From positions 1-64,000 of the forward strand of contig JACPOA010000082.1 in NCBI GenBank assembly GCA_016185205.1: DNA of 64,000 bases, given 5' to 3'. Positions 1-64,000 of this stretch are shown here, one piece after another. This DNA is from Hyphomicrobiales bacterium (GTDB lineage: Bacteria; Pseudomonadota; Alphaproteobacteria; Rhizobiales; Xanthobacteraceae). Position 1 is the first letter of the stretch. Every line of letters starts with the position of its first letter. The position numbers and the translations under genes were made by a program. A model generated the notes under the pieces. It had not been told where the DNA came from and did no database searches. It was given only the letters and a program-made list of their open reading frames with translations.

Positions 1-208
1 CCCCTTTTTCCAGGCGGCGGTCGCCAAACCGCCCCAGCCCAAAAGCCATCTCAACCATCGCCTGCTCCCGCAAATCATCCGATGATCAACGGAATCAGTC
101 TTCCGGACTCCCCGCAAGCAAGATGTGTGAATGCGGTAGCCCGTCCCCGGGGGAGAGGACTTTTATTATTGTCATACAGGCATTTACAGGCCCAGACACG
201 GTTCCCCG

Positions 209-224
209 TTAACCGCCCGCTAAC
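209..224 (+). promoter_or_regulatory. Candidate CtrA-binding site upstream of flhA
   Basis: The sequence TTAACCGCCCGCTAAC matches the CtrA consensus TTAA-N7-TTAA with one mismatch in the second half. CtrA drives early flagellar genes in Caulobacter and relatives, and ctrA is encoded in this window. The site lies about 205 bases upstream of the flhA start. The assignment rests on motif match and context only. Confidence 0.4.
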
Positions 225-365
225 CATAAACTGGGCAAATAATGCCGGGGATAGGGGCAATCACCCACCATGATTCGATAAGCGGACACCGGCGCCCGGC
301 TCCGGTTTGATGACCTACGTATTGTGCGCGACCTGAGTCCGAGCCTCCGGGGGCGTGGAGGCAAC

Positions 366-410
366 GCATGATCCCGAAAAGTGGGTACCGGTTTTCGGAA
401 TAGATCATGC
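366..410. repeat. 45-base palindromic dispersed repeat, copy 1
   Basis: The element starts GCATGATC and ends GATCATGC, with an inner arm pair CCGAAAA/TTTTCGG. Two more copies of the same length lie at 6404-6448 and 22569-22613. The nested inverted arms suggest a hairpin in RNA or single-stranded DNA. It resembles the REP-like elements common in Bradyrhizobium-type genomes. Confidence 0.8.
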
Positions 411-429
411 GCCGGGAAAAGTGGGCTTA

Positions 430-2559
430 ATGAGCGACATCACCGCCGTACCGACCACCGCCACCGCCAGCATCGGCGGCATCAAGCTTCCCGGCCTCGG
501 CGACATCGGCGCCTTCTTCAAGCGCGGCGATCTGGCGCTCGCCATCGGCGTGCTCACCATCCTGGTCGTCCTGATCCTGCCGCTGCCCCCGCTGCTGCTC
601 GATCTGGCGCTGGCCATCTCGATCATCATCTCGGTGCTGATCCTGATGACGGCGCTGTTCATCCACACGCCGCTGGAATTCTCCTCGTTCCCGACCGTGC
701 TGCTGATCGCGACCATGCTGCGGTTGGCGCTCAACCTCGCCTCTACCCGCCTGATCCTGGCGCACGGCCACGAAGGCACCGACGCCGCCGGCCACGTCAT
801 CGAGGCGTTCGGCAATTTCGTGATGAGCGGCAACTTCGTGATCGGCATCATCGTGTTCGCGATCCTGGTGATCGTGAATTTCGTGGTCATCACCAAGGGC
901 TCCGGCCGCATCGCGGAAGTGGCCGCCCGCTTCCACCTCGACGCCATGCCGGGCAAGCAGATGGCGATCGACGCCGACCTGTCGGCCGGGCTGATCGACG
1001 AGAAAGAGGCGCGCCGCCGCCGCCAGACGCTGGAGGACGAAGGCGGCTTCTTCGGCGCCATGGACGGCGCTTCCAAATTCGTGCGCGGCGACGCCATCGC
1101 CGGCCTGCTGGTCGTGTTCATCAACGTGATCGGCGGCATGATCATCGGCATCGCGCAGCAGGGCCTGTCCTTCGCCGAAGCCGCCCGCTCCTACACCATC
1201 CTCACCGTCGGCGACGGCCTGGTGACGCAGGTGCCGGCGCTGATCGTCTCCACCGCCGCCGGCCTGCTGGTGTCGAAAGCCGGCATCGCCGGCGCCGCCG
1301 ACAAGGCGCTGTTCAAGCAGATGTCCACCTATCCTAAAGCGCTCGGCATGTCGGGCGCGGTGATGCTGGTGATGTCGCTGTTGCCCGGCATCCCGATGCT
1401 GCCGTTCCTGGCGCTCGGTGGCGGCGCCGGCGCGCTCGCCTTCATCTTCGACAAGCGCACCCGGGTCGCCCTGGCGGCCGAAACCAAAAAGACCGAAGCC
1501 GCCGCCAAGGTCGAGGCTGCGGACGAGCCGATCTCGGCCTCGCTCAAGATGGACGACCTCAAGGTCGAGCTCGGTTACGCGCTGCTGCCGCTGGTCAATG
1601 CGCCCGACGGCACCGACCGGCTGACCGAGCAGATCAAGGCGCTGCGCCGCTCGCTCGCCGCCGAGATGGGCTTCGTGATGCCTGCGGTGCGCATCCTCGA
1701 CAATGTGCAGCTCGACTCCAACGCCTATGTCATCAAGATCAAGGAAGTCGAAGCCGGCAGCGGCAAGGTCTGGCACGGCCAGTACATGGTCATGGACCCG
1801 GCCGGCGGCCAGGTGAAGCTGCCCGGCACCCACACCACCGAGCCGACCTTCGGACTGCCCGCCACCTGGATCGACGCCGGGCTCAAAGACGAAGCCGCGA
1901 TGAAGGGCTACACCGTGGTCGACGCCGCCACCGTGCTGTCGACGCATCTGACCGAGCTGCTCAAGAACAACATGGCGGAGCTGCTGTCCTACGCGGAAGT
2001 GCAGAAGCTGCTCAAGGAACTGCCGAAGGAGCAGGCCGAGCTGCTCAAGGACCTGGTGCCGGCGCTGATCACCGTGTCCGGCATCCAGCGCGTGCTGCAG
2101 ATCCTGCTGGCCGAGCGCGTCTCGATCCGCGATCTCTCCACCATCCTGGAAGGCATCGCCGAGGGCATCGGCTCGTCGCGCAACCCGGCGATCCTGGCCG
2201 AGCATGTGCGCGCCCGCATCCAGCGCCAGATCTGCGCCCAGCACACCAGCCCGGGCGGCTACCTGCCGCTGATCGCGATGTCGGCGAAATGGGAGCAGGC
2301 CTTCGCCGAAGCCATGATCGGCCAGGGCGAGGAGCGCCAGCTGGCGATGCAGCCCTCCAAGCTGTCGGAATTCATCACGCTGGTGCGCGAGAAATTCGAG
2401 GCAGCGGCGCGCGAAGGCGAGGCGCCGGTGCTGGTGACCTCGGCCGGCATCCGGCCGTTCGTGCGCGGCATCGTCGAGCGCTTCCGCGCGCAGACGCCGG
2501 TGGTGGCGCAGTCGGAAATCCACCCGCGCGCCAGGTTGAAGACGGTGGGGAGTATTTAG
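430..2559 (+). CDS. flhA: Flagellar biosynthesis protein FlhA
   Basis: FlhA is the large inner-membrane export-gate protein of the flagellar type III secretion system. Its C-terminal cytoplasmic ring docks chaperone-substrate complexes. The 709-residue product has the usual family length. The N-terminal half carries about eight hydrophobic segments with the conserved stretch RLALNLASTRLIL between them; the soluble C-terminal half follows from about residue 350. I chose ATG 430 (MSDITAV) because upstream in-frame codons fall inside the palindromic repeat at 366-410 and give a non-conserved extension. fliI and fliJ lie 8 kb downstream on the other strand, so flagellar genes are dispersed here. 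A CtrA-like site upstream suggests cell-cycle control. Confidence 0.95.
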   Translation: MSDITAVPTTATASIGGIKLPGLGDIGAFFKRGDLALAIGVLTILVVLILPLPPLLLDLALAISIIISVLILMTALFIHTPLEFSSFPTVLLIATMLRLALNLASTRLILAHGHEGTDAAGHVIEAFGNFVMSGNFVIGIIVFAILVIVNFVVITKGSGRIAEVAARFHLDAMPGKQMAIDADLSAGLIDEKEARRRRQTLEDEGGFFGAMDGASKFVRGDAIAGLLVVFINVIGGMIIGIAQQGLSFAEAARSYTILTVGDGLVTQVPALIVSTAAGLLVSKAGIAGAADKALFKQMSTYPKALGMSGAVMLVMSLLPGIPMLPFLALGGGAGALAFIFDKRTRVALAAETKKTEAAAKVEAADEPISASLKMDDLKVELGYALLPLVNAPDGTDRLTEQIKALRRSLAAEMGFVMPAVRILDNVQLDSNAYVIKIKEVEAGSGKVWHGQYMVMDPAGGQVKLPGTHTTEPTFGLPATWIDAGLKDEAAMKGYTVVDAATVLSTHLTELLKNNMAELLSYAEVQKLLKELPKEQAELLKDLVPALITVSGIQRVLQILLAERVSIRDLSTILEGIAEGIGSSRNPAILAEHVRARIQRQICAQHTSPGGYLPLIAMSAKWEQAFAEAMIGQGEERQLAMQPSKLSEFITLVREKFEAAAREGEAPVLVTSAGIRPFVRGIVERFRAQTPVVAQSEIHPRARLKTVGSI

Positions 2560-2565
2560 GCGTGC

Positions 2566-2762
2566 TCCCCTCCCCTGCGAGCGAAGCGAGTGTGGGGAGG
2601 GCAAAAGCGGCCTTCGGCCGCTGTTCTTCACCTATAAGAACGCCGATGCGAAGCATCGGCTATGGGTGGGGGCCAATCTCTTTCATCGCCCAAAATCCCC
2701 CACTCCGGTTCGCGTCGCGAGCGACGCTCACCCGACCCTCCCGACGCTGCGCGGGAGGGAAA
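2566..2762. repeat. Dispersed intergenic repeat with inverted ends
   Basis: This intergenic element opens with CCCTCCCCTGCGAGCGAAGC and closes with a GC-rich arm ending GCGCGGGAGGG. The opening is nearly the same as the element inside ureF at 58406-58558, and a shorter relative lies at 13362-13453. It fills most of the 372-base gap between flhA and the next gene, where I see no coding sequence. Confidence 0.6.
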
Positions 2763-2931
2763 AGCCCCCAGGGGTTAGATTGTGGCTCATCCGCAACAAG
2801 CGGGTGATATAGTCTCTCTATCCGCCGGGTTACCCACAATCCGCATTGTGAATGTGCGCCTTGGGAGGGTATCCTTATGCTTACACACTTGGGGGTAATA
2901 CCTTTTTTTCGGTTGTAACTAGGGGGCTTCG

Positions 2932-4014
2932 ATGCGGCGCGTTGTTGTTGCGATCAGCTTGAGCGCCATTGCCGGTCTTTACGCCGGTCAATTTGCGTCC
3001 GCCGCCGACATGCCGGTCTACAAGGCTCCCGCCGCCGTCGTCACTGATAGCGGCTATTATCTTTGGCTCGACGGTATGTACGACAGAGTGCGACTGCCGG
3101 CATACAGCCTTGGTTGGCACTTAACGACCGCGGCCCCCGCCACGACCGATGCCGGCGTCGCCCAAACGTTTGATCAAGGTTTGAACGGCGGCGGGGTTCG
3201 CGGCGCCATCGGCTACATCATGCCGGGAACGAGTACGCGGTTTGAGTTCGGCGGTTCCTACGTGGCGGCCAAGGGAAGCGGTTCGCAATTTACAACGAAC
3301 ACCACCGGTGGCGTCACGACGCAACTCCTCGATGGTTCCAGCACCTTGGGCGCATTCCTGTGTACTGGGGGCGGGGGCAATAGTTGCACGATTTCGGGGG
3401 CGCTGAGCACCAATTACAGTGCGTGGCAATTCAATGGCAAAGTTGCCAACGACTGGAAATTCGGTTCGCTCACTGCGACCCCGTCGCTGACAGCGTTTGG
3501 TGGCAACACGCGCGTTGGTCAAACGCTCAATCAAACATTCAACGAAATTGTTGGCGGTGTCGTAAACAATTCCGGCACCTACTCCGCGAGTACAACCGAG
3601 AGATGGACGGACCTCGGCGCACGGGTTGGCCTCGATGTGAGTGCCCCTGTCACTCCAGCGCTCACGGTTGGGATCGGAGGCTGGGTGGGTGGTGCAAGCC
3701 GAAGCACGTCCCTATCGGGCAACGATACCCACACCGACACCGCTGGAACGACGCCCAACGCCAGCACTTTGTCGGTCAGCGACAGCAAGACGGTTTTTCT
3801 CGCTAACGCGGAAACCGGCTTCGCTTATCGGTTCGCTCCGAAGGTGACATTGCGTGGCTTCGTTGGTCTCAACTACGACGGAAGCGTTCCGGGCATCGCA
3901 GGTCCCTCATTTACCGGGAGCATCAACCCGCCGACGTCGCGGACCGCGGCCCACATCTCCTACTCGGCTCAGACGAGCTATTATGCCGGCGGCGGCCTGC
4001 TGGTGAAATGGTAA
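2932..4014 (+). CDS. Outer-membrane beta-barrel protein
   Basis: The 360-residue product has a cleavable signal peptide (about residues 1-24, ending FASA) followed by ADMPVYKAPAA, a mature N-terminus seen often in bradyrhizobial outer-membrane proteins. The rest alternates short polar and aromatic stretches rich in Gly, Ser and Thr and ends in an aromatic residue (LLVKW), as expected of a barrel inserted by the BAM machinery. It probably forms a surface or porin-like barrel; substrate unknown. It stands alone between flhA and a minus-strand gene. Two Cys residues (CTGGGGNSC) in a likely loop may form a disulfide. Confidence 0.75.
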   Translation: MRRVVVAISLSAIAGLYAGQFASAADMPVYKAPAAVVTDSGYYLWLDGMYDRVRLPAYSLGWHLTTAAPATTDAGVAQTFDQGLNGGGVRGAIGYIMPGTSTRFEFGGSYVAAKGSGSQFTTNTTGGVTTQLLDGSSTLGAFLCTGGGGNSCTISGALSTNYSAWQFNGKVANDWKFGSLTATPSLTAFGGNTRVGQTLNQTFNEIVGGVVNNSGTYSASTTERWTDLGARVGLDVSAPVTPALTVGIGGWVGGASRSTSLSGNDTHTDTAGTTPNASTLSVSDSKTVFLANAETGFAYRFAPKVTLRGFVGLNYDGSVPGIAGPSFTGSINPPTSRTAAHISYSAQTSYYAGGGLLVKW

Positions 4015-4093
4015 GCTTTGGCGGCCCGGCCGCCGGTTAATTGTAAGAAAGGCCGCCTGGCATCCAGCCGCCGGCCGGTGCGTCCAGCAGTTC

Positions 4094-5926
4094 TTACTCC
4101 GCCGCTTGCGCCGACTGGATCGACGCCTCGTCGTCATGCGCATGCCCGGTCGCGCGGATATTGTCGTCGCGATACTTGCGCTTGAGCGCGGCCTCGCCGC
4201 CGGTGGTGGCGTGGTAGAGATCGAGCGCGTCGAACTCGTCGGCCTTGGGCGGCGCGATCGCCAGATCGGAATAGCTCCAGCGGTCGGGCGCCTCGAGCGC
4301 CTTCTTCAGCATCGCCTTGCAGCGCAGATAGACGCGCGCGTAGTTGAAGGCCTTCACCACGATGCCGCCCCAGTAACGCGGGTAGAACAGCAGCGGGTTC
4401 TCCAACGGCAGGCCGTGGCGGCGGTCGCGCCGGTATTTGAGGCGGAACGCGCCGCTTTCGAGCGGATGCACGCCCTCGTACAGGATGGTCAGGTAGAACC
4501 ACAAAATGGTCGACAGCGTGGTGCCGGGCCGGCCGATCTTGTTGGCGCAGGTGCGGCGCAGGATCGTATAGATGTGCTCCGGCGTGTAGAACGCCTCCCA
4601 CGCCGCGCGATAGGCCTCCTCCCATTCCCGGTCCGACATGCCGCCGCTGTGATGCGAGACCCGGTGGTTGAGATCGTATTTGTTCATGTCCGGGTCCATC
4701 CAGATTCCCTTGGACGAGAGAATCTTGTGGTCTTCCGAACCCGGCAGCGGCGTGAGGAAGAAGAATTCCAGAATGTCGATCGGCAGCTCGCGCTTGATGA
4801 TCTCGATATCTCGCAGGATCGAGGCCTTGCTATCGGCGGGGAAGCCGAGGATATAGCCGGCATAGGTGATGGCGCCGTGGTTGCGCCACATCTGCAGCAT
4901 CTCGCGGTATTCGGTAATCTTGTTCTGCCGCTTCTTGGCGGCGATCAGATTGTCCGGGTTGATGTTCTCGAGCCCGATGAAGGCGCGGCGCACGCCGGCG
5001 CGCGTCGCCTTCTCGATGAAGCCCGGGATCTTGTGACAGAGCGTATCGACCTGGATGGTGAAGCCGATATTCATGCCCTCGCCTTGCCGCATCTCGATCA
5101 TGCGGTCGAACAGCGTCTCCCACGCGCTGTTGCGCGCGAAATTGTCGTCGGTGATGAAGAAGCGCTTGATGCCCTCGGCGTAGTTCTCGCGCACGATCTT
5201 TTCCAGATCGTCGGCCGAGCGGATGCGGCTCTTGCGGCCCTGCACGTTGATGATGGTGCAGAACGAGCACTGGTAGGGGCAGCCGCGGCCGAGATCGATG
5301 CTCGACAGGTTGCCGACGGTGCGCTGGACGTGCTTCCGGGGCAGGAACGGCGGCGGCTCGCCGACCAGGTTAGGCAGCGCGTCCATGTAATTGTACAGCG
5401 ACTTGAGCTGTCCATTGAAAGCGTCGCGCAGCACCTCGTCGAGCCGGCGTTCCTCGGCCTCGCCGGCGAAGAACGAAATGCCCATGGCCTGCGCGGCTTT
5501 GATGTCGGCCGGCAGCTCCGGCAGCATGGCGATGCAGCCGGACACATGGAAGCCGCCGATGCACACCGGCAGCCCGGCGGCGAGGAAGGGCTTGGCCAGA
5601 TCGACCGCGCGCGGAAATTGATTGGATTGAACGCCAACGAGCCCGATCAGCGCGCGGCCGCCCTCGCGACAGATCATCTTGATGATCTGGTCGGGCCGAA
5701 CGCGCCGGTTGGTCTCGTCATAGGTATGCAGACGGATTTCGACGCCGGCGCCCAGCACATCGCGGCGCCTGGCGTCCTCCGCCAGGGCGTTGAGACAGGC
5801 CAGCGTGTTGGACGGAATCGCCGAGCGCAGCCATTGGATCGGATAGCCGTCGTCGTCGTAATGCGTCGGCTTGATCATCACGAAGTGGAAGCGCGCGGGA
5901 TCGCTGCCTGTGTTCGGAATTGCCAT
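4094..5926 (-). CDS. B12-binding domain radical SAM protein
   Basis: The 610-residue product has an N-terminal cobalamin-binding-like domain (about residues 15-170) and a radical SAM core with Cys216, Cys220 and Cys223 in GRGCPYQCSFC, the CX3CX2C motif that holds the 4Fe-4S cluster and S-adenosylmethionine. Enzymes of this architecture perform methyl transfers or ring rearrangements, for example on hopanoids, tetrapyrroles or natural products. The substrate cannot be read from the sequence. The gene is monocistronic. The start MAIPNTG was taken because it is the only upstream Met close to the family N-terminus. Confidence 0.85.
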   Translation of the reverse strand: MAIPNTGSDPARFHFVMIKPTHYDDDGYPIQWLRSAIPSNTLACLNALAEDARRRDVLGAGVEIRLHTYDETNRRVRPDQIIKMICREGGRALIGLVGVQSNQFPRAVDLAKPFLAAGLPVCIGGFHVSGCIAMLPELPADIKAAQAMGISFFAGEAEERRLDEVLRDAFNGQLKSLYNYMDALPNLVGEPPPFLPRKHVQRTVGNLSSIDLGRGCPYQCSFCTIINVQGRKSRIRSADDLEKIVRENYAEGIKRFFITDDNFARNSAWETLFDRMIEMRQGEGMNIGFTIQVDTLCHKIPGFIEKATRAGVRRAFIGLENINPDNLIAAKKRQNKITEYREMLQMWRNHGAITYAGYILGFPADSKASILRDIEIIKRELPIDILEFFFLTPLPGSEDHKILSSKGIWMDPDMNKYDLNHRVSHHSGGMSDREWEEAYRAAWEAFYTPEHIYTILRRTCANKIGRPGTTLSTILWFYLTILYEGVHPLESGAFRLKYRRDRRHGLPLENPLLFYPRYWGGIVVKAFNYARVYLRCKAMLKKALEAPDRWSYSDLAIAPPKADEFDALDLYHATTGGEAALKRKYRDDNIRATGHAHDDEASIQSAQAAE

Positions 5927-6159
5927 CCTGAATTCCCTCGCAGCCGATAGCAGACGCTGACAATACGATGATTATACGTTGCGCTTGGTTGCCCCCAAAG
6001 TCGAATTTTGCGGCGTATTTAACGGCCAAACGCCGCATTCGGCGGCATTTCGCGGCCAATTCGCCGTTCTTCGCCCCTGGTAGATCGGCCGTTGCATCCC
6101 CATATAGCGAGCATGGTTTTCATGCATTTGGCCCGAAGTGGGTCATAAGGAGTTTGACT

Positions 6160-6474
6160 ATGGCATTCGATTACAGCGCACCGGCGGAACTGTTTCCCTC
6201 GCGCAACCGCAAGATCTCCAGCCGCGTTAAATATCGCCGCTTCGATCACGCCGCCGACGCCATCCGTTTCGCGGTGGAAGAGCTGCCAGAGCCGCTGCTG
6301 CTCGGCGCCTATATCGAGATCGAGGAAAATCGGCTCGGTCACAAGGACATTCGCGCGCTCTACGAAAGCGCCAGCTTTCCGTTGCAGAAGACGGTGAAGC
6401 AGAGCATGACCCCGAAAAGTGGGGACCGGTTTTCGGACGAGGTCGTGCTCAAGCAGAATGCCGTCGATGCGTAG
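6160..6474 (+). CDS. Conserved small protein with repeat-derived C-terminus
   Basis: The frame encodes 104 residues starting MAFDYSAPAELF, with a strong ribosome-binding site AAGGAG at 6147-6152. No known domain is recognised. The middle is acidic and probably helical (EELPEPLLLGAYIEIEE). The last part (from about residue 82, MTPKSGDRFSDE) is translated from a 45-base palindromic repeat at 6404-6448. The ancestral stop was therefore probably lost when the repeat inserted, and the element now supplies the C-terminus. Function unknown; the family seems restricted to related Hyphomicrobiales. Confidence 0.7.
   Translation: MAFDYSAPAELFPSRNRKISSRVKYRRFDHAADAIRFAVEELPEPLLLGAYIEIEENRLGHKDIRALYESASFPLQKTVKQSMTPKSGDRFSDEVVLKQNAVDA
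6404..6448. repeat. 45-base palindromic dispersed repeat, copy 2, inside a coding frame
   Basis: The copy has the same length and inner arms (CCGAAAA/TTTTCGG) as copies at 366 and 22569. Its outer arms read GCATGACC and GGTCGTGC, so changes on one arm are matched on the other. That pattern of compensatory change supports a selected hairpin. The element lies within the 3' end of the small gene at 6160-6474 and is read in frame. Confidence 0.75.
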
Positions 6475-6666
6475 GTTTGACCGTTTTGGCCAATTCGTGT
6501 AGGTATGACGCGTTGAAACCAAAGTTTTTGGTTCTGCCTTGCTGCGCTGCCCGTTTGAGGGCGCTTAACAATGCACCCGTAAAACTCGGATGTTTCGATC
6601 GCTTGGAGCGATGACCGCTTTCAGCGCATCTCAACGCCAGCAGCGTATGACGCAAAGGTAGCTACG

Positions 6667-6870
6667 ATGGCCACAGGTACGGTTAAGTTCTTCAACACGC
6701 AAAAAGGTTTCGGATTCATCACGCCAAGCGACGGCTCGAAAGATGTGTTCGTGCACATCAGCGCGGTCGAGCGCGCCGGCATGAGCACGCTCAACGAGGG
6801 CCAGCGCCTCACCTATGAAATCGTGACCGAGCGCGGCAAGCAGGCGGCGTCCAATCTGTCAAACGCCTGA
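6667..6870 (+). CDS. cspA: Cold-shock domain protein CspA family
   Basis: The 67-residue protein is a single cold-shock domain with RNP1 (KGFGFI) and RNP2 (VFVHIS) motifs that bind single-stranded RNA or DNA. These proteins act as RNA chaperones and transcript antiterminators. The start [10 protein letters not shown] follows AAAGGTAG at 6655-6662. About 190 untranslated bases precede it, consistent with the long regulatory leaders of cspA genes. A terminator follows at 6900-6926. Confidence 0.95.
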
Positions 6871-6899
6871 TAGCGAATTGAACTTTTTTAAACACGGAG

Positions 6900-6926
6900 C
6901 GCCCGGCCCTCGTGCCGGGCGTTTTC
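6900..6926 (+). terminator. Intrinsic terminator after cspA
   Basis: An eight-base-pair GC stem (CGCCCGGC pairing with GCCGGGCG) around a six-base loop is followed by TTTT. It sits 30 bases after the cspA stop. Confidence 0.85.
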
Positions 6927-6987
6927 GCTCAACCGGAATGCCGCTTCTCGCGGATAACGCTGAAACAAGAAGAAAGCGAGCACGGAC

Positions 6988-7182
6988 ATGACACACAAGT
7001 TCACCATCGGCGCCAACGTCTATTACGAGCCGACCTTCGGCAACGCGGCCGCCCGCGGCAAATACAAGATCGTCCGCCAGTTGCCGGTCGAGAACGACAA
7101 CCGGCTGTCCTATCGCATCAAGAGCGTGGCGGAATCCTTCGAGCGCATCGCCGAGGAACATCAGCTCAGCCGCACCGACTGA
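6988..7182 (+). CDS. Small conserved hypothetical protein
   Basis: The 64-residue product starts MTHKFTIGANVYYEP and has an alternating hydrophobic pattern suggestive of a small beta-rich soluble fold. No signal peptide or membrane segment is visible. The codon use matches neighbouring genes. Upstream GAAAGCGAG is a weak ribosome-binding site. Function unknown. Confidence 0.6.
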   Translation: MTHKFTIGANVYYEPTFGNAAARGKYKIVRQLPVENDNRLSYRIKSVAESFERIAEEHQLSRTD

Positions 7183-7399
7183 CCGGCAAGTCTTTAAGCC
7201 GGACGCTCCGGCCCATTTTGTGCCCAGCGGATGCCCATTTGCGGCCATTTTGCCGCCAATCGCGCGCCGATCACCTCTTTTCAAGCAACCGTGATGCGTC
7301 CTGTGGAACCTCGGCCGCGTAGCTACGTTAGCCCGCGAATACCGATGAACCTTTCCCGGGGCCGGCCCGACATACCGGTCAAGGACCCAGGAGGACGCC

Positions 7400-7609
7400 A
7401 TGAACTGGTCGATGTATACCGCAGACCGCACCACCCACCTCAAGATCGTGGTGGTCGGACTTTGCGCCGCGCTGCTGATCGCCGTCATCGGCATCTCCGT
7501 GCGCGACTTGAATCTCGGCACCGATGTCATGACGGCGCAGTCTCCGACCGTGATCAAGGCCGGCGGCCCGGTGGTGTTCACCGACCGCAACGGCCCGACA
7601 GTTCGCTGA
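7400..7609 (+). CDS. Small single-pass membrane protein
   Basis: The frame encodes 69 residues with one transmembrane helix (about residues 16-35, VVVGLCAALLIAVIGISV), a short cytoplasmic N-terminus and a roughly 30-residue outer tail. A good ribosome-binding site (AGGAGG, 7389-7394) precedes ATG 7400. A strong terminator follows at 7677-7702, so it is its own unit. No function is recognised. Confidence 0.65.
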   Translation: MNWSMYTADRTTHLKIVVVGLCAALLIAVIGISVRDLNLGTDVMTAQSPTVIKAGGPVVFTDRNGPTVR

Positions 7610-7676
7610 CCCCGTCACGGTTCGCCCTGCCCGCGGCGAGCCGCCGATTCGCCTGATCAACCTCCCTGCCCTTCTG

Positions 7677-7702
7677 CGCGCCGCATTTGCGGCGCGTTTT
7701 TT
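7677..7702 (+). terminator. Intrinsic terminator
   Basis: The stem CGCGCCGC/GCGGCGCG with loop ATTT is followed by six T residues. It ends the unit containing the small membrane protein at 7400-7609. Confidence 0.9.
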
Positions 7703-7760
7703 GTGAGATGGCGGAGTTCGATTGACCGTTCTGGCGATATCCCGCAAAACATCACGAATC

Positions 7761-8918
7761 ATGAAGTGCTTTCGCCATTTTCGCGTGATGGGCTTGCTCG
7801 CTGCGGGCTTTTTGTTGGCGGCAGTGCCCGCGCGCGCGCAAAGCGCGCCGACCAGCGCGGCGGCGATAGCCGATTATCAGGCCAAGCTCGCGCAGTATAC
7901 CCAGCTCCGCCGCGCCTATGACGAGGAGGCCAGCGTCTATTGGGATGCCGTGGTCGAGAAGCGGCGCGCGCGCAATGCCAAGCGCCGCAACAACGAGCCG
8001 GTCGGGCTCGACGACTACGTGCTGACGCAGCCGCCGCTTTATGCCGGGCCGCCGCGGCCGGTCGATCCCAACGCGCCACCCGGGCCGGGGCCGGACGACA
8101 GGCCGCCGATCCCGCTGATCGCCGATTTCCTGAAGAACGCAGCCGAGCAGTTCGGCTTCGTGCCGCAGCGCCCGCAAAGCGAGCTCGAGTTTAAGAAGGC
8201 CTATGCGCAAGCAGCCAGCGCCAGCGGCCTGACCCGGGATCAGATCGTCGGCGTCTACGCGTTCGAGACCGGCGGCAATGGCACCTACGACATGCAGGCC
8301 GGCGTCTCGCCCACGCGCCCGCGCGCGATCTCGCCGGCGGTCGGCTACAACCAGCTGCTCAGCACCAATTCGGTCTCGCTCTTGGCCGAGCACGGCGGCC
8401 GCCTGCTCGGCATCCTGCGGCAGAAATCGAAAACGCTCACCGGCGACGCCAGGCTGACGATGGACACCAAGATCGAGGCGCTCAAGCGCATGATCGCCTT
8501 CGCCCGTAGCGTGCCGAACCATTGGAACGAGCACGACAAGCTCGCCAAGGGCACGGCGGGCGGCATCGGCGTGCACGCGGTGCTGCTCGACCGCGATATC
8601 GGCCCGCTGCTGCAGGTGCAGAAGCTCATCAATTCGGTGCGTTTCGCGCGCAGCAAGCATCACACCGCGCCGCTCTCCGCCGCCGAGCTGGAATTGATGA
8701 ACCTGACCGGCGACGGCAACGGCATCGACATGATCATGATGCCGGCGGCATTGCGCGCGCGCGTGCCGACCGCGAATTTCTTTCAGCAGTCGGGCTACGA
8801 ACGCAATCCGGTGGCGCGCCGCACCGGCGTGGTGGCGGGGCTGATCGCCGACATCGAGGGCAAGATGCTGCGCGGCGCGCAGGCGCCCGGCGCCAGGGAT
8901 CTGGCGGCGGCGTTTTAA
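7761..8918 (+). CDS. Secreted protein with possible lysozyme-like fold
   Basis: From ATG 7761 the 385-residue product has a signal peptide (hydrophobic core MGLLAAGFLLAAVP, cleavage near ARAQS). A Pro-rich linker (PPRPVDPNAPPGPGPDDRPP) follows, then a helical domain containing VYAFETGGNGTYDMQAG. The Glu in that stretch and the later GYNQLL motif recall soluble lytic transglycosylases, in which a single catalytic Glu cleaves peptidoglycan. This is only a fold-level suggestion. An in-frame TTG at 7722 is possible, but the Met start gives the better signal peptide. The next gene (8950) encodes another secreted protein and may be cotranscribed. Confidence 0.65.
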   Translation: MKCFRHFRVMGLLAAGFLLAAVPARAQSAPTSAAAIADYQAKLAQYTQLRRAYDEEASVYWDAVVEKRRARNAKRRNNEPVGLDDYVLTQPPLYAGPPRPVDPNAPPGPGPDDRPPIPLIADFLKNAAEQFGFVPQRPQSELEFKKAYAQAASASGLTRDQIVGVYAFETGGNGTYDMQAGVSPTRPRAISPAVGYNQLLSTNSVSLLAEHGGRLLGILRQKSKTLTGDARLTMDTKIEALKRMIAFARSVPNHWNEHDKLAKGTAGGIGVHAVLLDRDIGPLLQVQKLINSVRFARSKHHTAPLSAAELELMNLTGDGNGIDMIMMPAALRARVPTANFFQQSGYERNPVARRTGVVAGLIADIEGKMLRGAQAPGARDLAAAF

Positions 8919-8949
8919 TTCGTCATTCCGCGCCGACCGAGGATGGACC

Positions 8950-9264
8950 ATGAGACTATTCGTTGCTGCCGTTCTGTCATTTTCACTTCTGTCGCCGGCC
9001 GCCGCGCAGGACATTCGCGGGCTGGAAGTCTGCACCGCCGAAAAGCAGATGGAGCGCCGTACCGGCTGCCTGCAGGCCAATGTCGAGTTTCTTCAGCAGG
9101 CGCTCGCCAGATTGGCGCGCGAGACCGGCGCCAAGCTTGCTATCGCCAGCCGCGACCATGCCGCCGCCCTGGCCGAGATCGCCACGCTCAAGTCAGCGCT
9201 GGCGAAGCTGGACAGCGAGCTGGCGCAAATGCGAGCCAAGGCCGAGCCTGGCAGCAAGAAGTAA
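8950..9264 (+). CDS. Small periplasmic coiled-coil protein
   Basis: The 104-residue product has a signal peptide (residues 1-19, SLLSPAAAQD) and then a heptad-like helical stretch (about residues 40-95, rich in Ala, Leu, Glu and Lys). Two Cys residues (C27 and C39, CTAEKQ and GCLQA) could form a disulfide. It starts 31 bases after the preceding secreted protein and probably shares its transcript. Function unknown. Confidence 0.65.
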   Translation: MRLFVAAVLSFSLLSPAAAQDIRGLEVCTAEKQMERRTGCLQANVEFLQQALARLARETGAKLAIASRDHAAALAEIATLKSALAKLDSELAQMRAKAEPGSKK

Positions 9265-9315
9265 ACCGGGCATGCCGGCCCCTGCATGCGCGCGTGATGA
9301 TGACAGGAGCGTTTG

Positions 9316-10074
9316 ATGATCGACATCGCCAGCGGCCACCCCGCCATCGATCGTTACCTGTCGAAAAACTACGAGCAGGTGCGCGGCATGTCCTCGCGCT
9401 TCGCGGCCGCCATTTGCGGGCACCTGATCCGGCGCCAGAGCGAACTCGGCATTGGCGGTGAGCTGGTCGAAATTGGCACCTTCGAGGGCCGCTTCTTCAT
9501 CGCCATGGCGCTCGGCCTGGCGCCGGGCGAGAAAGCGCTCGGCATCGATCGCTTCGATTGGCCCAATGCCGGCGTCGAAACCCGCTTTCTCGCCAATTGC
9601 GCGGCCCACGGCATCGCCAGCGAGCGCTTTGTGTCCTGGAAAGCCGACAGCCGCGAGATCACCAGTGACGCGCTGCGCAACAAACTCGGCCAACGGCCGG
9701 TGCGCTTCGTGCACATCGACAGCCATCACTCGCGCGAGTGCCTGACCAACGATCTTGAGCTGGTCCATCCGTTGCTGCATCTCGATGGCATTATCTGCCT
9801 CGACGACATGCTGCATCCCGGCTATCCGATGATGGCGTCGGCGGTGTTTGACTATTTCGCCCGCCATCCCGAGATGCGCCTGGTCTGCGTCATCGATCGC
9901 GAGGACATCGTGGCGGCGCCGAAATTCCTCATCTGCCGGAACGATATGTTCGCGCGCACCCAGCAGGACCTGCTGAACGCGTTCGCGCGCTTCCACTTCA
10001 TCCTGAACGCCGACATGGAGACGTATTTCGCCCTGGTGCTGACGCCGCACCCGCGCCTAGCGGAAGTCGAGTAG
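9316..10074 (+). CDS. Class I SAM-dependent methyltransferase-like protein
   Basis: The 252-residue product shows a Rossmann methyltransferase layout: glycine motif region EIGTFEGRFF (about residues 51-60), acidic loop GIDRFDW near residue 77, and VHIDSHHSRE then GIICLDDM, typical of the Methyltransf_24/CmcI-like group that modifies small molecules or glycans. ATG 9316 was chosen because AGGAG (9305-9309) precedes it at good spacing. The substrate is unknown. It is convergent with fliJ. Confidence 0.7.
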   Translation: MIDIASGHPAIDRYLSKNYEQVRGMSSRFAAAICGHLIRRQSELGIGGELVEIGTFEGRFFIAMALGLAPGEKALGIDRFDWPNAGVETRFLANCAAHGIASERFVSWKADSREITSDALRNKLGQRPVRFVHIDSHHSRECLTNDLELVHPLLHLDGIICLDDMLHPGYPMMASAVFDYFARHPEMRLVCVIDREDIVAAPKFLICRNDMFARTQQDLLNAFARFHFILNADMETYFALVLTPHPRLAEVE

Positions 10075-10108
10075 CCAGCGCCCGGGAGTTGGCAGCAGCG
10101 TCTTAGAT

Positions 10109-10136
10109 CAAAAGCGGCGCCGTCGCCGGCGCCGCT
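10109..10136 (-). terminator. Terminator for fliJ on the minus strand
   Basis: The stem AGCGGCGCC/GGCGCCGCT is followed on the minus strand by TTTT. It lies between the convergent methyltransferase gene and fliJ. Confidence 0.7.
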
Positions 10137-10160
10137 GGAATACAATCGTCAGATATCGGA

Positions 10161-10583
10161 TCAGGCGTGTGCCCCGTTCGCCCCGAAGCGCAGCGCCGCG
10201 ATGCGGTCGAGTTCGGCCTGCTCGCGCGCGTTCTCCTCGGCCTTTTCGCGGGCGTGGTCGCGCTCGTCGAGCATCTCGACTTTTTTGAGCTCCTCGAACG
10301 CCTCGCCCAGCATGGCCTTGGCGTCGTCGAGCTGGGTTTTGAGTTCGTCGGCCGAGCGCCTGAGGTTCGCACGGCGCGCGATCGCGGCCTTGGCATAGGT
10401 CGGATAGGCGAAATGGGCGGGATCGTGGATGCCGGCGCGGTCCTGCTCGAGCTTGATCTCGCGGTCGAGCTCGGCCGCAATGCGGTCGAATTCGGCGATC
10501 ATCGCCTCGATCTGGGCCACCTTGCGCCGCTTCTCGTCGACCTGGAATTTTTTCAGGCGGATAAGGGTTTCGCGTGACTTCAT
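10161..10583 (-). CDS. fliJ: Flagellar export protein FliJ
   Basis: FliJ is the small coiled-coil stalk subunit of the flagellar export ATPase, acting with FliI and FliH. The 140-residue product begins MKSRETLIRLKKFQVDEKRR, typical of the family, and is almost wholly charged heptad helix. It lies 108 bases downstream of fliI on the same strand and is probably cotranscribed. Confidence 0.9.
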   Translation of the reverse strand: MKSRETLIRLKKFQVDEKRRKVAQIEAMIAEFDRIAAELDREIKLEQDRAGIHDPAHFAYPTYAKAAIARRANLRRSADELKTQLDDAKAMLGEAFEELKKVEMLDERDHAREKAEENAREQAELDRIAALRFGANGAHA

Positions 10584-10691
10584 CGACTCATTACTCCCCC
10601 GAAGCCCCGAATTCGCGCCCGCAGGAAGCCAATACCGTCGGCCGCGCGGACGTCCCGGACGTTCAGTGGAGGCAACTGTGGCGCAATATCG

Positions 10692-12017
10692 TTAGTTTTC
10701 TGTTTCCGCGCCGCTGAGGATTTTCTCAAGCCGTTGATATCCCTCCGCCATACTGGTTGCTTCTTCCTTAAGCTGGCCGAGAAAGGCCTCCAGCGGCTTG
10801 TGCAGGCCGATCGCCTCGTCCACGTCGGCGCTGGACCCGGGCCGGTAGGCGCCCAGGCGGATGAGTTCCTCCATGTCGGAATAGGTCGCCATCACCTGCT
10901 TGGCGCGACTGATCGCCGGCAGGAAGGCCGGGTCGGCCGCCCTCGGCATGGTGCGCGAGATCGACTTGAGGATATTGATGGCCGGATAGCGCCCGCGCTC
11001 GGCAATCGCACGCTCCATGACAATGTGCCCGTCGAGAATGCCGCGTACGGCGTCGGCCACTGGCTCATTGTAGTCGTCGCCGTCGACCAGCACGCTGAAA
11101 ATGCCGGTGATGGTGCCCTGATCGATGCCCGGCCCGGCGCGCTCCAACAGGCGCGGTAGCTCGGTGAACACGGTCGGCGTATAGCCCTTGGCGGTCGGCG
11201 GCTCACCGGCCGACAGGCCGATCTCGCGCTGCGCCATGGCGAAGCGGGTGACCGAATCCATCAGCACCAGCACATCCTTGTGCAGATCGCGGAAGAATTC
11301 GGCGATAGCCAGCGTCAGATAGGCCGCCTGCCGGCGCATCAGCGCCGGTTCATCGGAGGTTGAGACCACCACCACCGAGCGCGCCAGGCCGGCCGGGCCC
11401 AAATCGTCCTGCAAGAATTCCTGCACCTCGCGGCCGCGTTCGCCGACTAGGCCAATGACCGACACGTCGGCCGCCACGTTGCGCGCCAGCATCGAGAGCA
11501 GCACCGACTTGCCGACGCCGGAGCCGGAGAAGATGCCCATGCGCTGGCCGCGGCAGCAGGTGACGAAGGTGTTGAGCGCGCGCACGCCGAGATCGAGCGG
11601 CTCGCCGACGCGGCGGCGGGCATGCGCCGGCGGCGGCGAATTGCGGAACGGATAGGGCGACGGCCCCAGCGGCAGCGGCCCCTGCCCGTCGATCGGCTCG
11701 CCCATGGCGTTGACCACGCGGCCGAGCCAGCGCTCGGACGGGCGGATATTGCCGGCGCCAGTCGATACCACCGCCCGGCAGCCCCGCCGCACGCCATCGA
11801 GCGCGGCGAACGGCATGGCCAGCGCGTGCTTGCCGGCAAAGCCGACCACCTCGCAGGGGATCGCCCGCCCGCTGCCGCTCTCGATGGTCAGGCGGGCGCC
11901 GACCGACATGGCGTGGATGGGACCGGCGATCTCCAGCATCAGCCCGCGCACGCCGACCACGCGGCCATAGATCTCGACGCCGTCGAGGTCGACGATCTGC
12001 TCGGCCAGGGCTTTCAT
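10692..12017 (-). CDS. fliI: Flagellum-specific ATP synthase FliI
   Basis: FliI is the hexameric ATPase that unfolds and feeds substrates to the flagellar export gate. The 441-residue product has the Walker A loop SGSGVGKS (residues 164-171), [10 protein letters not shown], and the Walker B strand [13 protein letters not shown], matching the F1 beta-like ATPase family. Length is normal. fliJ follows. The start lies just below a 110-base repeat and the shared promoter region with ctrA, which suggests CtrA-linked control. Confidence 0.95.
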
Positions 12018-12027
12018 CTCATACCCT

Positions 12028-12138
12028 CGTCATTCCGGGGCGCGAGCGAAGCGAGCGAGCCCGGAATCCGGAGCCGCGTGCCGTGGAGTCCGCCCCTGGA
12101 TTCCGGGTCCGGCCCTTCGGGCCGTCCCGGAATGACGG
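12028..12138. repeat. Dispersed repeat with inverted ends upstream of fliI
   Basis: The element is bounded by CGTCATTCCGGG and the inverse CCCGGAATGACG, with internal GAAGCGAGC and GGATTCCGGG stretches. It is a short intergenic repeat of a type common in bradyrhizobial chromosomes. It separates fliI from the ctrA regulatory region and contains GANTC sites of its own. Confidence 0.7.
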
Positions 12139-12191
12139 AGGAAGAAAATCGCCGTAAACCCGCCCTTAGGCTTACTGCCCGACCCTTGCCA

Positions 12192-12207
12192 TTAACCCGG
12201 TGTTTAC
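12192..12207 (+). promoter_or_regulatory. Candidate CtrA box between fliI and ctrA
   Basis: TTAACCCGGTGTTTAC matches the CtrA consensus TTAA-N7-TTAA with a single mismatch. It lies 325 bases before ctrA and 175 bases before fliI, so it could serve either gene, including autoregulation of ctrA. Confidence 0.4.
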
Positions 12208-12254
12208 TCGCATCGTTAATCATTGGGTCATCGTCCATGGGACTGACGGCCGAC

Positions 12255-12452
12255 GAATCGCCCGGCCGGGACGGAAGGGGCGAGTCCACAGAGTCGGTTA
12301 GGCCTGACTCTTAAACTGGAGTATTAAACCGGCACGTGGCCAAAAAACCACTCTCTGACAACATCTTATGGCGATTCGGGATATCCCCGCCAGTGAATGC
12401 TTGCACAGAAGAAACAGGTTTTGTTAACCATGTCCGCATAGTGTCGAATCGG
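12255..12452. promoter_or_regulatory. Cluster of GANTC sites in the ctrA leader
   Basis: GANTC, the recognition site of the cell-cycle methylase CcrM, occurs at 12255, 12282, 12291, 12306, 12373 and 12448. Six sites in 198 bases exceeds the roughly one per 256 expected by chance. In Caulobacter, methylation of GANTC represses a ctrA promoter until the replication fork passes. The remainder of the 514-base gap carries a repeat and no coding sequence. Confidence 0.55.
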
Positions 12453-12531
12453 TTGTCCCACCGCGTTTTTTCACACTCGCCGCCTTTGCGGCGCACCTTA
12501 AGGCCCGGTTGCGGCGAGATAGGGGACTGGC

Positions 12532-13233
12532 ATGCGCGTTCTACTCATCGAAGACGACAGCGCGACGGCTCAATCCATCGAGCTGATGCTGAAATCCGAG
12601 AGCTTCAACGTCTACACCACCGATCTGGGTGAGGAAGGCGTCGACCTCGGCAAGCTCTACGATTACGACATCATCCTGCTGGACCTGAACCTGCCCGACA
12701 TGTCGGGCTTCGAGGTTCTGCGCAGTCTGCGCGTCTCCAAGGTGAAGACGCCGATCCTGATCCTCTCCGGCCTTGCCGGCATCGAGGACAAGGTCAAGGG
12801 TCTCGGCTTCGGCGCCGACGACTACATGACCAAGCCATTCCACAAGGACGAGCTGATCGCGCGCATCCACGCCATCGTGCGCCGCTCCAAGGGCCACGCC
12901 CAGTCGGTCATCAACACCGGCGACCTGGTCGTCAACCTCGACACCAAGACGGTGGAGGTCGCCAGCCAGCGCGTGCACCTCACGGGCAAGGAATATCAGA
13001 TGCTCGAGCTGCTCTCGCTGCGCAAGGGCACCACGCTGACCAAGGAGATGTTCCTCAATCATCTGTACGGCGGCATGGACGAGCCGGAGCTCAAGATCAT
13101 CGACGTGTTCATCTGCAAGCTGCGCAAGAAGCTGGCCAACGCCTCCAACGGCAAGAACTACATCGAGACGGTGTGGGGCCGCGGCTACGTGCTGCGCGAA
13201 CCGAGCGAAGTGGAAGAGCGGATTCCGGCTTAA
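12532..13233 (+). CDS. ctrA: Cell-cycle master response regulator CtrA
   Basis: CtrA is an OmpR-type response regulator that governs flagellar, chemotaxis, division and replication-origin genes in alphaproteobacteria. The 233-residue product begins [14 protein letters not shown] and carries phospho-acceptor Asp51 in [12 protein letters not shown], Lys104 region TKPFHKDEL, and a C-terminal winged helix with the GRGYVL signature. ATG 12532 follows AGGGGA. Its phosphodonor ChpT is encoded at 20970-21605. It stands alone, transcribed away from fliI, and ends at a terminator. Confidence 0.97.
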
Positions 13234-13265
13234 AGCGCGAAGCCCTTCGGGCTCTCTCCAACTTG

Positions 13266-13292
13266 AACCCCGCCGGAAACGGCGGGGTTTTT
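13266..13292 (+). terminator. Intrinsic terminator after ctrA
   Basis: CCCCGCC pairs with GGCGGGG around a six-base loop, followed by five T residues, 33 bases after the ctrA stop. Confidence 0.9.
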
Positions 13293-13361
13293 CAATGAGA
13301 GCGCTAGAGCGAGTTTGCTTCAGAAGATTGAATCGGGCCTTGCCACGATTTCGTTTCACCT

Positions 13362-13453
13362 TTCCCATGGGGAGAGGTCGGATCGCGAAGCGATCCGGGG
13401 GTTGCGATCTATCGAGAGTACTAGACCCCAACCCTCACCCCAACGGGGAGAGG
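13362..13453. repeat. Short dispersed repeat
   Basis: The stretch opens CCCATGGGGAGAGGTCGGAT, contains the small palindrome GGATCGCGAAGCGATCC and closes CCCAACGGGGAGAGGG. It has the same general build as the elements at 2566 and 58406. No coding sequence is present. Confidence 0.5.
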
Positions 13454-13500
13454 GAGCGCGTCGAGTTCGCGGCGTTGCTTCGACTTAAAACAATCGTGCG

Positions 13501-13590
13501 CTAGCGATGCTCGGCACCTTCGATTCCGGTCATGGCCGCGGCCAAGAACAGCAAAATAAAAATACCGCCGATAATTTCAAAGATCAGCAT
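13501..13590 (-). CDS. Candidate 29-residue membrane microprotein
   Basis: The minus strand encodes MLIFEIIGGIFILLFLAAAM followed by TGIEGAEHR and a stop. It is one hydrophobic helix with a charged tail, the usual look of bacterial membrane microproteins. GAAGGG lies 8 bases before the ATG as a plausible ribosome-binding site. It is too short for most gene callers. No family is recognised, so coding status is inferred from composition and the start signal. Confidence 0.45.
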   Translation of the reverse strand: MLIFEIIGGIFILLFLAAAMTGIEGAEHR

Positions 13591-13694
13591 TGATGAACCC
13601 TTCGATCGTGATTTGACTGAGAAGCGGACCGGTTTGGACCGGTTTGTCAGCCATCAAGCATTTGTCCTGCGACTTGTTCCATGGCGTCACGGCG

Positions 13695-13737
13695 GCCTTA
13701 ATTCAATCGATCGCTGCCTTAATTCAATCGATTGAAT
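13695..13737. promoter_or_regulatory. Two 17-base direct repeats and a 16-base palindrome
   Basis: GCCTTAATTCAATCGAT occurs at 13695-13711 and again at 13716-13732, a 21-base period close to two helical turns. The second copy runs into the perfect palindrome ATTCAATCGATTGAAT (13722-13737). The pair lies about 115 bases upstream of the DUF1236 gene. It looks like a repressor or activator binding array. Confidence 0.45.
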
Positions 13738-13851
13738 GGGCGCACCGGCGAGCGAAAGATCGTCGCAGAATGGAACCATGCGCGGCTTGGCGGGTTGTCT
13801 CCCAGAGTCCAACCCCAGGCGGTTGGGATTCCCAACCAAATGGAGCGACTG

Positions 13852-14268
13852 ATGCAAACCAAAATTCTGGGTTCTATGATGCTTCTCGCGGCATTGGCGC
13901 TGCCATTTGCCGCGCAAGCGCAAGGCACCGTGCGCGGCATGGAACGCGGCGCGGCGCAGGGTGAACGCGATGCCGGCCCGATCGGCGCGGTGGTCGGCGG
14001 AACGATTGGCGCGGTCGCCGGCACGGTCGGCGGCATTCTCGGCGTGCAGGATCGCCCGCGCTTTCGCACCTATGTCGTCGAGCAGCGCGTGCCGTCCTAT
14101 CGCTATGAAAGCGAATTCCGCGTCGGCGCGATTCTGCCGGATAGCGGCGTCGTCTACTACGACGTGCCGGCCGACTACCACGTGACCGGCTATCGCTACA
14201 CCTACGTCAACGATCACGCCGTGCTGGTCGATCCGCGCACGCGCCAGATCGTCCAGATCATCGATTAA
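13852..14268 (+). CDS. DUF1236-type exported protein
   Basis: The 138-residue product has a signal peptide (about residues 1-22, ending FAAQAQG), a glycine-zipper stretch (GAVVGGTIGAVAGTVGGILG, about residues 44-63) that may insert in a membrane, and a C-terminal DUF1236 domain (YVVEQRVPSY...GYRYTYVNDHAVLVDPRTR). These proteins are common in Bradyrhizobium and of unknown role. ATG 13852 was chosen for GGAG at 13842-13845; earlier frames give no signal peptide. The next small exported gene follows 33 bases later. Confidence 0.8.
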   Translation: MQTKILGSMMLLAALALPFAAQAQGTVRGMERGAAQGERDAGPIGAVVGGTIGAVAGTVGGILGVQDRPRFRTYVVEQRVPSYRYESEFRVGAILPDSGVVYYDVPADYHVTGYRYTYVNDHAVLVDPRTRQIVQIID

Positions 14269-14301
14269 CCGTTGCCTCGCAGCACACAGAAGGGATACAA
14301 C

Positions 14302-14577
14302 ATGTTGAAAATCATAACTGCTGCTTCCTTCGCCGCCTTGGCGCTGGTTGTCACCGTCGCGCCCAAGCCAGCGCTCGCGGACAACGGCGCGATCGCGGCC
14401 GGCGTCGTCGGCGGCCTGGCGGTCGGCGCCATCGTCGGCTCGCAGATAAATCGCGATGACGGCTATCGCGAAGGCCGCTACTATCGCTCCGGTTACCGCC
14501 AGTGCCACATGGAGCGGCGAGACTTCGAAGATAACTACGGCCGCATTCATGTCCGCCGCGTCCGCGTCTGCGATTGA
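14302..14577 (+). CDS. Small exported glycine-zipper protein
   Basis: The 91-residue product has a signal peptide (residues 1-26, ending PALADN) and a Gly/Ala-rich hydrophobic segment (AAGVVGGLAVGAIVG) followed by a basic Arg/Tyr-rich tail with two Cys (CHMERRD, VRVCD). It probably sits in the envelope. AAGGGA precedes ATG 14302. It is likely cotranscribed with the DUF1236 gene and ends at the terminator at 14686-14712. Function unknown. Confidence 0.7.
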   Translation: MLKIITAASFAALALVVTVAPKPALADNGAIAAGVVGGLAVGAIVGSQINRDDGYREGRYYRSGYRQCHMERRDFEDNYGRIHVRRVRVCD

Positions 14578-14685
14578 TCGTTCGGATTGTCGATTAAGAG
14601 CCGACCGGCGGCGTGTTACCCACACGTGCGCGCCCGTCTCTCGACCATCTTGATGGGGCCTTGCGGCCCTAGCTTTCCAAACTCA

Positions 14686-14712
14686 CCTCGGCCGAAAGGC
14701 CGAGGTTTTTTT
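14686..14712 (+). terminator. Intrinsic terminator
   Basis: CCTCGGCC-GAAA-GGCCGAGG followed by seven T residues; a textbook terminator with a GNRA loop after the two small exported genes. Confidence 0.92.
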
Positions 14713-14782
14713 GTGGGGCACACGCCGCGTTTTGGCCGCGCGCTTGAAGAAATCGCCGCTACGGCGGGAGAACATCATCCGC

Positions 14783-14830
14783 CCTTATCCTGAGGAGCCC
14801 GCCGAAGGCGGGCGTCTCGAAGGACGAGGG
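14783..14830. repeat. Dispersed intergenic repeat
   Basis: The element reads CCTTATCCTGAGGAGCCCGC, then the inverse arm GCGGGCGTCTCGAAGGACGA. This sequence type is scattered through Bradyrhizobium-like genomes. It sits in a 635-base stretch between 14577 and 15213 that holds repeats and a gene remnant but no intact gene. Confidence 0.65.
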
Positions 14831-14874
14831 CAGCCCACCGATCTCAGGCTTGCCCGAAATCGGCATGTAATGTG

Positions 14875-14900
14875 CACAAGTCGGCTATAGCCGACTTGTG
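14875..14900. repeat. Perfect 26-base palindrome
   Basis: CACAAGTCGGC, TATA and GCCGACTTGTG form a perfect palindrome. It lies between a dispersed repeat and an antitoxin remnant. It could be an operator left over from the toxin-antitoxin locus or a small mobile repeat. Confidence 0.6.
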
Positions 14901-14949
14901 ATGTTCGAGACACGCACTTCGTGCGCTTCTCACCATGAGGCTGATCAGG

Positions 14950-15089
14950 TCTTACGCCGCGGCGGCTTCGCACTGTCGGCAGTGCGCGACTGGGAACAAG
15001 GCCGCCGCCGCCCAGAACGCAGCGCCCGCATTCTACTCAAGATCGTCCAGAAGGAGCCGAAGGCGATGACCTGCGCGCTGGCGAGTTGA
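14950..15089 (+). pseudogene. Remnant of an XRE/HigA-type antitoxin gene
   Basis: One frame reads FALSAVRDWEQGRRRPERSA and continues to RILLKIVQKEPKAM. This matches the recognition helix and C-terminal part of HTH_3 antitoxins of the HigA/NadS group (consensus LRDWEQGRRRPDG...YLRVIEREPEAV). The N-terminal half of the domain and any start codon with a ribosome-binding site are missing. The toxin partner is absent. It is a decayed fragment and unlikely to be functional. Confidence 0.6.
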
Positions 15090-15212
15090 GCCACGCACAG
15101 CGTTTGCGACTCCATGATGAACTGCCGCAATAAAAAATCATATGTCAGAAATTGTCGACGGGCTTCATGGATTGCCGGGACGAGTGTTCAGCCCGGCCAT
15201 GACAGGCCGCCG

Positions 15213-16079
15213 CTACGCCTTCGCGGCGAACTTGATCACATTGCCGGCGGGCTGCGCGGCGAATGTCTTGGCGTTCGGCACATAGAGCCCGCGCCGGTCG
15301 GGCATCGGCTTGAACGCGCCGGTCAAGCCCACCACGGTCTCGGCGGCGCCGAGCACCAAAAAGCCGTCCGGCTCGATCACGCGCGCCAGGCGGTCGAGCA
15401 CGCCGATCTTGGTCGGCTGGTCGAAATAGATCAGCACGTTGCGGCAGAAGATCAGGTCGAACGAGCCGAGATGGCCGAAATCGTGCAGCAGATTGAGCGG
15501 ACGGAACGACACCATGGCGCGGATTTCCGGCGCGATCTGCCAGGCCTCGCCCACTTGCGTGAAATATTTCACCAGCTGCTGGATCGGCAGGCCGCGCTGC
15601 ACCTCGAACTGGCTGTAGATGCCGGCCTTGGCCTTCGCCAGCATCTCGTTCGACAGGTCGGTGGCCAAGATCTCGATGCGGAAGCCGGCGAGCTGCTGGT
15701 TCATCTCGCGCAGCGTCATCGCCAGCGAATAGGGCTCCTGCCCGCTCGCCACGGCGGTGCACCAGATGCGCAGGCGGCGGCGGCCCAAATGGCTCGCGAT
15801 CAGCGCCGGCATAACGGTGTCGCGGAAATGCTCGAACGGAATCTTGTCGCGGAAGAAGAAGGTCTCGTTGGTGGTCATCGCCTCGATGACTTCGATGGCG
15901 AGTTGACCGGGGCTGGTGGTCTTGAGCTTGCCGACCAGCTCGGTGAGCGTGCCGAGGCGGTGCTTGCGAGCCACCGGCAGCAGGCGGCTTTCGGCGAGGT
16001 ATTGCTTCTCGGCCGAGAGCACCAGGCCGGAGCGCTCGCGCAACATCTGGCGCAGATAGTTGAAGTCCTGCGGCGTCAC
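15213..16079 (-). CDS. cheR: Chemotaxis protein methyltransferase CheR
   Basis: CheR methylates glutamates on chemoreceptors using S-adenosylmethionine. The 288-residue product has the helical N-domain and a Rossmann domain with [16 protein letters not shown] (family: SGEEPYS) and [11 protein letters not shown]. The start is GTG 16079 ([10 protein letters not shown]), which overlaps the cheB stop as GTGA, so translation is probably coupled. Longer upstream frames run into cheB and are not supported. It is the last gene of the chemotaxis operon. Confidence 0.93.
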
Positions 16080-17242
16080 GCGCGCTCTCCCGCGAACAGA
16101 CGCGAGAGCCGGCCCGCGATCTCCGGCAGCGGCAGCACGGCCGAGCACAGTCCGGCATGCGCGACCTGGCCCGGCATGCCCCAGACCACGCTGCTGGCCT
16201 CGTCCTGCGCCATGATGTGGCCGCCGGCGGCGGCGATCGCCTGCGCCCCCTTCAGGCCGTCGGAGCCCATGCCGGTGAGCACCAATGCCATCACCTTGTG
16301 GCCCCACACCGCGGCGGCGGAGGCAAACAGCGGATCGACCGCCGGCTTGCAGAAATTCACCAGCGGGCCGTTGTCGATCGCGATCACCGCGATGCCGTCG
16401 CGGCGCTTAACCGTCATGTGCTTGCCGCCGGGCGCCAGATAAATGGTGCCGGCATTGATCTCCTCGCCGTCCTGCGCTTCGCGCACCGGGCCCTTGGCGA
16501 CGCGCGCGAGATGCTCGGCCAGAATGGCGGTGAAGGTCGGCGGCATATGCTGGGTGATCAGCACCGGCGCGCGCTCGAGCACGCCGCCGATTTGACTGAC
16601 AATGGCGTTGAGCGCCTGCGGGCCGCCGGTGGAGGAGCCGATCAGCAGCACGCGCGGCGACGTGGCCGGCATGGCGCGCAGCACGAGCGGCGGATGCACG
16701 GACTCATGGGACGGCAAATGAGGTTGCAGCGGTGGCGAAGATTTGGCCGGCGGCAGCGCAGCGACGCGCGCAGGGCCAAACCGCAGGCGCTTCGAGCGCA
16801 GCCCGAGCTGGCGGATCTTCTCGATCAGGTCACGGCGGAAATTGGTGGCGCCCGCGACTTCGCGATTGGCGGTCGGCTTTGGGATGTAGTCGGTGGCGCC
16901 GAGCGAGAGCGCCCTCAAGCTGATCTCGGCGTTACGCCGGGTCAGCGTCGAGGCCATGATCACGACCAGGTCGCGTTTCTTGGCCAGCAGCAGCGGCAAG
17001 GCGGCGATGCCGTCGAGCTCCGGCATGTCGACGTCGAGCACCACCACGTCGGGATCGGCGCGCTCGACTTGCGCCACGGCTTCGCGGCCGGTGCGCAGCG
17101 AGGCCACCACTTCCAGGTCGGGCTCGGCTTCCACCCAGCGCGCGAACAGGCCGCGCACCACCACGGCGTCGTCAACGAGCATGACGCGGATGCGCCGACC
17201 GATGGCGGTGGGGGTCGACTGCGGTGCGAAAGCGATACTCAT
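16076..17242 (-). CDS. cheB: Chemotaxis response regulator protein-glutamate methylesterase CheB
   Basis: CheB removes receptor methyl groups when phosphorylated by CheA. The 388-residue product has an N-terminal receiver domain with the phospho-acceptor in [13 protein letters not shown], a linker around residues 145-190, and a C-terminal esterase domain with the catalytic Ser ([10 protein letters not shown]), His (TQHMPPTF) and Asp (GMGSDG). Length is normal. It overlaps cheR by four bases. Confidence 0.95.
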
Positions 17243-17294
17243 CGGGCTCTGCTCGGTTGGCGGACCGTGACGCGAAGGCGCGTGACGGCGGCGC

Positions 17295-17660
17295 TCAAAT
17301 CAGCCCGACTTCCTGGAACTTGGCCTCGACGATCTCCTTGTCGAACGGCTTCATGATGTACTCGTTGGCGCCGGCATGCAGGGCGCGCGCGATGTGGGCG
17401 ACATCGTTCTCGGTGGTGCAGAACACCACCTTGGGGCCGTCGCCGCCGGGCAGCCGGCGCAGCGAGCGCAGGAACTCGTAGCCGTCCATCTTCGGCATGT
17501 TCCAGTCGAGCAGGATCGCCTCGGGCAGTTGGCGCCGGCAGACTTCCATCGCCTGTTCGCCGTCCTCGGCTTCCAAGATCTGGAATTCCAGTCCCTCGAG
17601 AATTCGGCGCGCCACCTTGCGGATGACGCTGCTATCGTCAACGACCAAACAGGTTTTCAT
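17295..17660 (-). CDS. cheY: Chemotaxis response regulator CheY
   Basis: A stand-alone 121-residue receiver domain: acidic pair VVDDSS at the N-terminus, phospho-acceptor in [12 protein letters not shown], conserved Thr (FCTTEND) and Lys (MKPFDK). It carries the CheA signal to the flagellar switch or acts as a phosphate sink. It lies 52 bases upstream of cheB and 62 bases downstream of cheW. Confidence 0.93.
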
Positions 17661-17722
17661 CGGACCGCCTCATGCTTCCTTGCGAGCGTCGTCCCGCAAA
17701 CCGTTGCAAATTCGAAACCTCG

Positions 17723-18178
17723 TCACGCCGCGATTGCCATCATATCGATATCGAGCACGCGCTCGACATCGACCACCATCAGCAACTGACCTTCCAGCCG
17801 GTGAATACCGGCCGACACGCGCGCCAGGCGCGGATCGAGATTGATCGGATTGGGCTCGCGCGCGGCATCGTCGAGCTTGAGCACCTCGCCGATGCTGTCG
17901 ATCAGCAGCCCATAGGATTCCCCACGCGACTCGACGCCGATCGCGATGACCGGCCGCTTGCCGTCGCGCGCCTCCAGGCCGAGCCGGCCGCGCATGTCGA
18001 TCAGCGTCACGATGCGGCCGCGCAGATTGAGCACGCCGGCGATTTCCGGCGGCGCCAGCGGCACCCGCGTCAGCCGCTCCGGGATGAAGACGTCCTGCAC
18101 ATGCAGGATCGGCAGCCCGAACAGCTGGCCGCCGATCATGGCGGTGACATATTCCTTCAGATGGGTTTCGCTGCTCAT
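17723..18178 (-). CDS. cheW: Chemotaxis coupling protein CheW
   Basis: CheW bridges receptors and CheA. The 151-residue product is a single CheW SH3-like domain with FGLPILHVQDV and LNLRGRIVTLIDMRGRLGL, both family signatures. It starts 10 bases after the cheA stop, so coupling is likely. Confidence 0.94.
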   Translation of the reverse strand: MSSETHLKEYVTAMIGGQLFGLPILHVQDVFIPERLTRVPLAPPEIAGVLNLRGRIVTLIDMRGRLGLEARDGKRPVIAIGVESRGESYGLLIDSIGEVLKLDDAAREPNPINLDPRLARVSAGIHRLEGQLLMVVDVERVLDIDMMAIAA

Positions 18179-18188
18179 GCTTTGCCCT

Positions 18189-20801
18189 TCACGCCGCGCA
18201 ACCGACGGCGGTCTGTTCCTTGAGCGCCGCGATCAGTCCCTGCCGGTCGAATTTGGCGACGTAATCGTGGAAGCCGACCTGGCGGCCGCGCTCGACCGCC
18301 TCGGCCGACACCACCGAGGACAGCGCGATCACCGGCAGGCCGGCGCAACGCGGATCGCCACGCAGGGCGAGCGCGAATTCGAAGCCGTCCATGTCGGGCA
18401 TCTCGATGTCGGTGACGGCGACGTCGAAGCTGCGGCCCTCCTTGAGGATCGCCAGCGCCTCTTGCGCGGAGCCGACCGCGGTCACCTCGTAGCCGGCGGC
18501 CTGCAACACCGGCGTGAGCATGTTGCGGAAGAACGGGCTGTCGTCGACCAGCAGCACCGAGCGCGGTTTCGTGCTGGCGCGCTGATCCTTGCGGCGGAAC
18601 CAGTCTTCGAAGGCGAGCGGCAGGAAGTGGCCGACATCGATGATTTCGGTGGCCTGGCCCTTGATGATGGCCGAGCCGAGCACGCCGGCATTGTCGCTGG
18701 CGACCTGAATATCGAGACGGTCTTCCACGATATCGACGATCTCGTCGACCACCAGCGCCATGGAGCGGGCCCCGTCCGTGAACACCAGCAGCGGCTGGGC
18801 GCCCTCGCCCTTCACGCGCACGCTCTCGTTCATGCTGACGAGCGGCATCAGCGTGCCGCGGTATTGCACCATGTGGCGGCCGTTCGAGAGCTCGATCTTG
18901 CGGGCGTCGATTTCTTCCAACCGCGTGATGAGCGAAAGCGGCACCGCCTTGAGCTGGCTCGACCCGGCGCGGAAAACGAGCAGCGAGGTGGTCTGCTCGG
19001 CGGGCACGGGGCTGCCGGCGGCGGCCTCGGCCGTCAGATGCGAGGTGACCAGGCTGCCGAGCGCCTGCGCGACGCCGTTCGGATCGATGATCATGATCAC
19101 CGAGCCGTCGCCGAGAATGGTGTTGCCGGAGAACATCGCGATATGGCGCAGCTTGCTCGACATCGGCTTCACCACGATTTCCTCGGTGTGAAACACGCTG
19201 TCGACGATGATGCCGAAGGTCTGTGCCCCGACCTGGGTGACGACGATGAACCCGCTCGTGAGATCGCGATCCTTGGCCTGGCCAACGCCGAGCAGTTCGC
19301 TCAGGCGCGCGAGCGGCAGCAGCTTGTCGCGCAGCCGCAGCACCGCGGTGTCCTTGATGCGCTCGATGCGGTGCTCGCTGTTGCTGCGCGCGCGCACCAG
19401 TTCGATCACCGACAGCTGCGGGATCGCGAAGCGCTCGCCGCCGGCCTCCACGATCAACGCCGCGACGATGGCGAGCGTGAGCGGGATCTTGATGGTGAAG
19501 CTCAGACCCACGCCGGCGACCGACTTGACGTCGATGGTGCCGCCGATCTGGTCGATATTGTTGCGCACCACGTCCATGCCGACGCCGCGGCCGGAGACGT
19601 TGGTGATGGTCGCGGCGGTGGAAAAGCCGGGAGTGAAAATGAACTTGTGAATGTGCGCTTCCGACAGCTTGTCGATGTCGGCTTCGGAGGCGAGCCCCTG
19701 CGCCACCGCCTTGGCCTTGATACGCGCAGTATCGAGCCCGCGGCCGTCATCGGCGACCTGGATAATGATGTAGCCGCCCTCGTGATAGGCCGACAGCCAG
19801 ATACGGCCGTGCTCGGGCTTGCCGGCGGCGCGCCGCTGCTCGGGCGTTTCCAGGCCGTGGTCGGCCGAGTTGCGCACCATATGGGTGAGCGGGTCCTTGA
19901 TCAGATCGAGCACCTGGCGGTCGAGCTCGGTCTCGGCGCCCTGCATTTCCAGATCGATCTGCTTGCCGAGTTCGTTGGAGAGATCGCGCACGATGCGCGG
20001 CAGCTTCTGCCAGGCATTGCCGATCGGCTGCATGCGCGTCTTCATCACGCCTTCCTGCAGCTCGGCGGTGACATTGGACAGCCGTTGCAGCGGGGTCTTG
20101 AATTCGGAATCCTGGTGGCGGCGCACGATCTCGAGCAGCTGGTTACGCGTGAGCACTAGTTCGGACACCATCGTCATGAGATTTTCGAGCGTATCGACGG
20201 TGACCCGTATCGACTGATGGCCGCCTTTGGCGGCGGCGTCATCCTTCGCGGCGTCGGCCGGCGCCGGCTTGGCGTGTTTCACAACCGGCGGATCGACCGG
20301 GGTTTCGCGGAATGCGCGCTCGAGGTCGTCGAGCGAGTCCTCGCCCGGCCGCAGCGGCCGTTCGAGCACTTGCGGCGCCAGCGTGCCGACCGCTTTTTTC
20401 GGCGCCGCCGGCGCGGCGGATGAGCCGACCCGTTCGACCATGCGCTCCAGATCGGCGATCAGATCGGCATCGGCGCCGTCCGGCTCGCGCTGGTCGCGTT
20501 CGAGCGAGTCCAGAATCTCCTTGATGCGGTCAATGGTGGCGAGCACCAGCGTGACGGCGTCGTTGGTCGCCGGCAGGCCGTCGCGAAACTTGCCCATCAG
20601 CGTCTCGGCGGCGTGCGCAAGCGCTTCCAGGCGCGGCAAATTGAGGAAGCCGCAGGTCCCCTTGATGGTGTGGACGAGACGGAAGATGTTAGCGAGGATC
20701 TTGGCGTTGTTGGGATCCTGTTCGAAACGCACGAGCTCGACGTCGACGACGTCGAGACTTTCGTTGGTCTCGGTCACGAAATCCCGCAGTAACTCGTCCA
20801 T
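18189..20801 (-). CDS. cheA: Hybrid chemotaxis histidine kinase CheA with C-terminal receiver
   Basis: CheA autophosphorylates on a histidine-phosphotransfer domain and passes the phosphate to CheY and CheB. The 870-residue product has, in order, an HPt domain (His44 in VHTIKG), a linker, a dimerisation domain near residues 195-260, an HATPase_c domain (VRNSADHGLE, DDGRGLD, GRGVGMDV), CheW-like domains, and a C-terminal receiver (about residues 750-865, acceptor in VAVTDIEMPDMDG). The added receiver makes it longer than E. coli CheA. Two CheW-like segments appear present between about residues 435 and 720, which would also explain the length. A P2 domain is not obvious. Confidence 0.94.
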   Translation of the reverse strand: MDELLRDFVTETNESLDVVDVELVRFEQDPNNAKILANIFRLVHTIKGTCGFLNLPRLEALAHAAETLMGKFRDGLPATNDAVTLVLATIDRIKEILDSLERDQREPDGADADLIADLERMVERVGSSAAPAAPKKAVGTLAPQVLERPLRPGEDSLDDLERAFRETPVDPPVVKHAKPAPADAAKDDAAAKGGHQSIRVTVDTLENLMTMVSELVLTRNQLLEIVRRHQDSEFKTPLQRLSNVTAELQEGVMKTRMQPIGNAWQKLPRIVRDLSNELGKQIDLEMQGAETELDRQVLDLIKDPLTHMVRNSADHGLETPEQRRAAGKPEHGRIWLSAYHEGGYIIIQVADDGRGLDTARIKAKAVAQGLASEADIDKLSEAHIHKFIFTPGFSTAATITNVSGRGVGMDVVRNNIDQIGGTIDVKSVAGVGLSFTIKIPLTLAIVAALIVEAGGERFAIPQLSVIELVRARSNSEHRIERIKDTAVLRLRDKLLPLARLSELLGVGQAKDRDLTSGFIVVTQVGAQTFGIIVDSVFHTEEIVVKPMSSKLRHIAMFSGNTILGDGSVIMIIDPNGVAQALGSLVTSHLTAEAAAGSPVPAEQTTSLLVFRAGSSQLKAVPLSLITRLEEIDARKIELSNGRHMVQYRGTLMPLVSMNESVRVKGEGAQPLLVFTDGARSMALVVDEIVDIVEDRLDIQVASDNAGVLGSAIIKGQATEIIDVGHFLPLAFEDWFRRKDQRASTKPRSVLLVDDSPFFRNMLTPVLQAAGYEVTAVGSAQEALAILKEGRSFDVAVTDIEMPDMDGFEFALALRGDPRCAGLPVIALSSVVSAEAVERGRQVGFHDYVAKFDRQGLIAALKEQTAVGCAA

Positions 20802-20969
20802 GAAAATACGCCTTCGTCGACGGGACGCGGCCCACCTGCCACGTCCCGTGGAACTCGGACCAGTGTGTCGACGAAGGGTTTAATTTTAGTTGCGGTACCG
20901 GCGGACGGATGGCCGTCTTAAGGTCTTGTTAATAGGCAAAAGCCGCCGGCCATCGCGCATAAACGCCGT

Positions 20970-21605
20970 TTATTGAGCGGAGATCACCACAACCTCGCCA
21001 TCCATCGCCATGGTGGCTTTGACGCCGCAGGCCTTGGCCAGCAGACCGGCATAGAATGGCTGGATACGGTGGGCGTCGAGCGCCTCGGCGCCGGCCTCGG
21101 CCGCCAGCAGCGGCGGCACGTTGGGGGGAACTTTGGCATTGGTGCCGGCGGCGGTGATCTTGAAACCCATGGTGTCGCCCGCGCCAATGGGATCGATGGT
21201 GAGCTTGCCGCCACGCGGGATGGCCTGCCCGGCAATCAGCAGCATATTGAGCAGCAGCTTGACCCGGTTCTTGGCCAACAGCACGCGCGGCAGGTTCCAG
21301 GCGAGCTTGGTCTTGTCGTCCTCCAGGAATCCGCGGGATATCTTCTCGGCATCGCCGGTGTCGATCTGGGCGCCGGCGGAACCGGCGGCGCCGAAGGCGA
21401 TGCGGCAGAATTGCAGCTTGGCGGAGGCGGTGGTGGCGCTCTTCTTGATCAGATCGAGCGCGAACTTCTTGGTCTCCTCGTCCTTGCCTTCCTCCAGAAC
21501 TTCCAGGCCGTTGACGATGGCGCCGACCGGGCTGATCAAATCGTGGCAGACGCGCGAGCACAGCAACGCGGCAAGATCGAGCGCTTCGATGGAAGATCCG
21601 GACAT
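20970..21605 (-). CDS. chpT: Histidine phosphotransferase ChpT
   Basis: ChpT relays phosphate from CckA to CtrA and CpdR. The 211-residue product starts MSGSSIEALDLAALL and has the phospho-accepting His21 in CSRVCHDLISPVGA, then a degenerate ATPase-like domain (DUF2328 family) that lacks nucleotide-binding motifs, as in Caulobacter ChpT. ATG 21605 fits the family start; longer frames add unrelated residues. It is transcribed towards cheA with a 168-base gap, so it may form the first gene of the chemotaxis unit. Confidence 0.88.
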   Translation of the reverse strand: MSGSSIEALDLAALLCSRVCHDLISPVGAIVNGLEVLEEGKDEETKKFALDLIKKSATTASAKLQFCRIAFGAAGSAGAQIDTGDAEKISRGFLEDDKTKLAWNLPRVLLAKNRVKLLLNMLLIAGQAIPRGGKLTIDPIGAGDTMGFKITAAGTNAKVPPNVPPLLAAEAGAEALDAHRIQPFYAGLLAKACGVKATMAMDGEVVVISAQ

Positions 21606-21736
21606 GGACTGGTCTCCGCTGGGCGTGCAGGGTGCGAACCGAGACTGGCGAATCGCCGATGGTATCGACTTGCGCGCGTGATACACCGCACCCGCGCAAC
21701 CGCCAAGGACCGCCCGCCACGACAAGGACCGGCCAC

Positions 21737-22567
21737 GTGACACCCGATTACGAAATCCCGCCCGCCCAAGCCGGCAAACTGCTGGTCGAACTGACCGCGA
21801 TCGTGGCGCGCGCATGCGCGGTGATCCGCACGCTCTCGGCCGCCAGCGTGTCGCATCGGCTCAAGCCCGACCAATCGCCGGTGACGGCCGCCGACGAGGC
21901 GTCCGAGGCGGAAATCCTGCAAGGCTTGGCGCGGCTGCTGCCGGGAGTTCCCGTCGTTTCCGAGGAAATGGCCGGAGCCAAGGCACCGCCGGCCCTCGGT
22001 CGCAGCTTCGTCATGGTGGACCCGCTCGACGGCACCAAGGAATTTCTCGCCGGTTCCGATCAGTTCACCGTCAATCTCGCGATCGTCACAGGCGGTGTGC
22101 CGATCGCCGGCATTGTCGCAGCGCCTAACCGCGGCCAGCTCTGGCGCGGCATTGTCGGCGACAAGGCCGAGCGTCTGCGCTTGCTCCCGGAGGGCGCCGA
22201 CCAGCCGCAGCCGATCCGCACGCGGCGCTGGCCGAGCCCAGGCGCGGTGGCGGCGGTCAGCCGCTCGCATCTTGACCCCAACACCGTTGCCTTCCTCGAC
22301 CGTCTCTCACCGATCACGCGCCAGCCCAGCGGCTCGGCGATCAAGTTCTGCCAAATCGCGGAAGGTGCGATCGATGTCTATCCAAGGCTCGCCACCACCT
22401 GCGAATGGGACGTGGCGGCCGGACATGCGCTGGTGGTCGCGGCCGGCGGCATTGTCACGAGCCCGCAGGGCACGGCGCTGCCTTATGGCCGCGTGGCGGA
22501 AAACTTCCGCGTGCCGGCCTTTATCGCCTGGGGCGATCCGGCCAAGGCCGCGTCGGTCGCAAGCTAG
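21737..22567 (+). CDS. cysQ: 3'(2'),5'-bisphosphate nucleotidase CysQ
   Basis: CysQ hydrolyses 3'-phosphoadenosine 5'-phosphate, a by-product of sulfate assimilation. The 276-residue product shows the inositol-monophosphatase metal motifs: EE at residues 76-77 (VSEEMAG), DPLDGT at 95-100, and a late CEWDVAAGHA. The start is GTG 21737 (VTPDYEIPP); upstream frames overlap the divergent chpT promoter. It is divergent from chpT and followed by a palindromic repeat. Confidence 0.88.
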   Translation: MTPDYEIPPAQAGKLLVELTAIVARACAVIRTLSAASVSHRLKPDQSPVTAADEASEAEILQGLARLLPGVPVVSEEMAGAKAPPALGRSFVMVDPLDGTKEFLAGSDQFTVNLAIVTGGVPIAGIVAAPNRGQLWRGIVGDKAERLRLLPEGADQPQPIRTRRWPSPGAVAAVSRSHLDPNTVAFLDRLSPITRQPSGSAIKFCQIAEGAIDVYPRLATTCEWDVAAGHALVVAAGGIVTSPQGTALPYGRVAENFRVPAFIAWGDPAKAASVAS

Positions 22568-22568
22568 C

Positions 22569-22613
22569 GCATGATCCCGAAAAGTGGGAACCGGTTTTCG
22601 GAAAAGATCATGC
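22569..22613. repeat. 45-base palindromic dispersed repeat, copy 3
   Basis: GCATGATC and GATCATGC flank inner arms CCGAAAA/TTTTCGG, the same layout as copies at 366 and 6404. It starts two bases after the cysQ stop and could act as a transcript-end hairpin. Confidence 0.8.
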
Positions 22614-22681
22614 GCAAGCAAAATGTTAGGGACGGAGCTGATTCAGTCTGAATGGATCAGACTCTAGCCCGGCGGCGACCA

Positions 22682-23173
22682 TCAGCGCCCGATGGTGCGC
22701 GCGACCGCCGGCCATTTGCGCTCGGCGGATTCGATGATGCGGCCCGGTTCGGCCACGAAGGCGGCGCGCGCCTTGGCGTCGTAGAAGAGATAAAGCCGCC
22801 CGCCGACCACCACCCAGAACAGCGGGTGACCCGGCACCGAGGCGCCACGCGCGACTGCCACCGGGTCGTAGCCGCCAAAGCGCGGGCTATAGACCTCGGG
22901 GTGGTCGGAAAAGGCCGCCTTATTGCCCTCGTTGCGAAACCGCCAGACCGCGCCGTCCAGGCTCAATTCCATGTCCGGCCGGCCGAATTTTGGCTTGCCG
23001 TCGGTGAAATAGGCCACCGGATCGAAGCCGCTGATGGCCAGACCGGTGTGTGTGTTCACTACGGTCGGGTCGGCAGTGGCCGCCAGCGAAAAGAGTGGTG
23101 CTAAAATACCACAACCCAGGACAAGCCCGACCAGGGCCAAGTGCGACTTCCGTTGTGGCCGTGCTGCAGTCAT
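22682..23173 (-). CDS. Exported YHS domain protein
   Basis: The 163-residue product has an N-terminal hydrophobic signal or anchor (about residues 12-32) and a YHS-type domain (GFDPVAYFTDGKPKFG, WRFRNEGNKAAF, YSPRFGGYDPVAV). YHS domains are thought to bind metals or hydrophobic ligands; some act with copper proteins. The usual Cys of the domain is replaced here (GGYDPVA rather than GGYCA). It stands alone and is divergent from eipA. Confidence 0.8.
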   Translation of the reverse strand: MTAARPQRKSHLALVGLVLGCGILAPLFSLAATADPTVVNTHTGLAISGFDPVAYFTDGKPKFGRPDMELSLDGAVWRFRNEGNKAAFSDHPEVYSPRFGGYDPVAVARGASVPGHPLFWVVVGGRLYLFYDAKARAAFVAEPGRIIESAERKWPAVARTIGR

Positions 23174-23281
23174 AGTTCTCGGTGATATTCGAGCGATTCG
23201 AGGCGCGTTTTCCTCGCCACACTAACGCCGTCGGCGTGAGTAACCAGTTAAACGGGGCCTCATCATCCAATGGAGCATTCA

Positions 23282-23854
23282 ATGCGCGCGACCTTGCGCC
23301 TTGCGATCTTGACGCTGGCCCTGCTCGCCTTCGGCGCCGACTTCGCCCTCGCCCAATCCGACCGGCGGCCCGGCACTTTTTCCGCCGACGAGCTGGTGCA
23401 CGAAGGCCATCGCTTTTTCGGCACGGTGTCGCGCGGCCTGGCGCAGGTGGTGGAGAGAGCCGTCAGCCGCTGGGGCCAGCCCAATGGCTATGTCCTCGGC
23501 CAGGAAGGCAGCGGCGCTTTCGTGGTGGGCTTACGCTACGGCGACGGCAAGCTCTATACCAAGAATGCCGGCGACCGGCGCGTGTTCTGGGAGGGCCCGT
23601 CAATCGGCTTCGACACCGGCGGTGAAGGAGCTCGCACCATGATGCTGGTTTACAATCTGCCGGCGACCGAGGCGATCTACCAGCGCTTCGGCGGCCTCGA
23701 CGGTTCGGCCTATTTCATCGGCGGTTTCGGCATGACCGCGCTGACCGCGAACAATATCGTGGTGGTTCCCATCCGTTCCGGCGTCGGCCTGCGGCTCGGC
23801 GCCAATATCGGCTACCTCAAGTTCACGCCGAAGGCGACCTGGAACCCGTTCTGA
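23282..23854 (+). CDS. eipA: DUF1134 envelope integrity protein EipA
   Basis: The 190-residue product has a signal peptide (residues 1-24, ending FALAQS) and a full DUF1134 domain. The family member EipA of Brucella is a periplasmic beta-rich protein needed for envelope integrity, and DUF1134 genes are CtrA targets in related species. MRATLRLAIL at 23282 is preferred to the frame start at 23270 because it gives a clean signal peptide. Confidence 0.88.
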   Translation: MRATLRLAILTLALLAFGADFALAQSDRRPGTFSADELVHEGHRFFGTVSRGLAQVVERAVSRWGQPNGYVLGQEGSGAFVVGLRYGDGKLYTKNAGDRRVFWEGPSIGFDTGGEGARTMMLVYNLPATEAIYQRFGGLDGSAYFIGGFGMTALTANNIVVVPIRSGVGLRLGANIGYLKFTPKATWNPF

Positions 23855-24016
23855 TCGCCATCATTCTCCTCATTATAGAAGAACGGCCCGCATAACGTCG
23901 GCGACGCGGACCCCGGGTTTAGGTTAATCTGGGGTTACGCTGGTGGACCTCGCCCCGCCATGTCATGGTTTCCGCGGGGTTTACGCGGGTTTTGGGTGAG
24001 TTTGGAGGCGTCGTTC

Positions 24017-25294
24017 ATGATTGAACCGATCATGTATTTCGGGATCGGGTTTCTGGTCGCAGCCCTCATCGGACTTGTCGTCGTCCCCCTCGTGCATGGC
24101 CGCGCGGTGCGGTTGACCATGCGCCGGTTGGAGGCCGCGACCCCGCTGTCGATGGCTGAAATCCAGGCCGACAAGGATCAACTGCGCGCCGAGTTCGCGA
24201 TGTCGACGCGGCGCCTCGAAATGAGCGTCGAAAATCTCAAGACCAAGAGCACCAGCCAGCTTGCCGAGCTCGGCAAGAAAGGCGACGCCATCAACCGGCT
24301 CAAGGTCGAGCTGGGCGAAAAGACCGCCACTATTTTCGCGCTGGAAGCGCGCGACAAGGCGCTACGCGATCAGCTGCGCACCACCGAGCAGGAATTCTCC
24401 CTCAAGACCGGCACCATGCTCGACGCCCAGCGCGCGCTCGCCGACAAGGAAGCCGAACTCGCCAAGCTGATCAGCGAACTGGACGAGCGCTCCAGCACGG
24501 CCGACGCCCAGAAGGTCGACATCGTCTCGCTCAAGACCCAGGTCGAGGCGCTGAAAGAACGGCTCGACGAGGCCGGCAACGAACTCAAGGCGGTGGAAGA
24601 CCGCCGCGACGCCGAGCGGGTCGAGCTCAAGGCGGCGACGCAGGAATTGTCGGAAGAGCGCGGCAAGGTCGAGAATCTCGGGCGCCGCGTCTCCGAACTC
24701 GAGCAGGCGCTGATCGCGCAGACCACCGAGGCCGAACTCCTCGGCCGCCGCGCCCAGGATCTGGAAACCCGGCTCGGCGAACAGTCGCGACTGCTGGCCG
24801 AGAGCGAATTCGAACTCAAGCAGCTGCGCGGCCAGATCGAAACGGCGCGCAAGACCGAAGGCGATCTGCGCACTGCCATTGCCGAGATCGACGGCCGCAC
24901 CAGTGCGGCGACCGAAAAGCTGCGGGCCGAGAATGCCCGGCTGCAGGCCGAGACCGACCGCATGAAGGACGAGCGCGACCGGGTCGCCACCGAGCTTGGC
25001 CACATGAAACGCGAAACCGAGGAATCCTGGGCCTCCGAGCGGGTGGAGAACGCCCTGCTGCGCGAGCGCATCAACGACGTCGCGGCCGAAGTGGCGCGGC
25101 TGGCCTCGGCGCTGGAAGGCCCGAACTCGCCGATCGAGGCGATCCTGGCCGCCGAAACCGCGCACGGTCACGGAACCAACGGCACCGTACACGCCGAAGC
25201 CGATCCGGCGAGCGGCAACCTCGCCGACCGCATCCGCGCGCTGCAGACCCATGCCTCGCGCGCACCGCATGGCGACGAGCCTAAGCGGAACTAA
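24017..25294 (+). CDS. Membrane-anchored long coiled-coil protein
   Basis: The 425-residue product has one N-terminal transmembrane helix (about residues 6-27, MYFGIGFLVAALIGLVVVPLV) and then almost 350 residues of heptad-rich coiled coil dominated by Glu, Lys, Leu, Arg and Ala. A short disordered tail closes it. Similar proteins are conserved in Hyphomicrobiales with no assigned role; a scaffolding or polar function is possible. GGAGG at 24003-24007 supports ATG 24017. Confidence 0.75.
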   Translation: MIEPIMYFGIGFLVAALIGLVVVPLVHGRAVRLTMRRLEAATPLSMAEIQADKDQLRAEFAMSTRRLEMSVENLKTKSTSQLAELGKKGDAINRLKVELGEKTATIFALEARDKALRDQLRTTEQEFSLKTGTMLDAQRALADKEAELAKLISELDERSSTADAQKVDIVSLKTQVEALKERLDEAGNELKAVEDRRDAERVELKAATQELSEERGKVENLGRRVSELEQALIAQTTEAELLGRRAQDLETRLGEQSRLLAESEFELKQLRGQIETARKTEGDLRTAIAEIDGRTSAATEKLRAENARLQAETDRMKDERDRVATELGHMKRETEESWASERVENALLRERINDVAAEVARLASALEGPNSPIEAILAAETAHGHGTNGTVHAEADPASGNLADRIRALQTHASRAPHGDEPKRN

Positions 25295-25392
25295 GGGCCA
25301 GAATTAAAAGCTGGAAATAAGCCTTGGCCACCAGCGGCTTCGCCTTGACACCTCTCCGACGCACTCCTTATATCGCCCGGCCGTAACTGGCC

Positions 25393-25467
25393 GGGCGCTT
25401 AGCTCAGCGGGAGAGCGTTCCCTTCACACGGGAGAGGTCATAGGTTCGATCCCTATAGCGCCCACCA
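25393..25467 (+). tRNA. tRNA-Val (anticodon CAC)
   Basis: The 75-base sequence folds as a cloverleaf: acceptor GGGCGCT/AGCGCCC, D arm GCTC/GAGC, anticodon stem TTCCC/GGGAG with loop TTCACAC, T arm ATAGG/CCTAT with loop TTCGATC, and an encoded CCA end. Position 34-36 is CAC, which reads GUG valine codons. The next gene ends one base after it on the opposite strand, and a large accessory block begins here, so this tRNA may have been an integration site. Confidence 0.95.
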
Positions 25468-25468
25468 T

Positions 25469-26113
25469 TCAATCCTCTGTTTTCAATTTCTCGCTATCAG
25501 TTTCCATCCTGACGAAACGGTTGGTTAGTTCAGCAAGCTCACGGTAGAAATTGCTCTTCGCGCCAGCTTTGACGGCTGCCGTGAAAGGCCCGATCCAGGC
25601 CCTGAGGTGCTCGTCGAGAAAACGTTTTCGCAAACTCGCCGTTGACGTCAATGCGCCGATCTCGTTGAACTGCTGCGCTTGGTTTTCCCGGTAAATGAGC
25701 AGATAGAAAAACTCAAGCTCGACCGCGATGTGATCGGGCAGCTCGCGAAATTCATCGTCGATCTCGAATCCACCCTCTCGGTAAAGCTCCAGGACCGCCA
25801 TCGTCGAATCCTGCATCAGGGTCTTCTCGCCGCTCAACCAGACCGAGCCGTAGGGCTGAGCAATGGTTTCTGTAGGGCCGAGGAAAAGGCGGGTGTAATC
25901 GAGCAGAAGGTCGTCGAGCGCGTCAGCGGAGAAAGCCTCACCAAGCCGGGCCGCGCCCGCCGCAAGGTCCGGATAAATTCGCTTCGCCGCGTCGAGCATC
26001 GAATCGAAGACCTTCTCTTCCGCGAACTCCGAGCCAGGCTCGTAGTAGCAGGCTGCCAATAAGCGGCAGAGAGTTTCGCGGGCGGCGCCCTTGTTGTGGT
26101 CGTAATGCGGCAT
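25469..26113 (-). CDS. TorD/DmsD-family molybdoenzyme chaperone
   Basis: The 214-residue all-helical product begins MPHYDHNKGAARETLCRLLA and contains DYTRLFLGPTE and PYGSVWLSGE, typical of the TorD/NarJ-like redox enzyme maturation proteins. These bind the Tat signal peptide of a molybdoenzyme until cofactor is loaded. It is the last gene of the unit with the ArrA-like enzyme and its Fe-S subunit, its most likely client. ATG 26113 follows AGGA at good distance. ArrD and ArxD proteins of arsenate respiration belong to the same family. Confidence 0.88.
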   Translation of the reverse strand: MPHYDHNKGAARETLCRLLAACYYEPGSEFAEEKVFDSMLDAAKRIYPDLAAGAARLGEAFSADALDDLLLDYTRLFLGPTETIAQPYGSVWLSGEKTLMQDSTMAVLELYREGGFEIDDEFRELPDHIAVELEFFYLLIYRENQAQQFNEIGALTSTASLRKRFLDEHLRAWIGPFTAAVKAGAKSNFYRELAELTNRFVRMETDSEKLKTED

Positions 26114-26174
26114 ACGGAATCCTGAAAAGAAAAAGGGGCGGGGTTGGCCCGCCCCCAATTTAAGATATGCGCCT

Positions 26175-26951
26175 TCAAACTCTGGCGCTGTATTTGCCGA
26201 CATAATGGACGTTCGGCTTGGTGCCCTTTTTCTCCTGCAGGCGGAATGACTTCTCCGCCTTCAGCACCTTGGCGATCTCGGAATTCGGATCGTCCTGATC
26301 GCCGAAGATGCGGGCTTTCGCGGGGCAGGCCTCGACGCATGCCGGTTGCAGGCCGTTGCTGGTACGGTGATAACAGAAAGTGCACTTCTCGACGATACCG
26401 GCCTTGCGGATCGGCTGGACGTCTCCCGCCTCGAACTGGTTCATCGCGGGGGTTGCCGCCCCCGCCGCCTTTGCCGTTTCGGCTGCCGAAGACGTAATGC
26501 CTGCGAGCATGACCGACGTGCTGGTCCACTGCGGCTGGGCGTCGCCCTCCCGGGCGTTGAAGCTGATCACGCTGTAGGTCTCGCCGGAAAGGCTCGCATC
26601 GGTGAGTTCCACTTGGCTGTACGGGCAGGCCATCTGGCAACTCCGGCACCCGATGCAAAGCGCGTTGTCGTGCAACGTGATGCCTTCCGGCGTCTTGTAC
26701 ATCGCCTTCGGAGTGACCGGACAAGCCTTGACGCAGGGGGCGTCGGTGCAGTGATTGCACGACACCGGTATCACCGTCTGCGTCACCTTCGGGAATTTTC
26801 CCTCGGTCTTTATTATGAAGTCGGCCCAGTTGAAACTCTGGCCGCCCGCGCGGGTGCGGGTGTTGTTCTCGGCTTTGCAGGCAAGTGCGCAGTTTCCGCA
26901 ACCGACGCAACGCCGCAGGTCGATGACCATTCCAAGCCTTGCCATCTTCAT
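26175..26951 (-). CDS. 4Fe-4S electron-transfer subunit, ArrB/NrfC-like
   Basis: The 258-residue product is a DMSO-reductase-family beta subunit with four clusters: CVGCGNCALAC (residues 15-25), CNHCTDAPCVKAC, CIGCRSCQMAC and CTFCYHRTS...CVEAC. It should pass electrons between a membrane donor and the catalytic subunit encoded just upstream. No signal peptide is present, so it would travel to the periplasm with its Tat-targeted partner. The gap to the catalytic gene is 25 bases. By context it is ArrB-like; PsrB, TtrB and PhsB share the same fold. Confidence 0.88.
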   Translation of the reverse strand: MKMARLGMVIDLRRCVGCGNCALACKAENNTRTRAGGQSFNWADFIIKTEGKFPKVTQTVIPVSCNHCTDAPCVKACPVTPKAMYKTPEGITLHDNALCIGCRSCQMACPYSQVELTDASLSGETYSVISFNAREGDAQPQWTSTSVMLAGITSSAAETAKAAGAATPAMNQFEAGDVQPIRKAGIVEKCTFCYHRTSNGLQPACVEACPAKARIFGDQDDPNSEIAKVLKAEKSFRLQEKKGTKPNVHYVGKYSARV

Positions 26952-26976
26952 TCTCCTTCAGCACCGGGTTGCGAAA

Positions 26977-29523
26977 TCAGGCTTTCTGAATCTTGACGCC
27001 CGTGAATCCGCCGTTGCGGGCGGTCGCGCCGCTCAGCCGATCGTAGTCGTCGACCAGGATTTCGTTGTTGTTGCCGCCCCGCGGCGTGGCCTTCGCATAG
27101 TCCTTCGCGGCAACACGGCCGTAAGCCCAATGTCCCTGGCCGTAGCACTTGGCGACGGTGCCGGGACGCACGCCTTCCCAAAGCTTGAGCTTGGTGACGA
27201 TCGAGCCGGCCATGGACGTGACCCGAACGGTATCACCGGATTTGAGTTTGAGCTTTGCCCCGTCGGCCGGATTCATCTTCAGCACGTCGTCCCAGGCCAC
27301 ATCGCCGGGATCGACTTTCTTGAATTCCTGATACCAAGGCAGGTTCTGCGAACGGCCTTCGCGGTTGAGGCGCGACTTGTAGTCAATGAAGGTGAACGGA
27401 TACTCGCTCACGCTGCCGTGGCGCTTGGGCGGTTCGTAGTGCGGCACAAACGCCAGTTCTCCACGCGCGACATAGCCGCTGACGTTAAGAATATCGTCGG
27501 TCGTGGTCTGGTGTTTCGTCGCGTGCTCGGTGAGGCCCTTTTTCAAGGTTTCGCTGAAGAACTCGAACTTCTTGGTGGCTGTGTTGAACCTGCCACCCCA
27601 GCCTTTCTTGAAGCTGTACTTCGCGCCGCTGTACATTCCCTTCTTGCGGAAATCGGCCCAGCCTTCGATCTTGTCGCCCTTGAGCGGCTCCTTGGGCATC
27701 CACATCGGCGCGCTGGATATCTTGGCCGCGATCTCGGTGAATTCCCGCTCGTTGGTCGGGGTCTTGCCGTTTTCCGGGTCCTTGAACGACGCATAGTAGT
27801 CGAACAGATTGGGAAACCCTTTCGCCTTGAGCTTCTCGGCGAGCAGCCAGACCACTTCGGTCTCTTCCTGCTTGACGTCCCAGAGCCGCTTGCCGACCGG
27901 CTGCTGGATCGTGGCGTAGCCGTGCAGGTTGCCCATGTTGGTGACGATGGAAAATCCCTCGCTCGTATTGTGCGTGGCGGGGAGCACGATGTCGGCGAAC
28001 TGCGTCATCTCCGATGCGTTGGTCACCAGGTGAACGAAGAACGGCACGGCGGTGAGCGCCTTGTCCCAACGCGACGGATCGGTGCAGGAGAAATTGAAAT
28101 TGCTCCAGGTTGAGATGAGTACCTTGACCGCGCCGGGGTCCTTCAGCATGCCGTTGGCGATGTTGTTGGTGACCACGCCGCTGCCGGGCTTCGCGCCCAT
28201 CATCGCCGGCATGTCCTTGGCGCCGCGGCCGTCGATCTTCTTGTGCTTGCTCGCCGCCTTGGCGATGTCGTCGACGTAAGCATCGGCGCTCGGGAACTTG
28301 CCGACCGGAACGCTGGAGCTTTGCAGCGTGCCGCCTTCGACGTCGATCGAGCCGACCAGGCCGTTCAGGGCATGGACCGCCATCGCCGCATAAGTGCCGC
28401 GCGGATTCATCGCCACGCCGGGGCCCATCCAGACCGCCACCTTCGGGGCCGCCTTGCCCATGGCGCGCGCCACGCGGATCGTCTGCGCGGCGGGGATCAG
28501 CGTTTCCTTCTCCGCCCAGGCCGGCGTGCGGTCCTTGAGCTCGAGGTTCCACCACTTGACCAGACCGGAGGTCTCCTTCTCGACGAAGGCGGCCTCGTCG
28601 ACGGTCTTGCCGGCGACGAACAGGTTCTTGCCGTCCTTGAAGTCGCCGACGAATTCCTTGTTCCACAGTCCCTGGGTCAACAGCACATGGGCGATCGCGC
28701 CAGCCAGCGCGCCGTCGGTGCCGGGCTTGATCGGCAGCCATTCATGCGCCTTGGCGGCTGAGTTCGACAATCTCGGGTCGACGGCGATGACAGTGCCACG
28801 CGCGAGGATTTCGCCGAACCGGTGGATAGTGTTGGGCACTTCACGGTTGGAGGCGAGCGGATCGGTGCCCCAGGTCACCAGGCACTGCGTGTTGGCGAGG
28901 TCGTAATCGCGGTAGCCGAAGAAGCCTTGCGTCAGGCCCGGCCCCATCTTCTCGGCTTCGGCACAGATGGCGCTGTGCGAGAAATAGTTCGTGGTCCCGA
29001 ATATCTTGGGGACGGTGCCATACAGAAGGTCTGTGGAGGTCGGCGAATAGCGGCCGCGAATATAGGCGAGCTTGTGCGCCTCGTTGTTCTTGCGCAGCTC
29101 CATCATCTTGTCGGCGACGATATCGAGCGCCTCGTCCCAACTGATCGGCACGAATTTCGGATCGATGCCGCGCCCCTTCTGCGCGTTGGTCCGCTTCATC
29201 GGCACCTTGATCCGGTCGGGATCGTAGGTCTGCTGCGGGATCAGGTGGCCGCGCGGACAGACGTAGCCGTGGTTGGTCTTGCTCGCCGGGTTGCCGCGCA
29301 CCCGCACGGCGCGGCCGTCCTGCACGAAAATCTGGATCGCGCACCATTGGGTACAGCCCTGGCAGGCGGTCGACACCCACTCACCCTTGGCGGCGGCTGC
29401 GGGCTTACCCTTGCGCAGCGCCATGGCGTTCGTCACCGGCTGGGCGGCCACCGGCATGCCGAGCATCAATAAACCACCGGACCCGGCCGACGCCTGGATG
29501 AAATTTCGTCTCGTGAGTTTCAT
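26977..29523 (-). CDS. arrA: Molybdopterin oxidoreductase, arsenate respiratory reductase (ArrA)-like
   Basis: The 848-residue product begins with a Tat signal (TRRNFIQASAGSGG). The 4Fe-4S ligands are Cys54, Cys57, Cys61 and Cys89, spaced CX2CX3CX27C as in ArrA. Residues 156-159 read RGRY, reported for ArrA, whereas ArxA arsenite oxidases have GRGWG. Cys187 in HSAICAEAEK is the likely molybdenum ligand. The C-terminal DYKSRLNREGRS and GQGHWAYGR stretches also recall ArrA. It would reduce arsenate to arsenite in the periplasm. Polysulfide, thiosulfate and tetrathionate reductases are relatives, so the substrate needs proof. No NrfD-type anchor follows; the next genes are the Fe-S subunit and chaperone. 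FNR-type boxes lie upstream. ATG 29523 was chosen for the Tat motif. Confidence 0.8.
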   Translation of the reverse strand: MKLTRRNFIQASAGSGGLLMLGMPVAAQPVTNAMALRKGKPAAAAKGEWVSTACQGCTQWCAIQIFVQDGRAVRVRGNPASKTNHGYVCPRGHLIPQQTYDPDRIKVPMKRTNAQKGRGIDPKFVPISWDEALDIVADKMMELRKNNEAHKLAYIRGRYSPTSTDLLYGTVPKIFGTTNYFSHSAICAEAEKMGPGLTQGFFGYRDYDLANTQCLVTWGTDPLASNREVPNTIHRFGEILARGTVIAVDPRLSNSAAKAHEWLPIKPGTDGALAGAIAHVLLTQGLWNKEFVGDFKDGKNLFVAGKTVDEAAFVEKETSGLVKWWNLELKDRTPAWAEKETLIPAAQTIRVARAMGKAAPKVAVWMGPGVAMNPRGTYAAMAVHALNGLVGSIDVEGGTLQSSSVPVGKFPSADAYVDDIAKAASKHKKIDGRGAKDMPAMMGAKPGSGVVTNNIANGMLKDPGAVKVLISTWSNFNFSCTDPSRWDKALTAVPFFVHLVTNASEMTQFADIVLPATHNTSEGFSIVTNMGNLHGYATIQQPVGKRLWDVKQEETEVVWLLAEKLKAKGFPNLFDYYASFKDPENGKTPTNEREFTEIAAKISSAPMWMPKEPLKGDKIEGWADFRKKGMYSGAKYSFKKGWGGRFNTATKKFEFFSETLKKGLTEHATKHQTTTDDILNVSGYVARGELAFVPHYEPPKRHGSVSEYPFTFIDYKSRLNREGRSQNLPWYQEFKKVDPGDVAWDDVLKMNPADGAKLKLKSGDTVRVTSMAGSIVTKLKLWEGVRPGTVAKCYGQGHWAYGRVAAKDYAKATPRGGNNNEILVDDYDRLSGATARNGGFTGVKIQKA

Positions 29524-29645
29524 GGAGAAATCTCCCTCGCCGCTATCCGCGTCAAATGCCCCCGTGCGAACTCGGCTCCATACGAACAAGAGGCATTGAT
29601 TAAGATCGGCCTATGTAATTGTTTATGAATTCCACTTGATGAAAA

Positions 29646-29659
29646 ATGACGCAGGTCAA
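29646..29659. promoter_or_regulatory. Weaker FNR/FixK-like box upstream of the ArrA-like gene
   Basis: ATGACGCAGGTCAA fits TTGAY-N4-RTCAA except for the first base. It lies 123 bases upstream of the ArrA-like start and 37 bases inside the stronger box at 29697-29710. A further half-site (TTGATTAAGATC) lies at 29596-29607. Confidence 0.45.
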
Positions 29660-29696
29660 TGTTGCGAAAATAATTTTCGTATCCCGACGCGCAACA

Positions 29697-29710
29697 TTGA
29701 TAACAATCAA
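29697..29710. promoter_or_regulatory. FNR/FixK box upstream of the ArrA-like operon
   Basis: TTGATAACAATCAA is an exact match to the FNR/FixK consensus TTGAT-N4-ATCAA. It lies 174 bases upstream of the ArrA-like start in a 283-base AT-richer gap with no gene. It predicts activation at low oxygen. Confidence 0.75.
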
Positions 29711-29806
29711 GCGCTCGTTCGAGTTGACGTCCTAGTCTGCGCGCCGCAAGGAAGGCCACATGGACGCGTTGGCGCTAAGCCATAGATTTTCAGGCTTCGC
29801 AACTTT

Positions 29807-30178
29807 TCAACGCCTCGCCGGCGGATCGCGGCTCAAGTTCTTGGCCGCGAGTTCGTCGAGATAATCCTGCCAATAGGCCGCGTAATTGCGGCCGAGATCG
29901 CGCAGATAGTCCCAGCCGAAAATCCCGGTCGAATGCATGTCGTCGAACACCAGCCGCACGGCGTAATTGCCAACCGGCAGCACTTCGATGATCTCGACAT
30001 TCTTCTTGGCCGGAACGGTCTTGCGCTCTTCCTCCGAATGGCCCTGCACTTCCGCGCTCGGGCTTTTCACCCGCAGATATTCGGCCGGCAGATCGAAACG
30101 CTCGCCGCCGTCGAAGGAGACGGTGAGCGTCCTGCGGTCCTTGTGCAGGCGAAGTTCGCTTGGCCAAGCGTCTGTCAT
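29807..30178 (-). CDS. DUF971 domain protein
   Basis: The 123-residue product is one DUF971 (GBBH-like N-terminal) domain: WPSELRLHKDRRTLTVSFDG, LPAEYLRVKSPSAEV and the GNYAVRLVFDDMHSTGIFGWDYL core. Such domains are linked to Fe-S cluster or molybdoenzyme assembly by genomic context. It follows the regulator gene by 9 bases and probably shares its transcript. Confidence 0.82.
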   Translation of the reverse strand: MTDAWPSELRLHKDRRTLTVSFDGGERFDLPAEYLRVKSPSAEVQGHSEEERKTVPAKKNVEIIEVLPVGNYAVRLVFDDMHSTGIFGWDYLRDLGRNYAAYWQDYLDELAAKNLSRDPPARR

Positions 30179-30187
30179 GGTTTTGTC

Positions 30188-31072
30188 CTAAATGATAAAG
30201 CGCACGCTGCCGGCGTCGCGCAAGTCGTAGCCGCCCATTTCCTGCGCGCGCGCGGACAGCTCATCCGAGCGCAGGAACTTGAGCAGCATTTGTAGAGCGG
30301 GGCGGAAATAGTCGCGCTGGCGCATGACCAGATCGAACGGCTCCCAGACGATCGATACGAAATCGAGCCCGGCGGAATTGGCGACCGATCGCGTCGCGAT
30401 GCCGGTATCGGCGCGGCCGGCGCGGATCGCCTGCGCGATATCGGGGCCGGTCGGGCAGACCGGGCCGGCGCCGGCGAGCTGGTCGAGCGGGGTCTTGGCG
30501 CGATGCAGCAAGGCCAGCAGCAGCAGCTGCGCGCCGGCGCCCTGCGGACGCATGGCGATGCGCGCGCGCTTGGCGATCACGTCGTCGATCGAAGCGAGCT
30601 TGAGCGGATTGCCCGGCGCCAGCAGGAAGCCCTGCTCGCGCCGGCAGAAGGCGATCATCACCGCGTCCTGCACGTCGCTGCGGCTCGCCATCGCCGCGAC
30701 ATTGGCGTCGGCACTCGCATCCTCCAGCGCATGCAGATGCATGGCGGCGGCGATCGTTTCGCCCGCGCTGAAACGCGCAAGTCCGGCTTCGCTGCCGACC
30801 GCGAGCGTGGCGAGGCCGCAGCCGCTTTCGCGCAAGGCCCATTCCAGCAGCGGATCGTGGCTGCCGCCGACGATCGGCGCAGGCTCCGGGCGCGTCAGCC
30901 CGGCGGGACGCGTCACGCTGGAGGCCAGCCAGTGGTCGAGCTCAGCCTTGGGAAACAGCCAGCGGCCGGTGACCTTTGTGCACGGCACCGTGCCCTCGGC
31001 CACCATCTCATAGATCTTGCGTTCCTTGAGGCGGAGATAGCGCGCGGCTTCGGCGGTCGTGAAAAGCTGCAT
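30188..31072 (-). CDS. Helix-turn-helix regulator with periplasmic-binding-protein-like domain
   Basis: The 294-residue product has an excisionase/MerR-type winged helix at residues 1-50 (FTTAEAARYLRLKERKIYEM) and a PBP-like domain from about residue 65 to 290 (LLEWALRESGCGLATLAVGS...GPDIAQAIRAGRADTGIA). Proteins of this build sense a small ligand, often suggested to be molybdate or tungstate, and sit near molybdoenzymes such as formate dehydrogenase. Here an ArrA-like enzyme and chaperone lie downstream, so control of molybdoenzyme expression is a reasonable guess. ATG 31072 was chosen because it starts the HTH domain. Confidence 0.72.
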   Translation of the reverse strand: MQLFTTAEAARYLRLKERKIYEMVAEGTVPCTKVTGRWLFPKAELDHWLASSVTRPAGLTRPEPAPIVGGSHDPLLEWALRESGCGLATLAVGSEAGLARFSAGETIAAAMHLHALEDASADANVAAMASRSDVQDAVMIAFCRREQGFLLAPGNPLKLASIDDVIAKRARIAMRPQGAGAQLLLLALLHRAKTPLDQLAGAGPVCPTGPDIAQAIRAGRADTGIATRSVANSAGLDFVSIVWEPFDLVMRQRDYFRPALQMLLKFLRSDELSARAQEMGGYDLRDAGSVRFII

Positions 31073-31184
31073 GCGGCTCACCCTGCACTCATATGCATAT
31101 TTTTCAGAATGCCTAGAACTACAGAAAAAACAAGGCGGTGGGCAATAGAACGCGACAGCCCGTTCGGTAAAATCAGGCCGCCGA

Positions 31185-32600
31185 TCACGGCTTCGCGGCC
31201 TCGTCAATATAAGTCGGGCGCACCACCGTCACGGTGCAAGCGGCCTCGGCGGCGACTTTGGCGGACACGCTGCCGAGCAGCTTACGCATCAGCGACTCCT
31301 GCCGCGCACCGATCAGAATGTGATCGACGCGGTTGACTTGCGCGAATTCGAGAATGGCGGCGGCCGGGTCGATCGCCTCGATCACATGCACGGTGAGACG
31401 GCGTTCGTCGAGCTTCAAAGGCTCGGCCCAATATTTGAGACCGACCATGCGGTCGACGTGCTTGTTGTGGCCATGTTCATCGAGCGTCGTATCGATCGTC
31501 AGCCGGGCCTGCTTGAGCACGTTGAGGCAGGCAAGTCGCGCCGACGGCAGCGTCGCGAGTATGCGTTCAGTCGTGACACGGAGTGCGTGTTTGATATCCG
31601 CGTGTCCTTCCGCCAAGTCGATAGCGACGGCGATGATCGGGGCGGACGAAAGCTGAGCGGCAAGCGCCGCCTTGGGCCGCGGCGTCGTCAAATCCTTGTT
31701 GAAACGCCGGCGCAGCACGGTGGTGAAAGGATCGCGCCGCAAGCGTTCGGATCGGGCGGTCAGCTTGACTTGATCTTGGTGGCTCAAATCGAAGGCCAGT
31801 TGCGCCATGGTCGGGTAGCGCCAGGCCGGCTCGGTCTCCAGACAACGCAACACGATTTCCTGCAGCGCGGGCGGATAATCAGGCCTCAGGCTGCGCGGCG
31901 GCACCGGATCGCGCCAGAGCCGGCGCCGCATCCCGCGCAGCGTCTCGCTTTCGCCGAACGGCCGCACGCCGGTCGAAAAGAAATAGAGCAGGACGCCCAA
32001 GGCGAACTGATCGCTGCGCGGATCGTTGCGGACGCCGAGCAACTGCTCGGGCGACATGTAGGGAGCCGTGCCGAACGGCAGACGGAACTCCTCCTGCATC
32101 AGGTCGGGGAGCTGATCGTGATGCGAAAGGCCGAAGTCGAGCAGAACGGTTTCCCCGTTCGGTCGCAACACGATGTTGCTCGGCTTGACGTCGAGATGAA
32201 TGACATGCTGCCGGTGCAGATCGTCGAGCGCGGTCGCCACTTTCACGCCGATATCGGCGACCTCCGCATAAGGCAAAGGAAGCACGCCGATCCGCTCGTA
32301 CAATGTTTTGCCGACGACACGTTCCATTACAAGGTACGGCTGCACGGTGAAATCACCCGCGGCAATGAACTTCGGAACGTGCACGCCGGACAATCGCGGC
32401 AGGATCATCTGCTCCATTTCGAAACTGACGATGGCCGCGGGGTCCGCGCCTTCGCCGATGCGCGGCACCTTCATCAACATCGGCGCCGTCATGCCGGGGT
32501 GCGAGACACGCCATAGCGTCGCCATGCCGCCGCGGTGGACGCGTTCCTCAAGCCGAAAGCCGTCGAGGACCAAACCCGGCTCGTGCAGCGGCTTGGCCAT
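31185..32600 (-). CDS. Ser/Thr protein kinase fused to universal stress domain
   Basis: The 471-residue product has a Hanks-type kinase domain (about residues 13-280) with Lys44, HLDVKPSN (catalytic Asp137) and DFG at 155-157, then a universal stress protein (UspA) domain (about residues 315-465) ending with GARQESLMRKLLGSVSAKVA, close to the ATP-binding consensus GX2GX9GS. No transmembrane helix is visible. It probably couples phosphorylation to energy or redox stress. The neighbouring metallophosphatase starts 4 bases away, suggesting a kinase-phosphatase pair. It sits inside the low-oxygen block. Confidence 0.87.
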   Translation of the reverse strand: MAKPLHEPGLVLDGFRLEERVHRGGMATLWRVSHPGMTAPMLMKVPRIGEGADPAAIVSFEMEQMILPRLSGVHVPKFIAAGDFTVQPYLVMERVVGKTLYERIGVLPLPYAEVADIGVKVATALDDLHRQHVIHLDVKPSNIVLRPNGETVLLDFGLSHHDQLPDLMQEEFRLPFGTAPYMSPEQLLGVRNDPRSDQFALGVLLYFFSTGVRPFGESETLRGMRRRLWRDPVPPRSLRPDYPPALQEIVLRCLETEPAWRYPTMAQLAFDLSHQDQVKLTARSERLRRDPFTTVLRRRFNKDLTTPRPKAALAAQLSSAPIIAVAIDLAEGHADIKHALRVTTERILATLPSARLACLNVLKQARLTIDTTLDEHGHNKHVDRMVGLKYWAEPLKLDERRLTVHVIEAIDPAAAILEFAQVNRVDHILIGARQESLMRKLLGSVSAKVAAEAACTVTVVRPTYIDEAAKP

Positions 32601-32603
32601 TCG

Positions 32604-33344
32604 TCAGTTCCCCACGCGCAGCCGGTCGGCCAGCCAGGTCGGCAGGCCTTTCTTGCGGATCTGGGCGGCGGCCTGCTCGACGTCATAGGGCACGCGGCAA
32701 TAGGTGAGCTCGCGCTTCTCGGTATCCAGCATGGCGTAAGAGCTTGCCGGGTTGCCGTCGCGCGGCTGCCCGACGGAGCCGAGCACCGCGAGCCAGCGCC
32801 GGCCGGGCAGCAACTGTATGGCAAAGCCGGTTGTCGGCGTGAATGACGTCATCTTCGCGGTCGCCGACATGCTGTAGAGTGCCGGCTGGTGGATGTGCCC
32901 GCAAAACGTGATGGGGGCGGGGGTCGCGCTGATGCTGCGGGCGGCATCCGCGACGCTCGCCACATAGTTCCAGCCTTTCGGATTGCTCGCGTCGGCATGG
33001 ACGTAAAGACGATCGCGGTCTTCCAGCGTCAGCGGCAGGCCGGCAAGGAATTCGCGTTCCGAGGGCCCGAGTTCGCCGCGCGTCCATTCGATGGCTATTT
33101 TTGCTTCGACATTCATTTGTTCGCGTGGATTGTTGATCGCGCTGTCGTGGTTGCCGAGCACGGCCATCGCGCCCTTCTCGACGAGATCCATGACGGCGGT
33201 CACCGTCCACTCCGGATCGGCGCCGTAACCGACATAATCGCCGAGCAGCACAAACCGCTCGGCGCCATGATCGCGCGCCTGCGCCAGGCAGGCGCTGAAC
33301 GCCTGGCGGTTGGCGTGAATATCCGCGAAGAAAGCAATCAGCAC
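32604..33344 (-). CDS. Calcineurin-like metallophosphoesterase
   Basis: The 246-residue product carries the metallophosphoesterase motifs FADIHANRQA (DXH), LLGDYVGYG (GD), LGNHDS (GNHD) and CGHIH (GHXH). Members hydrolyse phosphoproteins, nucleotides or cyclic di-nucleotides. It ends three bases before the kinase/UspA gene on the same strand, so a role opposing that kinase is plausible but unproven. The start MLIAFFADIH gives the typical family N-terminus. Confidence 0.86.
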   Translation of the reverse strand: MLIAFFADIHANRQAFSACLAQARDHGAERFVLLGDYVGYGADPEWTVTAVMDLVEKGAMAVLGNHDSAINNPREQMNVEAKIAIEWTRGELGPSEREFLAGLPLTLEDRDRLYVHADASNPKGWNYVASVADAARSISATPAPITFCGHIHQPALYSMSATAKMTSFTPTTGFAIQLLPGRRWLAVLGSVGQPRDGNPASSYAMLDTEKRELTYCRVPYDVEQAAAQIRKKGLPTWLADRLRVGN

Positions 33345-33523
33345 GGCATAGTCCTCAAGCCAAGGCGATCGGCCTCGATCGTCCGGCGGTCACGACCCAT
33401 GGACTTGTTAGAATATAGGCCGGCGATCCGGCTTTGTGACGTCCAAATGGCCGACCGGAAACGCCAGCGGACGCCGCGATCCGCGAACCGGCGAGAACCC
33501 TTTATCGATCGGCTATCGCCGGA

Positions 33524-33961
33524 TTACTGGTCCCGCCGCCCCGGCCACGGCATCGTTGCCAGCACCTTCAATGTTGGCGCATTGGGGCAATAGTCTTGCC
33601 AGGCTATTCCGGCCGAACGACCGGTAAATTCCTGATCACAGCGTTTGTGGTTTTCGCACAGCGAACAAATGCGCTGCAAATCATGGAAGGTTGACGGCTC
33701 AGCACGCGCGACAACATCCGGGTCCAGACCAAGCCCCTCCATTCGGAGCAGCAACTGGTCGGCCGCCGCCGGACCGAGACTGGCGAGCTTGCGAAGCTCG
33801 GAAGCGGACACGCCGATATCGTGCGCGATCCGGTCGACTTCTTCCTGCGCGCAGCATGAAAGATCGGAATAGATGGGATTGTAGCCGGTCCAGGCCCGCC
33901 ACCACTGCGAAAGGATTTCAGCCGGTGACCGGCGCTTGTGTTCAACAGTCAGTGCCGACAT
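33524..33961 (-). CDS. DUF6455-type Cys-rich protein
   Basis: The 145-residue product starts MSALTVEHKRRSPAE. Its C-terminal part matches DUF6455: FHDLQRICSLCENHKRCDQEF followed by AWQDYCPNAPTL, with four Cys that could bind a metal or Fe-S cluster. Its role is unknown; homologues occur in alphaproteobacteria with denitrification or microaerobic genes. An FNR-type box lies 75 bases upstream. Confidence 0.7.
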   Translation of the reverse strand: MSALTVEHKRRSPAEILSQWWRAWTGYNPIYSDLSCCAQEEVDRIAHDIGVSASELRKLASLGPAAADQLLLRMEGLGLDPDVVARAEPSTFHDLQRICSLCENHKRCDQEFTGRSAGIAWQDYCPNAPTLKVLATMPWPGRRDQ

Positions 33962-34035
33962 GTCAGCCTCCTCAAGTCCGCGTTTCCCAATCACGGAGTT
34001 GAGCATCATCTAATATGATCGCGGAGCGGTATCCC

Positions 34036-34049
34036 TTGATATAGGTCAA
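34036..34049. promoter_or_regulatory. FNR/FixK box upstream of the DUF6455 gene
   Basis: TTGATATAGGTCAA matches TTGAY-N4-RTCAA. It is 75 bases upstream of the DUF6455 start, a usual distance for class II or class I activation. It may also serve genes further along the minus strand. Confidence 0.7.
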
Positions 34050-34110
34050 TCGGCGCCGCCGGATCCGCGAAAGCGCCGATTTGTAAGGGCCTAATGGCGG
34101 GCGGCGAGGC

Positions 34111-35763
34111 TCAGTAGCGCGGGTCGTACATTTGCGACTGGACGTAGCCGAGCAGATCGTTCGGCGGCACTCCGGCCGCCAGCCCGCGGTCGTAAGCGAC
34201 CTTGGCAACCGCGACGGCGATCTGCGCGGAGACCTCGCGGATGCGGGGCAGTGCCGGATAGAGGCTGCCCTGTTTGATGTCCGCTTCGCTCACGAGCTGC
34301 GCCAGCGTATGCGCGGCGGCCATGAACATCTCGTCGGTCACCAGGCGGGTGCCGCTCACGATCGCGCCTAAGCCCACGCCGGGGAAGATGTAGGAGTTGT
34401 TGCCCTGACGCGGTACGAAGGTCTTGCCGTCGAGCGCGACCGGGTCGTACGGGCTGCCGCAGGCGAACAGGGCGCGGCCGCCGGTGTGGCGGTAGGCCTC
34501 GATGGCTGAACATTCCGCCTTCGAGGTCGGATTGGACAGCGCAAAGATAATCGGCCGCGTGTTGAGCTCCGCCATCGTCTGCAGCACCTCGGGCGTGAAG
34601 GTGCCGCCGACCGCGGCCACACCGATGATGCCAGTCGGTTTGAGCGTGCGGATTGCGGTCAGGAAATCGCCGACCGGCGGGTGCTCATGCGCGTAACGCA
34701 TCTTGTGCTCGGTGAGGCCGCCCGCGCGGTTCTTGACCACGAGGCCGCGCGAATCCACGAGCCAGACGCGCAGGCGCGCCTCGGCTTCGCTTAGGCCTTC
34801 GGCGATCATCGCCGAGATCACGAGATCGGCGATGCCGGTCGCGGCTTCGCCGGCGCCGAGGAACAAGACCTTCTGTTCCGACAGTTTGCCGCCGGTCGTG
34901 CGCATGGCCGAGAACAGGCCGGCGAGCGCCACCGCCGCCGTGCCTTGGATGTCGTCGTTGAAGACGCAGATCTTGTCCCGGTATTTGTGCAGCAGATGGA
35001 AGGCCTGCTGATTGGCGAAGTCCTCGAACTGGATCAGCACGCCGGGGAACACCGCGCGCGCCGCGGTCACGAATTCATCGACGAACTCGTCGTAGGCCGC
35101 GCCGGTCACGCGCTTCTGGCGCTGGCCGACATAGTAGGGATCGTTGAGCAAGGACTCATTGTTGGTGCCGACATCCAGCATTACCGGTAAACAATGTGTC
35201 GGGTGAATGCCGGCGCACGCCGTGTAAAGCGAGAGCTTGCCGACCGGAATGCCCATGCCGTTGGCGCCGAGATCGCCGAGGCCGAGGATGCGTTCGCCAT
35301 CGGTGACGACGATAAGCTTTGCCGGATAGGGCCAGTTGCGCAGCAAATCGGCGATGCGTCCTCGATCGTTGGCCCCGATGAACAGGCCGCGCGGCCGCTG
35401 GAAGATATGGCCGAACCGCTGACAGGCGAGCCCCACGGTCGGGGTGTAGATGAGCGGCTGGATCTCATCGATATTGTCGCACACGATGCGGAAGAACAGC
35501 GCCTCGTTTCGGTCGTGCAGCGCGTTGAGCGCCACATATTTCTCGAGGTCATTGGGCAGGCTACGCAGATTGGTCATCACGCGCTCGGCCTGCGCTTTCA
35601 TCGAAAGCACATGCGCCGGCAATAGGCCGCGCAGACCCAGTGCGTCGCGCTCCTGCTCGGTGAATCCGGTGCCCCTGTTGAGCAGCGGATCGCGCAATAG
35701 CGCAATGCCGCGAACTGCCTCTTTGGCAGTCGAGCGGATTTCCGCCCGATCAGGCACATTCAT
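34111..35763 (-). CDS. NAD-dependent malic enzyme
   Basis: Malic enzyme decarboxylates malate to pyruvate with reduction of NAD(P). The 550-residue single-domain form shows SLPNDLEKYVALNALHDRNE, the active-site GLGDLGANGMGI and NAD-binding GAGEAATGIA, and lacks the phosphotransacetylase-like extension of rhizobial Dme/Tme. The form resembles MaeA/SfcA. ATG 35763 (MNVPDRAEIR) gives the usual N-terminus. A perfect FNR-type box lies 66 bases upstream, so it may feed reductant to anaerobic respiration. Confidence 0.9.
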   Translation of the reverse strand: MNVPDRAEIRSTAKEAVRGIALLRDPLLNRGTGFTEQERDALGLRGLLPAHVLSMKAQAERVMTNLRSLPNDLEKYVALNALHDRNEALFFRIVCDNIDEIQPLIYTPTVGLACQRFGHIFQRPRGLFIGANDRGRIADLLRNWPYPAKLIVVTDGERILGLGDLGANGMGIPVGKLSLYTACAGIHPTHCLPVMLDVGTNNESLLNDPYYVGQRQKRVTGAAYDEFVDEFVTAARAVFPGVLIQFEDFANQQAFHLLHKYRDKICVFNDDIQGTAAVALAGLFSAMRTTGGKLSEQKVLFLGAGEAATGIADLVISAMIAEGLSEAEARLRVWLVDSRGLVVKNRAGGLTEHKMRYAHEHPPVGDFLTAIRTLKPTGIIGVAAVGGTFTPEVLQTMAELNTRPIIFALSNPTSKAECSAIEAYRHTGGRALFACGSPYDPVALDGKTFVPRQGNNSYIFPGVGLGAIVSGTRLVTDEMFMAAAHTLAQLVSEADIKQGSLYPALPRIREVSAQIAVAVAKVAYDRGLAAGVPPNDLLGYVQSQMYDPRY

Positions 35764-35828
35764 AGCAAATTCCCTTGAATTGCCGGTGTGAATTGGGCCG
35801 CACTGTCGACCATGCGCCGCGGAAGGCA

Positions 35829-35842
35829 TTGATTGAGATCAA
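35829..35842. promoter_or_regulatory. FNR/FixK box upstream of malic enzyme
   Basis: TTGATTGAGATCAA matches TTGAT-N4-ATCAA exactly and sits 66 bases upstream of the malic enzyme start, between it and the end of the flavodoxin-like gene. Confidence 0.72.
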
Positions 35843-35865
35843 CGGACGGCGGCAAGGCATAGCAG

Positions 35866-36429
35866 TCACCTACTCCGGTGCAGGTCGGCGACGCGGGCGG
35901 CGAATTCGTCGACCGCGGGCCATGACGTATATTCGATGCAGGTGTCGGGGTCGGTCGGGCCCCGCGTCAACAGCATGATGAAGCGGATGATCTGGCGATC
36001 CAGCCAGCCATAGCGCCGATAGTCGAGACGCCCGGCAAATGCCACGGCCAAAGCGGACGTAAAGCGATAGCGCGCCAAGGTCTTGCGCACATAGGCATTG
36101 CCGGTAGCGGTGGTTTTGGCCGGCTTGCGGGCGGTGAGATTGACCGAGGCGAATGCGAGCGGCGGTGGCGAACTTAGAGATCGATAGGCCGCCAGGAAAC
36201 GGTCCGCCTCCGGCAAGTGCCGGCCATAACGGACGGCGGCCACGAGCACGACAACCGAGGCGGTCGCCATATCGGCCGGGGTCGCCGGCGTCGCCGCCAC
36301 ATCCTGAGGTGGGGCGATGATGCCGCTCTCCGCCAAACGACGTGAAATATGCTCGGCAATGCGCCGCGATTGTCCATCATGCGTTGCATAATAGAGTGAT
36401 ATTGACTGGCGGCGGCTGGTCTTCGACAT
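35866..36429 (-). CDS. Flavodoxin-like / HemG-type protein
   Basis: The 187-residue product begins MSKTSRRQSISLYYATHDGQ and continues with SLYYATHDGQSRRIAEHISR, which resembles the FMN-binding loop of flavodoxins and the flavin-dependent protoporphyrinogen oxidase HemG. It also has ASVVVLVAAVRYGRH and a C-terminal hydrophobic stretch (IIRFIMLLTRG). HemG uses menaquinone and works without oxygen, which would suit heme supply in a cytochrome-rich anaerobic block. An electron-carrier role is an alternative. ATG 36429 was chosen for the flavodoxin start. Confidence 0.72.
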   Translation of the reverse strand: MSKTSRRQSISLYYATHDGQSRRIAEHISRRLAESGIIAPPQDVAATPATPADMATASVVVLVAAVRYGRHLPEADRFLAAYRSLSSPPPLAFASVNLTARKPAKTTATGNAYVRKTLARYRFTSALAVAFAGRLDYRRYGWLDRQIIRFIMLLTRGPTDPDTCIEYTSWPAVDEFAARVADLHRSR

Positions 36430-36493
36430 CGAACGCCTCACAGGCGAAGTATGGCGGTGGAACTGGTTGAAGTTCCACACCCGTTTGAACCGC

Positions 36494-36512
36494 GTAACTC
36501 GGGACGAGTTAC
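36494..36512. promoter_or_regulatory. Perfect inverted repeat, candidate operator
   Basis: GTAACTCG and CGAGTTAC are separated by GGA, a perfect eight-base inverted repeat. It lies 65 bases upstream of the flavodoxin-like start. No known regulator is recognised for this sequence. Confidence 0.5.
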
Positions 36513-36703
36513 CCTGATAGCCACAGGCACAAAATGTTAATCGTAATCTGACAGGAGCCAACGCAAGCGCCATATATTAAGTCAACGAAATACCTTAGAA
36601 TTTGTCGATGCAGGCCGCCTTCGCCCTGCATGCTCCGTCCAATTGGCCGAACGTCCATGCCAGGCGGCGCCAGCGCGGATAATTCAATGAAACAGGCCGC
36701 TTT

Positions 36704-36717
36704 TTGATTTCAATCAA
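36704..36717. promoter_or_regulatory. FNR/FixK box upstream of the nonaheme cytochrome operon
   Basis: TTGATTTCAATCAA is an exact consensus match, 109 bases before the nonaheme gene start. It predicts low-oxygen induction of the operon at 36827-42106. Confidence 0.78.
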
Positions 36718-36826
36718 TAGGTCCATGGCCGCAAAGATTATGTACTTTCCGATCAAGCAAGCTGAACATAGGTCGGATTTTCGATCTCGATCGACGTTGC
36801 GCGCGAATAGCCTGGGTAGGAGAGCA

Positions 36827-38851
36827 ATGACCAAGTCGCACGAAAGCGCTGCCGCCGAGGAGTCTGGCGTCGGAGTGCGCACGCTGCCCAGGACTTGGGT
36901 CGCCGCCAGCTTTGTTCTTTTCGCTGCAATCGCCGGTCTGTGGGCCACGGACGCGAGGGCGCAAAGCGCCGCGACCGATCAAGCCGCACCCAAGCTCTCC
37001 AGCGAAACGTGCCTTGGCTGTCACGGCCAGGAGGGCTTCGCCCCGGCCAAGACCTCCGAGCCGAGCTTCTACATGCCGATGGTACTGAAAGACCGCTTCC
37101 TGGGCAGCGTGCACGGAAAGCGGCAGTGCGTCGAGTGTCACACCAACATCACCAAGGTGCCGCACGAGAAGGTCGAGGTGAAGGTCAGCTGCGTCAATTG
37201 CCATGAGAAGCTGTTGGATGCCGCGCAGGACGAGGAGAAGAAGGACGACATCGCCAAGCTGAGCGGCGTGGTCAATATGATCGGCCGCTACATGAAGTCG
37301 ATCCACGCGCAGCCCAACAAACAAGATCAGTCGCACACCAATGCCACCTGCTACAATTGCCACGAAGCCCACTACATCTATCCAAAGGGCAGCCCCAATC
37401 GGAACTGGTGGCGGCTCAACCTGCCGTATGCCTGCGGCTCATGCCACACCAAGGAACTCGAGGCCTACAAGACCTCGGTGCACGGCAAGGAGGCATTGCA
37501 GAACGGCAATCCGAAAGCGGCGGTCTGCTCGGATTGTCATACTACCCACGACGTTCAGAACCCCGCGCTCGACACGACGCGGCTCCTGATCACCAAGAAC
37601 TGCGGCAATTGTCACGAAGAGCAATTGAAGTCCTACATGGGGACCTACCACGGGCAGGTCAACACGCTGGGCTTCGCCTATACCGCGAAGTGCTTCGACT
37701 GCCACGGCAGCCACACGATCAAGCGGGTGGACGATCCGGCTTCGGGCGTGCATCCGAACAACCGCTTGCAGACCTGCCAGAAGTGCCATCTCGACGCAAC
37801 CGCTGGTTTCGCGACGTTCCAGCCGCATGCGAATGACAAAAACTTCAGCCGTTATCCCTACACCTGGCTCGCGACCAAGTTCATGCTGCTGCTGCTTGGC
37901 GGCGTCTTCGCGTTCTTCTGGACGCATTCGGCGCTCTGGTACTACCGCGAATTGCGTGACCATCAGCAGGGCAAGTCTCGGCCGCATGTGCGAACCGATG
38001 CGCTCCAGGGCAACGGCGGCGAACCGGTCGTCTACTACCAGCGCTGGCCCGCCATCTGGCGCATCGCTCACCTCTGCTTCGCCATTTGCGTGATCATGTT
38101 GGTGCTCACCGGCATGACGCTGCTGTTTGCCGACACGTACTGGGCGCCGGTCGTCAGCAAGCTTTTCGGCGGCCCGCGCGTCACCGGCAGTGTGCACCGC
38201 TTCTTCGCCGCCGCCTTTGTCGGAATTTTCTTCTGGCATATCGCCTATATCGCGCTCCGCATCGGCAAGAGCTGGAAGACCTTCCGCTGGTTCGGCCCGG
38301 ATTCGATGATCCCCAACTGGAACGACCTCAACGACGCCATCGGCATGTTCAAGTGGTTCTTCGGCCTGGCGCCGAAGCCACAACTCGACCGCTGGACCTA
38401 CTGGGAGAAATTCGACTATTGGGCGCCGTTCTGGGGCGTTGCCATCATCGGCGGCAGCGGCGCCATGCTGTGGGCGAAGGGTCTGACCGCCACCTACCTG
38501 CCCGGCTGGGTCTTCAACATCGCCACCATCTTCCACGGCGAGGAAGCGGTCCTGGCCGCCGGATTCCTGTTCACCGTGCACTTCTTCAATAATCACTGGC
38601 GGCCGGATAAATTCCCGCTTGATATTCTCATGTTCACCGGCAAGATGCCGCTCGAAGAATTCAAGCGCGAGCATCTCATTGAGTATAATCGCTTGGTGGC
38701 GAGCGGAGAGTTGTCGAAGTACCTGGTCGATGCACCATCGCAGCCGATGACGATCGCGTCCAAGATTCTCGGCTTCACATTGATGGGTAGCGGCTTACTG
38801 CTGCTCATCTTGGTGATGAACGGCTTCGCCCGCCACCTGTTCGGTGGGTGA
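36827..38851 (+). CDS. Nonaheme c-type / cytochrome b fusion, CbcL-like quinone oxidoreductase
   Basis: The 674-residue product has a signal/anchor helix (about residues 24-42), nine CXXCH motifs (first at residue 62; last CQKCHL near 350), then a membrane domain from about residue 385 with at least five helices and ligand-type His in WRIAHLCFA, VHRFFAAAF and TVHFFNNHW, resembling diheme cytochrome b561/HdrE-type domains. The nonaheme-plus-b layout is that of Geobacter CbcL, an inner-membrane quinone oxidoreductase used for extracellular electron transfer at low potential. It would link the quinol pool to periplasmic cytochromes. ATG 36827 follows AGGAGAG. Tetraheme genes follow closely. Confidence 0.87.
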   Translation: MTKSHESAAAEESGVGVRTLPRTWVAASFVLFAAIAGLWATDARAQSAATDQAAPKLSSETCLGCHGQEGFAPAKTSEPSFYMPMVLKDRFLGSVHGKRQCVECHTNITKVPHEKVEVKVSCVNCHEKLLDAAQDEEKKDDIAKLSGVVNMIGRYMKSIHAQPNKQDQSHTNATCYNCHEAHYIYPKGSPNRNWWRLNLPYACGSCHTKELEAYKTSVHGKEALQNGNPKAAVCSDCHTTHDVQNPALDTTRLLITKNCGNCHEEQLKSYMGTYHGQVNTLGFAYTAKCFDCHGSHTIKRVDDPASGVHPNNRLQTCQKCHLDATAGFATFQPHANDKNFSRYPYTWLATKFMLLLLGGVFAFFWTHSALWYYRELRDHQQGKSRPHVRTDALQGNGGEPVVYYQRWPAIWRIAHLCFAICVIMLVLTGMTLLFADTYWAPVVSKLFGGPRVTGSVHRFFAAAFVGIFFWHIAYIALRIGKSWKTFRWFGPDSMIPNWNDLNDAIGMFKWFFGLAPKPQLDRWTYWEKFDYWAPFWGVAIIGGSGAMLWAKGLTATYLPGWVFNIATIFHGEEAVLAAGFLFTVHFFNNHWRPDKFPLDILMFTGKMPLEEFKREHLIEYNRLVASGELSKYLVDAPSQPMTIASKILGFTLMGSGLLLLILVMNGFARHLFGG

Positions 38852-38900
38852 GCGTGAATTTTTCAATGAAATACCAACGAGCCAAAGGCCGGAGCTACCC

Positions 38901-40013
38901 ATGAAACATCTCCTGCTCGCCCTCTTGATGTCGGTCGCGCTGATCGGCTGCTCTGATAACGGCACGCCCGAAAAGCAGACCCAGGCGGACATCGCCGCCG
39001 GCAAGGTGGTAGCGGACAAGGAATGCAAAGGCTGTCATGGCCTTGATGGCAAAGGCACCGCTGCGGGCATTCCGAATCTCGCCGGGCAGCGCGGTCGCTA
39101 TCTGATGGCCTCGTTGAAGGAGTACAAGGATCGCGTCCGCACCCACGCCGCCTTGCGGACGATTGCGGCCACCATGAGCGAGGCCGACACCCGGGCGGTC
39201 GCTGCCTACTATGCCAGCCTGCCGCCGATTCCGACGCCAAAAGTGGAAATTTTCTCTCCCTACGAGCGCGGCAAGGTGGTGTCCGCCGACTGTGCGGGCT
39301 GCCATGGCGCGGACGGCAACAGCAAGACTCCCGGCACGCCCAACCTCGCCGGCCAGCAACCGCGCTATTTCGTGACGGCCACGCAGGAATATCTTCAGGG
39401 CCTGCGGGCATCGGCGCCAATGGATCCGATGCTGCGTAAGCTCAACAGGCTCGATCTGGAAAGCGTGGCGCTCTACTATGCGTCGCAAACGCCGGCACCG
39501 CGCAGCGCGCCGTCGACCGGCGATGCGGCAGCGGGCGAACCGCGCACCGCCGTGTGCGGCGGCTGTCACGGCTCGCACGGCGTGAGCACGGATTCGGCGA
39601 CCCCGAGCCTCGCTTCCGAAGACCCGGCCTATCTGACGCAAGCGATCAAGGCCTATCGCACCACGCGCAAGCACGACCTGATGCAGCGCCTGGTCTCGAC
39701 GCTCAGCGAGCAGGACATCGCCAATATCGTTGCGTTCTACACGACGCAAAAGTCGAAGCCGGCGGAAAATGGCCAAACGCTGCTCAAGGACATCACCGAC
39801 AAGTGCGAGCGTTGCCATGCCGGCGAAAGGGACAATCCGGCATTGGCGATCCCGATCATCGGTGGGCAAGATAAGGACTATCTGATACTGGCTTTGCGGG
39901 CCTATCGCGACGACAAGCGCGGCAATTCCATGATGCACAACATGAGCATGCCCTACAGCGACTCCATCATCGAGAGCATCGCGACCTACTACGCCAGCCG
40001 ACCAGCGAAGTAG
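38901..40013 (+). CDS. Tetraheme c4-like lipoprotein cytochrome
   Basis: The 370-residue product has a lipoprotein signal (MSVALIGC, lipobox Cys near residue 17) and four class I cytochrome c domains, each with one motif: CKGCH, CAGCH, CGGCH and CERCH. Each repeat shows the c4-like pattern NLAGQ...YL...AYK...AAYYAS. It is therefore two fused di-heme c4 units anchored to a membrane. It likely moves electrons between the nonaheme protein and periplasmic carriers. ATG 38901 follows GGAG at good distance, 49 bases after the previous stop. Confidence 0.85.
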   Translation: MKHLLLALLMSVALIGCSDNGTPEKQTQADIAAGKVVADKECKGCHGLDGKGTAAGIPNLAGQRGRYLMASLKEYKDRVRTHAALRTIAATMSEADTRAVAAYYASLPPIPTPKVEIFSPYERGKVVSADCAGCHGADGNSKTPGTPNLAGQQPRYFVTATQEYLQGLRASAPMDPMLRKLNRLDLESVALYYASQTPAPRSAPSTGDAAAGEPRTAVCGGCHGSHGVSTDSATPSLASEDPAYLTQAIKAYRTTRKHDLMQRLVSTLSEQDIANIVAFYTTQKSKPAENGQTLLKDITDKCERCHAGERDNPALAIPIIGGQDKDYLILALRAYRDDKRGNSMMHNMSMPYSDSIIESIATYYASRPAK

Positions 40014-40068
40014 GCGAAACGTGTTGGGCAGCATTGGCACGGCGAAAATGCAGATCGAGCGGATATTA

Positions 40069-41289
40069 ATGAAACGAAGCGTACGGTTTATTTTCCTGAT
40101 CGGGTCTATGCTCGTTGGAGGCGCAACGATCGTGGATTATTGCCCACGCGCAGTGGCTCAACCCGTTGCGTCCAGCACTTCCGACGACCTTCGCCCTCTG
40201 TACGCCATGCCTGAGGAGGTGGCCGAAGGGAAGCGGCTCGCGATGACTTCCTGCGCCGGCTGCCATGGCGCGAACGGTATCAACAACAATCCACGCGTAC
40301 CTAACCTTGCAGGCCAGCGCGCGGCCTATCTCTATATCGAGCTGAAGGCCTACCAATCCGGTGCCCGCGGCGACAGCGCCATGAACAACGCGGTCAAGTT
40401 CCTGAGCAATGACGCGATGGTCAAGGTGGCGGCCTATTTCGCGAGTCTCGATCCCCCGACGCCGACCGCTACCGGTGCGCCAGTCAATATCGACCCGGTG
40501 CAAGCCGGCAAGGCCGTGGCGACGGCGGCCTGTGCCGGCTGCCACGGCAACACCGGCATCAGCCAAATCCCCGGCACACCGAGCCTGGTCGGACTCGACC
40601 CGAAATACCTCGTCGACTCAATGAAGGCGTACAAGAATGGCCAGCGCAAGCACGACACGATGAAGGCGATGCTGGCGTCGGTTGGCGACGGGGCGATACA
40701 CAATATGTCGCTGTTCTATGCCCTGCAAAAGCCAGCACGCGCCAAGACCCCGGCCGCCGGCGACCAAGTCGCCGGCAAGAATGCCGCGGCGAGTTGCGGC
40801 GGATGCCACGGCGAACAGGGTGTGAGCGCAAGTCCGGCAACGCCGAGCCTGGCCGGACAAGACGCCCAATACACCGTGGCGGCATTGCAAGCTTACAAGA
40901 ACGGATCGCGCGCCGACGAAACGATGAAGGGAATAGTCGCGGCGCTTGACGATAATGCTATGAAAAATCTGGCGGCCTATTACGCGGCGCAGGAACCGAA
41001 GGCACCAAACGTTCGCAAGCCGTTGACTACCGAGGAATGGACCCAGCGTTGCGACCGTTGTCACGGCATCAACGGCAACAGCACAGATCCGCGCCTGCCA
41101 ATGCTGGCCAGCCAGCGCGTAGACTATTTGCAGAAGGTGCTGCATGATTATCGAACGGGCGCGCGCAAGAGCCCACAAATGGCCGCAATGGCCGACGTGC
41201 TGACAGAGCAGGATATCGAGGGCCTTGCGGCCCATTATGCGCGCCAAAGAGCGCGCGCCGTCGTGTTCGTGCCTCAGCCGAGCAAGTAG
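40069..41289 (+). CDS. Tetraheme c4-like cytochrome, periplasmic
   Basis: The 406-residue product has a signal peptide (ending near AVAQPV) and four CXXCH motifs (CAGCH, CAGCH, CGGCH, CDRCH) in tandem c4-like domains, much like its upstream neighbour. No lipobox is present, so it is probably soluble. It is the second of two related tetraheme proteins, likely a tandem duplication that diverged. ATG 40069 was chosen for the signal peptide; GTG 40021 and ATG 40048 are alternatives. Confidence 0.83.
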   Translation: MKRSVRFIFLIGSMLVGGATIVDYCPRAVAQPVASSTSDDLRPLYAMPEEVAEGKRLAMTSCAGCHGANGINNNPRVPNLAGQRAAYLYIELKAYQSGARGDSAMNNAVKFLSNDAMVKVAAYFASLDPPTPTATGAPVNIDPVQAGKAVATAACAGCHGNTGISQIPGTPSLVGLDPKYLVDSMKAYKNGQRKHDTMKAMLASVGDGAIHNMSLFYALQKPARAKTPAAGDQVAGKNAAASCGGCHGEQGVSASPATPSLAGQDAQYTVAALQAYKNGSRADETMKGIVAALDDNAMKNLAAYYAAQEPKAPNVRKPLTTEEWTQRCDRCHGINGNSTDPRLPMLASQRVDYLQKVLHDYRTGARKSPQMAAMADVLTEQDIEGLAAHYARQRARAVVFVPQPSK

Positions 41290-41305
41290 TGGGGCAATAA
41301 AACCA

Positions 41306-42106
41306 ATGGAACCGACGATGAGTGATTTTCCGCTCCACCGGCACTATCTCCATTACTCGGAGCTGCCGTACAGCCAGCGCGTTCTTTATACGGCGACGCT
41401 TCTCATCCTCGGCATGGCCTATCTATTCGCCATGCTCAACGTGTATTTCACCTACGCCGGCCGTGCGGGGGGAAATCCGCTGATGCTGTCATACGAGGAC
41501 ATCGTCGTCGCTTATTCCGGCAGCGGCAAGGGCTCGCGCTTGGAATCGGCCCTGCGCGGGCCGATGTCAGGCATGCTGCCGCCCGACGAGCGCAATGCCG
41601 TGTTCGCCTGGGCGGCCGAAGGCGGCTCACGTCCGGTATACGACAAGACGATCGCGCCACTGCTCGAGAAGCGATGCATGACTTGCCATGACGGCAGCAA
41701 TCCGCACCTGGTCAACCTCAACAACTTCGACAATCTGAAGAAAACGATGGAGAAGGACACTGGCGCCAAAGTCGCCACGCTGGTCCGCGTATCGCACATT
41801 CACCTGTTTGGGCTCACCTTCATCTTTTTCATAGTGGGCCTTATGTTCAGCCATGCCTATATGCGGCCAGTATGGTTGAAATGTACCGTCGTTGCATTAC
41901 CCTTTGTCGCCATCGTGCTCGATGTCAGTTCCTGGTATTTCACCAAGCTCTATCATCCGTTCGCTTGGGTCGTGATTGCGGCCGGCGGTCTGATGGCCAC
42001 GTGTTTCGCCTTCATGTGGCTGGTGACCATGTATCAGCTGTGGTTCTCTCGGCCTCCATCGATTGTCAGAGAGAGAGAGCGCGTCGACATTCCTAGCGTC
42101 GGCTGA
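41306..42106 (+). CDS. Membrane protein with one c-heme and four helices
   Basis: The 266-residue product has a helix at about residues 27-48, a periplasmic domain with CMTCH at residues 124-128, and three more helices (about residues 157-178, 186-206 and 214-240). His residues at the start of the second helix (VSHIHLFGL) could ligate a b-heme. No family name is recognised. The position behind the tetraheme genes suggests a membrane electron-transfer partner. ATG 41306 is preferred; ATG 41318 would shorten it by four residues. Confidence 0.72.
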   Translation: MEPTMSDFPLHRHYLHYSELPYSQRVLYTATLLILGMAYLFAMLNVYFTYAGRAGGNPLMLSYEDIVVAYSGSGKGSRLESALRGPMSGMLPPDERNAVFAWAAEGGSRPVYDKTIAPLLEKRCMTCHDGSNPHLVNLNNFDNLKKTMEKDTGAKVATLVRVSHIHLFGLTFIFFIVGLMFSHAYMRPVWLKCTVVALPFVAIVLDVSSWYFTKLYHPFAWVVIAAGGLMATCFAFMWLVTMYQLWFSRPPSIVRERERVDIPSVG

Positions 42107-42586
42107 TGGCGGTCGGACAAGAGACATGGTCGCCCCTTAATTGCGCGATCTTCACCCGATTGGGGTCGTGAAGGAAAAAACGGGAGCGCGCGAAGCGTCA
42201 GCCCGTCGCAGCTGCGATAACGATCCCAATAGCCAGCGTGGCTAGCCCAGCAACAATTGCGTCCTTGCCGCGCTTGCAGGCGAAGAAACGTCTGCGTCTC
42301 TCACAATATTTTCTTCACGCCCGCCGCAATAACTGCCCCAATAAAATATCAAACGCTTCTCACAACGATTCGCAATCTCGCCAACGCAATGCAAAGCAAC
42401 TTTGCTGACTTGGGGAACTCTTTGTTGCCGCAAAAAGCCATGCCCGTTGATGTAAATCAAACTCGATCGATTGCTTTCCGTTGATAATGAATTAGTTCGC
42501 TAAGCTTTCCCGACGACAGAATGACGTACGGGAGGGCCAATAAAAAAATTCGAGGGTGCCAGGAAACGCAAAGGAACGGGAACGCC
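42107..42586. other. AT-richer regulatory gap inside the cytochrome block
   Basis: This 480-base stretch separates the nonaheme operon from the hexaheme operon. It holds an FNR/FixK box (42447-42460) and no convincing coding sequence; a minus-strand frame near 42242-42460 lacks a start with a ribosome-binding site. Confidence 0.5.
42447..42460. promoter_or_regulatory. FNR/FixK box upstream of the hexaheme-FeS-NrfD operon
   Basis: TTGATGTAAATCAA is an exact consensus match 126 bases before the hexaheme gene. Confidence 0.76.
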
Positions 42587-43624
42587 ATGCCGCGTCATAT
42601 CGTCCGACTCGTCCTGATTATGGTCGGCTTCGCTGTGTTGGCGTATGGGGCGAAACAGTTTTTTACAGTCGATTCGTTTTATCAATACGGACATTATCGA
42701 GGAAGCTCCGTAGCGGACATCGCGTCGGACAAACCGAAATACAAAGGTACCGCCTATTGCGCGTCATGCCATGCGCCGCAGCTCGCGGAATGGTCCAACG
42801 GCATCCACAACAGACCCGATATTGGCAAGGTTGTCAGGTGTGAGGTCTGCCATAGCGCCGGCGGCGAGCGCGATGTTCGCGGCACGTTCGAACATGTGTC
42901 GACTGGTCCCGATCATCCGAAAAATCTGAAAATGGTCGTGCCGAAAGATACGCGGCAGTTGTGCACGCTTTGCCACGAGCGGATGACCGGCAGACCATTG
43001 CAGCAGCGTCAGATCGTCGTGGCCGAGCACGCCGGGACCCAGCAGTGCAGCGTTTGTCATAACCCCCACTCGCCCAGGCTCAATTTGGTATCCGCCGCAT
43101 CGACGGCACAAGCAGGCGATGCGGCCGCGGGCAAGGCCAAGGCCGCGGCTTGCGCGGGTTGCCACGGCGCTGAAGGCGTCAGCGTAAACGCTCCCGGCCC
43201 CACCCTGGCGGGACAGCACGCGGCCTATCTACACGATGCGCTCAAGGCCTATATCGAGGGCACGCGTAGCGACCCGATGATGAACGCGGGAGCTCAGGGG
43301 TTGAGCGATGACGATGCCGCAAATATCGCGGCTTATTACGCCGGCGTGACGTGCGTGAGTTCTTTGGATGCGGCAAAGCAAGCCACGCTGCAGGACAAGA
43401 CGACAGCACCGAAGTGTGCAGCCTGCCACGGCGCCGATGGAAACAGCACCAATCCCTCATGGCCGAAGCTCATCGGACTATCCAAAGCCTATCTCGTCAA
43501 CTCTCTGAAAGCCTACAAGGGCGGCGCTCGCAAGAACGGCATGATGGCCGGGGTCGTCAAGGATATGAGCGACGCGGACATGGATAACGTGGCGGCATAC
43601 TACGCCAACGCGACTTGCAAGTGA
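42587..43624 (+). CDS. Hexaheme c-type cytochrome with NrfH-like and c4-like parts
   Basis: The 345-residue product has an N-terminal anchor helix (about residues 6-24), four CXXCH motifs in a multiheme region (CASCH, CEVCH, CTLCH, CSVCH) and then two class I cytochrome c domains (CAGCH, CAACH) with the c4-like LAGQ...AYK...AAYYA pattern. It looks like a fusion of an NrfH/c3-type tetraheme module with a diheme c4 module. With the following Fe-S and NrfD genes it makes a cytochrome-FeS-NrfD set, as in Geobacter Cbc4 (CbcSTU). ATG 42587 follows AAGGAA. Confidence 0.82.
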   Translation: MPRHIVRLVLIMVGFAVLAYGAKQFFTVDSFYQYGHYRGSSVADIASDKPKYKGTAYCASCHAPQLAEWSNGIHNRPDIGKVVRCEVCHSAGGERDVRGTFEHVSTGPDHPKNLKMVVPKDTRQLCTLCHERMTGRPLQQRQIVVAEHAGTQQCSVCHNPHSPRLNLVSAASTAQAGDAAAGKAKAAACAGCHGAEGVSVNAPGPTLAGQHAAYLHDALKAYIEGTRSDPMMNAGAQGLSDDDAANIAAYYAGVTCVSSLDAAKQATLQDKTTAPKCAACHGADGNSTNPSWPKLIGLSKAYLVNSLKAYKGGARKNGMMAGVVKDMSDADMDNVAAYYANATCK

Positions 43625-43663
43625 GACGCGGCAAAACTGAAGGTTGGCCAGGAGCACTGCAAA

Positions 43664-44527
43664 ATGCAACAGAATGAGCAACTCGAGAACCAACCGGACG
43701 AGCAACTCGAGAAGCAACAGAAAGAGCGCCGCGATTTTCTGGGTTGCCTCGGCGGCGCGATCGCCTGCGGCGCGGCTACCGTGGTGGCAAGTGCCGCCTC
43801 GTCTGCGGCCGTGGCGGCCACGGCCGGCGGCGCGGTGCCGCCCATTCCGAACTTCGATTGGAGTAAACATCAATGGGCATTCGGCGTCGACGCCGAAAGA
43901 TGCATCGGCTGTCTGCGCTGCGTTGAGGCGTGCAAGCGGGAAAACAATGTCGCGCCCGACGCCCATCACTTCCGCACCTGGGTCGAGCGCTACGTGACGT
44001 TGGAGGGAGAAGAGAAGGCCCGCATCGACAGTCAGGCGGACCCCGCGAATATCGCGGCTTCCGGAACCGATGGACAATATCGATTCGCCAATCGCTACAA
44101 GGATGCGAAAGTCGAAAAGGCCTTTTTCGTTCCCAAGCTATGCAATCACTGTACGCATCCGGCTTGCGTGCAGGTGTGCCCGACCGGCGCGACCTACAAA
44201 ACCGAGGACGGCGCGGTCCTCATCGATCATACCTATTGCATCGGCTGCCAATACTGCGTGCAGGCCTGTCCTTATGGTGCACGGTTTTTCAACGAGGAAA
44301 AGGGCGTAACGGACAAGTGCACCTGGTGCTACCACCGCATCACGAAAGGCTTGCAGCCCGCTTGCGTGGAGGTTTGTCCGGTTAGCGCGCGTATCTTCGG
44401 CGACCGCAATGACAAACAAAGCCTGATCAGCCAATTCATCCAAAACCATCGCGTGCAGGTGCTCAGACCCGAGACCGGCAATGCTCCAAATGTCTTCTAC
44501 GTCGGCATAGACAAGGATGTGAGCTAA
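43664..44527 (+). CDS. NrfC-like 4Fe-4S ferredoxin subunit
   Basis: The 287-residue product has a twin-arginine-like start (QKERRDFLGCLGG, about residues 20-32) and four cluster motifs: CIGCLRCVEAC, CNHCTHPACVQVC, CIGCQYCVQAC and CTWCYHRIT...CVEVC. It would move electrons between an NrfD membrane partner and cytochrome c. It lies 39 bases after the hexaheme gene and overlaps the NrfD gene (TAATG), so the three are one unit. It is related to the ArrB-like protein at 26175 but has its own signal. Confidence 0.9.
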   Translation: MQQNEQLENQPDEQLEKQQKERRDFLGCLGGAIACGAATVVASAASSAAVAATAGGAVPPIPNFDWSKHQWAFGVDAERCIGCLRCVEACKRENNVAPDAHHFRTWVERYVTLEGEEKARIDSQADPANIAASGTDGQYRFANRYKDAKVEKAFFVPKLCNHCTHPACVQVCPTGATYKTEDGAVLIDHTYCIGCQYCVQACPYGARFFNEEKGVTDKCTWCYHRITKGLQPACVEVCPVSARIFGDRNDKQSLISQFIQNHRVQVLRPETGNAPNVFYVGIDKDVS

Positions 44528-45705
44528 TGGACGCTCTATTTCACGCCTCGCCGTTCACCGGATACGTTTATCCCAATGAAACGGTTATTCCATGGACCGT
44601 GTTGATCGTGGTCTATCCCTATCTCACGGGGTTGGTCGCAGGCGCCTTCACCATTTCAAGTTTGTACCAGGTGTTTGGCTTCACGCAATTGAGGCCGGTA
44701 GCGCATTTTGCGCTGCTCATCTCGTTGTGTTGCATGCTTACCGTTCCACTGCCCTTACTATTGCATCTCGGCCAACCCGAGCGCGCATTCAATGCAATGA
44801 TAACGCCACACGTAACCTCCGCCTTTGCGGTCTTCGGCTATGCGGCTGGTTTCTACATTATTCTGCTGGTCTTAGAGACTTGGTTTGTATTTCGACCCCA
44901 CATCGTACAGCAGGCGCAGCAACGGACTGGGGTCATGCGCTGGTTCTACAGCATCTTGTCGCTCGGATCCTATGACCTGTCCGAGAAGGCGATGAGCTAT
45001 GACCGCAAATGGCTGTTCACTTTGGCAATCATCGGTATTCCCGGCGCCCATGGACTGCATGGATATGTCGGGTTTGTGTTCGGTTCTTTGAAGTCGCGCG
45101 AGTGGTGGTCGTCCGATCTTATGCCGGTCATATTTCTATTGTCGGCGATCATCTCCGGTACCGCGTTCGTGATCGTCCTCTATGTTGTATCTTGCAAGCT
45201 CCGCAAAGTGTCGATCGATCTATCGTGCATGAAGGTCATGGCCTATGCGCTATGGGGCTTCATGATGTTCACGCTGCTCATAGAAGGCGTCGAATTCCTC
45301 AGCCTGGTTTATCGCGGGCGTGAGGGAATCGAGGTCATCCTGGAATTCGTCACTGGGCCGCTCATCATTCCCTTCTTTATTCTGCAATTCGGCATCGGTT
45401 CGGTGCTGCCGCTGATCGTCATCACTTTCCTGATCTGGCGCGGCACCAGCGGAACAGCGCTCATTGTCGGCATCACCGGAAGCGCGATCCTTGTCCTGCT
45501 CGCGGTGCTGATGATGCGCTATAATGTTGTTATCGGCGGACAGGAAATTTCAAAAACGGCAAAAGGGTTGATCGCCTATCATCCACCCATTCTCGGCCGG
45601 GAAGGCTTGTTGGCGGCGGGCATCGTGCTGACCGTCCCGCTGATCTTGCTGTCAGTGCTGGTCCGCTTGTTCACACCTTGGCACGACTCGCCCCGGACGG
45701 CCTGA
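44527..45705 (+). CDS. NrfD/PsrC-family quinone-interacting membrane subunit
   Basis: The 392-residue product has about ten membrane helices, with early VVYPYLTGLVAGAF and PLLLHLGQPERAFN motifs shared by NrfD, PsrC and ActC. Such proteins oxidise or reduce quinones at the membrane without heme. With the upstream hexaheme and Fe-S proteins it forms a quinone:cytochrome oxidoreductase. No molybdoenzyme is next to it; the ArrA-like enzyme 15 kb away lacks a membrane partner and could in principle share it. Confidence 0.88.
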   Translation: MDALFHASPFTGYVYPNETVIPWTVLIVVYPYLTGLVAGAFTISSLYQVFGFTQLRPVAHFALLISLCCMLTVPLPLLLHLGQPERAFNAMITPHVTSAFAVFGYAAGFYIILLVLETWFVFRPHIVQQAQQRTGVMRWFYSILSLGSYDLSEKAMSYDRKWLFTLAIIGIPGAHGLHGYVGFVFGSLKSREWWSSDLMPVIFLLSAIISGTAFVIVLYVVSCKLRKVSIDLSCMKVMAYALWGFMMFTLLIEGVEFLSLVYRGREGIEVILEFVTGPLIIPFFILQFGIGSVLPLIVITFLIWRGTSGTALIVGITGSAILVLLAVLMMRYNVVIGGQEISKTAKGLIAYHPPILGREGLLAAGIVLTVPLILLSVLVRLFTPWHDSPRTA

Positions 45706-45779
45706 GCCTCAACCGCACCGACGTGGAAGACTTGGACGTGGAAGTCTTGGCCGGTTCTTGAATATCGACAGGCGTCCGA

Positions 45780-46399
45780 ATCGGGATAGGGGGGAGCCTC
45801 GCGGCTCCTCCCCTCCCACACCACCCGGCGTGCGGGTCCGCACCGGGCGGTTCGACAGGTTGAGGCAAGTGCCTGGGTGCCTGTTTTCGTTTTCGGTCGA
45901 TGATTTTGCCACACGCCCGGCAATCGTCGCGGCTTCACCGCTCTGATTGGTGGTGCGCTCGAGGTTTGAAGTCGACTTCTGCGGCATCCTGTCATCGAGA
46001 AACGCGAGCATTTCACCCTTCCCATCGTTCGGCCCTTCGCCCGCCTAGGCTTCGGCGCGGCTACTATGGTCTCTGCTGACTTCTCGCTCCGCTGGTCTTG
46101 CGACCCGCGTCGCCCTTTCGGGCGCAAGGCGAGACCTCCCCGGGTAAGACCATCGGCCTTCGCTGCACGACCGCCGGATCTACGTCGCCTTGCCTTGGTC
46201 ACAACGGCTTCGTGGTCATTGGCCCACTCGCCCTGCTCGGCTCCGCCTTCTATCCGGTTCCTGTTCGTCGGCCCGCAGCTTCGCTCCCCGCTTCCTTCAC
46301 GCCGGCCTTGCGGTCCGACGCTCTGCGGTTCGCTTCGCTCGCTGTGACCAGCTCACGAGAGGACTTCCACCTCCAAGTCGATGCCCATGCCGGGCGCAC
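45780..46399 (-). mobile_element. Group II intron-like ribozyme without an intact reverse transcriptase gene
   Basis: The minus-strand 5' end reads GTGCGCCCGG, fitting the group II GUGYG start. Near the 3' end, 45820-45851 folds as a domain V hairpin with a CGC triad and a two-base CG bulge between CGCA and CCGG. 45783-45817 folds as a domain VI stem with a bulged A in CTATCCC, and the element ends GAT. The 5' end sits two bases behind an intrinsic terminator T-tract, the insertion habit of class C introns, which also carry the CGC triad. The roughly 620-base length leaves no room for the 400-residue maturase, so mobility would need help in trans. Confidence 0.65.
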
Positions 46400-46400
46400 C

Positions 46401-46430
46401 AAAAAAACGCGCGGCATTGAGTGCCGCGCG
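46401..46430 (-). terminator. Intrinsic terminator of the small monoheme gene
   Basis: On the minus strand CGCGCGGCA pairs with TGCCGCGCG around a five-base loop, followed by seven T residues. It ends the monoheme gene (46514-46738) and is the probable landing site of the group II element. Confidence 0.9.
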
Positions 46431-46513
46431 TTTTGCCTTCCGAATATTGCGAACGCTGTCGGACTTGCGGTCCAACCGCAGTCGTCATCAGCCGCTATGG
46501 CGCTACGGCTCAG

Positions 46514-46738
46514 TTAGAGCTTGTTGCCGTTGTCCTTGAACTTTTGGCCGGCCGGCTTGAGCGCGCCGCCGCCCGCTGGATTCTGATGGCAGAATCCGCA
46601 GGGTTTGCCAGTTGAGGCTGCGAATTCTGGCTTGGCGCTCGCCGGTTGCGACCCAATCACGGCCATCGTGCCAACGATCAAAATCGCGGCCGCCGCGCCG
46701 CAAACAATGCCGAAAGTGTTCCTTGCATCCATTTTCAT
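46514..46738 (-). CDS. Small monoheme c-type cytochrome
   Basis: The 74-residue product has a signal peptide (residues 1-35, ending QPASAKP) and a single CGFCH motif in the mature part, followed by GGGALKPAGQKFKDNG. It is a very small periplasmic electron carrier, perhaps serving the outer-membrane conduit encoded divergently. Two FNR-type boxes lie upstream. ATG 46738 gives the full signal peptide. Confidence 0.82.
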   Translation of the reverse strand: MKMDARNTFGIVCGAAAAILIVGTMAVIGSQPASAKPEFAASTGKPCGFCHQNPAGGGALKPAGQKFKDNGNKL

Positions 46739-46887
46739 AGCGTTTCTCTCCGTTGCTGATAACCGACTGGTTGAACGCACTTATTATCTGTCGATGTGTC
46801 GTTTTATACACACATGGCTTTTTGCTTTTCATCAAGCCATCAACACGCTTGAACATTGATAAAAATAGCAAAAACAAAGGGCGTAAC

Positions 46888-46901
46888 GTTGATCCAGGTC
46901 A
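46888..46901. promoter_or_regulatory. FNR/FixK box between the monoheme and decaheme genes
   Basis: TTGATCCAGGTCAA matches TTGAY-N4-RTCAA. It lies 150 bases upstream of the monoheme gene and 302 bases upstream of the decaheme gene. Confidence 0.7.
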
Positions 46902-46941
46902 ATCTGCCGGCCGGTCCCATACACAGGGAACATTGGCAAAT

Positions 46942-46955
46942 TTGACGCAGATCAA
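46942..46955. promoter_or_regulatory. Second FNR/FixK box in the divergent gap
   Basis: TTGACGCAGATCAA matches TTGAY-N4-RTCAA. It is 248 bases upstream of the decaheme gene and 204 bases upstream of the monoheme gene. Confidence 0.68.
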
Positions 46956-47203
46956 AGTGCGAATTGCCTTGCGCGTACATTAAAAAATGGAAATGCTAAC
47001 AAGGCAAAGTTAAGGCAACAGGGGCTGAAAAAGGGGACGGGTTGCCGGGCATCGTAGGGTTGAGTGTGTGCCTAGCGACTATGATGATCCTTAAGTGTCA
47101 AAGTATTGTCGAGTAACGTCCCGTTCGGCCCAAATGATTTGGATCTACAGTCAGCGTCGCGTCGACGCGTGACGTAGAGTTTTGTGGCGGCGGGGGTGGT
47201 TAC

Positions 47204-48559
47204 GTGAAAAACTGTGATCGTAGAGCAGCCGATATTGCTTCCAACGAAGCGTCGTCAGCGCAAGTTACGCAAAAATCAAAATTCAGATTGAGTAGAAAAT
47301 TTTTATTCTTTACAGCGTCAGCGCTCATCTTCGGCACTTCGCTGGGCCTGACCCAATCCGTCAAGGCCGATGGAGCTTTAACCGTCGCGGGCATCCAGTC
47401 GGCGCTGCAGGGTGAGCAGCAAGCGCTCAAGTCACAGCAAGCCACCCAGGCTTCCCAGCAAGACGATGCCGTGTCGGCGCTGAGCAGCTTTGCCCAGCAG
47501 ATCGGCGCTCCGGCCGCCAAGGCGGACGCCAAGTTCGACGATCAAGCCTTCGCGGCGCTGCAAGATTTCGCGCAGCGCCTGGGTACGGCACAGCCGCAGT
47601 CGATCAAGGCCCTGCCGAAAGTGGCCGAGGCCAAGAGCTTGCTCGAGTTCCTCCAGCAGGGAGGCTCCTCTTCGCAAAGCGAGCCTGCCGCACCGCCAAA
47701 AAGTTCGGCTGCCGGCGGGAAGCGTACGAGCGCGCCCGTCGAAGCTCACTTTGTCGGGGCCAAGGCTTGCTTGACTTGCCACGCGAAACAGACCGCGGAG
47801 TTCGAGCGGACCCTGATGGGCAAGATCGGTAAGACCCAAAAGGGTAAATTTGAGTGCGAGAACTGCCATGGTCCGGGCTCGGCCCACGTGAAGGCCGGCG
47901 GCGGACGCGGCGTTGGCGGCATCCTGTCGTTCGGCAAAGATGATCCGCGTTCCGTCGAGGAAAGAAATGGCCTCTGCCTTGGCTGTCACCAGAAGGGCGA
48001 GCGCAATTACTGGGCCGGCAGCATTCACGAAACGCGCGGAGTTGCCTGCACCAACTGCCACACCGTCATGAAAGACGTGTCGCGCAAGCACGCGCTGAAG
48101 ACCGAAGTTGAGGCCGAGACCTGTTATCAGTGCCATCAGCTCAAGCGGGCGCAGATGCAGTACTCGTCGCACATGCCGATTCGCGAGGGCAAGGTGACGT
48201 GTTCGAACTGCCATAATCCGCATGGCAGCATCACGGAAAAACTGATCCGTGAAGCCTCGGTGAACGACAACTGCTACAAGTGCCATGCCGAGAAGCGCGG
48301 TCCGTATCTTTGGGAACACGCGCCGGTGCGTGAGAGCTGCCTGAACTGCCACAAGCCGCACGGTTCGAATTACGAGTACCTGCTGCAAGTGGCGCGGCCG
48401 CGGCTGTGCAACGAATGCCACACCGCCGTTCACAACCCGACTGCCAGTGGCGGATTCGGTTTCCCGAACACCGCCTATGTGTTGGGTCGCGCTTGCGGCA
48501 ACTGCCACAGCAATATCCACGGTTCCAACCACCCGAACGGTATGCTTTTCCTGCGATAA
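47204..48559 (+). CDS. Decaheme c-type cytochrome, MtrA/PioA (DmsE) family
   Basis: The 451-residue product has a signal peptide (about residues 30-55, ending SVKADG), a Gln/Ala/Ser-rich extension without hemes (about residues 57-180) and ten CXXCH motifs from residue 189 (CLTCH) to CGNCHSNIH. MtrA-type proteins sit inside an MtrB-type barrel and carry electrons across the outer membrane. The N-terminal extension recalls PioA of Rhodopseudomonas, used for iron oxidation. The start is GTG 47204; no ATG gives the signal peptide. The barrel gene follows 58 bases later. No outer-surface MtrC partner and no PioC-type HiPIP are seen. Confidence 0.9.
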   Translation: MKNCDRRAADIASNEASSAQVTQKSKFRLSRKFLFFTASALIFGTSLGLTQSVKADGALTVAGIQSALQGEQQALKSQQATQASQQDDAVSALSSFAQQIGAPAAKADAKFDDQAFAALQDFAQRLGTAQPQSIKALPKVAEAKSLLEFLQQGGSSSQSEPAAPPKSSAAGGKRTSAPVEAHFVGAKACLTCHAKQTAEFERTLMGKIGKTQKGKFECENCHGPGSAHVKAGGGRGVGGILSFGKDDPRSVEERNGLCLGCHQKGERNYWAGSIHETRGVACTNCHTVMKDVSRKHALKTEVEAETCYQCHQLKRAQMQYSSHMPIREGKVTCSNCHNPHGSITEKLIREASVNDNCYKCHAEKRGPYLWEHAPVRESCLNCHKPHGSNYEYLLQVARPRLCNECHTAVHNPTASGGFGFPNTAYVLGRACGNCHSNIHGSNHPNGMLFLR

Positions 48560-48617
48560 GAACCGATATTCGAGAGCCGACGATCGTACTGAGAGTTTAC
48601 AGGTAGGGGCGACGACT

Positions 48618-50846
48618 ATGAAAATGCGGGCTGGATTTCTAGCAACATGCGCGGCGAGTGCCTTGGTCATCGGCATGGGATTCGCTTCGCCGGCGCTGGC
48701 CGCCGACCAGATGGTCACGAAGGCGCCGGCGGCCGAACCACTGCAGTGGTGGTACGAGGGCTTCATTGAAGTCGGCGCTCGCTTCAACCTGAACAATCCG
48801 GACAAGAGAACGTTAGGAAAGTTCTACGAGTATCGTGACCTCAGGCCCGGCGTGTTCGGCAATTTCTATATTGCCGCGCATAGGAACAACCCCATCGATA
48901 TCGCCTTCTGGGGGAAGAACGTCGGCTACAATGACCAGGCCTTCGGTCTCGATTTCGCAAAGCCGGGCGAGCACTATCTGTCCCTGGGGTGGGACGAAAC
49001 TCCGAAAGTTTACTCCAAGAACGCCAAGACCTTGTATGACGGCGTCGGCACCAACAACCTGACCATTCCAATATTCTTGACGCCGCCGCCAGGGGCCGGG
49101 CCGGCGGCAGCCATCGCTGCCAACAGCAAGGTTTTTGACCTCCAATACCGTCGTGATACGTTTAGCGTGAATCATCGCTGGACTCCCACCGATGCTTGGG
49201 ATGTCAACGTCGACTACACGCATTTGCGCCGCCAAGGGACTCAGCCATTAGGGGCAGTATCGTTCTCAAACATCAACACACGATCGGCTTTCGAGCTTCC
49301 GAAGCCGGTCGATGACGTCACCCAGAACGGCAATATCAAAGGCGAATATGCCGGCTCCACCCCATGGGGCAAGCCGTTCAACGTCGCGCTTGGCTACGGC
49401 TTCTCGCTCTACAACAACGCCGATAATGCCCTAGTCTTCCAGAATCCGTGGAATGCGGTCAATCCCGCAGGCGCGCCGCTCAATAACCGATATTCGCTGG
49501 CGCCGGACAATAAGGCGCAAACCCTGAGCTTGTCCGGAGGCGTCGGCCTGCCTTGGAACAGCCGCTATATGGGCACGTTCCAATACACAAAGATGCAGCA
49601 GCAAGACTCGATCCTGCCATGGACGAGCAATCCGCTGGTTCCGACGCCCGTGTTCACGACGCCGAACCGTGACGTGAACACGACACTGTTCAACAACGTG
49701 CTCAATACGCAGATTACCGCGGATCTGAAATCGACCCTGCGCTACCGCTACTACGACTTCCGCTATTCTAATAACACACCAGTCATTGTGGTCGGACCGT
49801 GGAATGCTAACCCCGACTCGAATACGGGTTTTGAGGGTACGGAAATTACCTACCCGAAAAGTTATACCAAACAGAACGCCAGCGCTGAATTGGCTTGGCG
49901 TGCGGTGAAATGGCTGAACGTCGGCGCCGGCTATGATTGGGAACGCTGGGACCGTGACTACCGCGATACCGCTGTTACCAACGAGAACATAGTCAAGGTA
50001 TTCGCCGACTCCAAATGGGCGGTCTGGTCCACGATGCGGGCGAGCTTGCAGTATGGCGAGCGGCGGTACAATCAATATATCACTATGGTCGAAGTCAATA
50101 ACGATGCCATGCGAATGAAGGATCTCGCCAATCGGGACCGCTTCAAAGGCATGGCCTCCTGGGCCGTCGACGTCACCCCGATGATCACGGTCACGCCGAA
50201 CGGCGGCTTCCTCAACGACGATTACAAGACCGATATCCTTGCCAGACCGGAAGCCGAAATCGGACTCAAGCACACTCGTTCGTGGAACGTCGGGACCGAT
50301 GTCGCGTTTAATGTCAATCGCAACGCGGCCCTCTACGTTTCCTACAATTATGAAAGCTCCTATCGTCAAGTCTACCAGAACGGTCCCGATCCTGACCTGA
50401 ACATCGAATCGCGTGACGGGATCCACACCTTCATAGTTGGCAGCAAGGTCGCGCTGATTCCCGAAAAGCTGCTTGTTGACGCAAACTACACCTGGACCAG
50501 GTCGACATCGAAGTGGGACCTGAGCTGCGGGCCATTCGGCTGCCGATACAGCCCGCTGGCGACGTTCCCGGACTCTCACAACACGTTGCAGCGTCTCGAT
50601 GTGCAGGCGAAATACTTCCTCGATGACTCTTGGGTCCGCGGCTTTGGTTGGGCCGGGAAAGCCTTCGTGAAGGCTCGCGTGCTGTGGGAGAGGAATTCGT
50701 CCGACGCTTGGCAGCCTCTCCAAAATCAGCTTGGTTGGCTCGTCAACCCCGGCAACACCACGACGGCATATTCGATCTGGATGGGCACCGGCAATCCGAA
50801 CTACGACGTGGTATTGGGCCAGCTGTCCTTCGGCGTGAAGTGGTGA
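48618..50846 (+). CDS. Outer-membrane barrel protein of the MtrB/PioB family
   Basis: The 742-residue product has a signal peptide (about residues 1-29, ending PALAADQ) and a long barrel of alternating polar and aromatic strands closing with LSFGVKW. It matches the MtrB/PioB decaheme-associated barrel family in length and strand pattern, for example RYRYYDFRYSNNTP and ALYVSYNYESSYRQVYQ. It should sheath the decaheme protein encoded just upstream. The N-terminal CXXC of Shewanella MtrB is not present. A terminator follows at 50889-50914. Confidence 0.9.
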   Translation: MKMRAGFLATCAASALVIGMGFASPALAADQMVTKAPAAEPLQWWYEGFIEVGARFNLNNPDKRTLGKFYEYRDLRPGVFGNFYIAAHRNNPIDIAFWGKNVGYNDQAFGLDFAKPGEHYLSLGWDETPKVYSKNAKTLYDGVGTNNLTIPIFLTPPPGAGPAAAIAANSKVFDLQYRRDTFSVNHRWTPTDAWDVNVDYTHLRRQGTQPLGAVSFSNINTRSAFELPKPVDDVTQNGNIKGEYAGSTPWGKPFNVALGYGFSLYNNADNALVFQNPWNAVNPAGAPLNNRYSLAPDNKAQTLSLSGGVGLPWNSRYMGTFQYTKMQQQDSILPWTSNPLVPTPVFTTPNRDVNTTLFNNVLNTQITADLKSTLRYRYYDFRYSNNTPVIVVGPWNANPDSNTGFEGTEITYPKSYTKQNASAELAWRAVKWLNVGAGYDWERWDRDYRDTAVTNENIVKVFADSKWAVWSTMRASLQYGERRYNQYITMVEVNNDAMRMKDLANRDRFKGMASWAVDVTPMITVTPNGGFLNDDYKTDILARPEAEIGLKHTRSWNVGTDVAFNVNRNAALYVSYNYESSYRQVYQNGPDPDLNIESRDGIHTFIVGSKVALIPEKLLVDANYTWTRSTSKWDLSCGPFGCRYSPLATFPDSHNTLQRLDVQAKYFLDDSWVRGFGWAGKAFVKARVLWERNSSDAWQPLQNQLGWLVNPGNTTTAYSIWMGTGNPNYDVVLGQLSFGVKW

Positions 50847-50888
50847 GTTGGCCGCAAGACGCCGTCCTTCCTCAGTAATACACGATCG

Positions 50889-50914
50889 GGAGCGGCCTTC
50901 GGGCCGCTCCTTTC
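50889..50914 (+). terminator. Intrinsic terminator after the MtrB-like gene
   Basis: GGAGCGGCC-TTCG-GGCCGCTCC followed by TTTCGTTT. The UUCG loop on a nine-pair stem makes a stable terminator. Confidence 0.85.
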
Positions 50915-50993
50915 GTTTGAGCCGCCTGCTTTGCTTGCGGGTGGCGGCCGCGCTCAGCCAAGCACCGTACGCTTAGTCCCGGACCGGACTTTT

Positions 50994-51007
50994 TTGATAT
51001 GCGTCAA
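50994..51007. promoter_or_regulatory. FNR/FixK box upstream of a monoheme cytochrome
   Basis: TTGATATGCGTCAA matches TTGAY-N4-RTCAA, 87 bases before the gene at 51095. Confidence 0.7.
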
Positions 51008-51094
51008 TCGCGAATCCGCCTATAATTATAAGATGATACCGCTCGCTGGGGCACCGGCGAGGACGACACCCCTTGAAATGGCAGGAGACCGGCT

Positions 51095-51538
51095 ATGAAG
51101 CGGCAACCTCTTTTATTGGCAGCGGGGGCTGCGCTGGCCGTTGTGGCGGCGGTGGGCCTGACGCTCACCACCTCGTCCCCGGCCTATTGTCAGGCCGCGC
51201 CCAAGACCGCGCCTAAGGCGCAGACCAGCCAGAGCAAGCAGAGCTTCCGCGAGGATATCGTGCCGATCTTCAAGGGCCGCTGCGAGAGTTGCCATCAGCC
51301 GAACGGCGAAGGCACCCAGAAGAGCGGGCTCGACCTCACCAGCTATGCCGGCGTCATGAAGGGCACCAAGTTCGGGCCCATGGTCATCCCGGGCGATCCG
51401 GAGAGCAGCAATCTGATGCTGTTGCTCGATTGGCGCGCGTCGGCGGAGCTGCGCATGCCGCACGGCAAGAAGCAGCTGTCGTCGTGCGACCGCAACGCCA
51501 TCCGCGCCTGGATCCGCGAGGGCGCCAAGGACAATTGA
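51095..51538 (+). CDS. Monoheme c-type cytochrome domain protein
   Basis: The 147-residue product has a signal peptide (about residues 1-32, ending PAYCQA) and one CESCHQ motif in a domain resembling the planctomycete-type cytochrome C (PSCyt1) family: FREDIVPIFKGRCESCH, GEGTQKSGLDLTSYAGVM, VIPGDPESSNLM and RAWIREGAKDN. It is probably a soluble periplasmic electron carrier. GGAG precedes ATG 51095, and an FNR-type box lies upstream. It marks the end of the cytochrome block. Confidence 0.85.
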   Translation: MKRQPLLLAAGAALAVVAAVGLTLTTSSPAYCQAAPKTAPKAQTSQSKQSFREDIVPIFKGRCESCHQPNGEGTQKSGLDLTSYAGVMKGTKFGPMVIPGDPESSNLMLLLDWRASAELRMPHGKKQLSSCDRNAIRAWIREGAKDN

Positions 51539-51657
51539 CCGCGGGCAGCGCGCCAGTGGTCTTGGAGCCGCCGAACTCGTGCAGAGTTTCGGATAATTGC
51601 GGAGGGCGCTTCGCTCACGCGAGCATGACGCAGAACATCCCAAGAATGGCTCCCCCG

Positions 51658-52065
51658 TCAAAGCGGTTGCACGAGCTTTTCAAAGGTCGTGTTGACACAA
51701 CGGCGTATCAGCCGATCATCGGCGGTGACGAGTGGTGAGGTGTTTCGTTCAGCCAATGCCAAATAAAAACAGTCATAGGCGGGATGACGTAACTCGATGG
51801 CGATTGCGAGTGCACGGTCTTTCAACACACTCGTTGGCACCAATTCTTCGAATGCTTTGACGACCTCACGCACGGCAGATATGGCGGTTTCCGCCATCAA
51901 CCTGTCAAATGTCACGAATTTCCAAGCGGCGTTGGTAATTTCGGCAATCACTAGATCGGGTGCAATGAGGCGTTCTTCCGATCGCAACAGTTGTTCTGCC
52001 CGATCCGATCCGTTGAGCTGAAAACACCAGCGCAAAGCAACACTTGCATCGACGACGATTGTCAT
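51658..52065 (-). CDS. PIN-domain toxin, VapC-type
   Basis: The 135-residue product is a PIN domain with MTIVVDASVALRW at the start, a conserved acidic set (PDLVIAEITNAAW, YDCFYLALAE, LVTADDRL) and the usual length. VapC toxins cleave RNA, commonly initiator tRNA. It overlaps the antitoxin gene by four bases (ATGA). The pair sits between the cytochrome block and the ccm operon. Confidence 0.9.
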   Translation of the reverse strand: MTIVVDASVALRWCFQLNGSDRAEQLLRSEERLIAPDLVIAEITNAAWKFVTFDRLMAETAISAVREVVKAFEELVPTSVLKDRALAIAIELRHPAYDCFYLALAERNTSPLVTADDRLIRRCVNTTFEKLVQPL

Positions 52066-52304
52066 TCGTCGAACTCGTCGTCGCGGCCGCGCCGAATAGC
52101 TGCCCGCGTATCGACATCGCCAAGAGGCGGAGACATCGCTCGGAGTTTTTGGAACAAAGCGATTTTCTCCTCGGGCGTGAGGGGCGCAGCGTTGGTGAGA
52201 ACGTCACGCAACACTTGCTCGAGCGAGCAACCCTTGAGCTCGGCTTTCGTCTTCAAGCTCTCGATCACTCGTTCATCGAGATTGCGAACTAGAACTTGTC
52301 CCAT
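52062..52304 (-). CDS. FitA-like ribbon-helix-helix antitoxin
   Basis: The 80-residue product begins MGQVLVRNLDERVIESLKTK, the ribbon-helix-helix DNA-binding fold of FitA/VapB antitoxins, followed by an acidic C-terminal tail that would block the toxin. It is the first gene of the pair and probably represses its own promoter. Confidence 0.88.
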   Translation of the reverse strand: MGQVLVRNLDERVIESLKTKAELKGCSLEQVLRDVLTNAAPLTPEEKIALFQKLRAMSPPLGDVDTRAAIRRGRDDEFDE

Positions 52305-52437
52305 CCGAGGTCTCTATTGCTATCAAAAACGATAGCACGCTTATTCCCTCAGTGTAAATGCAATTAATGGGTTTAAATGAGTGGTTCACGCGAGGCGTGC
52401 CGCCACCCGTGAGCTAAGGCCTTGTCGGTTGTTGAGC

Positions 52438-52905
52438 CTATTCGCCCGGCTTGGCCAGGCTGGCGATGCGGCGCTGCTCGTCCCCGCTGAGCGCCGCTTC
52501 CGCCACGCTCACGGTCTTGCGCCGGCGGGCCAGGACGACCAGCGCGCCTATGCCAATGAGCAGCACCACCGGCGCCACGCTCCACAGCAGCAAAGTGTTC
52601 AATTCGACCGGCGGCTTGAGCAGCACGAACGCGCCGTAGCGATCCACCAGGAATTTGATCACCTCGCTGTCGCTGTCGCCCTGGGTGAGCCGCTCGCGCA
52701 CCAGCAGCCGCAGGTCGCGGGCGAGCGGGGCTTCCGAATCGTCGATCGACTGGTTCTGGCAGACCATGCAGCGCAATTCTTGCGACAGATTGCGCGCCCG
52801 CGTCTCCAAGGCCGGGTCCTTGAGGATTTCGTCCGGCTGCACCGCCAGCGCCGCGCCGGGCGACAGCAGCGCGGCCAGCAATGCGACAGTTGCAAGGTGA
52901 CGCAT
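52438..52905 (-). CDS. ccmH: Cytochrome c maturation protein CcmH (CycL)
   Basis: CcmH reduces the CXXCH cysteines of apocytochrome c before heme attachment. The 155-residue product has a signal peptide, the redox motif LRCMVCQNQS and one C-terminal transmembrane helix (about residues 103-126). It lies 5 bases after ccmF and ends the ccmI-ccmE-ccmF-ccmH operon. This operon serves the many c-hemes next door. Confidence 0.93.
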   Translation of the reverse strand: MRHLATVALLAALLSPGAALAVQPDEILKDPALETRARNLSQELRCMVCQNQSIDDSEAPLARDLRLLVRERLTQGDSDSEVIKFLVDRYGAFVLLKPPVELNTLLLWSVAPVVLLIGIGALVVLARRRKTVSVAEAALSGDEQRRIASLAKPGE

Positions 52906-52910
52906 GGTCC

Positions 52911-54902
52911 CTACTCCGCCGGCTGCAGCGTGTTCTTCGCCGCCGATTTTGTTGCGGGTTTGGGCGCGCCGACCCGCAGCCGCCGGTCGGACAGCGACAG
53001 CCCGCCGCCGAGCATCATGATGATCGCGCCAAGCCAGATCAGCATCACCAGCGGCTTGTAATAGAGCCGGATGGCGATCGCGCCGCTCGGCTCGGAATCG
53101 CCGAGCGACAGATAGAGCTGGCCGCTGCCGCGCGTGAGCAAAGCCGCCTCATTCGTGGTCATGCTGCGCGCGGCGAAGGCGCGTTTCGAGGGCTCCATCA
53201 CGGCGATCAGAGCGCCATCGCGGCGCACGCTGAATTTCGCCACCTGCGCCTGATAGTTCGGACCGGCTTGTTGTGTGAGGCCGTCGAAGGTGAATTCGTA
53301 ACCGGAAAGCGTGACGCTCTGCGTCGGTTTCAGCGTGAGGATACGCTCGGTGCCCCAAGTGGCCGCACCGATAATACCGAGCAGCGTCACCGCGATGCCG
53401 AAATGCGCCACCGCCGTGCCCCAAACCGAGCGCGGCAAACCCATGGCGCGCGTGCGTACGGTCGCGAGCGGCGCGCGGAACAGCGCGGTGCGCTCCACCA
53501 GGTCGACCAGCGCGCCCGCCATCACGAAGAACGCGACGCCGACGCCGAACGGCGCCAGGACCGACTGCCCGCCTTCGATCGCGAAGGTGACCGCGATCGC
53601 CACAAGACCGATGCCGAACGCCGCCATCAGCCGCTGCGCCACGCCGTACAGATCGCCGCGCTTCCAGGCCAGCAGCGGCCCGAACGGCATCACGCACATC
53701 AGCGCCACGAACAGCGGTCCGAACGTCATGTTGAAGAAGGGCGCGCCGACCGAAATCTTGGCGCCGGTGAGCCCCTCCAGGGCCAACGGATACAGCGTGC
53801 CGACGAACACCGTCAGGCAGGCGGTGGTGAGGAAGAGGTTATTGAACACCAGCGCGCCTTCGCGCGAAATCGGCGCGAACAGACCGCCCTGCTTGAGGAT
53901 CGGCCCGCGCCAGGCGAACAGTGCCAGGCTGCCGCCGATGAACAGCACCAGAATTAAGAGAATGAACACACCGCGGGTCGGGTCGCTGGCAAAGGAATGC
54001 ACCGAGGTGAGCACGCCCGAGCGCACCAGGAAGGTGCCGATCAGCGACAACGAGAAGGTGAGAATCGCGAGCAGAATAGTCCATATTTTCAGCGAGTTGC
54101 GCTTCTCCATCACCACGGCGGAATGCAACAGCGCGGTGCCGGAGAGCCACGGCATGAAAGAAGCGTTCTCAACCGGATCCCAGAACCAGAAACCGCCCCA
54201 GCCGAGCGTGTAGTAGGCCCAGTACGAGCCCATCGCGATCCCGAGCGTGAGGAACATCCAGGCCCCGAGCGTCCACGGCCGCACCCAACGCGCCCAGGCG
54301 GCATCGATGCGGCCCTCGATCAGCGCGGCGATGGCAAAGGAAAAGGCGATGGAGAAGCCGACATAGCCGATATAGAGCAGCGGCGGATGGATGGCGAGGC
54401 CGGGGTCCTGCAGGATCGGATTGAGATCGCGGCCCTCGAACGGCGCCTCCGCCGTGCGCACAAACGGATTCGAGGTGAGCAGGATGAACAGATAGAAGGC
54501 GCAGGCGATCCACGACTGCACCGCCAGCACATGCGCCTTCAATGTCGCCGGCAGATTGGCGCCGAACAGCGCCACCAGCGCGCCGAACAGCGCCAGGATG
54601 AGCACCCACAGCAGCATCGAGCCTTCGTGGTTTCCCCACACGCTGCTCATTTTGTAGATCAGCGGCATCATCGAGTGGGAGTTCTCGAACACGTTCAGCA
54701 CCGAGAAGTCCGAAGTGACGTAGCAGACCGTCAGCGCCGCGAATGACAGCGCCACAAACAGGAACTGCATCACGGCGGTGGAACTGGCGAGCCGCATCAG
54801 GCCGGCATCGCGGGTCGCTGCGCCGACGATCGGCGCGATCGACTGGATCAAGCCGAGTGCCAATGCCAGCACCAGCGCGTAATGGCCTAGTTCAGGGATC
54901 AT
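52911..54902 (-). CDS. ccmF: Heme lyase subunit CcmF (CycK)
   Basis: CcmF attaches heme from CcmE to apocytochrome c with CcmH. The 663-residue membrane protein has about 14 helices and the tryptophan-rich [13 protein letters not shown] motif of the heme-handling family. Length is normal. It overlaps ccmE by four bases, so translation is coupled. Confidence 0.95.
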
Positions 54903-55360
54903 CGCGGCGTGCCTCCACTCGTTTGCCCGGCGGTTTCTTCCCAGCGGCCGGCCTTCTTCAGGGCGTCGGACACTTCGCGCGGCATGTAGCGCTCATCGTG
55001 CTTGGCCAGCACCATATCGGCCACGATGCCGCCGGCCTCGAGCTTGCCCTCGGTCACCACGCCCTGCCCTTCGCGGAACAGATCCGGCACGATGCCCTGA
55101 TAACGCACCGTTACGTCGCTCTTGCCGTCGGTGACCTCGAAGCGGATGTTCAAATTCTCGCCGCGCTGGACGCTGCCGGGCTTGACCAGTCCGCCGACGC
55201 GGATGCGAGTGCCGGGCGCAATATGCTTTTCGGCAATATCGGTCGGCGAATTGAAGAACACGATCGAATCGCTCATCGCGCTGAGCACCAGCACGGCCGC
55301 GATCGCCAACACGCCGAGGCTGGAGCCGATCAGGATCAGGCGTCGTTGCTTACGTGTCAT
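54899..55360 (-). CDS. ccmE: Heme chaperone CcmE (CycJ)
   Basis: CcmE carries heme covalently bound to a His. The 153-residue product begins [20 protein letters not shown] with an anchor helix and contains the heme-binding [11 protein letters not shown]. Its OB-like beta domain matches family length. It lies between ccmI and ccmF. Confidence 0.95.
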
Positions 55361-55376
55361 AACGTCTCGTTCCTGC

Positions 55377-56837
55377 TCAACCTTGGAGTCCCAGGCTTTT
55401 GATCATGTCGTCGATCTGGCGAAGCTTGTCGGCATCGCTGGCCAGTGCCCGCTTGGCGTCGGCGGCGGCGGCCTGCGCCTTGTCGCGCTCGCCCAGCACC
55501 ATATAGGCGCGCACCAGGCGTTGCCATCCCTCGATGTCGTTGCCGTTTTGCTTGAGACGATCGGCCAGCCGCGTGACCATGCTGCGGACCATGTCATTTT
55601 GCTGATCGGGTTGCAGCTTGGTCGCGGCCGCGATATCGGCCGCGCTCGGTCCCGATGCGCCGGCCGCGGGTGCGGCGGGTGCCGGAGGCGCCGGTGGCGC
55701 GGCTGGTACGGCCGGTGCCGCTGGTGCGGCCGACGCGACCTTTTCGGTCAATTCCGTAAACACGCGCAGTCTGTCCGCATCGCCGGCCAGCGCGCGGCGG
55801 GCATCGGCGATCGCCGCGTCCGCCTTGTCGTTTTGGCCGAGCGTCCGGTAGGAGCGCACCAGTTGCGCCCAGCCCTCGGCGTCGGAGCCATTCTGTTTCA
55901 GCCGGTCGGCGAGCCGCTGCACCATGACGTTGACGTCATGCTGCGGCTGTTCGGGGTTCAGCTTGTCGGCCGCCCCCGATGCGGCGGGCGCTGCGGCGGC
56001 ACCAGAAGCGCCCGGCGCGTTGCGCTCCAGCGTGTGGCGGATCATCTCCACATAGGCGGCACCCGGCGGCGCTTTGGCCAGCAGGTCGCGCCAGATGGCT
56101 TCGGCGTCGGCGCGCCGGCCGTCCTGATCGGCCGCCATGCCAAGGTAGAAGCGGGCCATCACGTCCTCTCTGTCGAGGACGAGCGCACGATCGAATTGGA
56201 CTTTTGCCTCGACGGTGACGACGCCGTTGGCGGCGGCGACCAGCGCCTCGCCCAGATCGGCCTCGCGCGCCGCGTTGCTGCCATTCAGGCGGAGCGAATT
56301 GCGCAAGGCCTTGACCGCGTCGTCGTAACGCCCGATCCGCATGTAAACCGGCGCCAGCACTTCCCAGGCGCGGCCATCGTTCGGGTTGCGTTCTGCATGT
56401 GACTCTACCTGAGAGAGCAATGCCTCGATCGAGCGGCTCTCGTTCTGCTGCGCGGCCATCCGCGCGGCCAAGGGTACCCCCGGCATGTCCGGCGAACCGA
56501 GCATCAGATAGAACGCGATGGCGCCGACCGGCAGCAGCGCCAGGCCGACAATGGCGGTCGCGGGGCGGCGCCAGAGCGACGATTCATCGCTAGCCGATTT
56601 TTCGGCCGCGGCGGCATCGGCGGCGGCCAGCAGCCGGCGCGAAACCTCGACCTTGGCGGCTTCCGCCTCGGACTCGCCGATCAGTCCGGTGGCACGGTCA
56701 CGGGTGATTTCGTCCAGCTGGTCGCGATAGACGAGGATATCGCTGCCGCCGCGCGCGGCGTTACGCCGGGTGAGCGGCCACAGCACGGCCGCGATCGCAG
56801 CCACGGTCATCAGGGCAAATAGAAACCACAGGATCAT
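55377..56837 (-). CDS. ccmI: Cytochrome c maturation protein CcmI (CycH)
   Basis: CcmI delivers apocytochrome c to the heme lyase. The 486-residue product has two membrane helices (about residues 1-20 and 95-115) and a periplasmic TPR region with repeats around residues 150-270 and two later TPR-like copies of [20 protein letters not shown] type, separated by an Ala/Pro-rich linker (near residue 390). The duplicated C-terminal half is longer than usual. It is the first gene of the operon. Confidence 0.88.
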
Positions 56838-57104
56838 AAGATTACTCTACCCACAGCGCAGTAGTTCCAGGTCGAAACCGACGGAATACCAGCATTTCAT
56901 AGATTTTCCAGGTCCCAAGGCTAGTCAGCGCCCGTCCAGTGGGACGCCATGACGGGGTCGCGAAAAGGGAGAACCTAGTGGTACGCGGAAGCCTGTCTTT
57001 ATTCTATATCAAAACGTCAAAATCGGGGTGGTCCGGCTGAGCAGCCTTAAGGCGCGGGTTCCATCAGTCATGCACGTTTTGGTTGCGTTTATTGGCCTTT
57101 CAAT

Positions 57105-57722
57105 TCATGCGCCGAGCCCGCCCTTCTGCTCGATAAAGCGGGCGATTTCGTCGACGCCCTTGCCCGCGCGCAGATTGGTGAACACGAACGGACGCGCGGC
57201 CCGCATTTTCTTGGCATCGCGCTCCATCACTTCGAGCGAGGCGCCGACATAGGGCGCCAGATCGATCTTGTTGATCACCAGCAGATCCGAGCGCGTGATG
57301 CCGGGCCCGCCCTTCGACGGAATCTTGTCGCCGGCGGCGACGTCGATGACGTAGATGGTGAGATCGGCGAGCTCGGGCGAAAACGTGGCGGCCAGATTGT
57401 CGCCGCCGGATTCGATCAGCACCAGATCGAGCTCGGGAAACTTCGCGCGCATCTCGGCGATGGCGGCGAGATTGATCGAGGCGTCTTCGCGGATCGCGGT
57501 GTGCGGACAGCCGCCGGTCTCCACGCCGGCGATGCGATCCGCGCTGAGCGCGCCGGAACGCACCAGATATTCGGCATCCCACTTGGTATAGATGTCGTTG
57601 GTGATGGCGGCGATCTCGTAACGGTCGCGCAGCGCCTTGCACAGCAGGTCCATCAGCGCGGTCTTGCCGGAGCCGACCGGACCGCCGACACCGACGCGCA
57701 AGGGACCGTGGGGATGTTTCAT
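57105..57722 (-). CDS. ureG: Urease accessory GTPase UreG
   Basis: UreG delivers nickel to apo-urease through GTP hydrolysis. The 205-residue product has the P-loop [13 protein letters not shown], the nickel-binding CPH motif in [13 protein letters not shown], and [15 protein letters not shown]. The start [10 protein letters not shown] is the family start. It lies 2 bases after ureF and is the last gene of the urease operon. Confidence 0.95.
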
Positions 57723-57724
57723 TG

Positions 57725-58579
57725 TCAGCTCCTGAACAGCCGCGTGTACTGCGTCTCGTGGCGGGCGCTGGCGAGGTCGGCGCGCAGGGCGGCGCTGCCG
57801 ATGTCGTCGAGCGTGGTTTTCATGGCACGCGCTGCGGTCGCCGCCACGACCGGCTCCAAGGCCGCCAGCACGTGCAGGCCTTGCGTTTGGCCGAGTGGAA
57901 TGAGCCGCACACCGGCGGAAACCCAATTGGCGGCGAGTGCCTGCAGGTAGGCGGCCAGCGCCGGCTCGATGGCGATGCCGTGGCCGGCGCTAGCGACCGC
58001 CACGGCCACCGGATAGGCCACCGCACCGTCCCAGCAAGCTTGCAGCCGCTCGATCGCATCGCAGCCCCAGGCGGCGCGCGCCGCTGCCACGAAGGCATTG
58101 CCCTGCGCGGTGGTTTCCAGGTGGCGCTCTTTCGAGGGCGAGAAAGCAGCGGCCAGTTCCGCCACCGCGCGCAACGCCGTGTCGTCGCTGCTCGTAGCGG
58201 CGCGATGCGTATGCGCGAACAGCACGGCGTCGCAATAGCCGCCGCCCTCGGCCAGCATGACGGCGAGCCAGGCCTTGAGCGTGGCGGCGTCGCGGATGTC
58301 ACCCGCCTCCACCGCCCATTCGATGCCGCTCGAATAGGAGAAAGCGCCGACCGGAAAGGCCGGAGAGAGCCAGGCGAGAAGGCGGTAGAGGGCGGACGGG
58401 GTGATCTCCCCTCCCCCCGCGAGCGAAGCGAGTGGTGGGGAGGGGTCGGGGGTGGGGGGTGACAATTGCGCGGACTTTCCAGCAGAAGCCCCCCACCCCG
58501 ACGCACGTCGCTTGCGCGACATGCGTCGACCCTCCCCACCGCTTCGCGGGGGGAGGGATGAAGAAGGTTTACGCGCCAT
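57725..58579 (-). CDS. ureF: Urease accessory protein UreF with an in-frame repeat insertion
   Basis: UreF helps load nickel with UreG and UreD. The core [30 protein letters not shown] and the helical body match the family. The start ATG 58579 (MARKPSS) overlaps the ureE stop by 11 bases, the usual coupling. Between that start and the conserved core, a dispersed repeat of about 153 bases (58406-58558) keeps the frame, adding about 51 Arg/Ser/Pro/Gly-rich residues. The predicted protein is 284 residues, about 50 longer than typical. Alternatively translation starts at ATG 58522 inside the repeat. Function may tolerate a disordered N-terminal extension. Confidence 0.82.
58406..58558. repeat. 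Dispersed repeat inserted in frame in ureF
   Basis: The element has GC-rich inverted arms: CTCCCCTCCCCCCGCGAGC at one end and GCGGGGGGAGGG at the other, with inner CCCCCCACCCC arms. Its length near 153 bases is a multiple of three and it has no stop in the ureF frame. Related copies lie at 2566-2762 and 13362-13453. Confidence 0.7.
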
Positions 58580-59021
58580 GATCGTGCTCGTGGGTATGCG
58601 CAGGCGCTTCCGGATCGAAGGCGGCATCGAGCGGCATGAGATGGGCGCCCAGCCCGCGCAGCATATCCTCCAGCACATGATCGCGGCGGATGCGCAGCCT
58701 GTCGCCGACGATCTGCACGTCGGTGTGGCGGTTGCCGAGATGCCAGGCCAGCCGCACCGCGTCGAGCGCGCTGCCGGCGCAAATCTCCACCAGCTTCTCA
58801 TGCTCGCCCGCCACCAGCACGATGGCGCCATCGTCGAGCACCAGCCCGTCGCCATCGTGCAAGCTCACCGGCCTTTCGACATCGAGCAGGAACTGCGTGC
58901 CCTTTTCTCCGGTCAGCACGATGCGCCGCCGGTTGCGGTCGCCGGCGTCGAGAACGACGCGGTCGATCGCACTCACCGCCAGCCACTCACCGGCGGGCTT
59001 AATGTGGGCAACTCGTCTCAT
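58569..59021 (-). CDS. ureE: Urease nickel metallochaperone UreE
   Basis: UreE carries nickel to the urease complex. The 150-residue product has the two-domain UreE layout with [16 protein letters not shown] (metal-site His) and a His-rich tail (HTHEHDHGA) that adds nickel binding. It lies 9 bases after ureC and overlaps ureF. Confidence 0.93.
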
Positions 59022-59030
59022 TTCCTAACA

Positions 59031-60739
<1,709 letters not shown>

Positions 60740-60740
<1 letters not shown>

Positions 60741-61054
60741 TACAGTTTTCCCATCACGTCACCGCGGAACCCGTAGACCGTGCGCTTGCCGGCGAGCGCG
60801 ACCAGCGTGACCTCGCGCGTCTGCCCCGGCTCAAAGCGCACCGCGGTGCCGGCGGCGATGTCAAGCCGCATGCCGCGCGCTTTTTTGCGCTCGAACTTGA
60901 GCGCCGGGTTGGTTTCGAAGAAATGGTAGTGCGAGCCGACCTGGATCGGCCGGTCGCCGCTATTGGCGACGCTGAGCGCCACGGTCTTGCGGCCGGCGTT
61001 GAGTACGATGTCGCCGTCCTTGATGAACAGTTCGCCGGGGACCATGGCGTTCAC
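60740..61054 (-). CDS. ureB: Urease subunit beta UreB
   Basis: The 104-residue product [16 protein letters not shown]... has the UreB fold with [18 protein letters not shown] 61045 (MVPGELF) is an alternative start three codons later. It overlaps both ureC and the upstream small gene, so all are cotranslated. Confidence 0.95.
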
Positions 61055-61233
61055 CAGCGCTTGAATTGCGCGATCACGATCACGGTGACCGCGAGCACCA
61101 GCGCAGCAACGCCGATGGTCTCGATACCCGGCAACATGCTGACGCCATGCGGATGCGTGTGCGGCACCAGCGATTCATGCGCCTGCGCCGCGCCGGCGGC
61201 GAACGTGGACAAGATCGAGACCAGTGTTTTCAT
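61051..61233 (-). CDS. Small His-rich membrane protein inside the urease operon
   Basis: The 60-residue product has a signal-like N-terminus (residues 1-18, TFAAGAAQA), a His-rich segment [12 protein letters not shown] (about residues 19-30) and one helix (about residues 38-56). It overlaps ureB by four bases (ATGA) and lies 11 bases after ureA. The His cluster could bind nickel outside the cytoplasm. Similar small frames between ureA and ureB occur in rhizobial urease operons. Role unknown. Confidence 0.72.
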
Positions 61234-61244
61234 CGCAAACTCCC

Positions 61245-61547
61245 TCAGCGGATCGGATTGTGCACGGTGACGAGCTTGGTGCCGTCGGGGAATGTCGCTT
61301 CCACCTGGATGTCGTGGATCATCTCGGCAATGCCATCCATCACGTCGCTACGCGTGAGCACATGGGCGCCGTCGCGCATCAGCTCGGCGACGCTGCGGCC
61401 GTCGCGCGCGCCCTCCAGGATGAAATCGGAAATCAGCGCCACCGCCTCCGGATGATTAAGCTTGACGCCGCGCTCCAGGCGCCGGCGCGCCACCATCGCG
61501 GCCATGGCGATTAGCAGTTTGTCCTTTTCGCGCGGCGTCAGATTCAT
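61245..61547 (-). CDS. ureA: Urease subunit gamma UreA
   Basis: The 100-residue product [20 protein letters not shown]... is a full UreA with [17 protein letters not shown] and [18 protein letters not shown]. It is separate from ureB, unlike the fused UreAB of Helicobacter. ATG 61547 follows GAGG-like bases and lies 7 bases after ureD. Confidence 0.96.
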
Positions 61548-61554
61548 CTGTTCC

Positions 61555-62421
<867 letters not shown>

Positions 62422-62426
62422 GGGCC

Positions 62427-63122
62427 TCAAATCGCCAGTGCGCGCTTCACCGCGCCCTCGTCCATGCCGGCTCTGTCGCTGGCATAGACGATGGCGCCGC
62501 GATCCATCACCACCAGATGATCGCTCAGTTCCTGCGCGAAATCGAGATATTGTTCGACCAGCACGATGGCGATCTGCTGGAGCGAGCGCAGATAGGTGAT
62601 GGCGCGGCCGATGTCCTTGATGATCGAGGGCTGGATGCCCTCGGTCGGCTCGTCGAGCAGCAACAGCCGCGGCCGCATCACCAGCGCGCGCCCAATCGCC
62701 AGTTGCTGCTGCTGGCCGCCGGACAGATCGCCGCCGCGCCGCTTGAGCATGCTGCCCAGCACCGGAAACAGCGCGAACACGTCGTCGGGCACGCTGCGCT
62801 GCTCGCGCGGCAGCGGCGCAAAGCCGGTCTGCAGGTTTTCCTCCACCGTCAGCAGCGGGAAGATCTCGCGGCCCTGCGGCACATAGGCGATGCCGCGGCG
62901 CGCGCGCTCCACGGTGGCGAGCCGCGTGATATCGGCGCCGTCGAACAGGATCGAACCGGCGCTGACCGGGTGCTGGCCGATGAGCGCGCGCAGCAGGCTG
63001 GTCTTGCCGACGCCGTTGCGGCCGAGCACGCAGGTGACCTTGCCGACCTCGGCCTTCAACGAAATGCCGCGCAGCGCCTGCGCCGCGCCGTAATGCAAAT
63101 CGATGGCGTTGACGTCGAGCAT
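62427..63122 (-). CDS. urtE: Urea ABC transporter ATP-binding protein UrtE
   Basis: The 231-residue product has Walker A GRNGVGKTS, signature LSGGQQQQLAIG and Walker B LLLLDEPTEG, with the branched-chain amino acid (LivF-like) build. Adjacent urtD and urease genes point to urea rather than amino acids. ATG 63122 gives MLDVNAIDLHYG, the family start; it lies 2 bases after urtD. Confidence 0.93.
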   Translation of the reverse strand: MLDVNAIDLHYGAAQALRGISLKAEVGKVTCVLGRNGVGKTSLLRALIGQHPVSAGSILFDGADITRLATVERARRGIAYVPQGREIFPLLTVEENLQTGFAPLPREQRSVPDDVFALFPVLGSMLKRRGGDLSGGQQQQLAIGRALVMRPRLLLLDEPTEGIQPSIIKDIGRAITYLRSLQQIAIVLVEQYLDFAQELSDHLVVMDRGAIVYASDRAGMDEGAVKRALAI

Positions 63123-63124
63123 GA

Positions 63125-63880
<756 letters not shown>

Positions 63881-63889
63881 GGGTGCGCC

Positions 63890-64000
63890 CTATTTTGCCG
63901 CCTGCGGCGGAGCGTTCGGCACGCCGGCGTCACGCGCCTCGCCGCGGCCATCACGCCAGTGATTGTAGGTGCCGATGATGCCGCGCGGCAGCAGCAGCGT
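63890..64000 (-). CDS. urtC: Urea ABC transporter permease UrtC, C-terminal end (cut by window)
   Basis: The last 36 codons read TLLLPRGIIGTYNHWRDGRG and end with an Ala/Pro tail and TAG. The stretch LPRGIIGT...W matches the C-terminus of LivM/UrtC permeases. The rest lies beyond the window. It precedes urtD on the same strand. Confidence 0.8.
   Translation of the reverse strand, partial: TLLLPRGIIGTYNHWRDGRGEARDAGVPNAPPQAAK

Follow-up and report, generated by a model that had tools for sequence, protein, structure and literature searches.

The window (the whole 64-kb stretch of DNA that was analysed, which comes from an alphaproteobacterium, as the earlier note had inferred) contains a block of multiheme cytochrome genes, which are listed with their neighbours in Table 1. 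Counted on both strands, 36 CXXCH motifs lie in eight genes of the block, as the earlier note had stated; one of these genes, a detail missing from that note, is on the minus strand. The plus strand contributes 35 motifs (9, 4, 4, 1, and 6 in g1 to g5, 10 in g8, and 1 in g10), and the 36th is CGFCH at position 46600, within an 88-aa minus-strand open reading frame (ORF) at 46514-46780. Because 35 of the 37 plus-strand motifs in the window fall within the block (of the other two, one is at 55583 and one, at 27582, contains a stop), a chance origin of this set was ruled out.

Table 1. Genes and other features of the cytochrome block and its flanks. Positions are those of the window; for several genes (g1 to g5, gm, and g9) the likely start, placed by eye, lies downstream of the ORF start.
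Feature	Positions	Strand	Remarks
HemG-type protoporphyrinogen dehydrogenase, neighbour	35866..36573	-	NF008316 139.1 bits, cut-off 142
FixK/FNR box TTGATTTCAATCAA	36704..36717	+	starts 123 bp upstream of likely g1 start
g1: CbcL/MtoC/MtrH-family nonaheme c plus b cytochrome, predicted quinone oxidoreductase	36827..38851 (ORF from 36704)	+	9 CXXCH, C7 domains
g2: tetraheme c4-like cytochrome, proposed periplasmic relay	38901..40013	+	4 CXXCH, Cytochrom_C 98.4 bits
g3: second tetraheme c4-like cytochrome	40069..41289	+	4 CXXCH, Cytochrom_C 99.7 bits
g4: monoheme membrane protein, four TM-like segments	41318..42106	+	1 CXXCH
FixK/FNR box TTGATGTAAATCAA	42447..42460	+	starts 140 bp upstream of g5
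g5: membrane-anchored hexaheme cytochrome (4 multiheme-type + 2 c4-like hemes)	42587..43624	+	6 CXXCH
g6: multi-[4Fe-4S] protein	43664..44527	+	Fer4_11 E 1.1e-28
g7: NrfD-type membrane subunit, proposed quinone-reactive	44527..45705	+	PF03916 127.8 bits
gm: small monoheme cytochrome, opposite strand	46514..46738	-	CGFCH
two FixK/FNR boxes (46889, 46942)	46889..46955	+	between divergent gm and g8
g8: decaheme MtrA/PioA-type cytochrome	47204..48559	+	TIGR03508 259.2 bits, cut-off 192.2
g9: MtrB/PioB-type outer-membrane barrel	48618..50846 (ORF from 48447)	+	TIGR03509 358.9 bits, cut-off 240.05
terminator-like stem-loop downstream of g9	50888..50911	+	consensus match; region has 8 such sites vs 17.1 in shuffles
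FixK/FNR box TTGATATGCGTCAA	50994..51007	+	starts 101 bp upstream of g10
g10: small monoheme cytochrome, PSCyt1-like	51095..51538	+	PF07635 36 bits
ccmH, ccmF, ccmE, ccmI (cytochrome c maturation), neighbours	52438..56837	-	ccmE, ccmI NCBIfam; ccmH, ccmF by eye

Gene content of the block

The CbcL-family protein claimed for the block by the earlier note is indeed present, as g1. Members of the CbcL/MtoC/MtrH family carry several N-terminal CXXCH motifs (3-23 in the family and 9 in G. sulfurreducens; PMC6295460), and g1 has nine. Their C-terminal part is a diheme b cytochrome of the HydC/FdnI-like type, in which histidines are conserved. The corresponding membrane half of g1 has more than three invariant histidines across 15 aligned sequences, a Pfam match to Ni_hydr_CYTB below the cut-off (20.7 versus 30.1 bits), and a low-confidence structure model (pLDDT 60.5) whose best PDB match is FdnI (1kqf_C; probability 1.00, E 5.9e-4); one PDB match of this model passed the E 0.001 threshold. 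No relative of g1 was found in the plasmid sequence collection.

The c4-like parts of g2, g3, and g5 are shared with PdsA, a periplasmic diheme shuttle; however, these proteins score far below the PdsA family cut-off of 330 bits (123.5, 118.3, and 69.5 bits, respectively) and have four or six hemes rather than two. By eye, g2 has a lipobox-like LIGC. The g4 product matched no Pfam or NCBIfam family, and its structure model (pLDDT 82.2) matched no PDB entry at E<=0.001; its CXXCH and an SHIH-FG motif are invariant in 22 aligned sequences, and it represents a heme protein that is widespread but falls into no known family.

The iron-sulfur/NrfD pair described in the earlier note is clearly recognizable as g6 and g7. 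The former scores slightly below the DsrO cut-off (192.9 versus 200 bits) and has a Tat-like RRDFL (by eye), and the preceding g5 combines Cytochrome_C7 and Cytochrom_C domains with a TM-like stretch at ORF residues 22-41. The three genes form an adjacent c cytochrome, FeS, and NrfD set with the layout of Cbc4 and of NetBCD. Cbc4 (CbcSTU) of Geobacter, SirCD of Shewanella, and NetBCD of Aeromonas are likewise quinone modules connected with extracellular electron transfer (PMC11434368, PMC8805035), and an FeS/NrfD-type pair is part of their make-up, that of NetBCD included. The likeness is one of composition, and g5 differs in being a hexaheme protein with two c4-like domains.

The MtrAB/PioAB-type conduit and its MtrB-like barrel, also anticipated, were confirmed by TIGR03508 and TIGR03509 scores above cut-off. 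In addition, g8 matches the MtrA chain of the PDB complex (6r2q_A) with 229.6 bits, and g9 matches PF11854 with 347.1 bits and 6r2q_B with 73.4 bits. Profile search found no family match for gm, relatives of which sit near MtrA in other Xanthobacteraceae.

Recurrence and descent of the parts

Relatives of g1 were sought with two peptide patterns taken from Xanthobacteraceae rows, which could miss Geobacter, and the best 80 of 234 were kept. Near CbcL in 80 named loci, many of which are cut by contig ends, g2 was present in 43, g3 in 22, g4 in 25, g5-g6-g7 in 11, MtrA in 18, and MtrB in 12; g10 was present in 6, and the HemG-type gene and CcmF in 10 each. This locus survey shows that genes 1-7 form a module recurring in alpha-, beta-, and gammaproteobacteria. 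All 11 genes are present in another genome of the family, G003, whereas the same-genus genome G232 gave no g7 match. The uncultured Sterolibacterium LJ_bin-2701 (L031) holds g1 to g9 in 16 kb (CbcL, c4A, c4B, g4, hexaheme-FeS-NrfD, a weak HemG match, MtrA, and a cut MtrB with a weak match of 75 bits). It differs from the block in gene order, in the absence of detectable gm and g10 from the locus, and in its MtrA, which is 40% identical and sits in the beta/gamma part of the tree. Contamination of one MAG as the source of the locus was rejected, as like gene sets occur in L022 and L023 (same genus), G003, G047, and G126. For G003 itself, the listed contamination is 6%.

We compared MtrA loci within the Xanthobacteraceae, leaving out G181 and the fragmentary G343. 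The 11 loci that have MtrAB but lack the module are labelled Pio-type here; two of them were checked for reaction centre, RuBisCO, and HiPIP. Module genes were found at 6 of the 10 non-Pio loci (the window and G003 counted) and at none of the 11 Pio-type loci, save one partial c4-like match in L139. At the remaining four non-Pio loci (G037, G012, the second MtrAB of G232, and G311, a 3.2-kb contig) no module gene was found in the fetched stretch; the conduit and the module are therefore separable.

Midpoint-rooted trees gave different affiliations for the two parts. The 21 MtrA rows (the window and 20 others, from 20 family genomes) form one clade with 100/100 support, in which the 11 Pio-type rows are a subclade. 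The seven Xanthobacteraceae rows of the g1 tree group with one Burkholderiales row (support, 98) and are placed among beta rows, and g2 groups with three rows, two of them beta and one Steroidobacteraceae (100/96). The NrfD rows of the Xanthobacteraceae are not one clade, and the g3 rows not quite one; thus, more than one transfer or loss has occurred, and descent with losses may be an alternative to transfer for the history of the module. Because the module recurs in other proteobacteria and the MtrA clade includes the Pio-type rows, the set is, as judged from these comparisons, an apparent chimera: a beta-affiliated module beside a Xanthobacteraceae conduit that is related to Pio but lies outside the Pio-type group. 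A 13-heme frame in L131 was rejected as a real fusion, as it contains an undetermined residue.

FixK/FNR boxes

The block with its immediate flanks (35801-51600; 15.8 kb) contains six perfect FixK/FNR boxes, with 0.044 expected and no more than one in 500 shuffles, and the whole window contains eight (0.15 expected; no more than two in 200 shuffles). Those in the block precede g1, g5, the gm/g8 pair, and g10, plus one more. The box TTGATATGCGTCAA recurs identically at 12709 ahead of g10 in the same-genus locus L129, and G003 has a box ahead of g5 only. Of 74 related loci, 35 have a perfect box upstream of CbcL, compared with 220 of 3,700 random windows from the same loci, the rows being related to one another; 13 of 42 tabulated loci have no box. 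Upstream of MtrA, a box is present in 4 of 9 other non-Pio loci and in 7 of 11 Pio-type loci. The perfect boxes at the block and at CbcL loci are a new finding as putative sites, that is, as sequence matches. For R. palustris, PMC3050613 reports that FixK activates pioABC in photoferrotrophic growth and that, under other phototrophic conditions, pioABC was expressed more strongly when fixK was lost. FixK/FNR would be a testable regulator for the CbcL/MtoC/MtrH gene family.

Proposed electron route and its direction

Our best explanation of the whole, which we consider fairly probable, is that this chimeric set encodes a low-oxygen-induced, ubiquinone-linked extracellular electron route, with a slight lean towards export. 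The genome has no MqnA/D match and no MenD match above cut-off, and its quinone pool is predicted to be ubiquinone only. Two inner-membrane modules, g1 and a g5-g6-g7 complex, would exchange electrons with this pool; g2, g3, and the small monohemes would carry electrons over the periplasm to MtrA (g8), and g8 inside the g9 barrel would reach the cell surface with no MtrC-type cap. At low oxygen, the transcription units would be turned on by regulators of the FixK/FNR type. If this is true, a Pio-related conduit is placed in non-phototrophic alphaproteobacteria, and a recurring proteobacterial module is named that links a pair of quinone enzymes with a wire through the outer membrane. With a chance just short of even, genes 1-7 are a mobile, oxygen-repressed proteobacterial cassette (two quinone modules, c4 relays, and g4) that joins whichever conduit the host owns: Pio-related in Xanthobacteraceae, Mto/Mtr-like in Betaproteobacteria, and none nearby in others. 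Dark, non-phototrophic Xanthobacteraceae, palsa MAGs included, would then be electroactive through a lineage of conduits that is known elsewhere from photoferrotrophs.

Proteins of the CbcL/MtoC/MtrH family occur in iron reducers and iron oxidisers alike, and direction is unreadable from their sequence (PMC6295460). We slightly favour electron export in a heterotroph, with ferric iron, humics, or a soluble compound as the acceptor, rather than uptake from Fe(II). On the side of export, an ArrA/ArrB/TorD-like set with its own FixK/FNR box lies 7 kb upstream of the block, and the CbcL gene of Rhodoferax L099 is directly preceded by ArrA, ArrB, and TorD relatives, the first with 78% identity. The reductase (27.0-29.6 kb) has a score of 1053.7 against a family cut-off of 1600 and is therefore termed ArrA-like only. 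Against export, MtrAB-only conduits such as PioAB and MtoAB have been linked to uptake, and iron oxides of low potential are poorly supplied with electrons by a pool that contains ubiquinone only.

Uptake is accordingly a serious alternative, although we give it somewhat less than an even chance: like PioAB and MtoAB, the conduit would draw electrons from Fe(II), minerals, or other cells, reduction of ubiquinone would fall to g1 and g7, and the c4-type cytochromes would feed an oxidase or nitrite under microoxic or anoxic conditions. It is favoured by the predicted ubiquinone-only pool, by the kinship of the conduit with the Pio-type rows together with its long N-terminal extension, and by the apparent lack of an MtrC-type surface cytochrome, as the earlier note had observed. 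In MtrCAB, a decaheme MtrC adjoins MtrAB, whereas motif counting found no such gene within the window, and PF14522, the sole genome-wide scan for MtrC, found outside the block only an octaheme and two pentahemes, one of the latter NrfA-like. Relatives of MtoC are present in Gallionella and Sideroxydans MAGs (scan and g1 tree), and the boxes upstream of MtrA at Pio-type loci point the same way. PioABC of Rhodopseudomonas palustris TIE-1 shares with the block the lack of MtrC, the presence of FixK boxes, a long N-terminal region (in PioA cleaved before use), and, through the family's Pio-type rows, a related MtrA lineage. However, the block has extra inner-membrane and periplasmic genes, and the 188 residues preceding the first heme of g8 show no significant similarity to Pio-type extensions. 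Moreover, profile searches of the genome matched no RuBisCO and no reaction centre (PF00124, for which both Pio-type controls tested were positive), leaving no obvious autotrophy for uptake to supply. Nor did the genome match HiPIP (PF01355), in line with the absence of PioC claimed earlier; of the Pio-type controls, G074 has its match about 3 kb from MtrA and G170 elsewhere, and PF01355 may therefore miss some PioC. An N-terminal CXXC in MtrB may be a mark of metal reducers. It is lacking in g9 and present, together with a decaheme neighbour, in the L036 and L054 barrels, which would favour uptake; the lead is weak, however, as L079, L083, L086, and L098 have decaheme neighbours of the same cluster and barrels without CXXC, and a literature search found no statement of such a rule for MtrB.

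It is unlikely that the module is not extracellular at all and chiefly supplies periplasmic reductases (ArrA-like and NrfA-like), with MtrAB serving a separate purpose. Such a role would fit the ArrA/ArrB/TorD-like genes, the Rhodoferax stretch, in which no MtrA was found, the genome's NrfA-like pentaheme, which has no other CXXCH ORF in the surrounding 16 kb, and the 62 of 80 named loci with CbcL and without MtrA in the available stretch, partly through contig ends. On the other hand, g8 and g9 share a locus and boxes with the module, module genes accompany MtrA at most non-Pio loci, and a strong ArrA relative was found at one other fetched locus only, besides two weak matches.

The version of the earlier note, in which Geobacter inner-membrane parts were joined across phyla to a proteobacterial conduit, is very improbable: its nine-heme, FdnI-like CbcL architecture and Cbc4-like trio (composition from an excerpt of PMC11434368) are there, but the relatives found for g1 to g5 and g7, in a comparison set without Geobacter sequences, are proteobacterial and close (for g1, 49-66% identity over the best segment to beta/gamma relatives among the best 80 of 234, the closest of which are proteobacterial), and published MtoC/MtrH proteins share about 35% identity with Geobacter CbcL (PMC6295460). 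A nonaheme mtoC adjoining mtoAB has already been published for Gallionella ES-2 and Dechloromonas (PMC5566968, PMC6295460). The inner-membrane set is thus largely a conserved locus already, a possibility the earlier note had allowed for, whereas our literature search found no description of the Xanthobacteraceae version or of this combination of parts; the parts are known proteobacterial ones, and their combination is new as far as that search shows. In MtoABCD (Gallionella capsiferriformans ES-2 and Dechloromonas aromatica) and in MtrH with MtrABC (Rhodoferax ferrireducens), a CbcL-family protein, nonaheme in ES-2, likewise adjoins MtrA/MtoA and a barrel (PMC6295460, PMC5566968). Compared with these systems, the block has a Pio-related conduit, two tetraheme c4-like proteins, g4, g5-g7, and FixK boxes.

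Composition of the multiheme cytochrome block

A motif scan of the block (36.8-51.5 kb) bore out the earlier count of eight genes with 36 CXXCH motifs: 35 lie in seven genes on the plus strand and one lies in a small gene, gm, on the minus strand. Inside the block are 35 of the 37 plus-strand CXXCH motifs of the 64-kb window. Genes g1 to g10 were assigned to families by Pfam and NCBIfam profile scans (see the table). A CXXC motif in MtrB proteins may be a mark of metal reducers, and NetBCD is an NrfD-type enzyme. The proposed MtrAB/PioAB-type conduit is supported by profile matches over the cut-off for g8 and g9. In a PDB sequence search, g8 matched the MtrA chain of 6r2q and g9 its MtrB chain.

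We regard the locus as a chimeric variant of the Mto/Pio-type electron conduit, to which are added another quinone module and a membrane cytochrome, g4, that matches no Pfam or NCBIfam family. Among the matches listed in the open-licence literature, a scope with subscription journals mostly outside it, no paper dealt with the Xanthobacteraceae locus. Published work already describes mtoC alongside mtoAB, counts NetBCD, PdsA, and mtoC among the companions of mtrCAB, and reports the trimming of PioA.

Features of the window, with family assignments
Feature	Position	Strand	Remarks
ArrA-like, ArrB-like and TorD-like genes	25469-29589	-	FixK box before the set, at 29697
161-aa gene	33527-34009	-	no family; preceded by a FixK box (34036)
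Sixth FixK/FNR box	35829		upstream end of malic enzyme ORF
HemG-type gene	35866-36573	-	quinone-linked heme biosynthesis; near CbcL
g1			C7-type hemes; b561-like membrane half, below cut-off
g2, g3			class-I (c4-like) proteins with four hemes each
g4	41318-42106		monoheme membrane protein; no Pfam or NCBIfam family
g5			hexaheme
g6			FeS protein with several clusters
g7			NrfD
g8			MtrA-type decaheme cytochrome; score above cut-off
g9			MtrB/PioB match; score above cut-off
g10			small cytochrome, PSCyt1-like
Cytochrome c maturation genes	52438-56837	-	adjoin the block

Relatives of the module and of the conduit

The label CbcL for g1 is right at the level of the CbcL/MtoC/MtrH family: the protein has nine c hemes and a putative FdnI-like membrane half, the latter in a low-confidence model. 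Its description as Geobacter-type was not supported by the best 80 of its 234 relatives. A scan of named genomes, built on two peptide patterns both drawn from Xanthobacteraceae rows, yielded 234 g1 relatives, the best 80 of which are all titled Proteobacteria or subgroups (about 53 betaproteobacterial by manual count). According to one study (PMC6295460), Proteobacteria, as then defined, hold 103 of the 138 members of this family, and MtoC/MtrH are ~35% identical to Geobacter CbcL. In a tree of 84 g1 rows, seven Xanthobacteraceae rows and one Burkholderiales row were grouped (98) among betaproteobacterial rows; the remaining alphaproteobacterial rows were placed with gammaproteobacterial rows or apart. 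Three of 385 alphaproteobacterial genomes in a class-wide sample, the window's own counted, had a g1 match at E<=1e-30, and a single-protein query with g1 matched 8 of 149 genomes in the family sample, strongly in three (the window's own, G126, and G003). In L022, which comes from a genome of the same genus, a second, divergent CbcL copy with five hemes is flanked by gm and HemG (11193-12749, minus strand).

Among the best 80 of the 234 named CbcL loci, many of which end early at contig ends, g2 was found in 43, g3 in 22, g4 in 25, g5-g6-g7 in 11, MtrA in 18, and MtrB in 12; for the 31 of these loci with >9 kb on either side, the counts were 18, 10, 11, 6, 8, and 5, respectively. The locus of an uncultured Sterolibacterium (L031) has g1 to g9, with neither gm nor g10 found. 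Among the rows listed in the module-gene trees, those from Xanthobacteraceae stand beside or among betaproteobacterial rows, forming one group for g2 (100/98), g4 (88/94), and g5 (85/94, with L031 next, 97/96) and requiring two changes for g3 and three for g7, where the NrfD of G003 groups with betaproteobacterial rows (100/100). Together with the proteobacterial titles of the best 80 g1 relatives, this placement leaves the proposed assembly from parts of different phyla unsupported. Of 398 Pseudomonadota genomes, 63 have a match to the g4 family, and 57 of these belong to a single family of small genomes; near three g4 copies from two genomes of that family no other module genes were found, except for a weak c4-like match adjoining one copy.

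MtrA matches occurred in 24 of 391 Xanthobacteraceae genomes, two of them weak. The loci used come from 20 genomes, among them the window's and G003; G181, the fragments of G343, and the two weak matches were left out. In a tree of 39 MtrA rows, the 21 family rows form a single clade (100/100), separate from the 18 rows that come from beta-, gamma-, and other alphaproteobacteria. Within it, the 11 Pio-type rows (loci with MtrAB and without the module) form a subclade (100/100), outside which the window's row falls. Module genes are carried by 6 of the 10 non-Pio loci and by none of the 11 Pio-type loci, except for one partial c4-like match (L139). In the same-genus genome G232, g1 to g4, HemG, two gm, MtrA, MtrB, g10, and ccm genes are arranged almost as in the window, with no g7 match anywhere in the genome; in G271, g5-g7 are located on a separate contig. 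G232 also has a second MtrAB pair (contig C23, 164-4254). Its MtrA shares 67% identity with that of the window, and the 14 kb fetched around the pair contain no module genes.

FixK/FNR boxes

The electron conduit locus is apparently oxygen-repressed. The FixK/FNR pattern TTGAYNNNNRTCAA has 8 perfect matches in the window versus 0.15 expected (14 versus 3.68 with one mismatch allowed), and six of these boxes lie in 35801-51600 versus 0.044 expected (<=1 in 500 shuffles). Five of the six precede g1, g5, g8/gm (two), and g10. Of the 74 loci with sufficient sequence upstream of CbcL, 35 have a perfect box there, although these are not independent events because the rows are related; among random windows of equal size drawn from these loci, 220 of 3,700 contain one. 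For MtrA, a perfect upstream box is seen at 7 of the 11 Pio-type loci and at 4 of the 9 further family loci covered, as raw counts with no random control for this window size. The box is absent from 13 of the 42 loci tabulated, and G003 has it only before g5. As described in PMC3050613, FixK control of pioABC is activating during photoferrotrophic growth, and the effect of a fixK mutation is reversed under other phototrophic conditions.

The familyless 161-aa gene has relatives (43-54% identity) close to the corresponding locus in L022, L023/L129/L189, and L024. By eye, several betaproteobacterial CbcL loci (L040 12868-15929, L043, L051, and others) are adjoined by an NtrC-like regulator and a sensor histidine kinase whose sensor region carries a CXXCH motif.

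Host physiology and direction of electron flow

Profile searches of 14 genomes matched RuBisCO in three (weakly in G012, and in the Pio-type G170 and G074), the reaction centre in two (G170 and G074), and HiPIP in three (G161, G170, and G074). None of these was matched in the window's genome (96% complete), in agreement with the PioC HiPIP having been noted as missing. In the same genome, all seven MenD matches fell below the cut-off and MqnA/D had no match, which points to a likely ubiquinone-only pool.

We keep both electron export and electron uptake as readings, leaning slightly to export. Uptake is favoured by the missing MtrC and the kinship with Pio. An anaerobic respiratory setting is favoured by the ArrA-like set with its FixK box, relatives of which (78/64/55% identical for ArrA/ArrB/TorD-like) directly precede CbcL in Rhodoferax (L099, 5231-9355); the ArrA-like protein scores 1053.7 bits versus a cut-off of 1600. 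Elsewhere in the window's genome, contig C90 (L186, 7660-9255, minus strand) has by eye an NrfA-like pentaheme gene, with no further CXXCH ORFs in the 16 kb fetched around it. HemG lies near CbcL in 10 of the best-80 loci (L022, L023, L031, L043, L044, L048, L072, L094, L095, and L096), with weak matches (28-38% identity) in the more distant ones, and CcmF is also near CbcL in 10 of the best-80 named loci.
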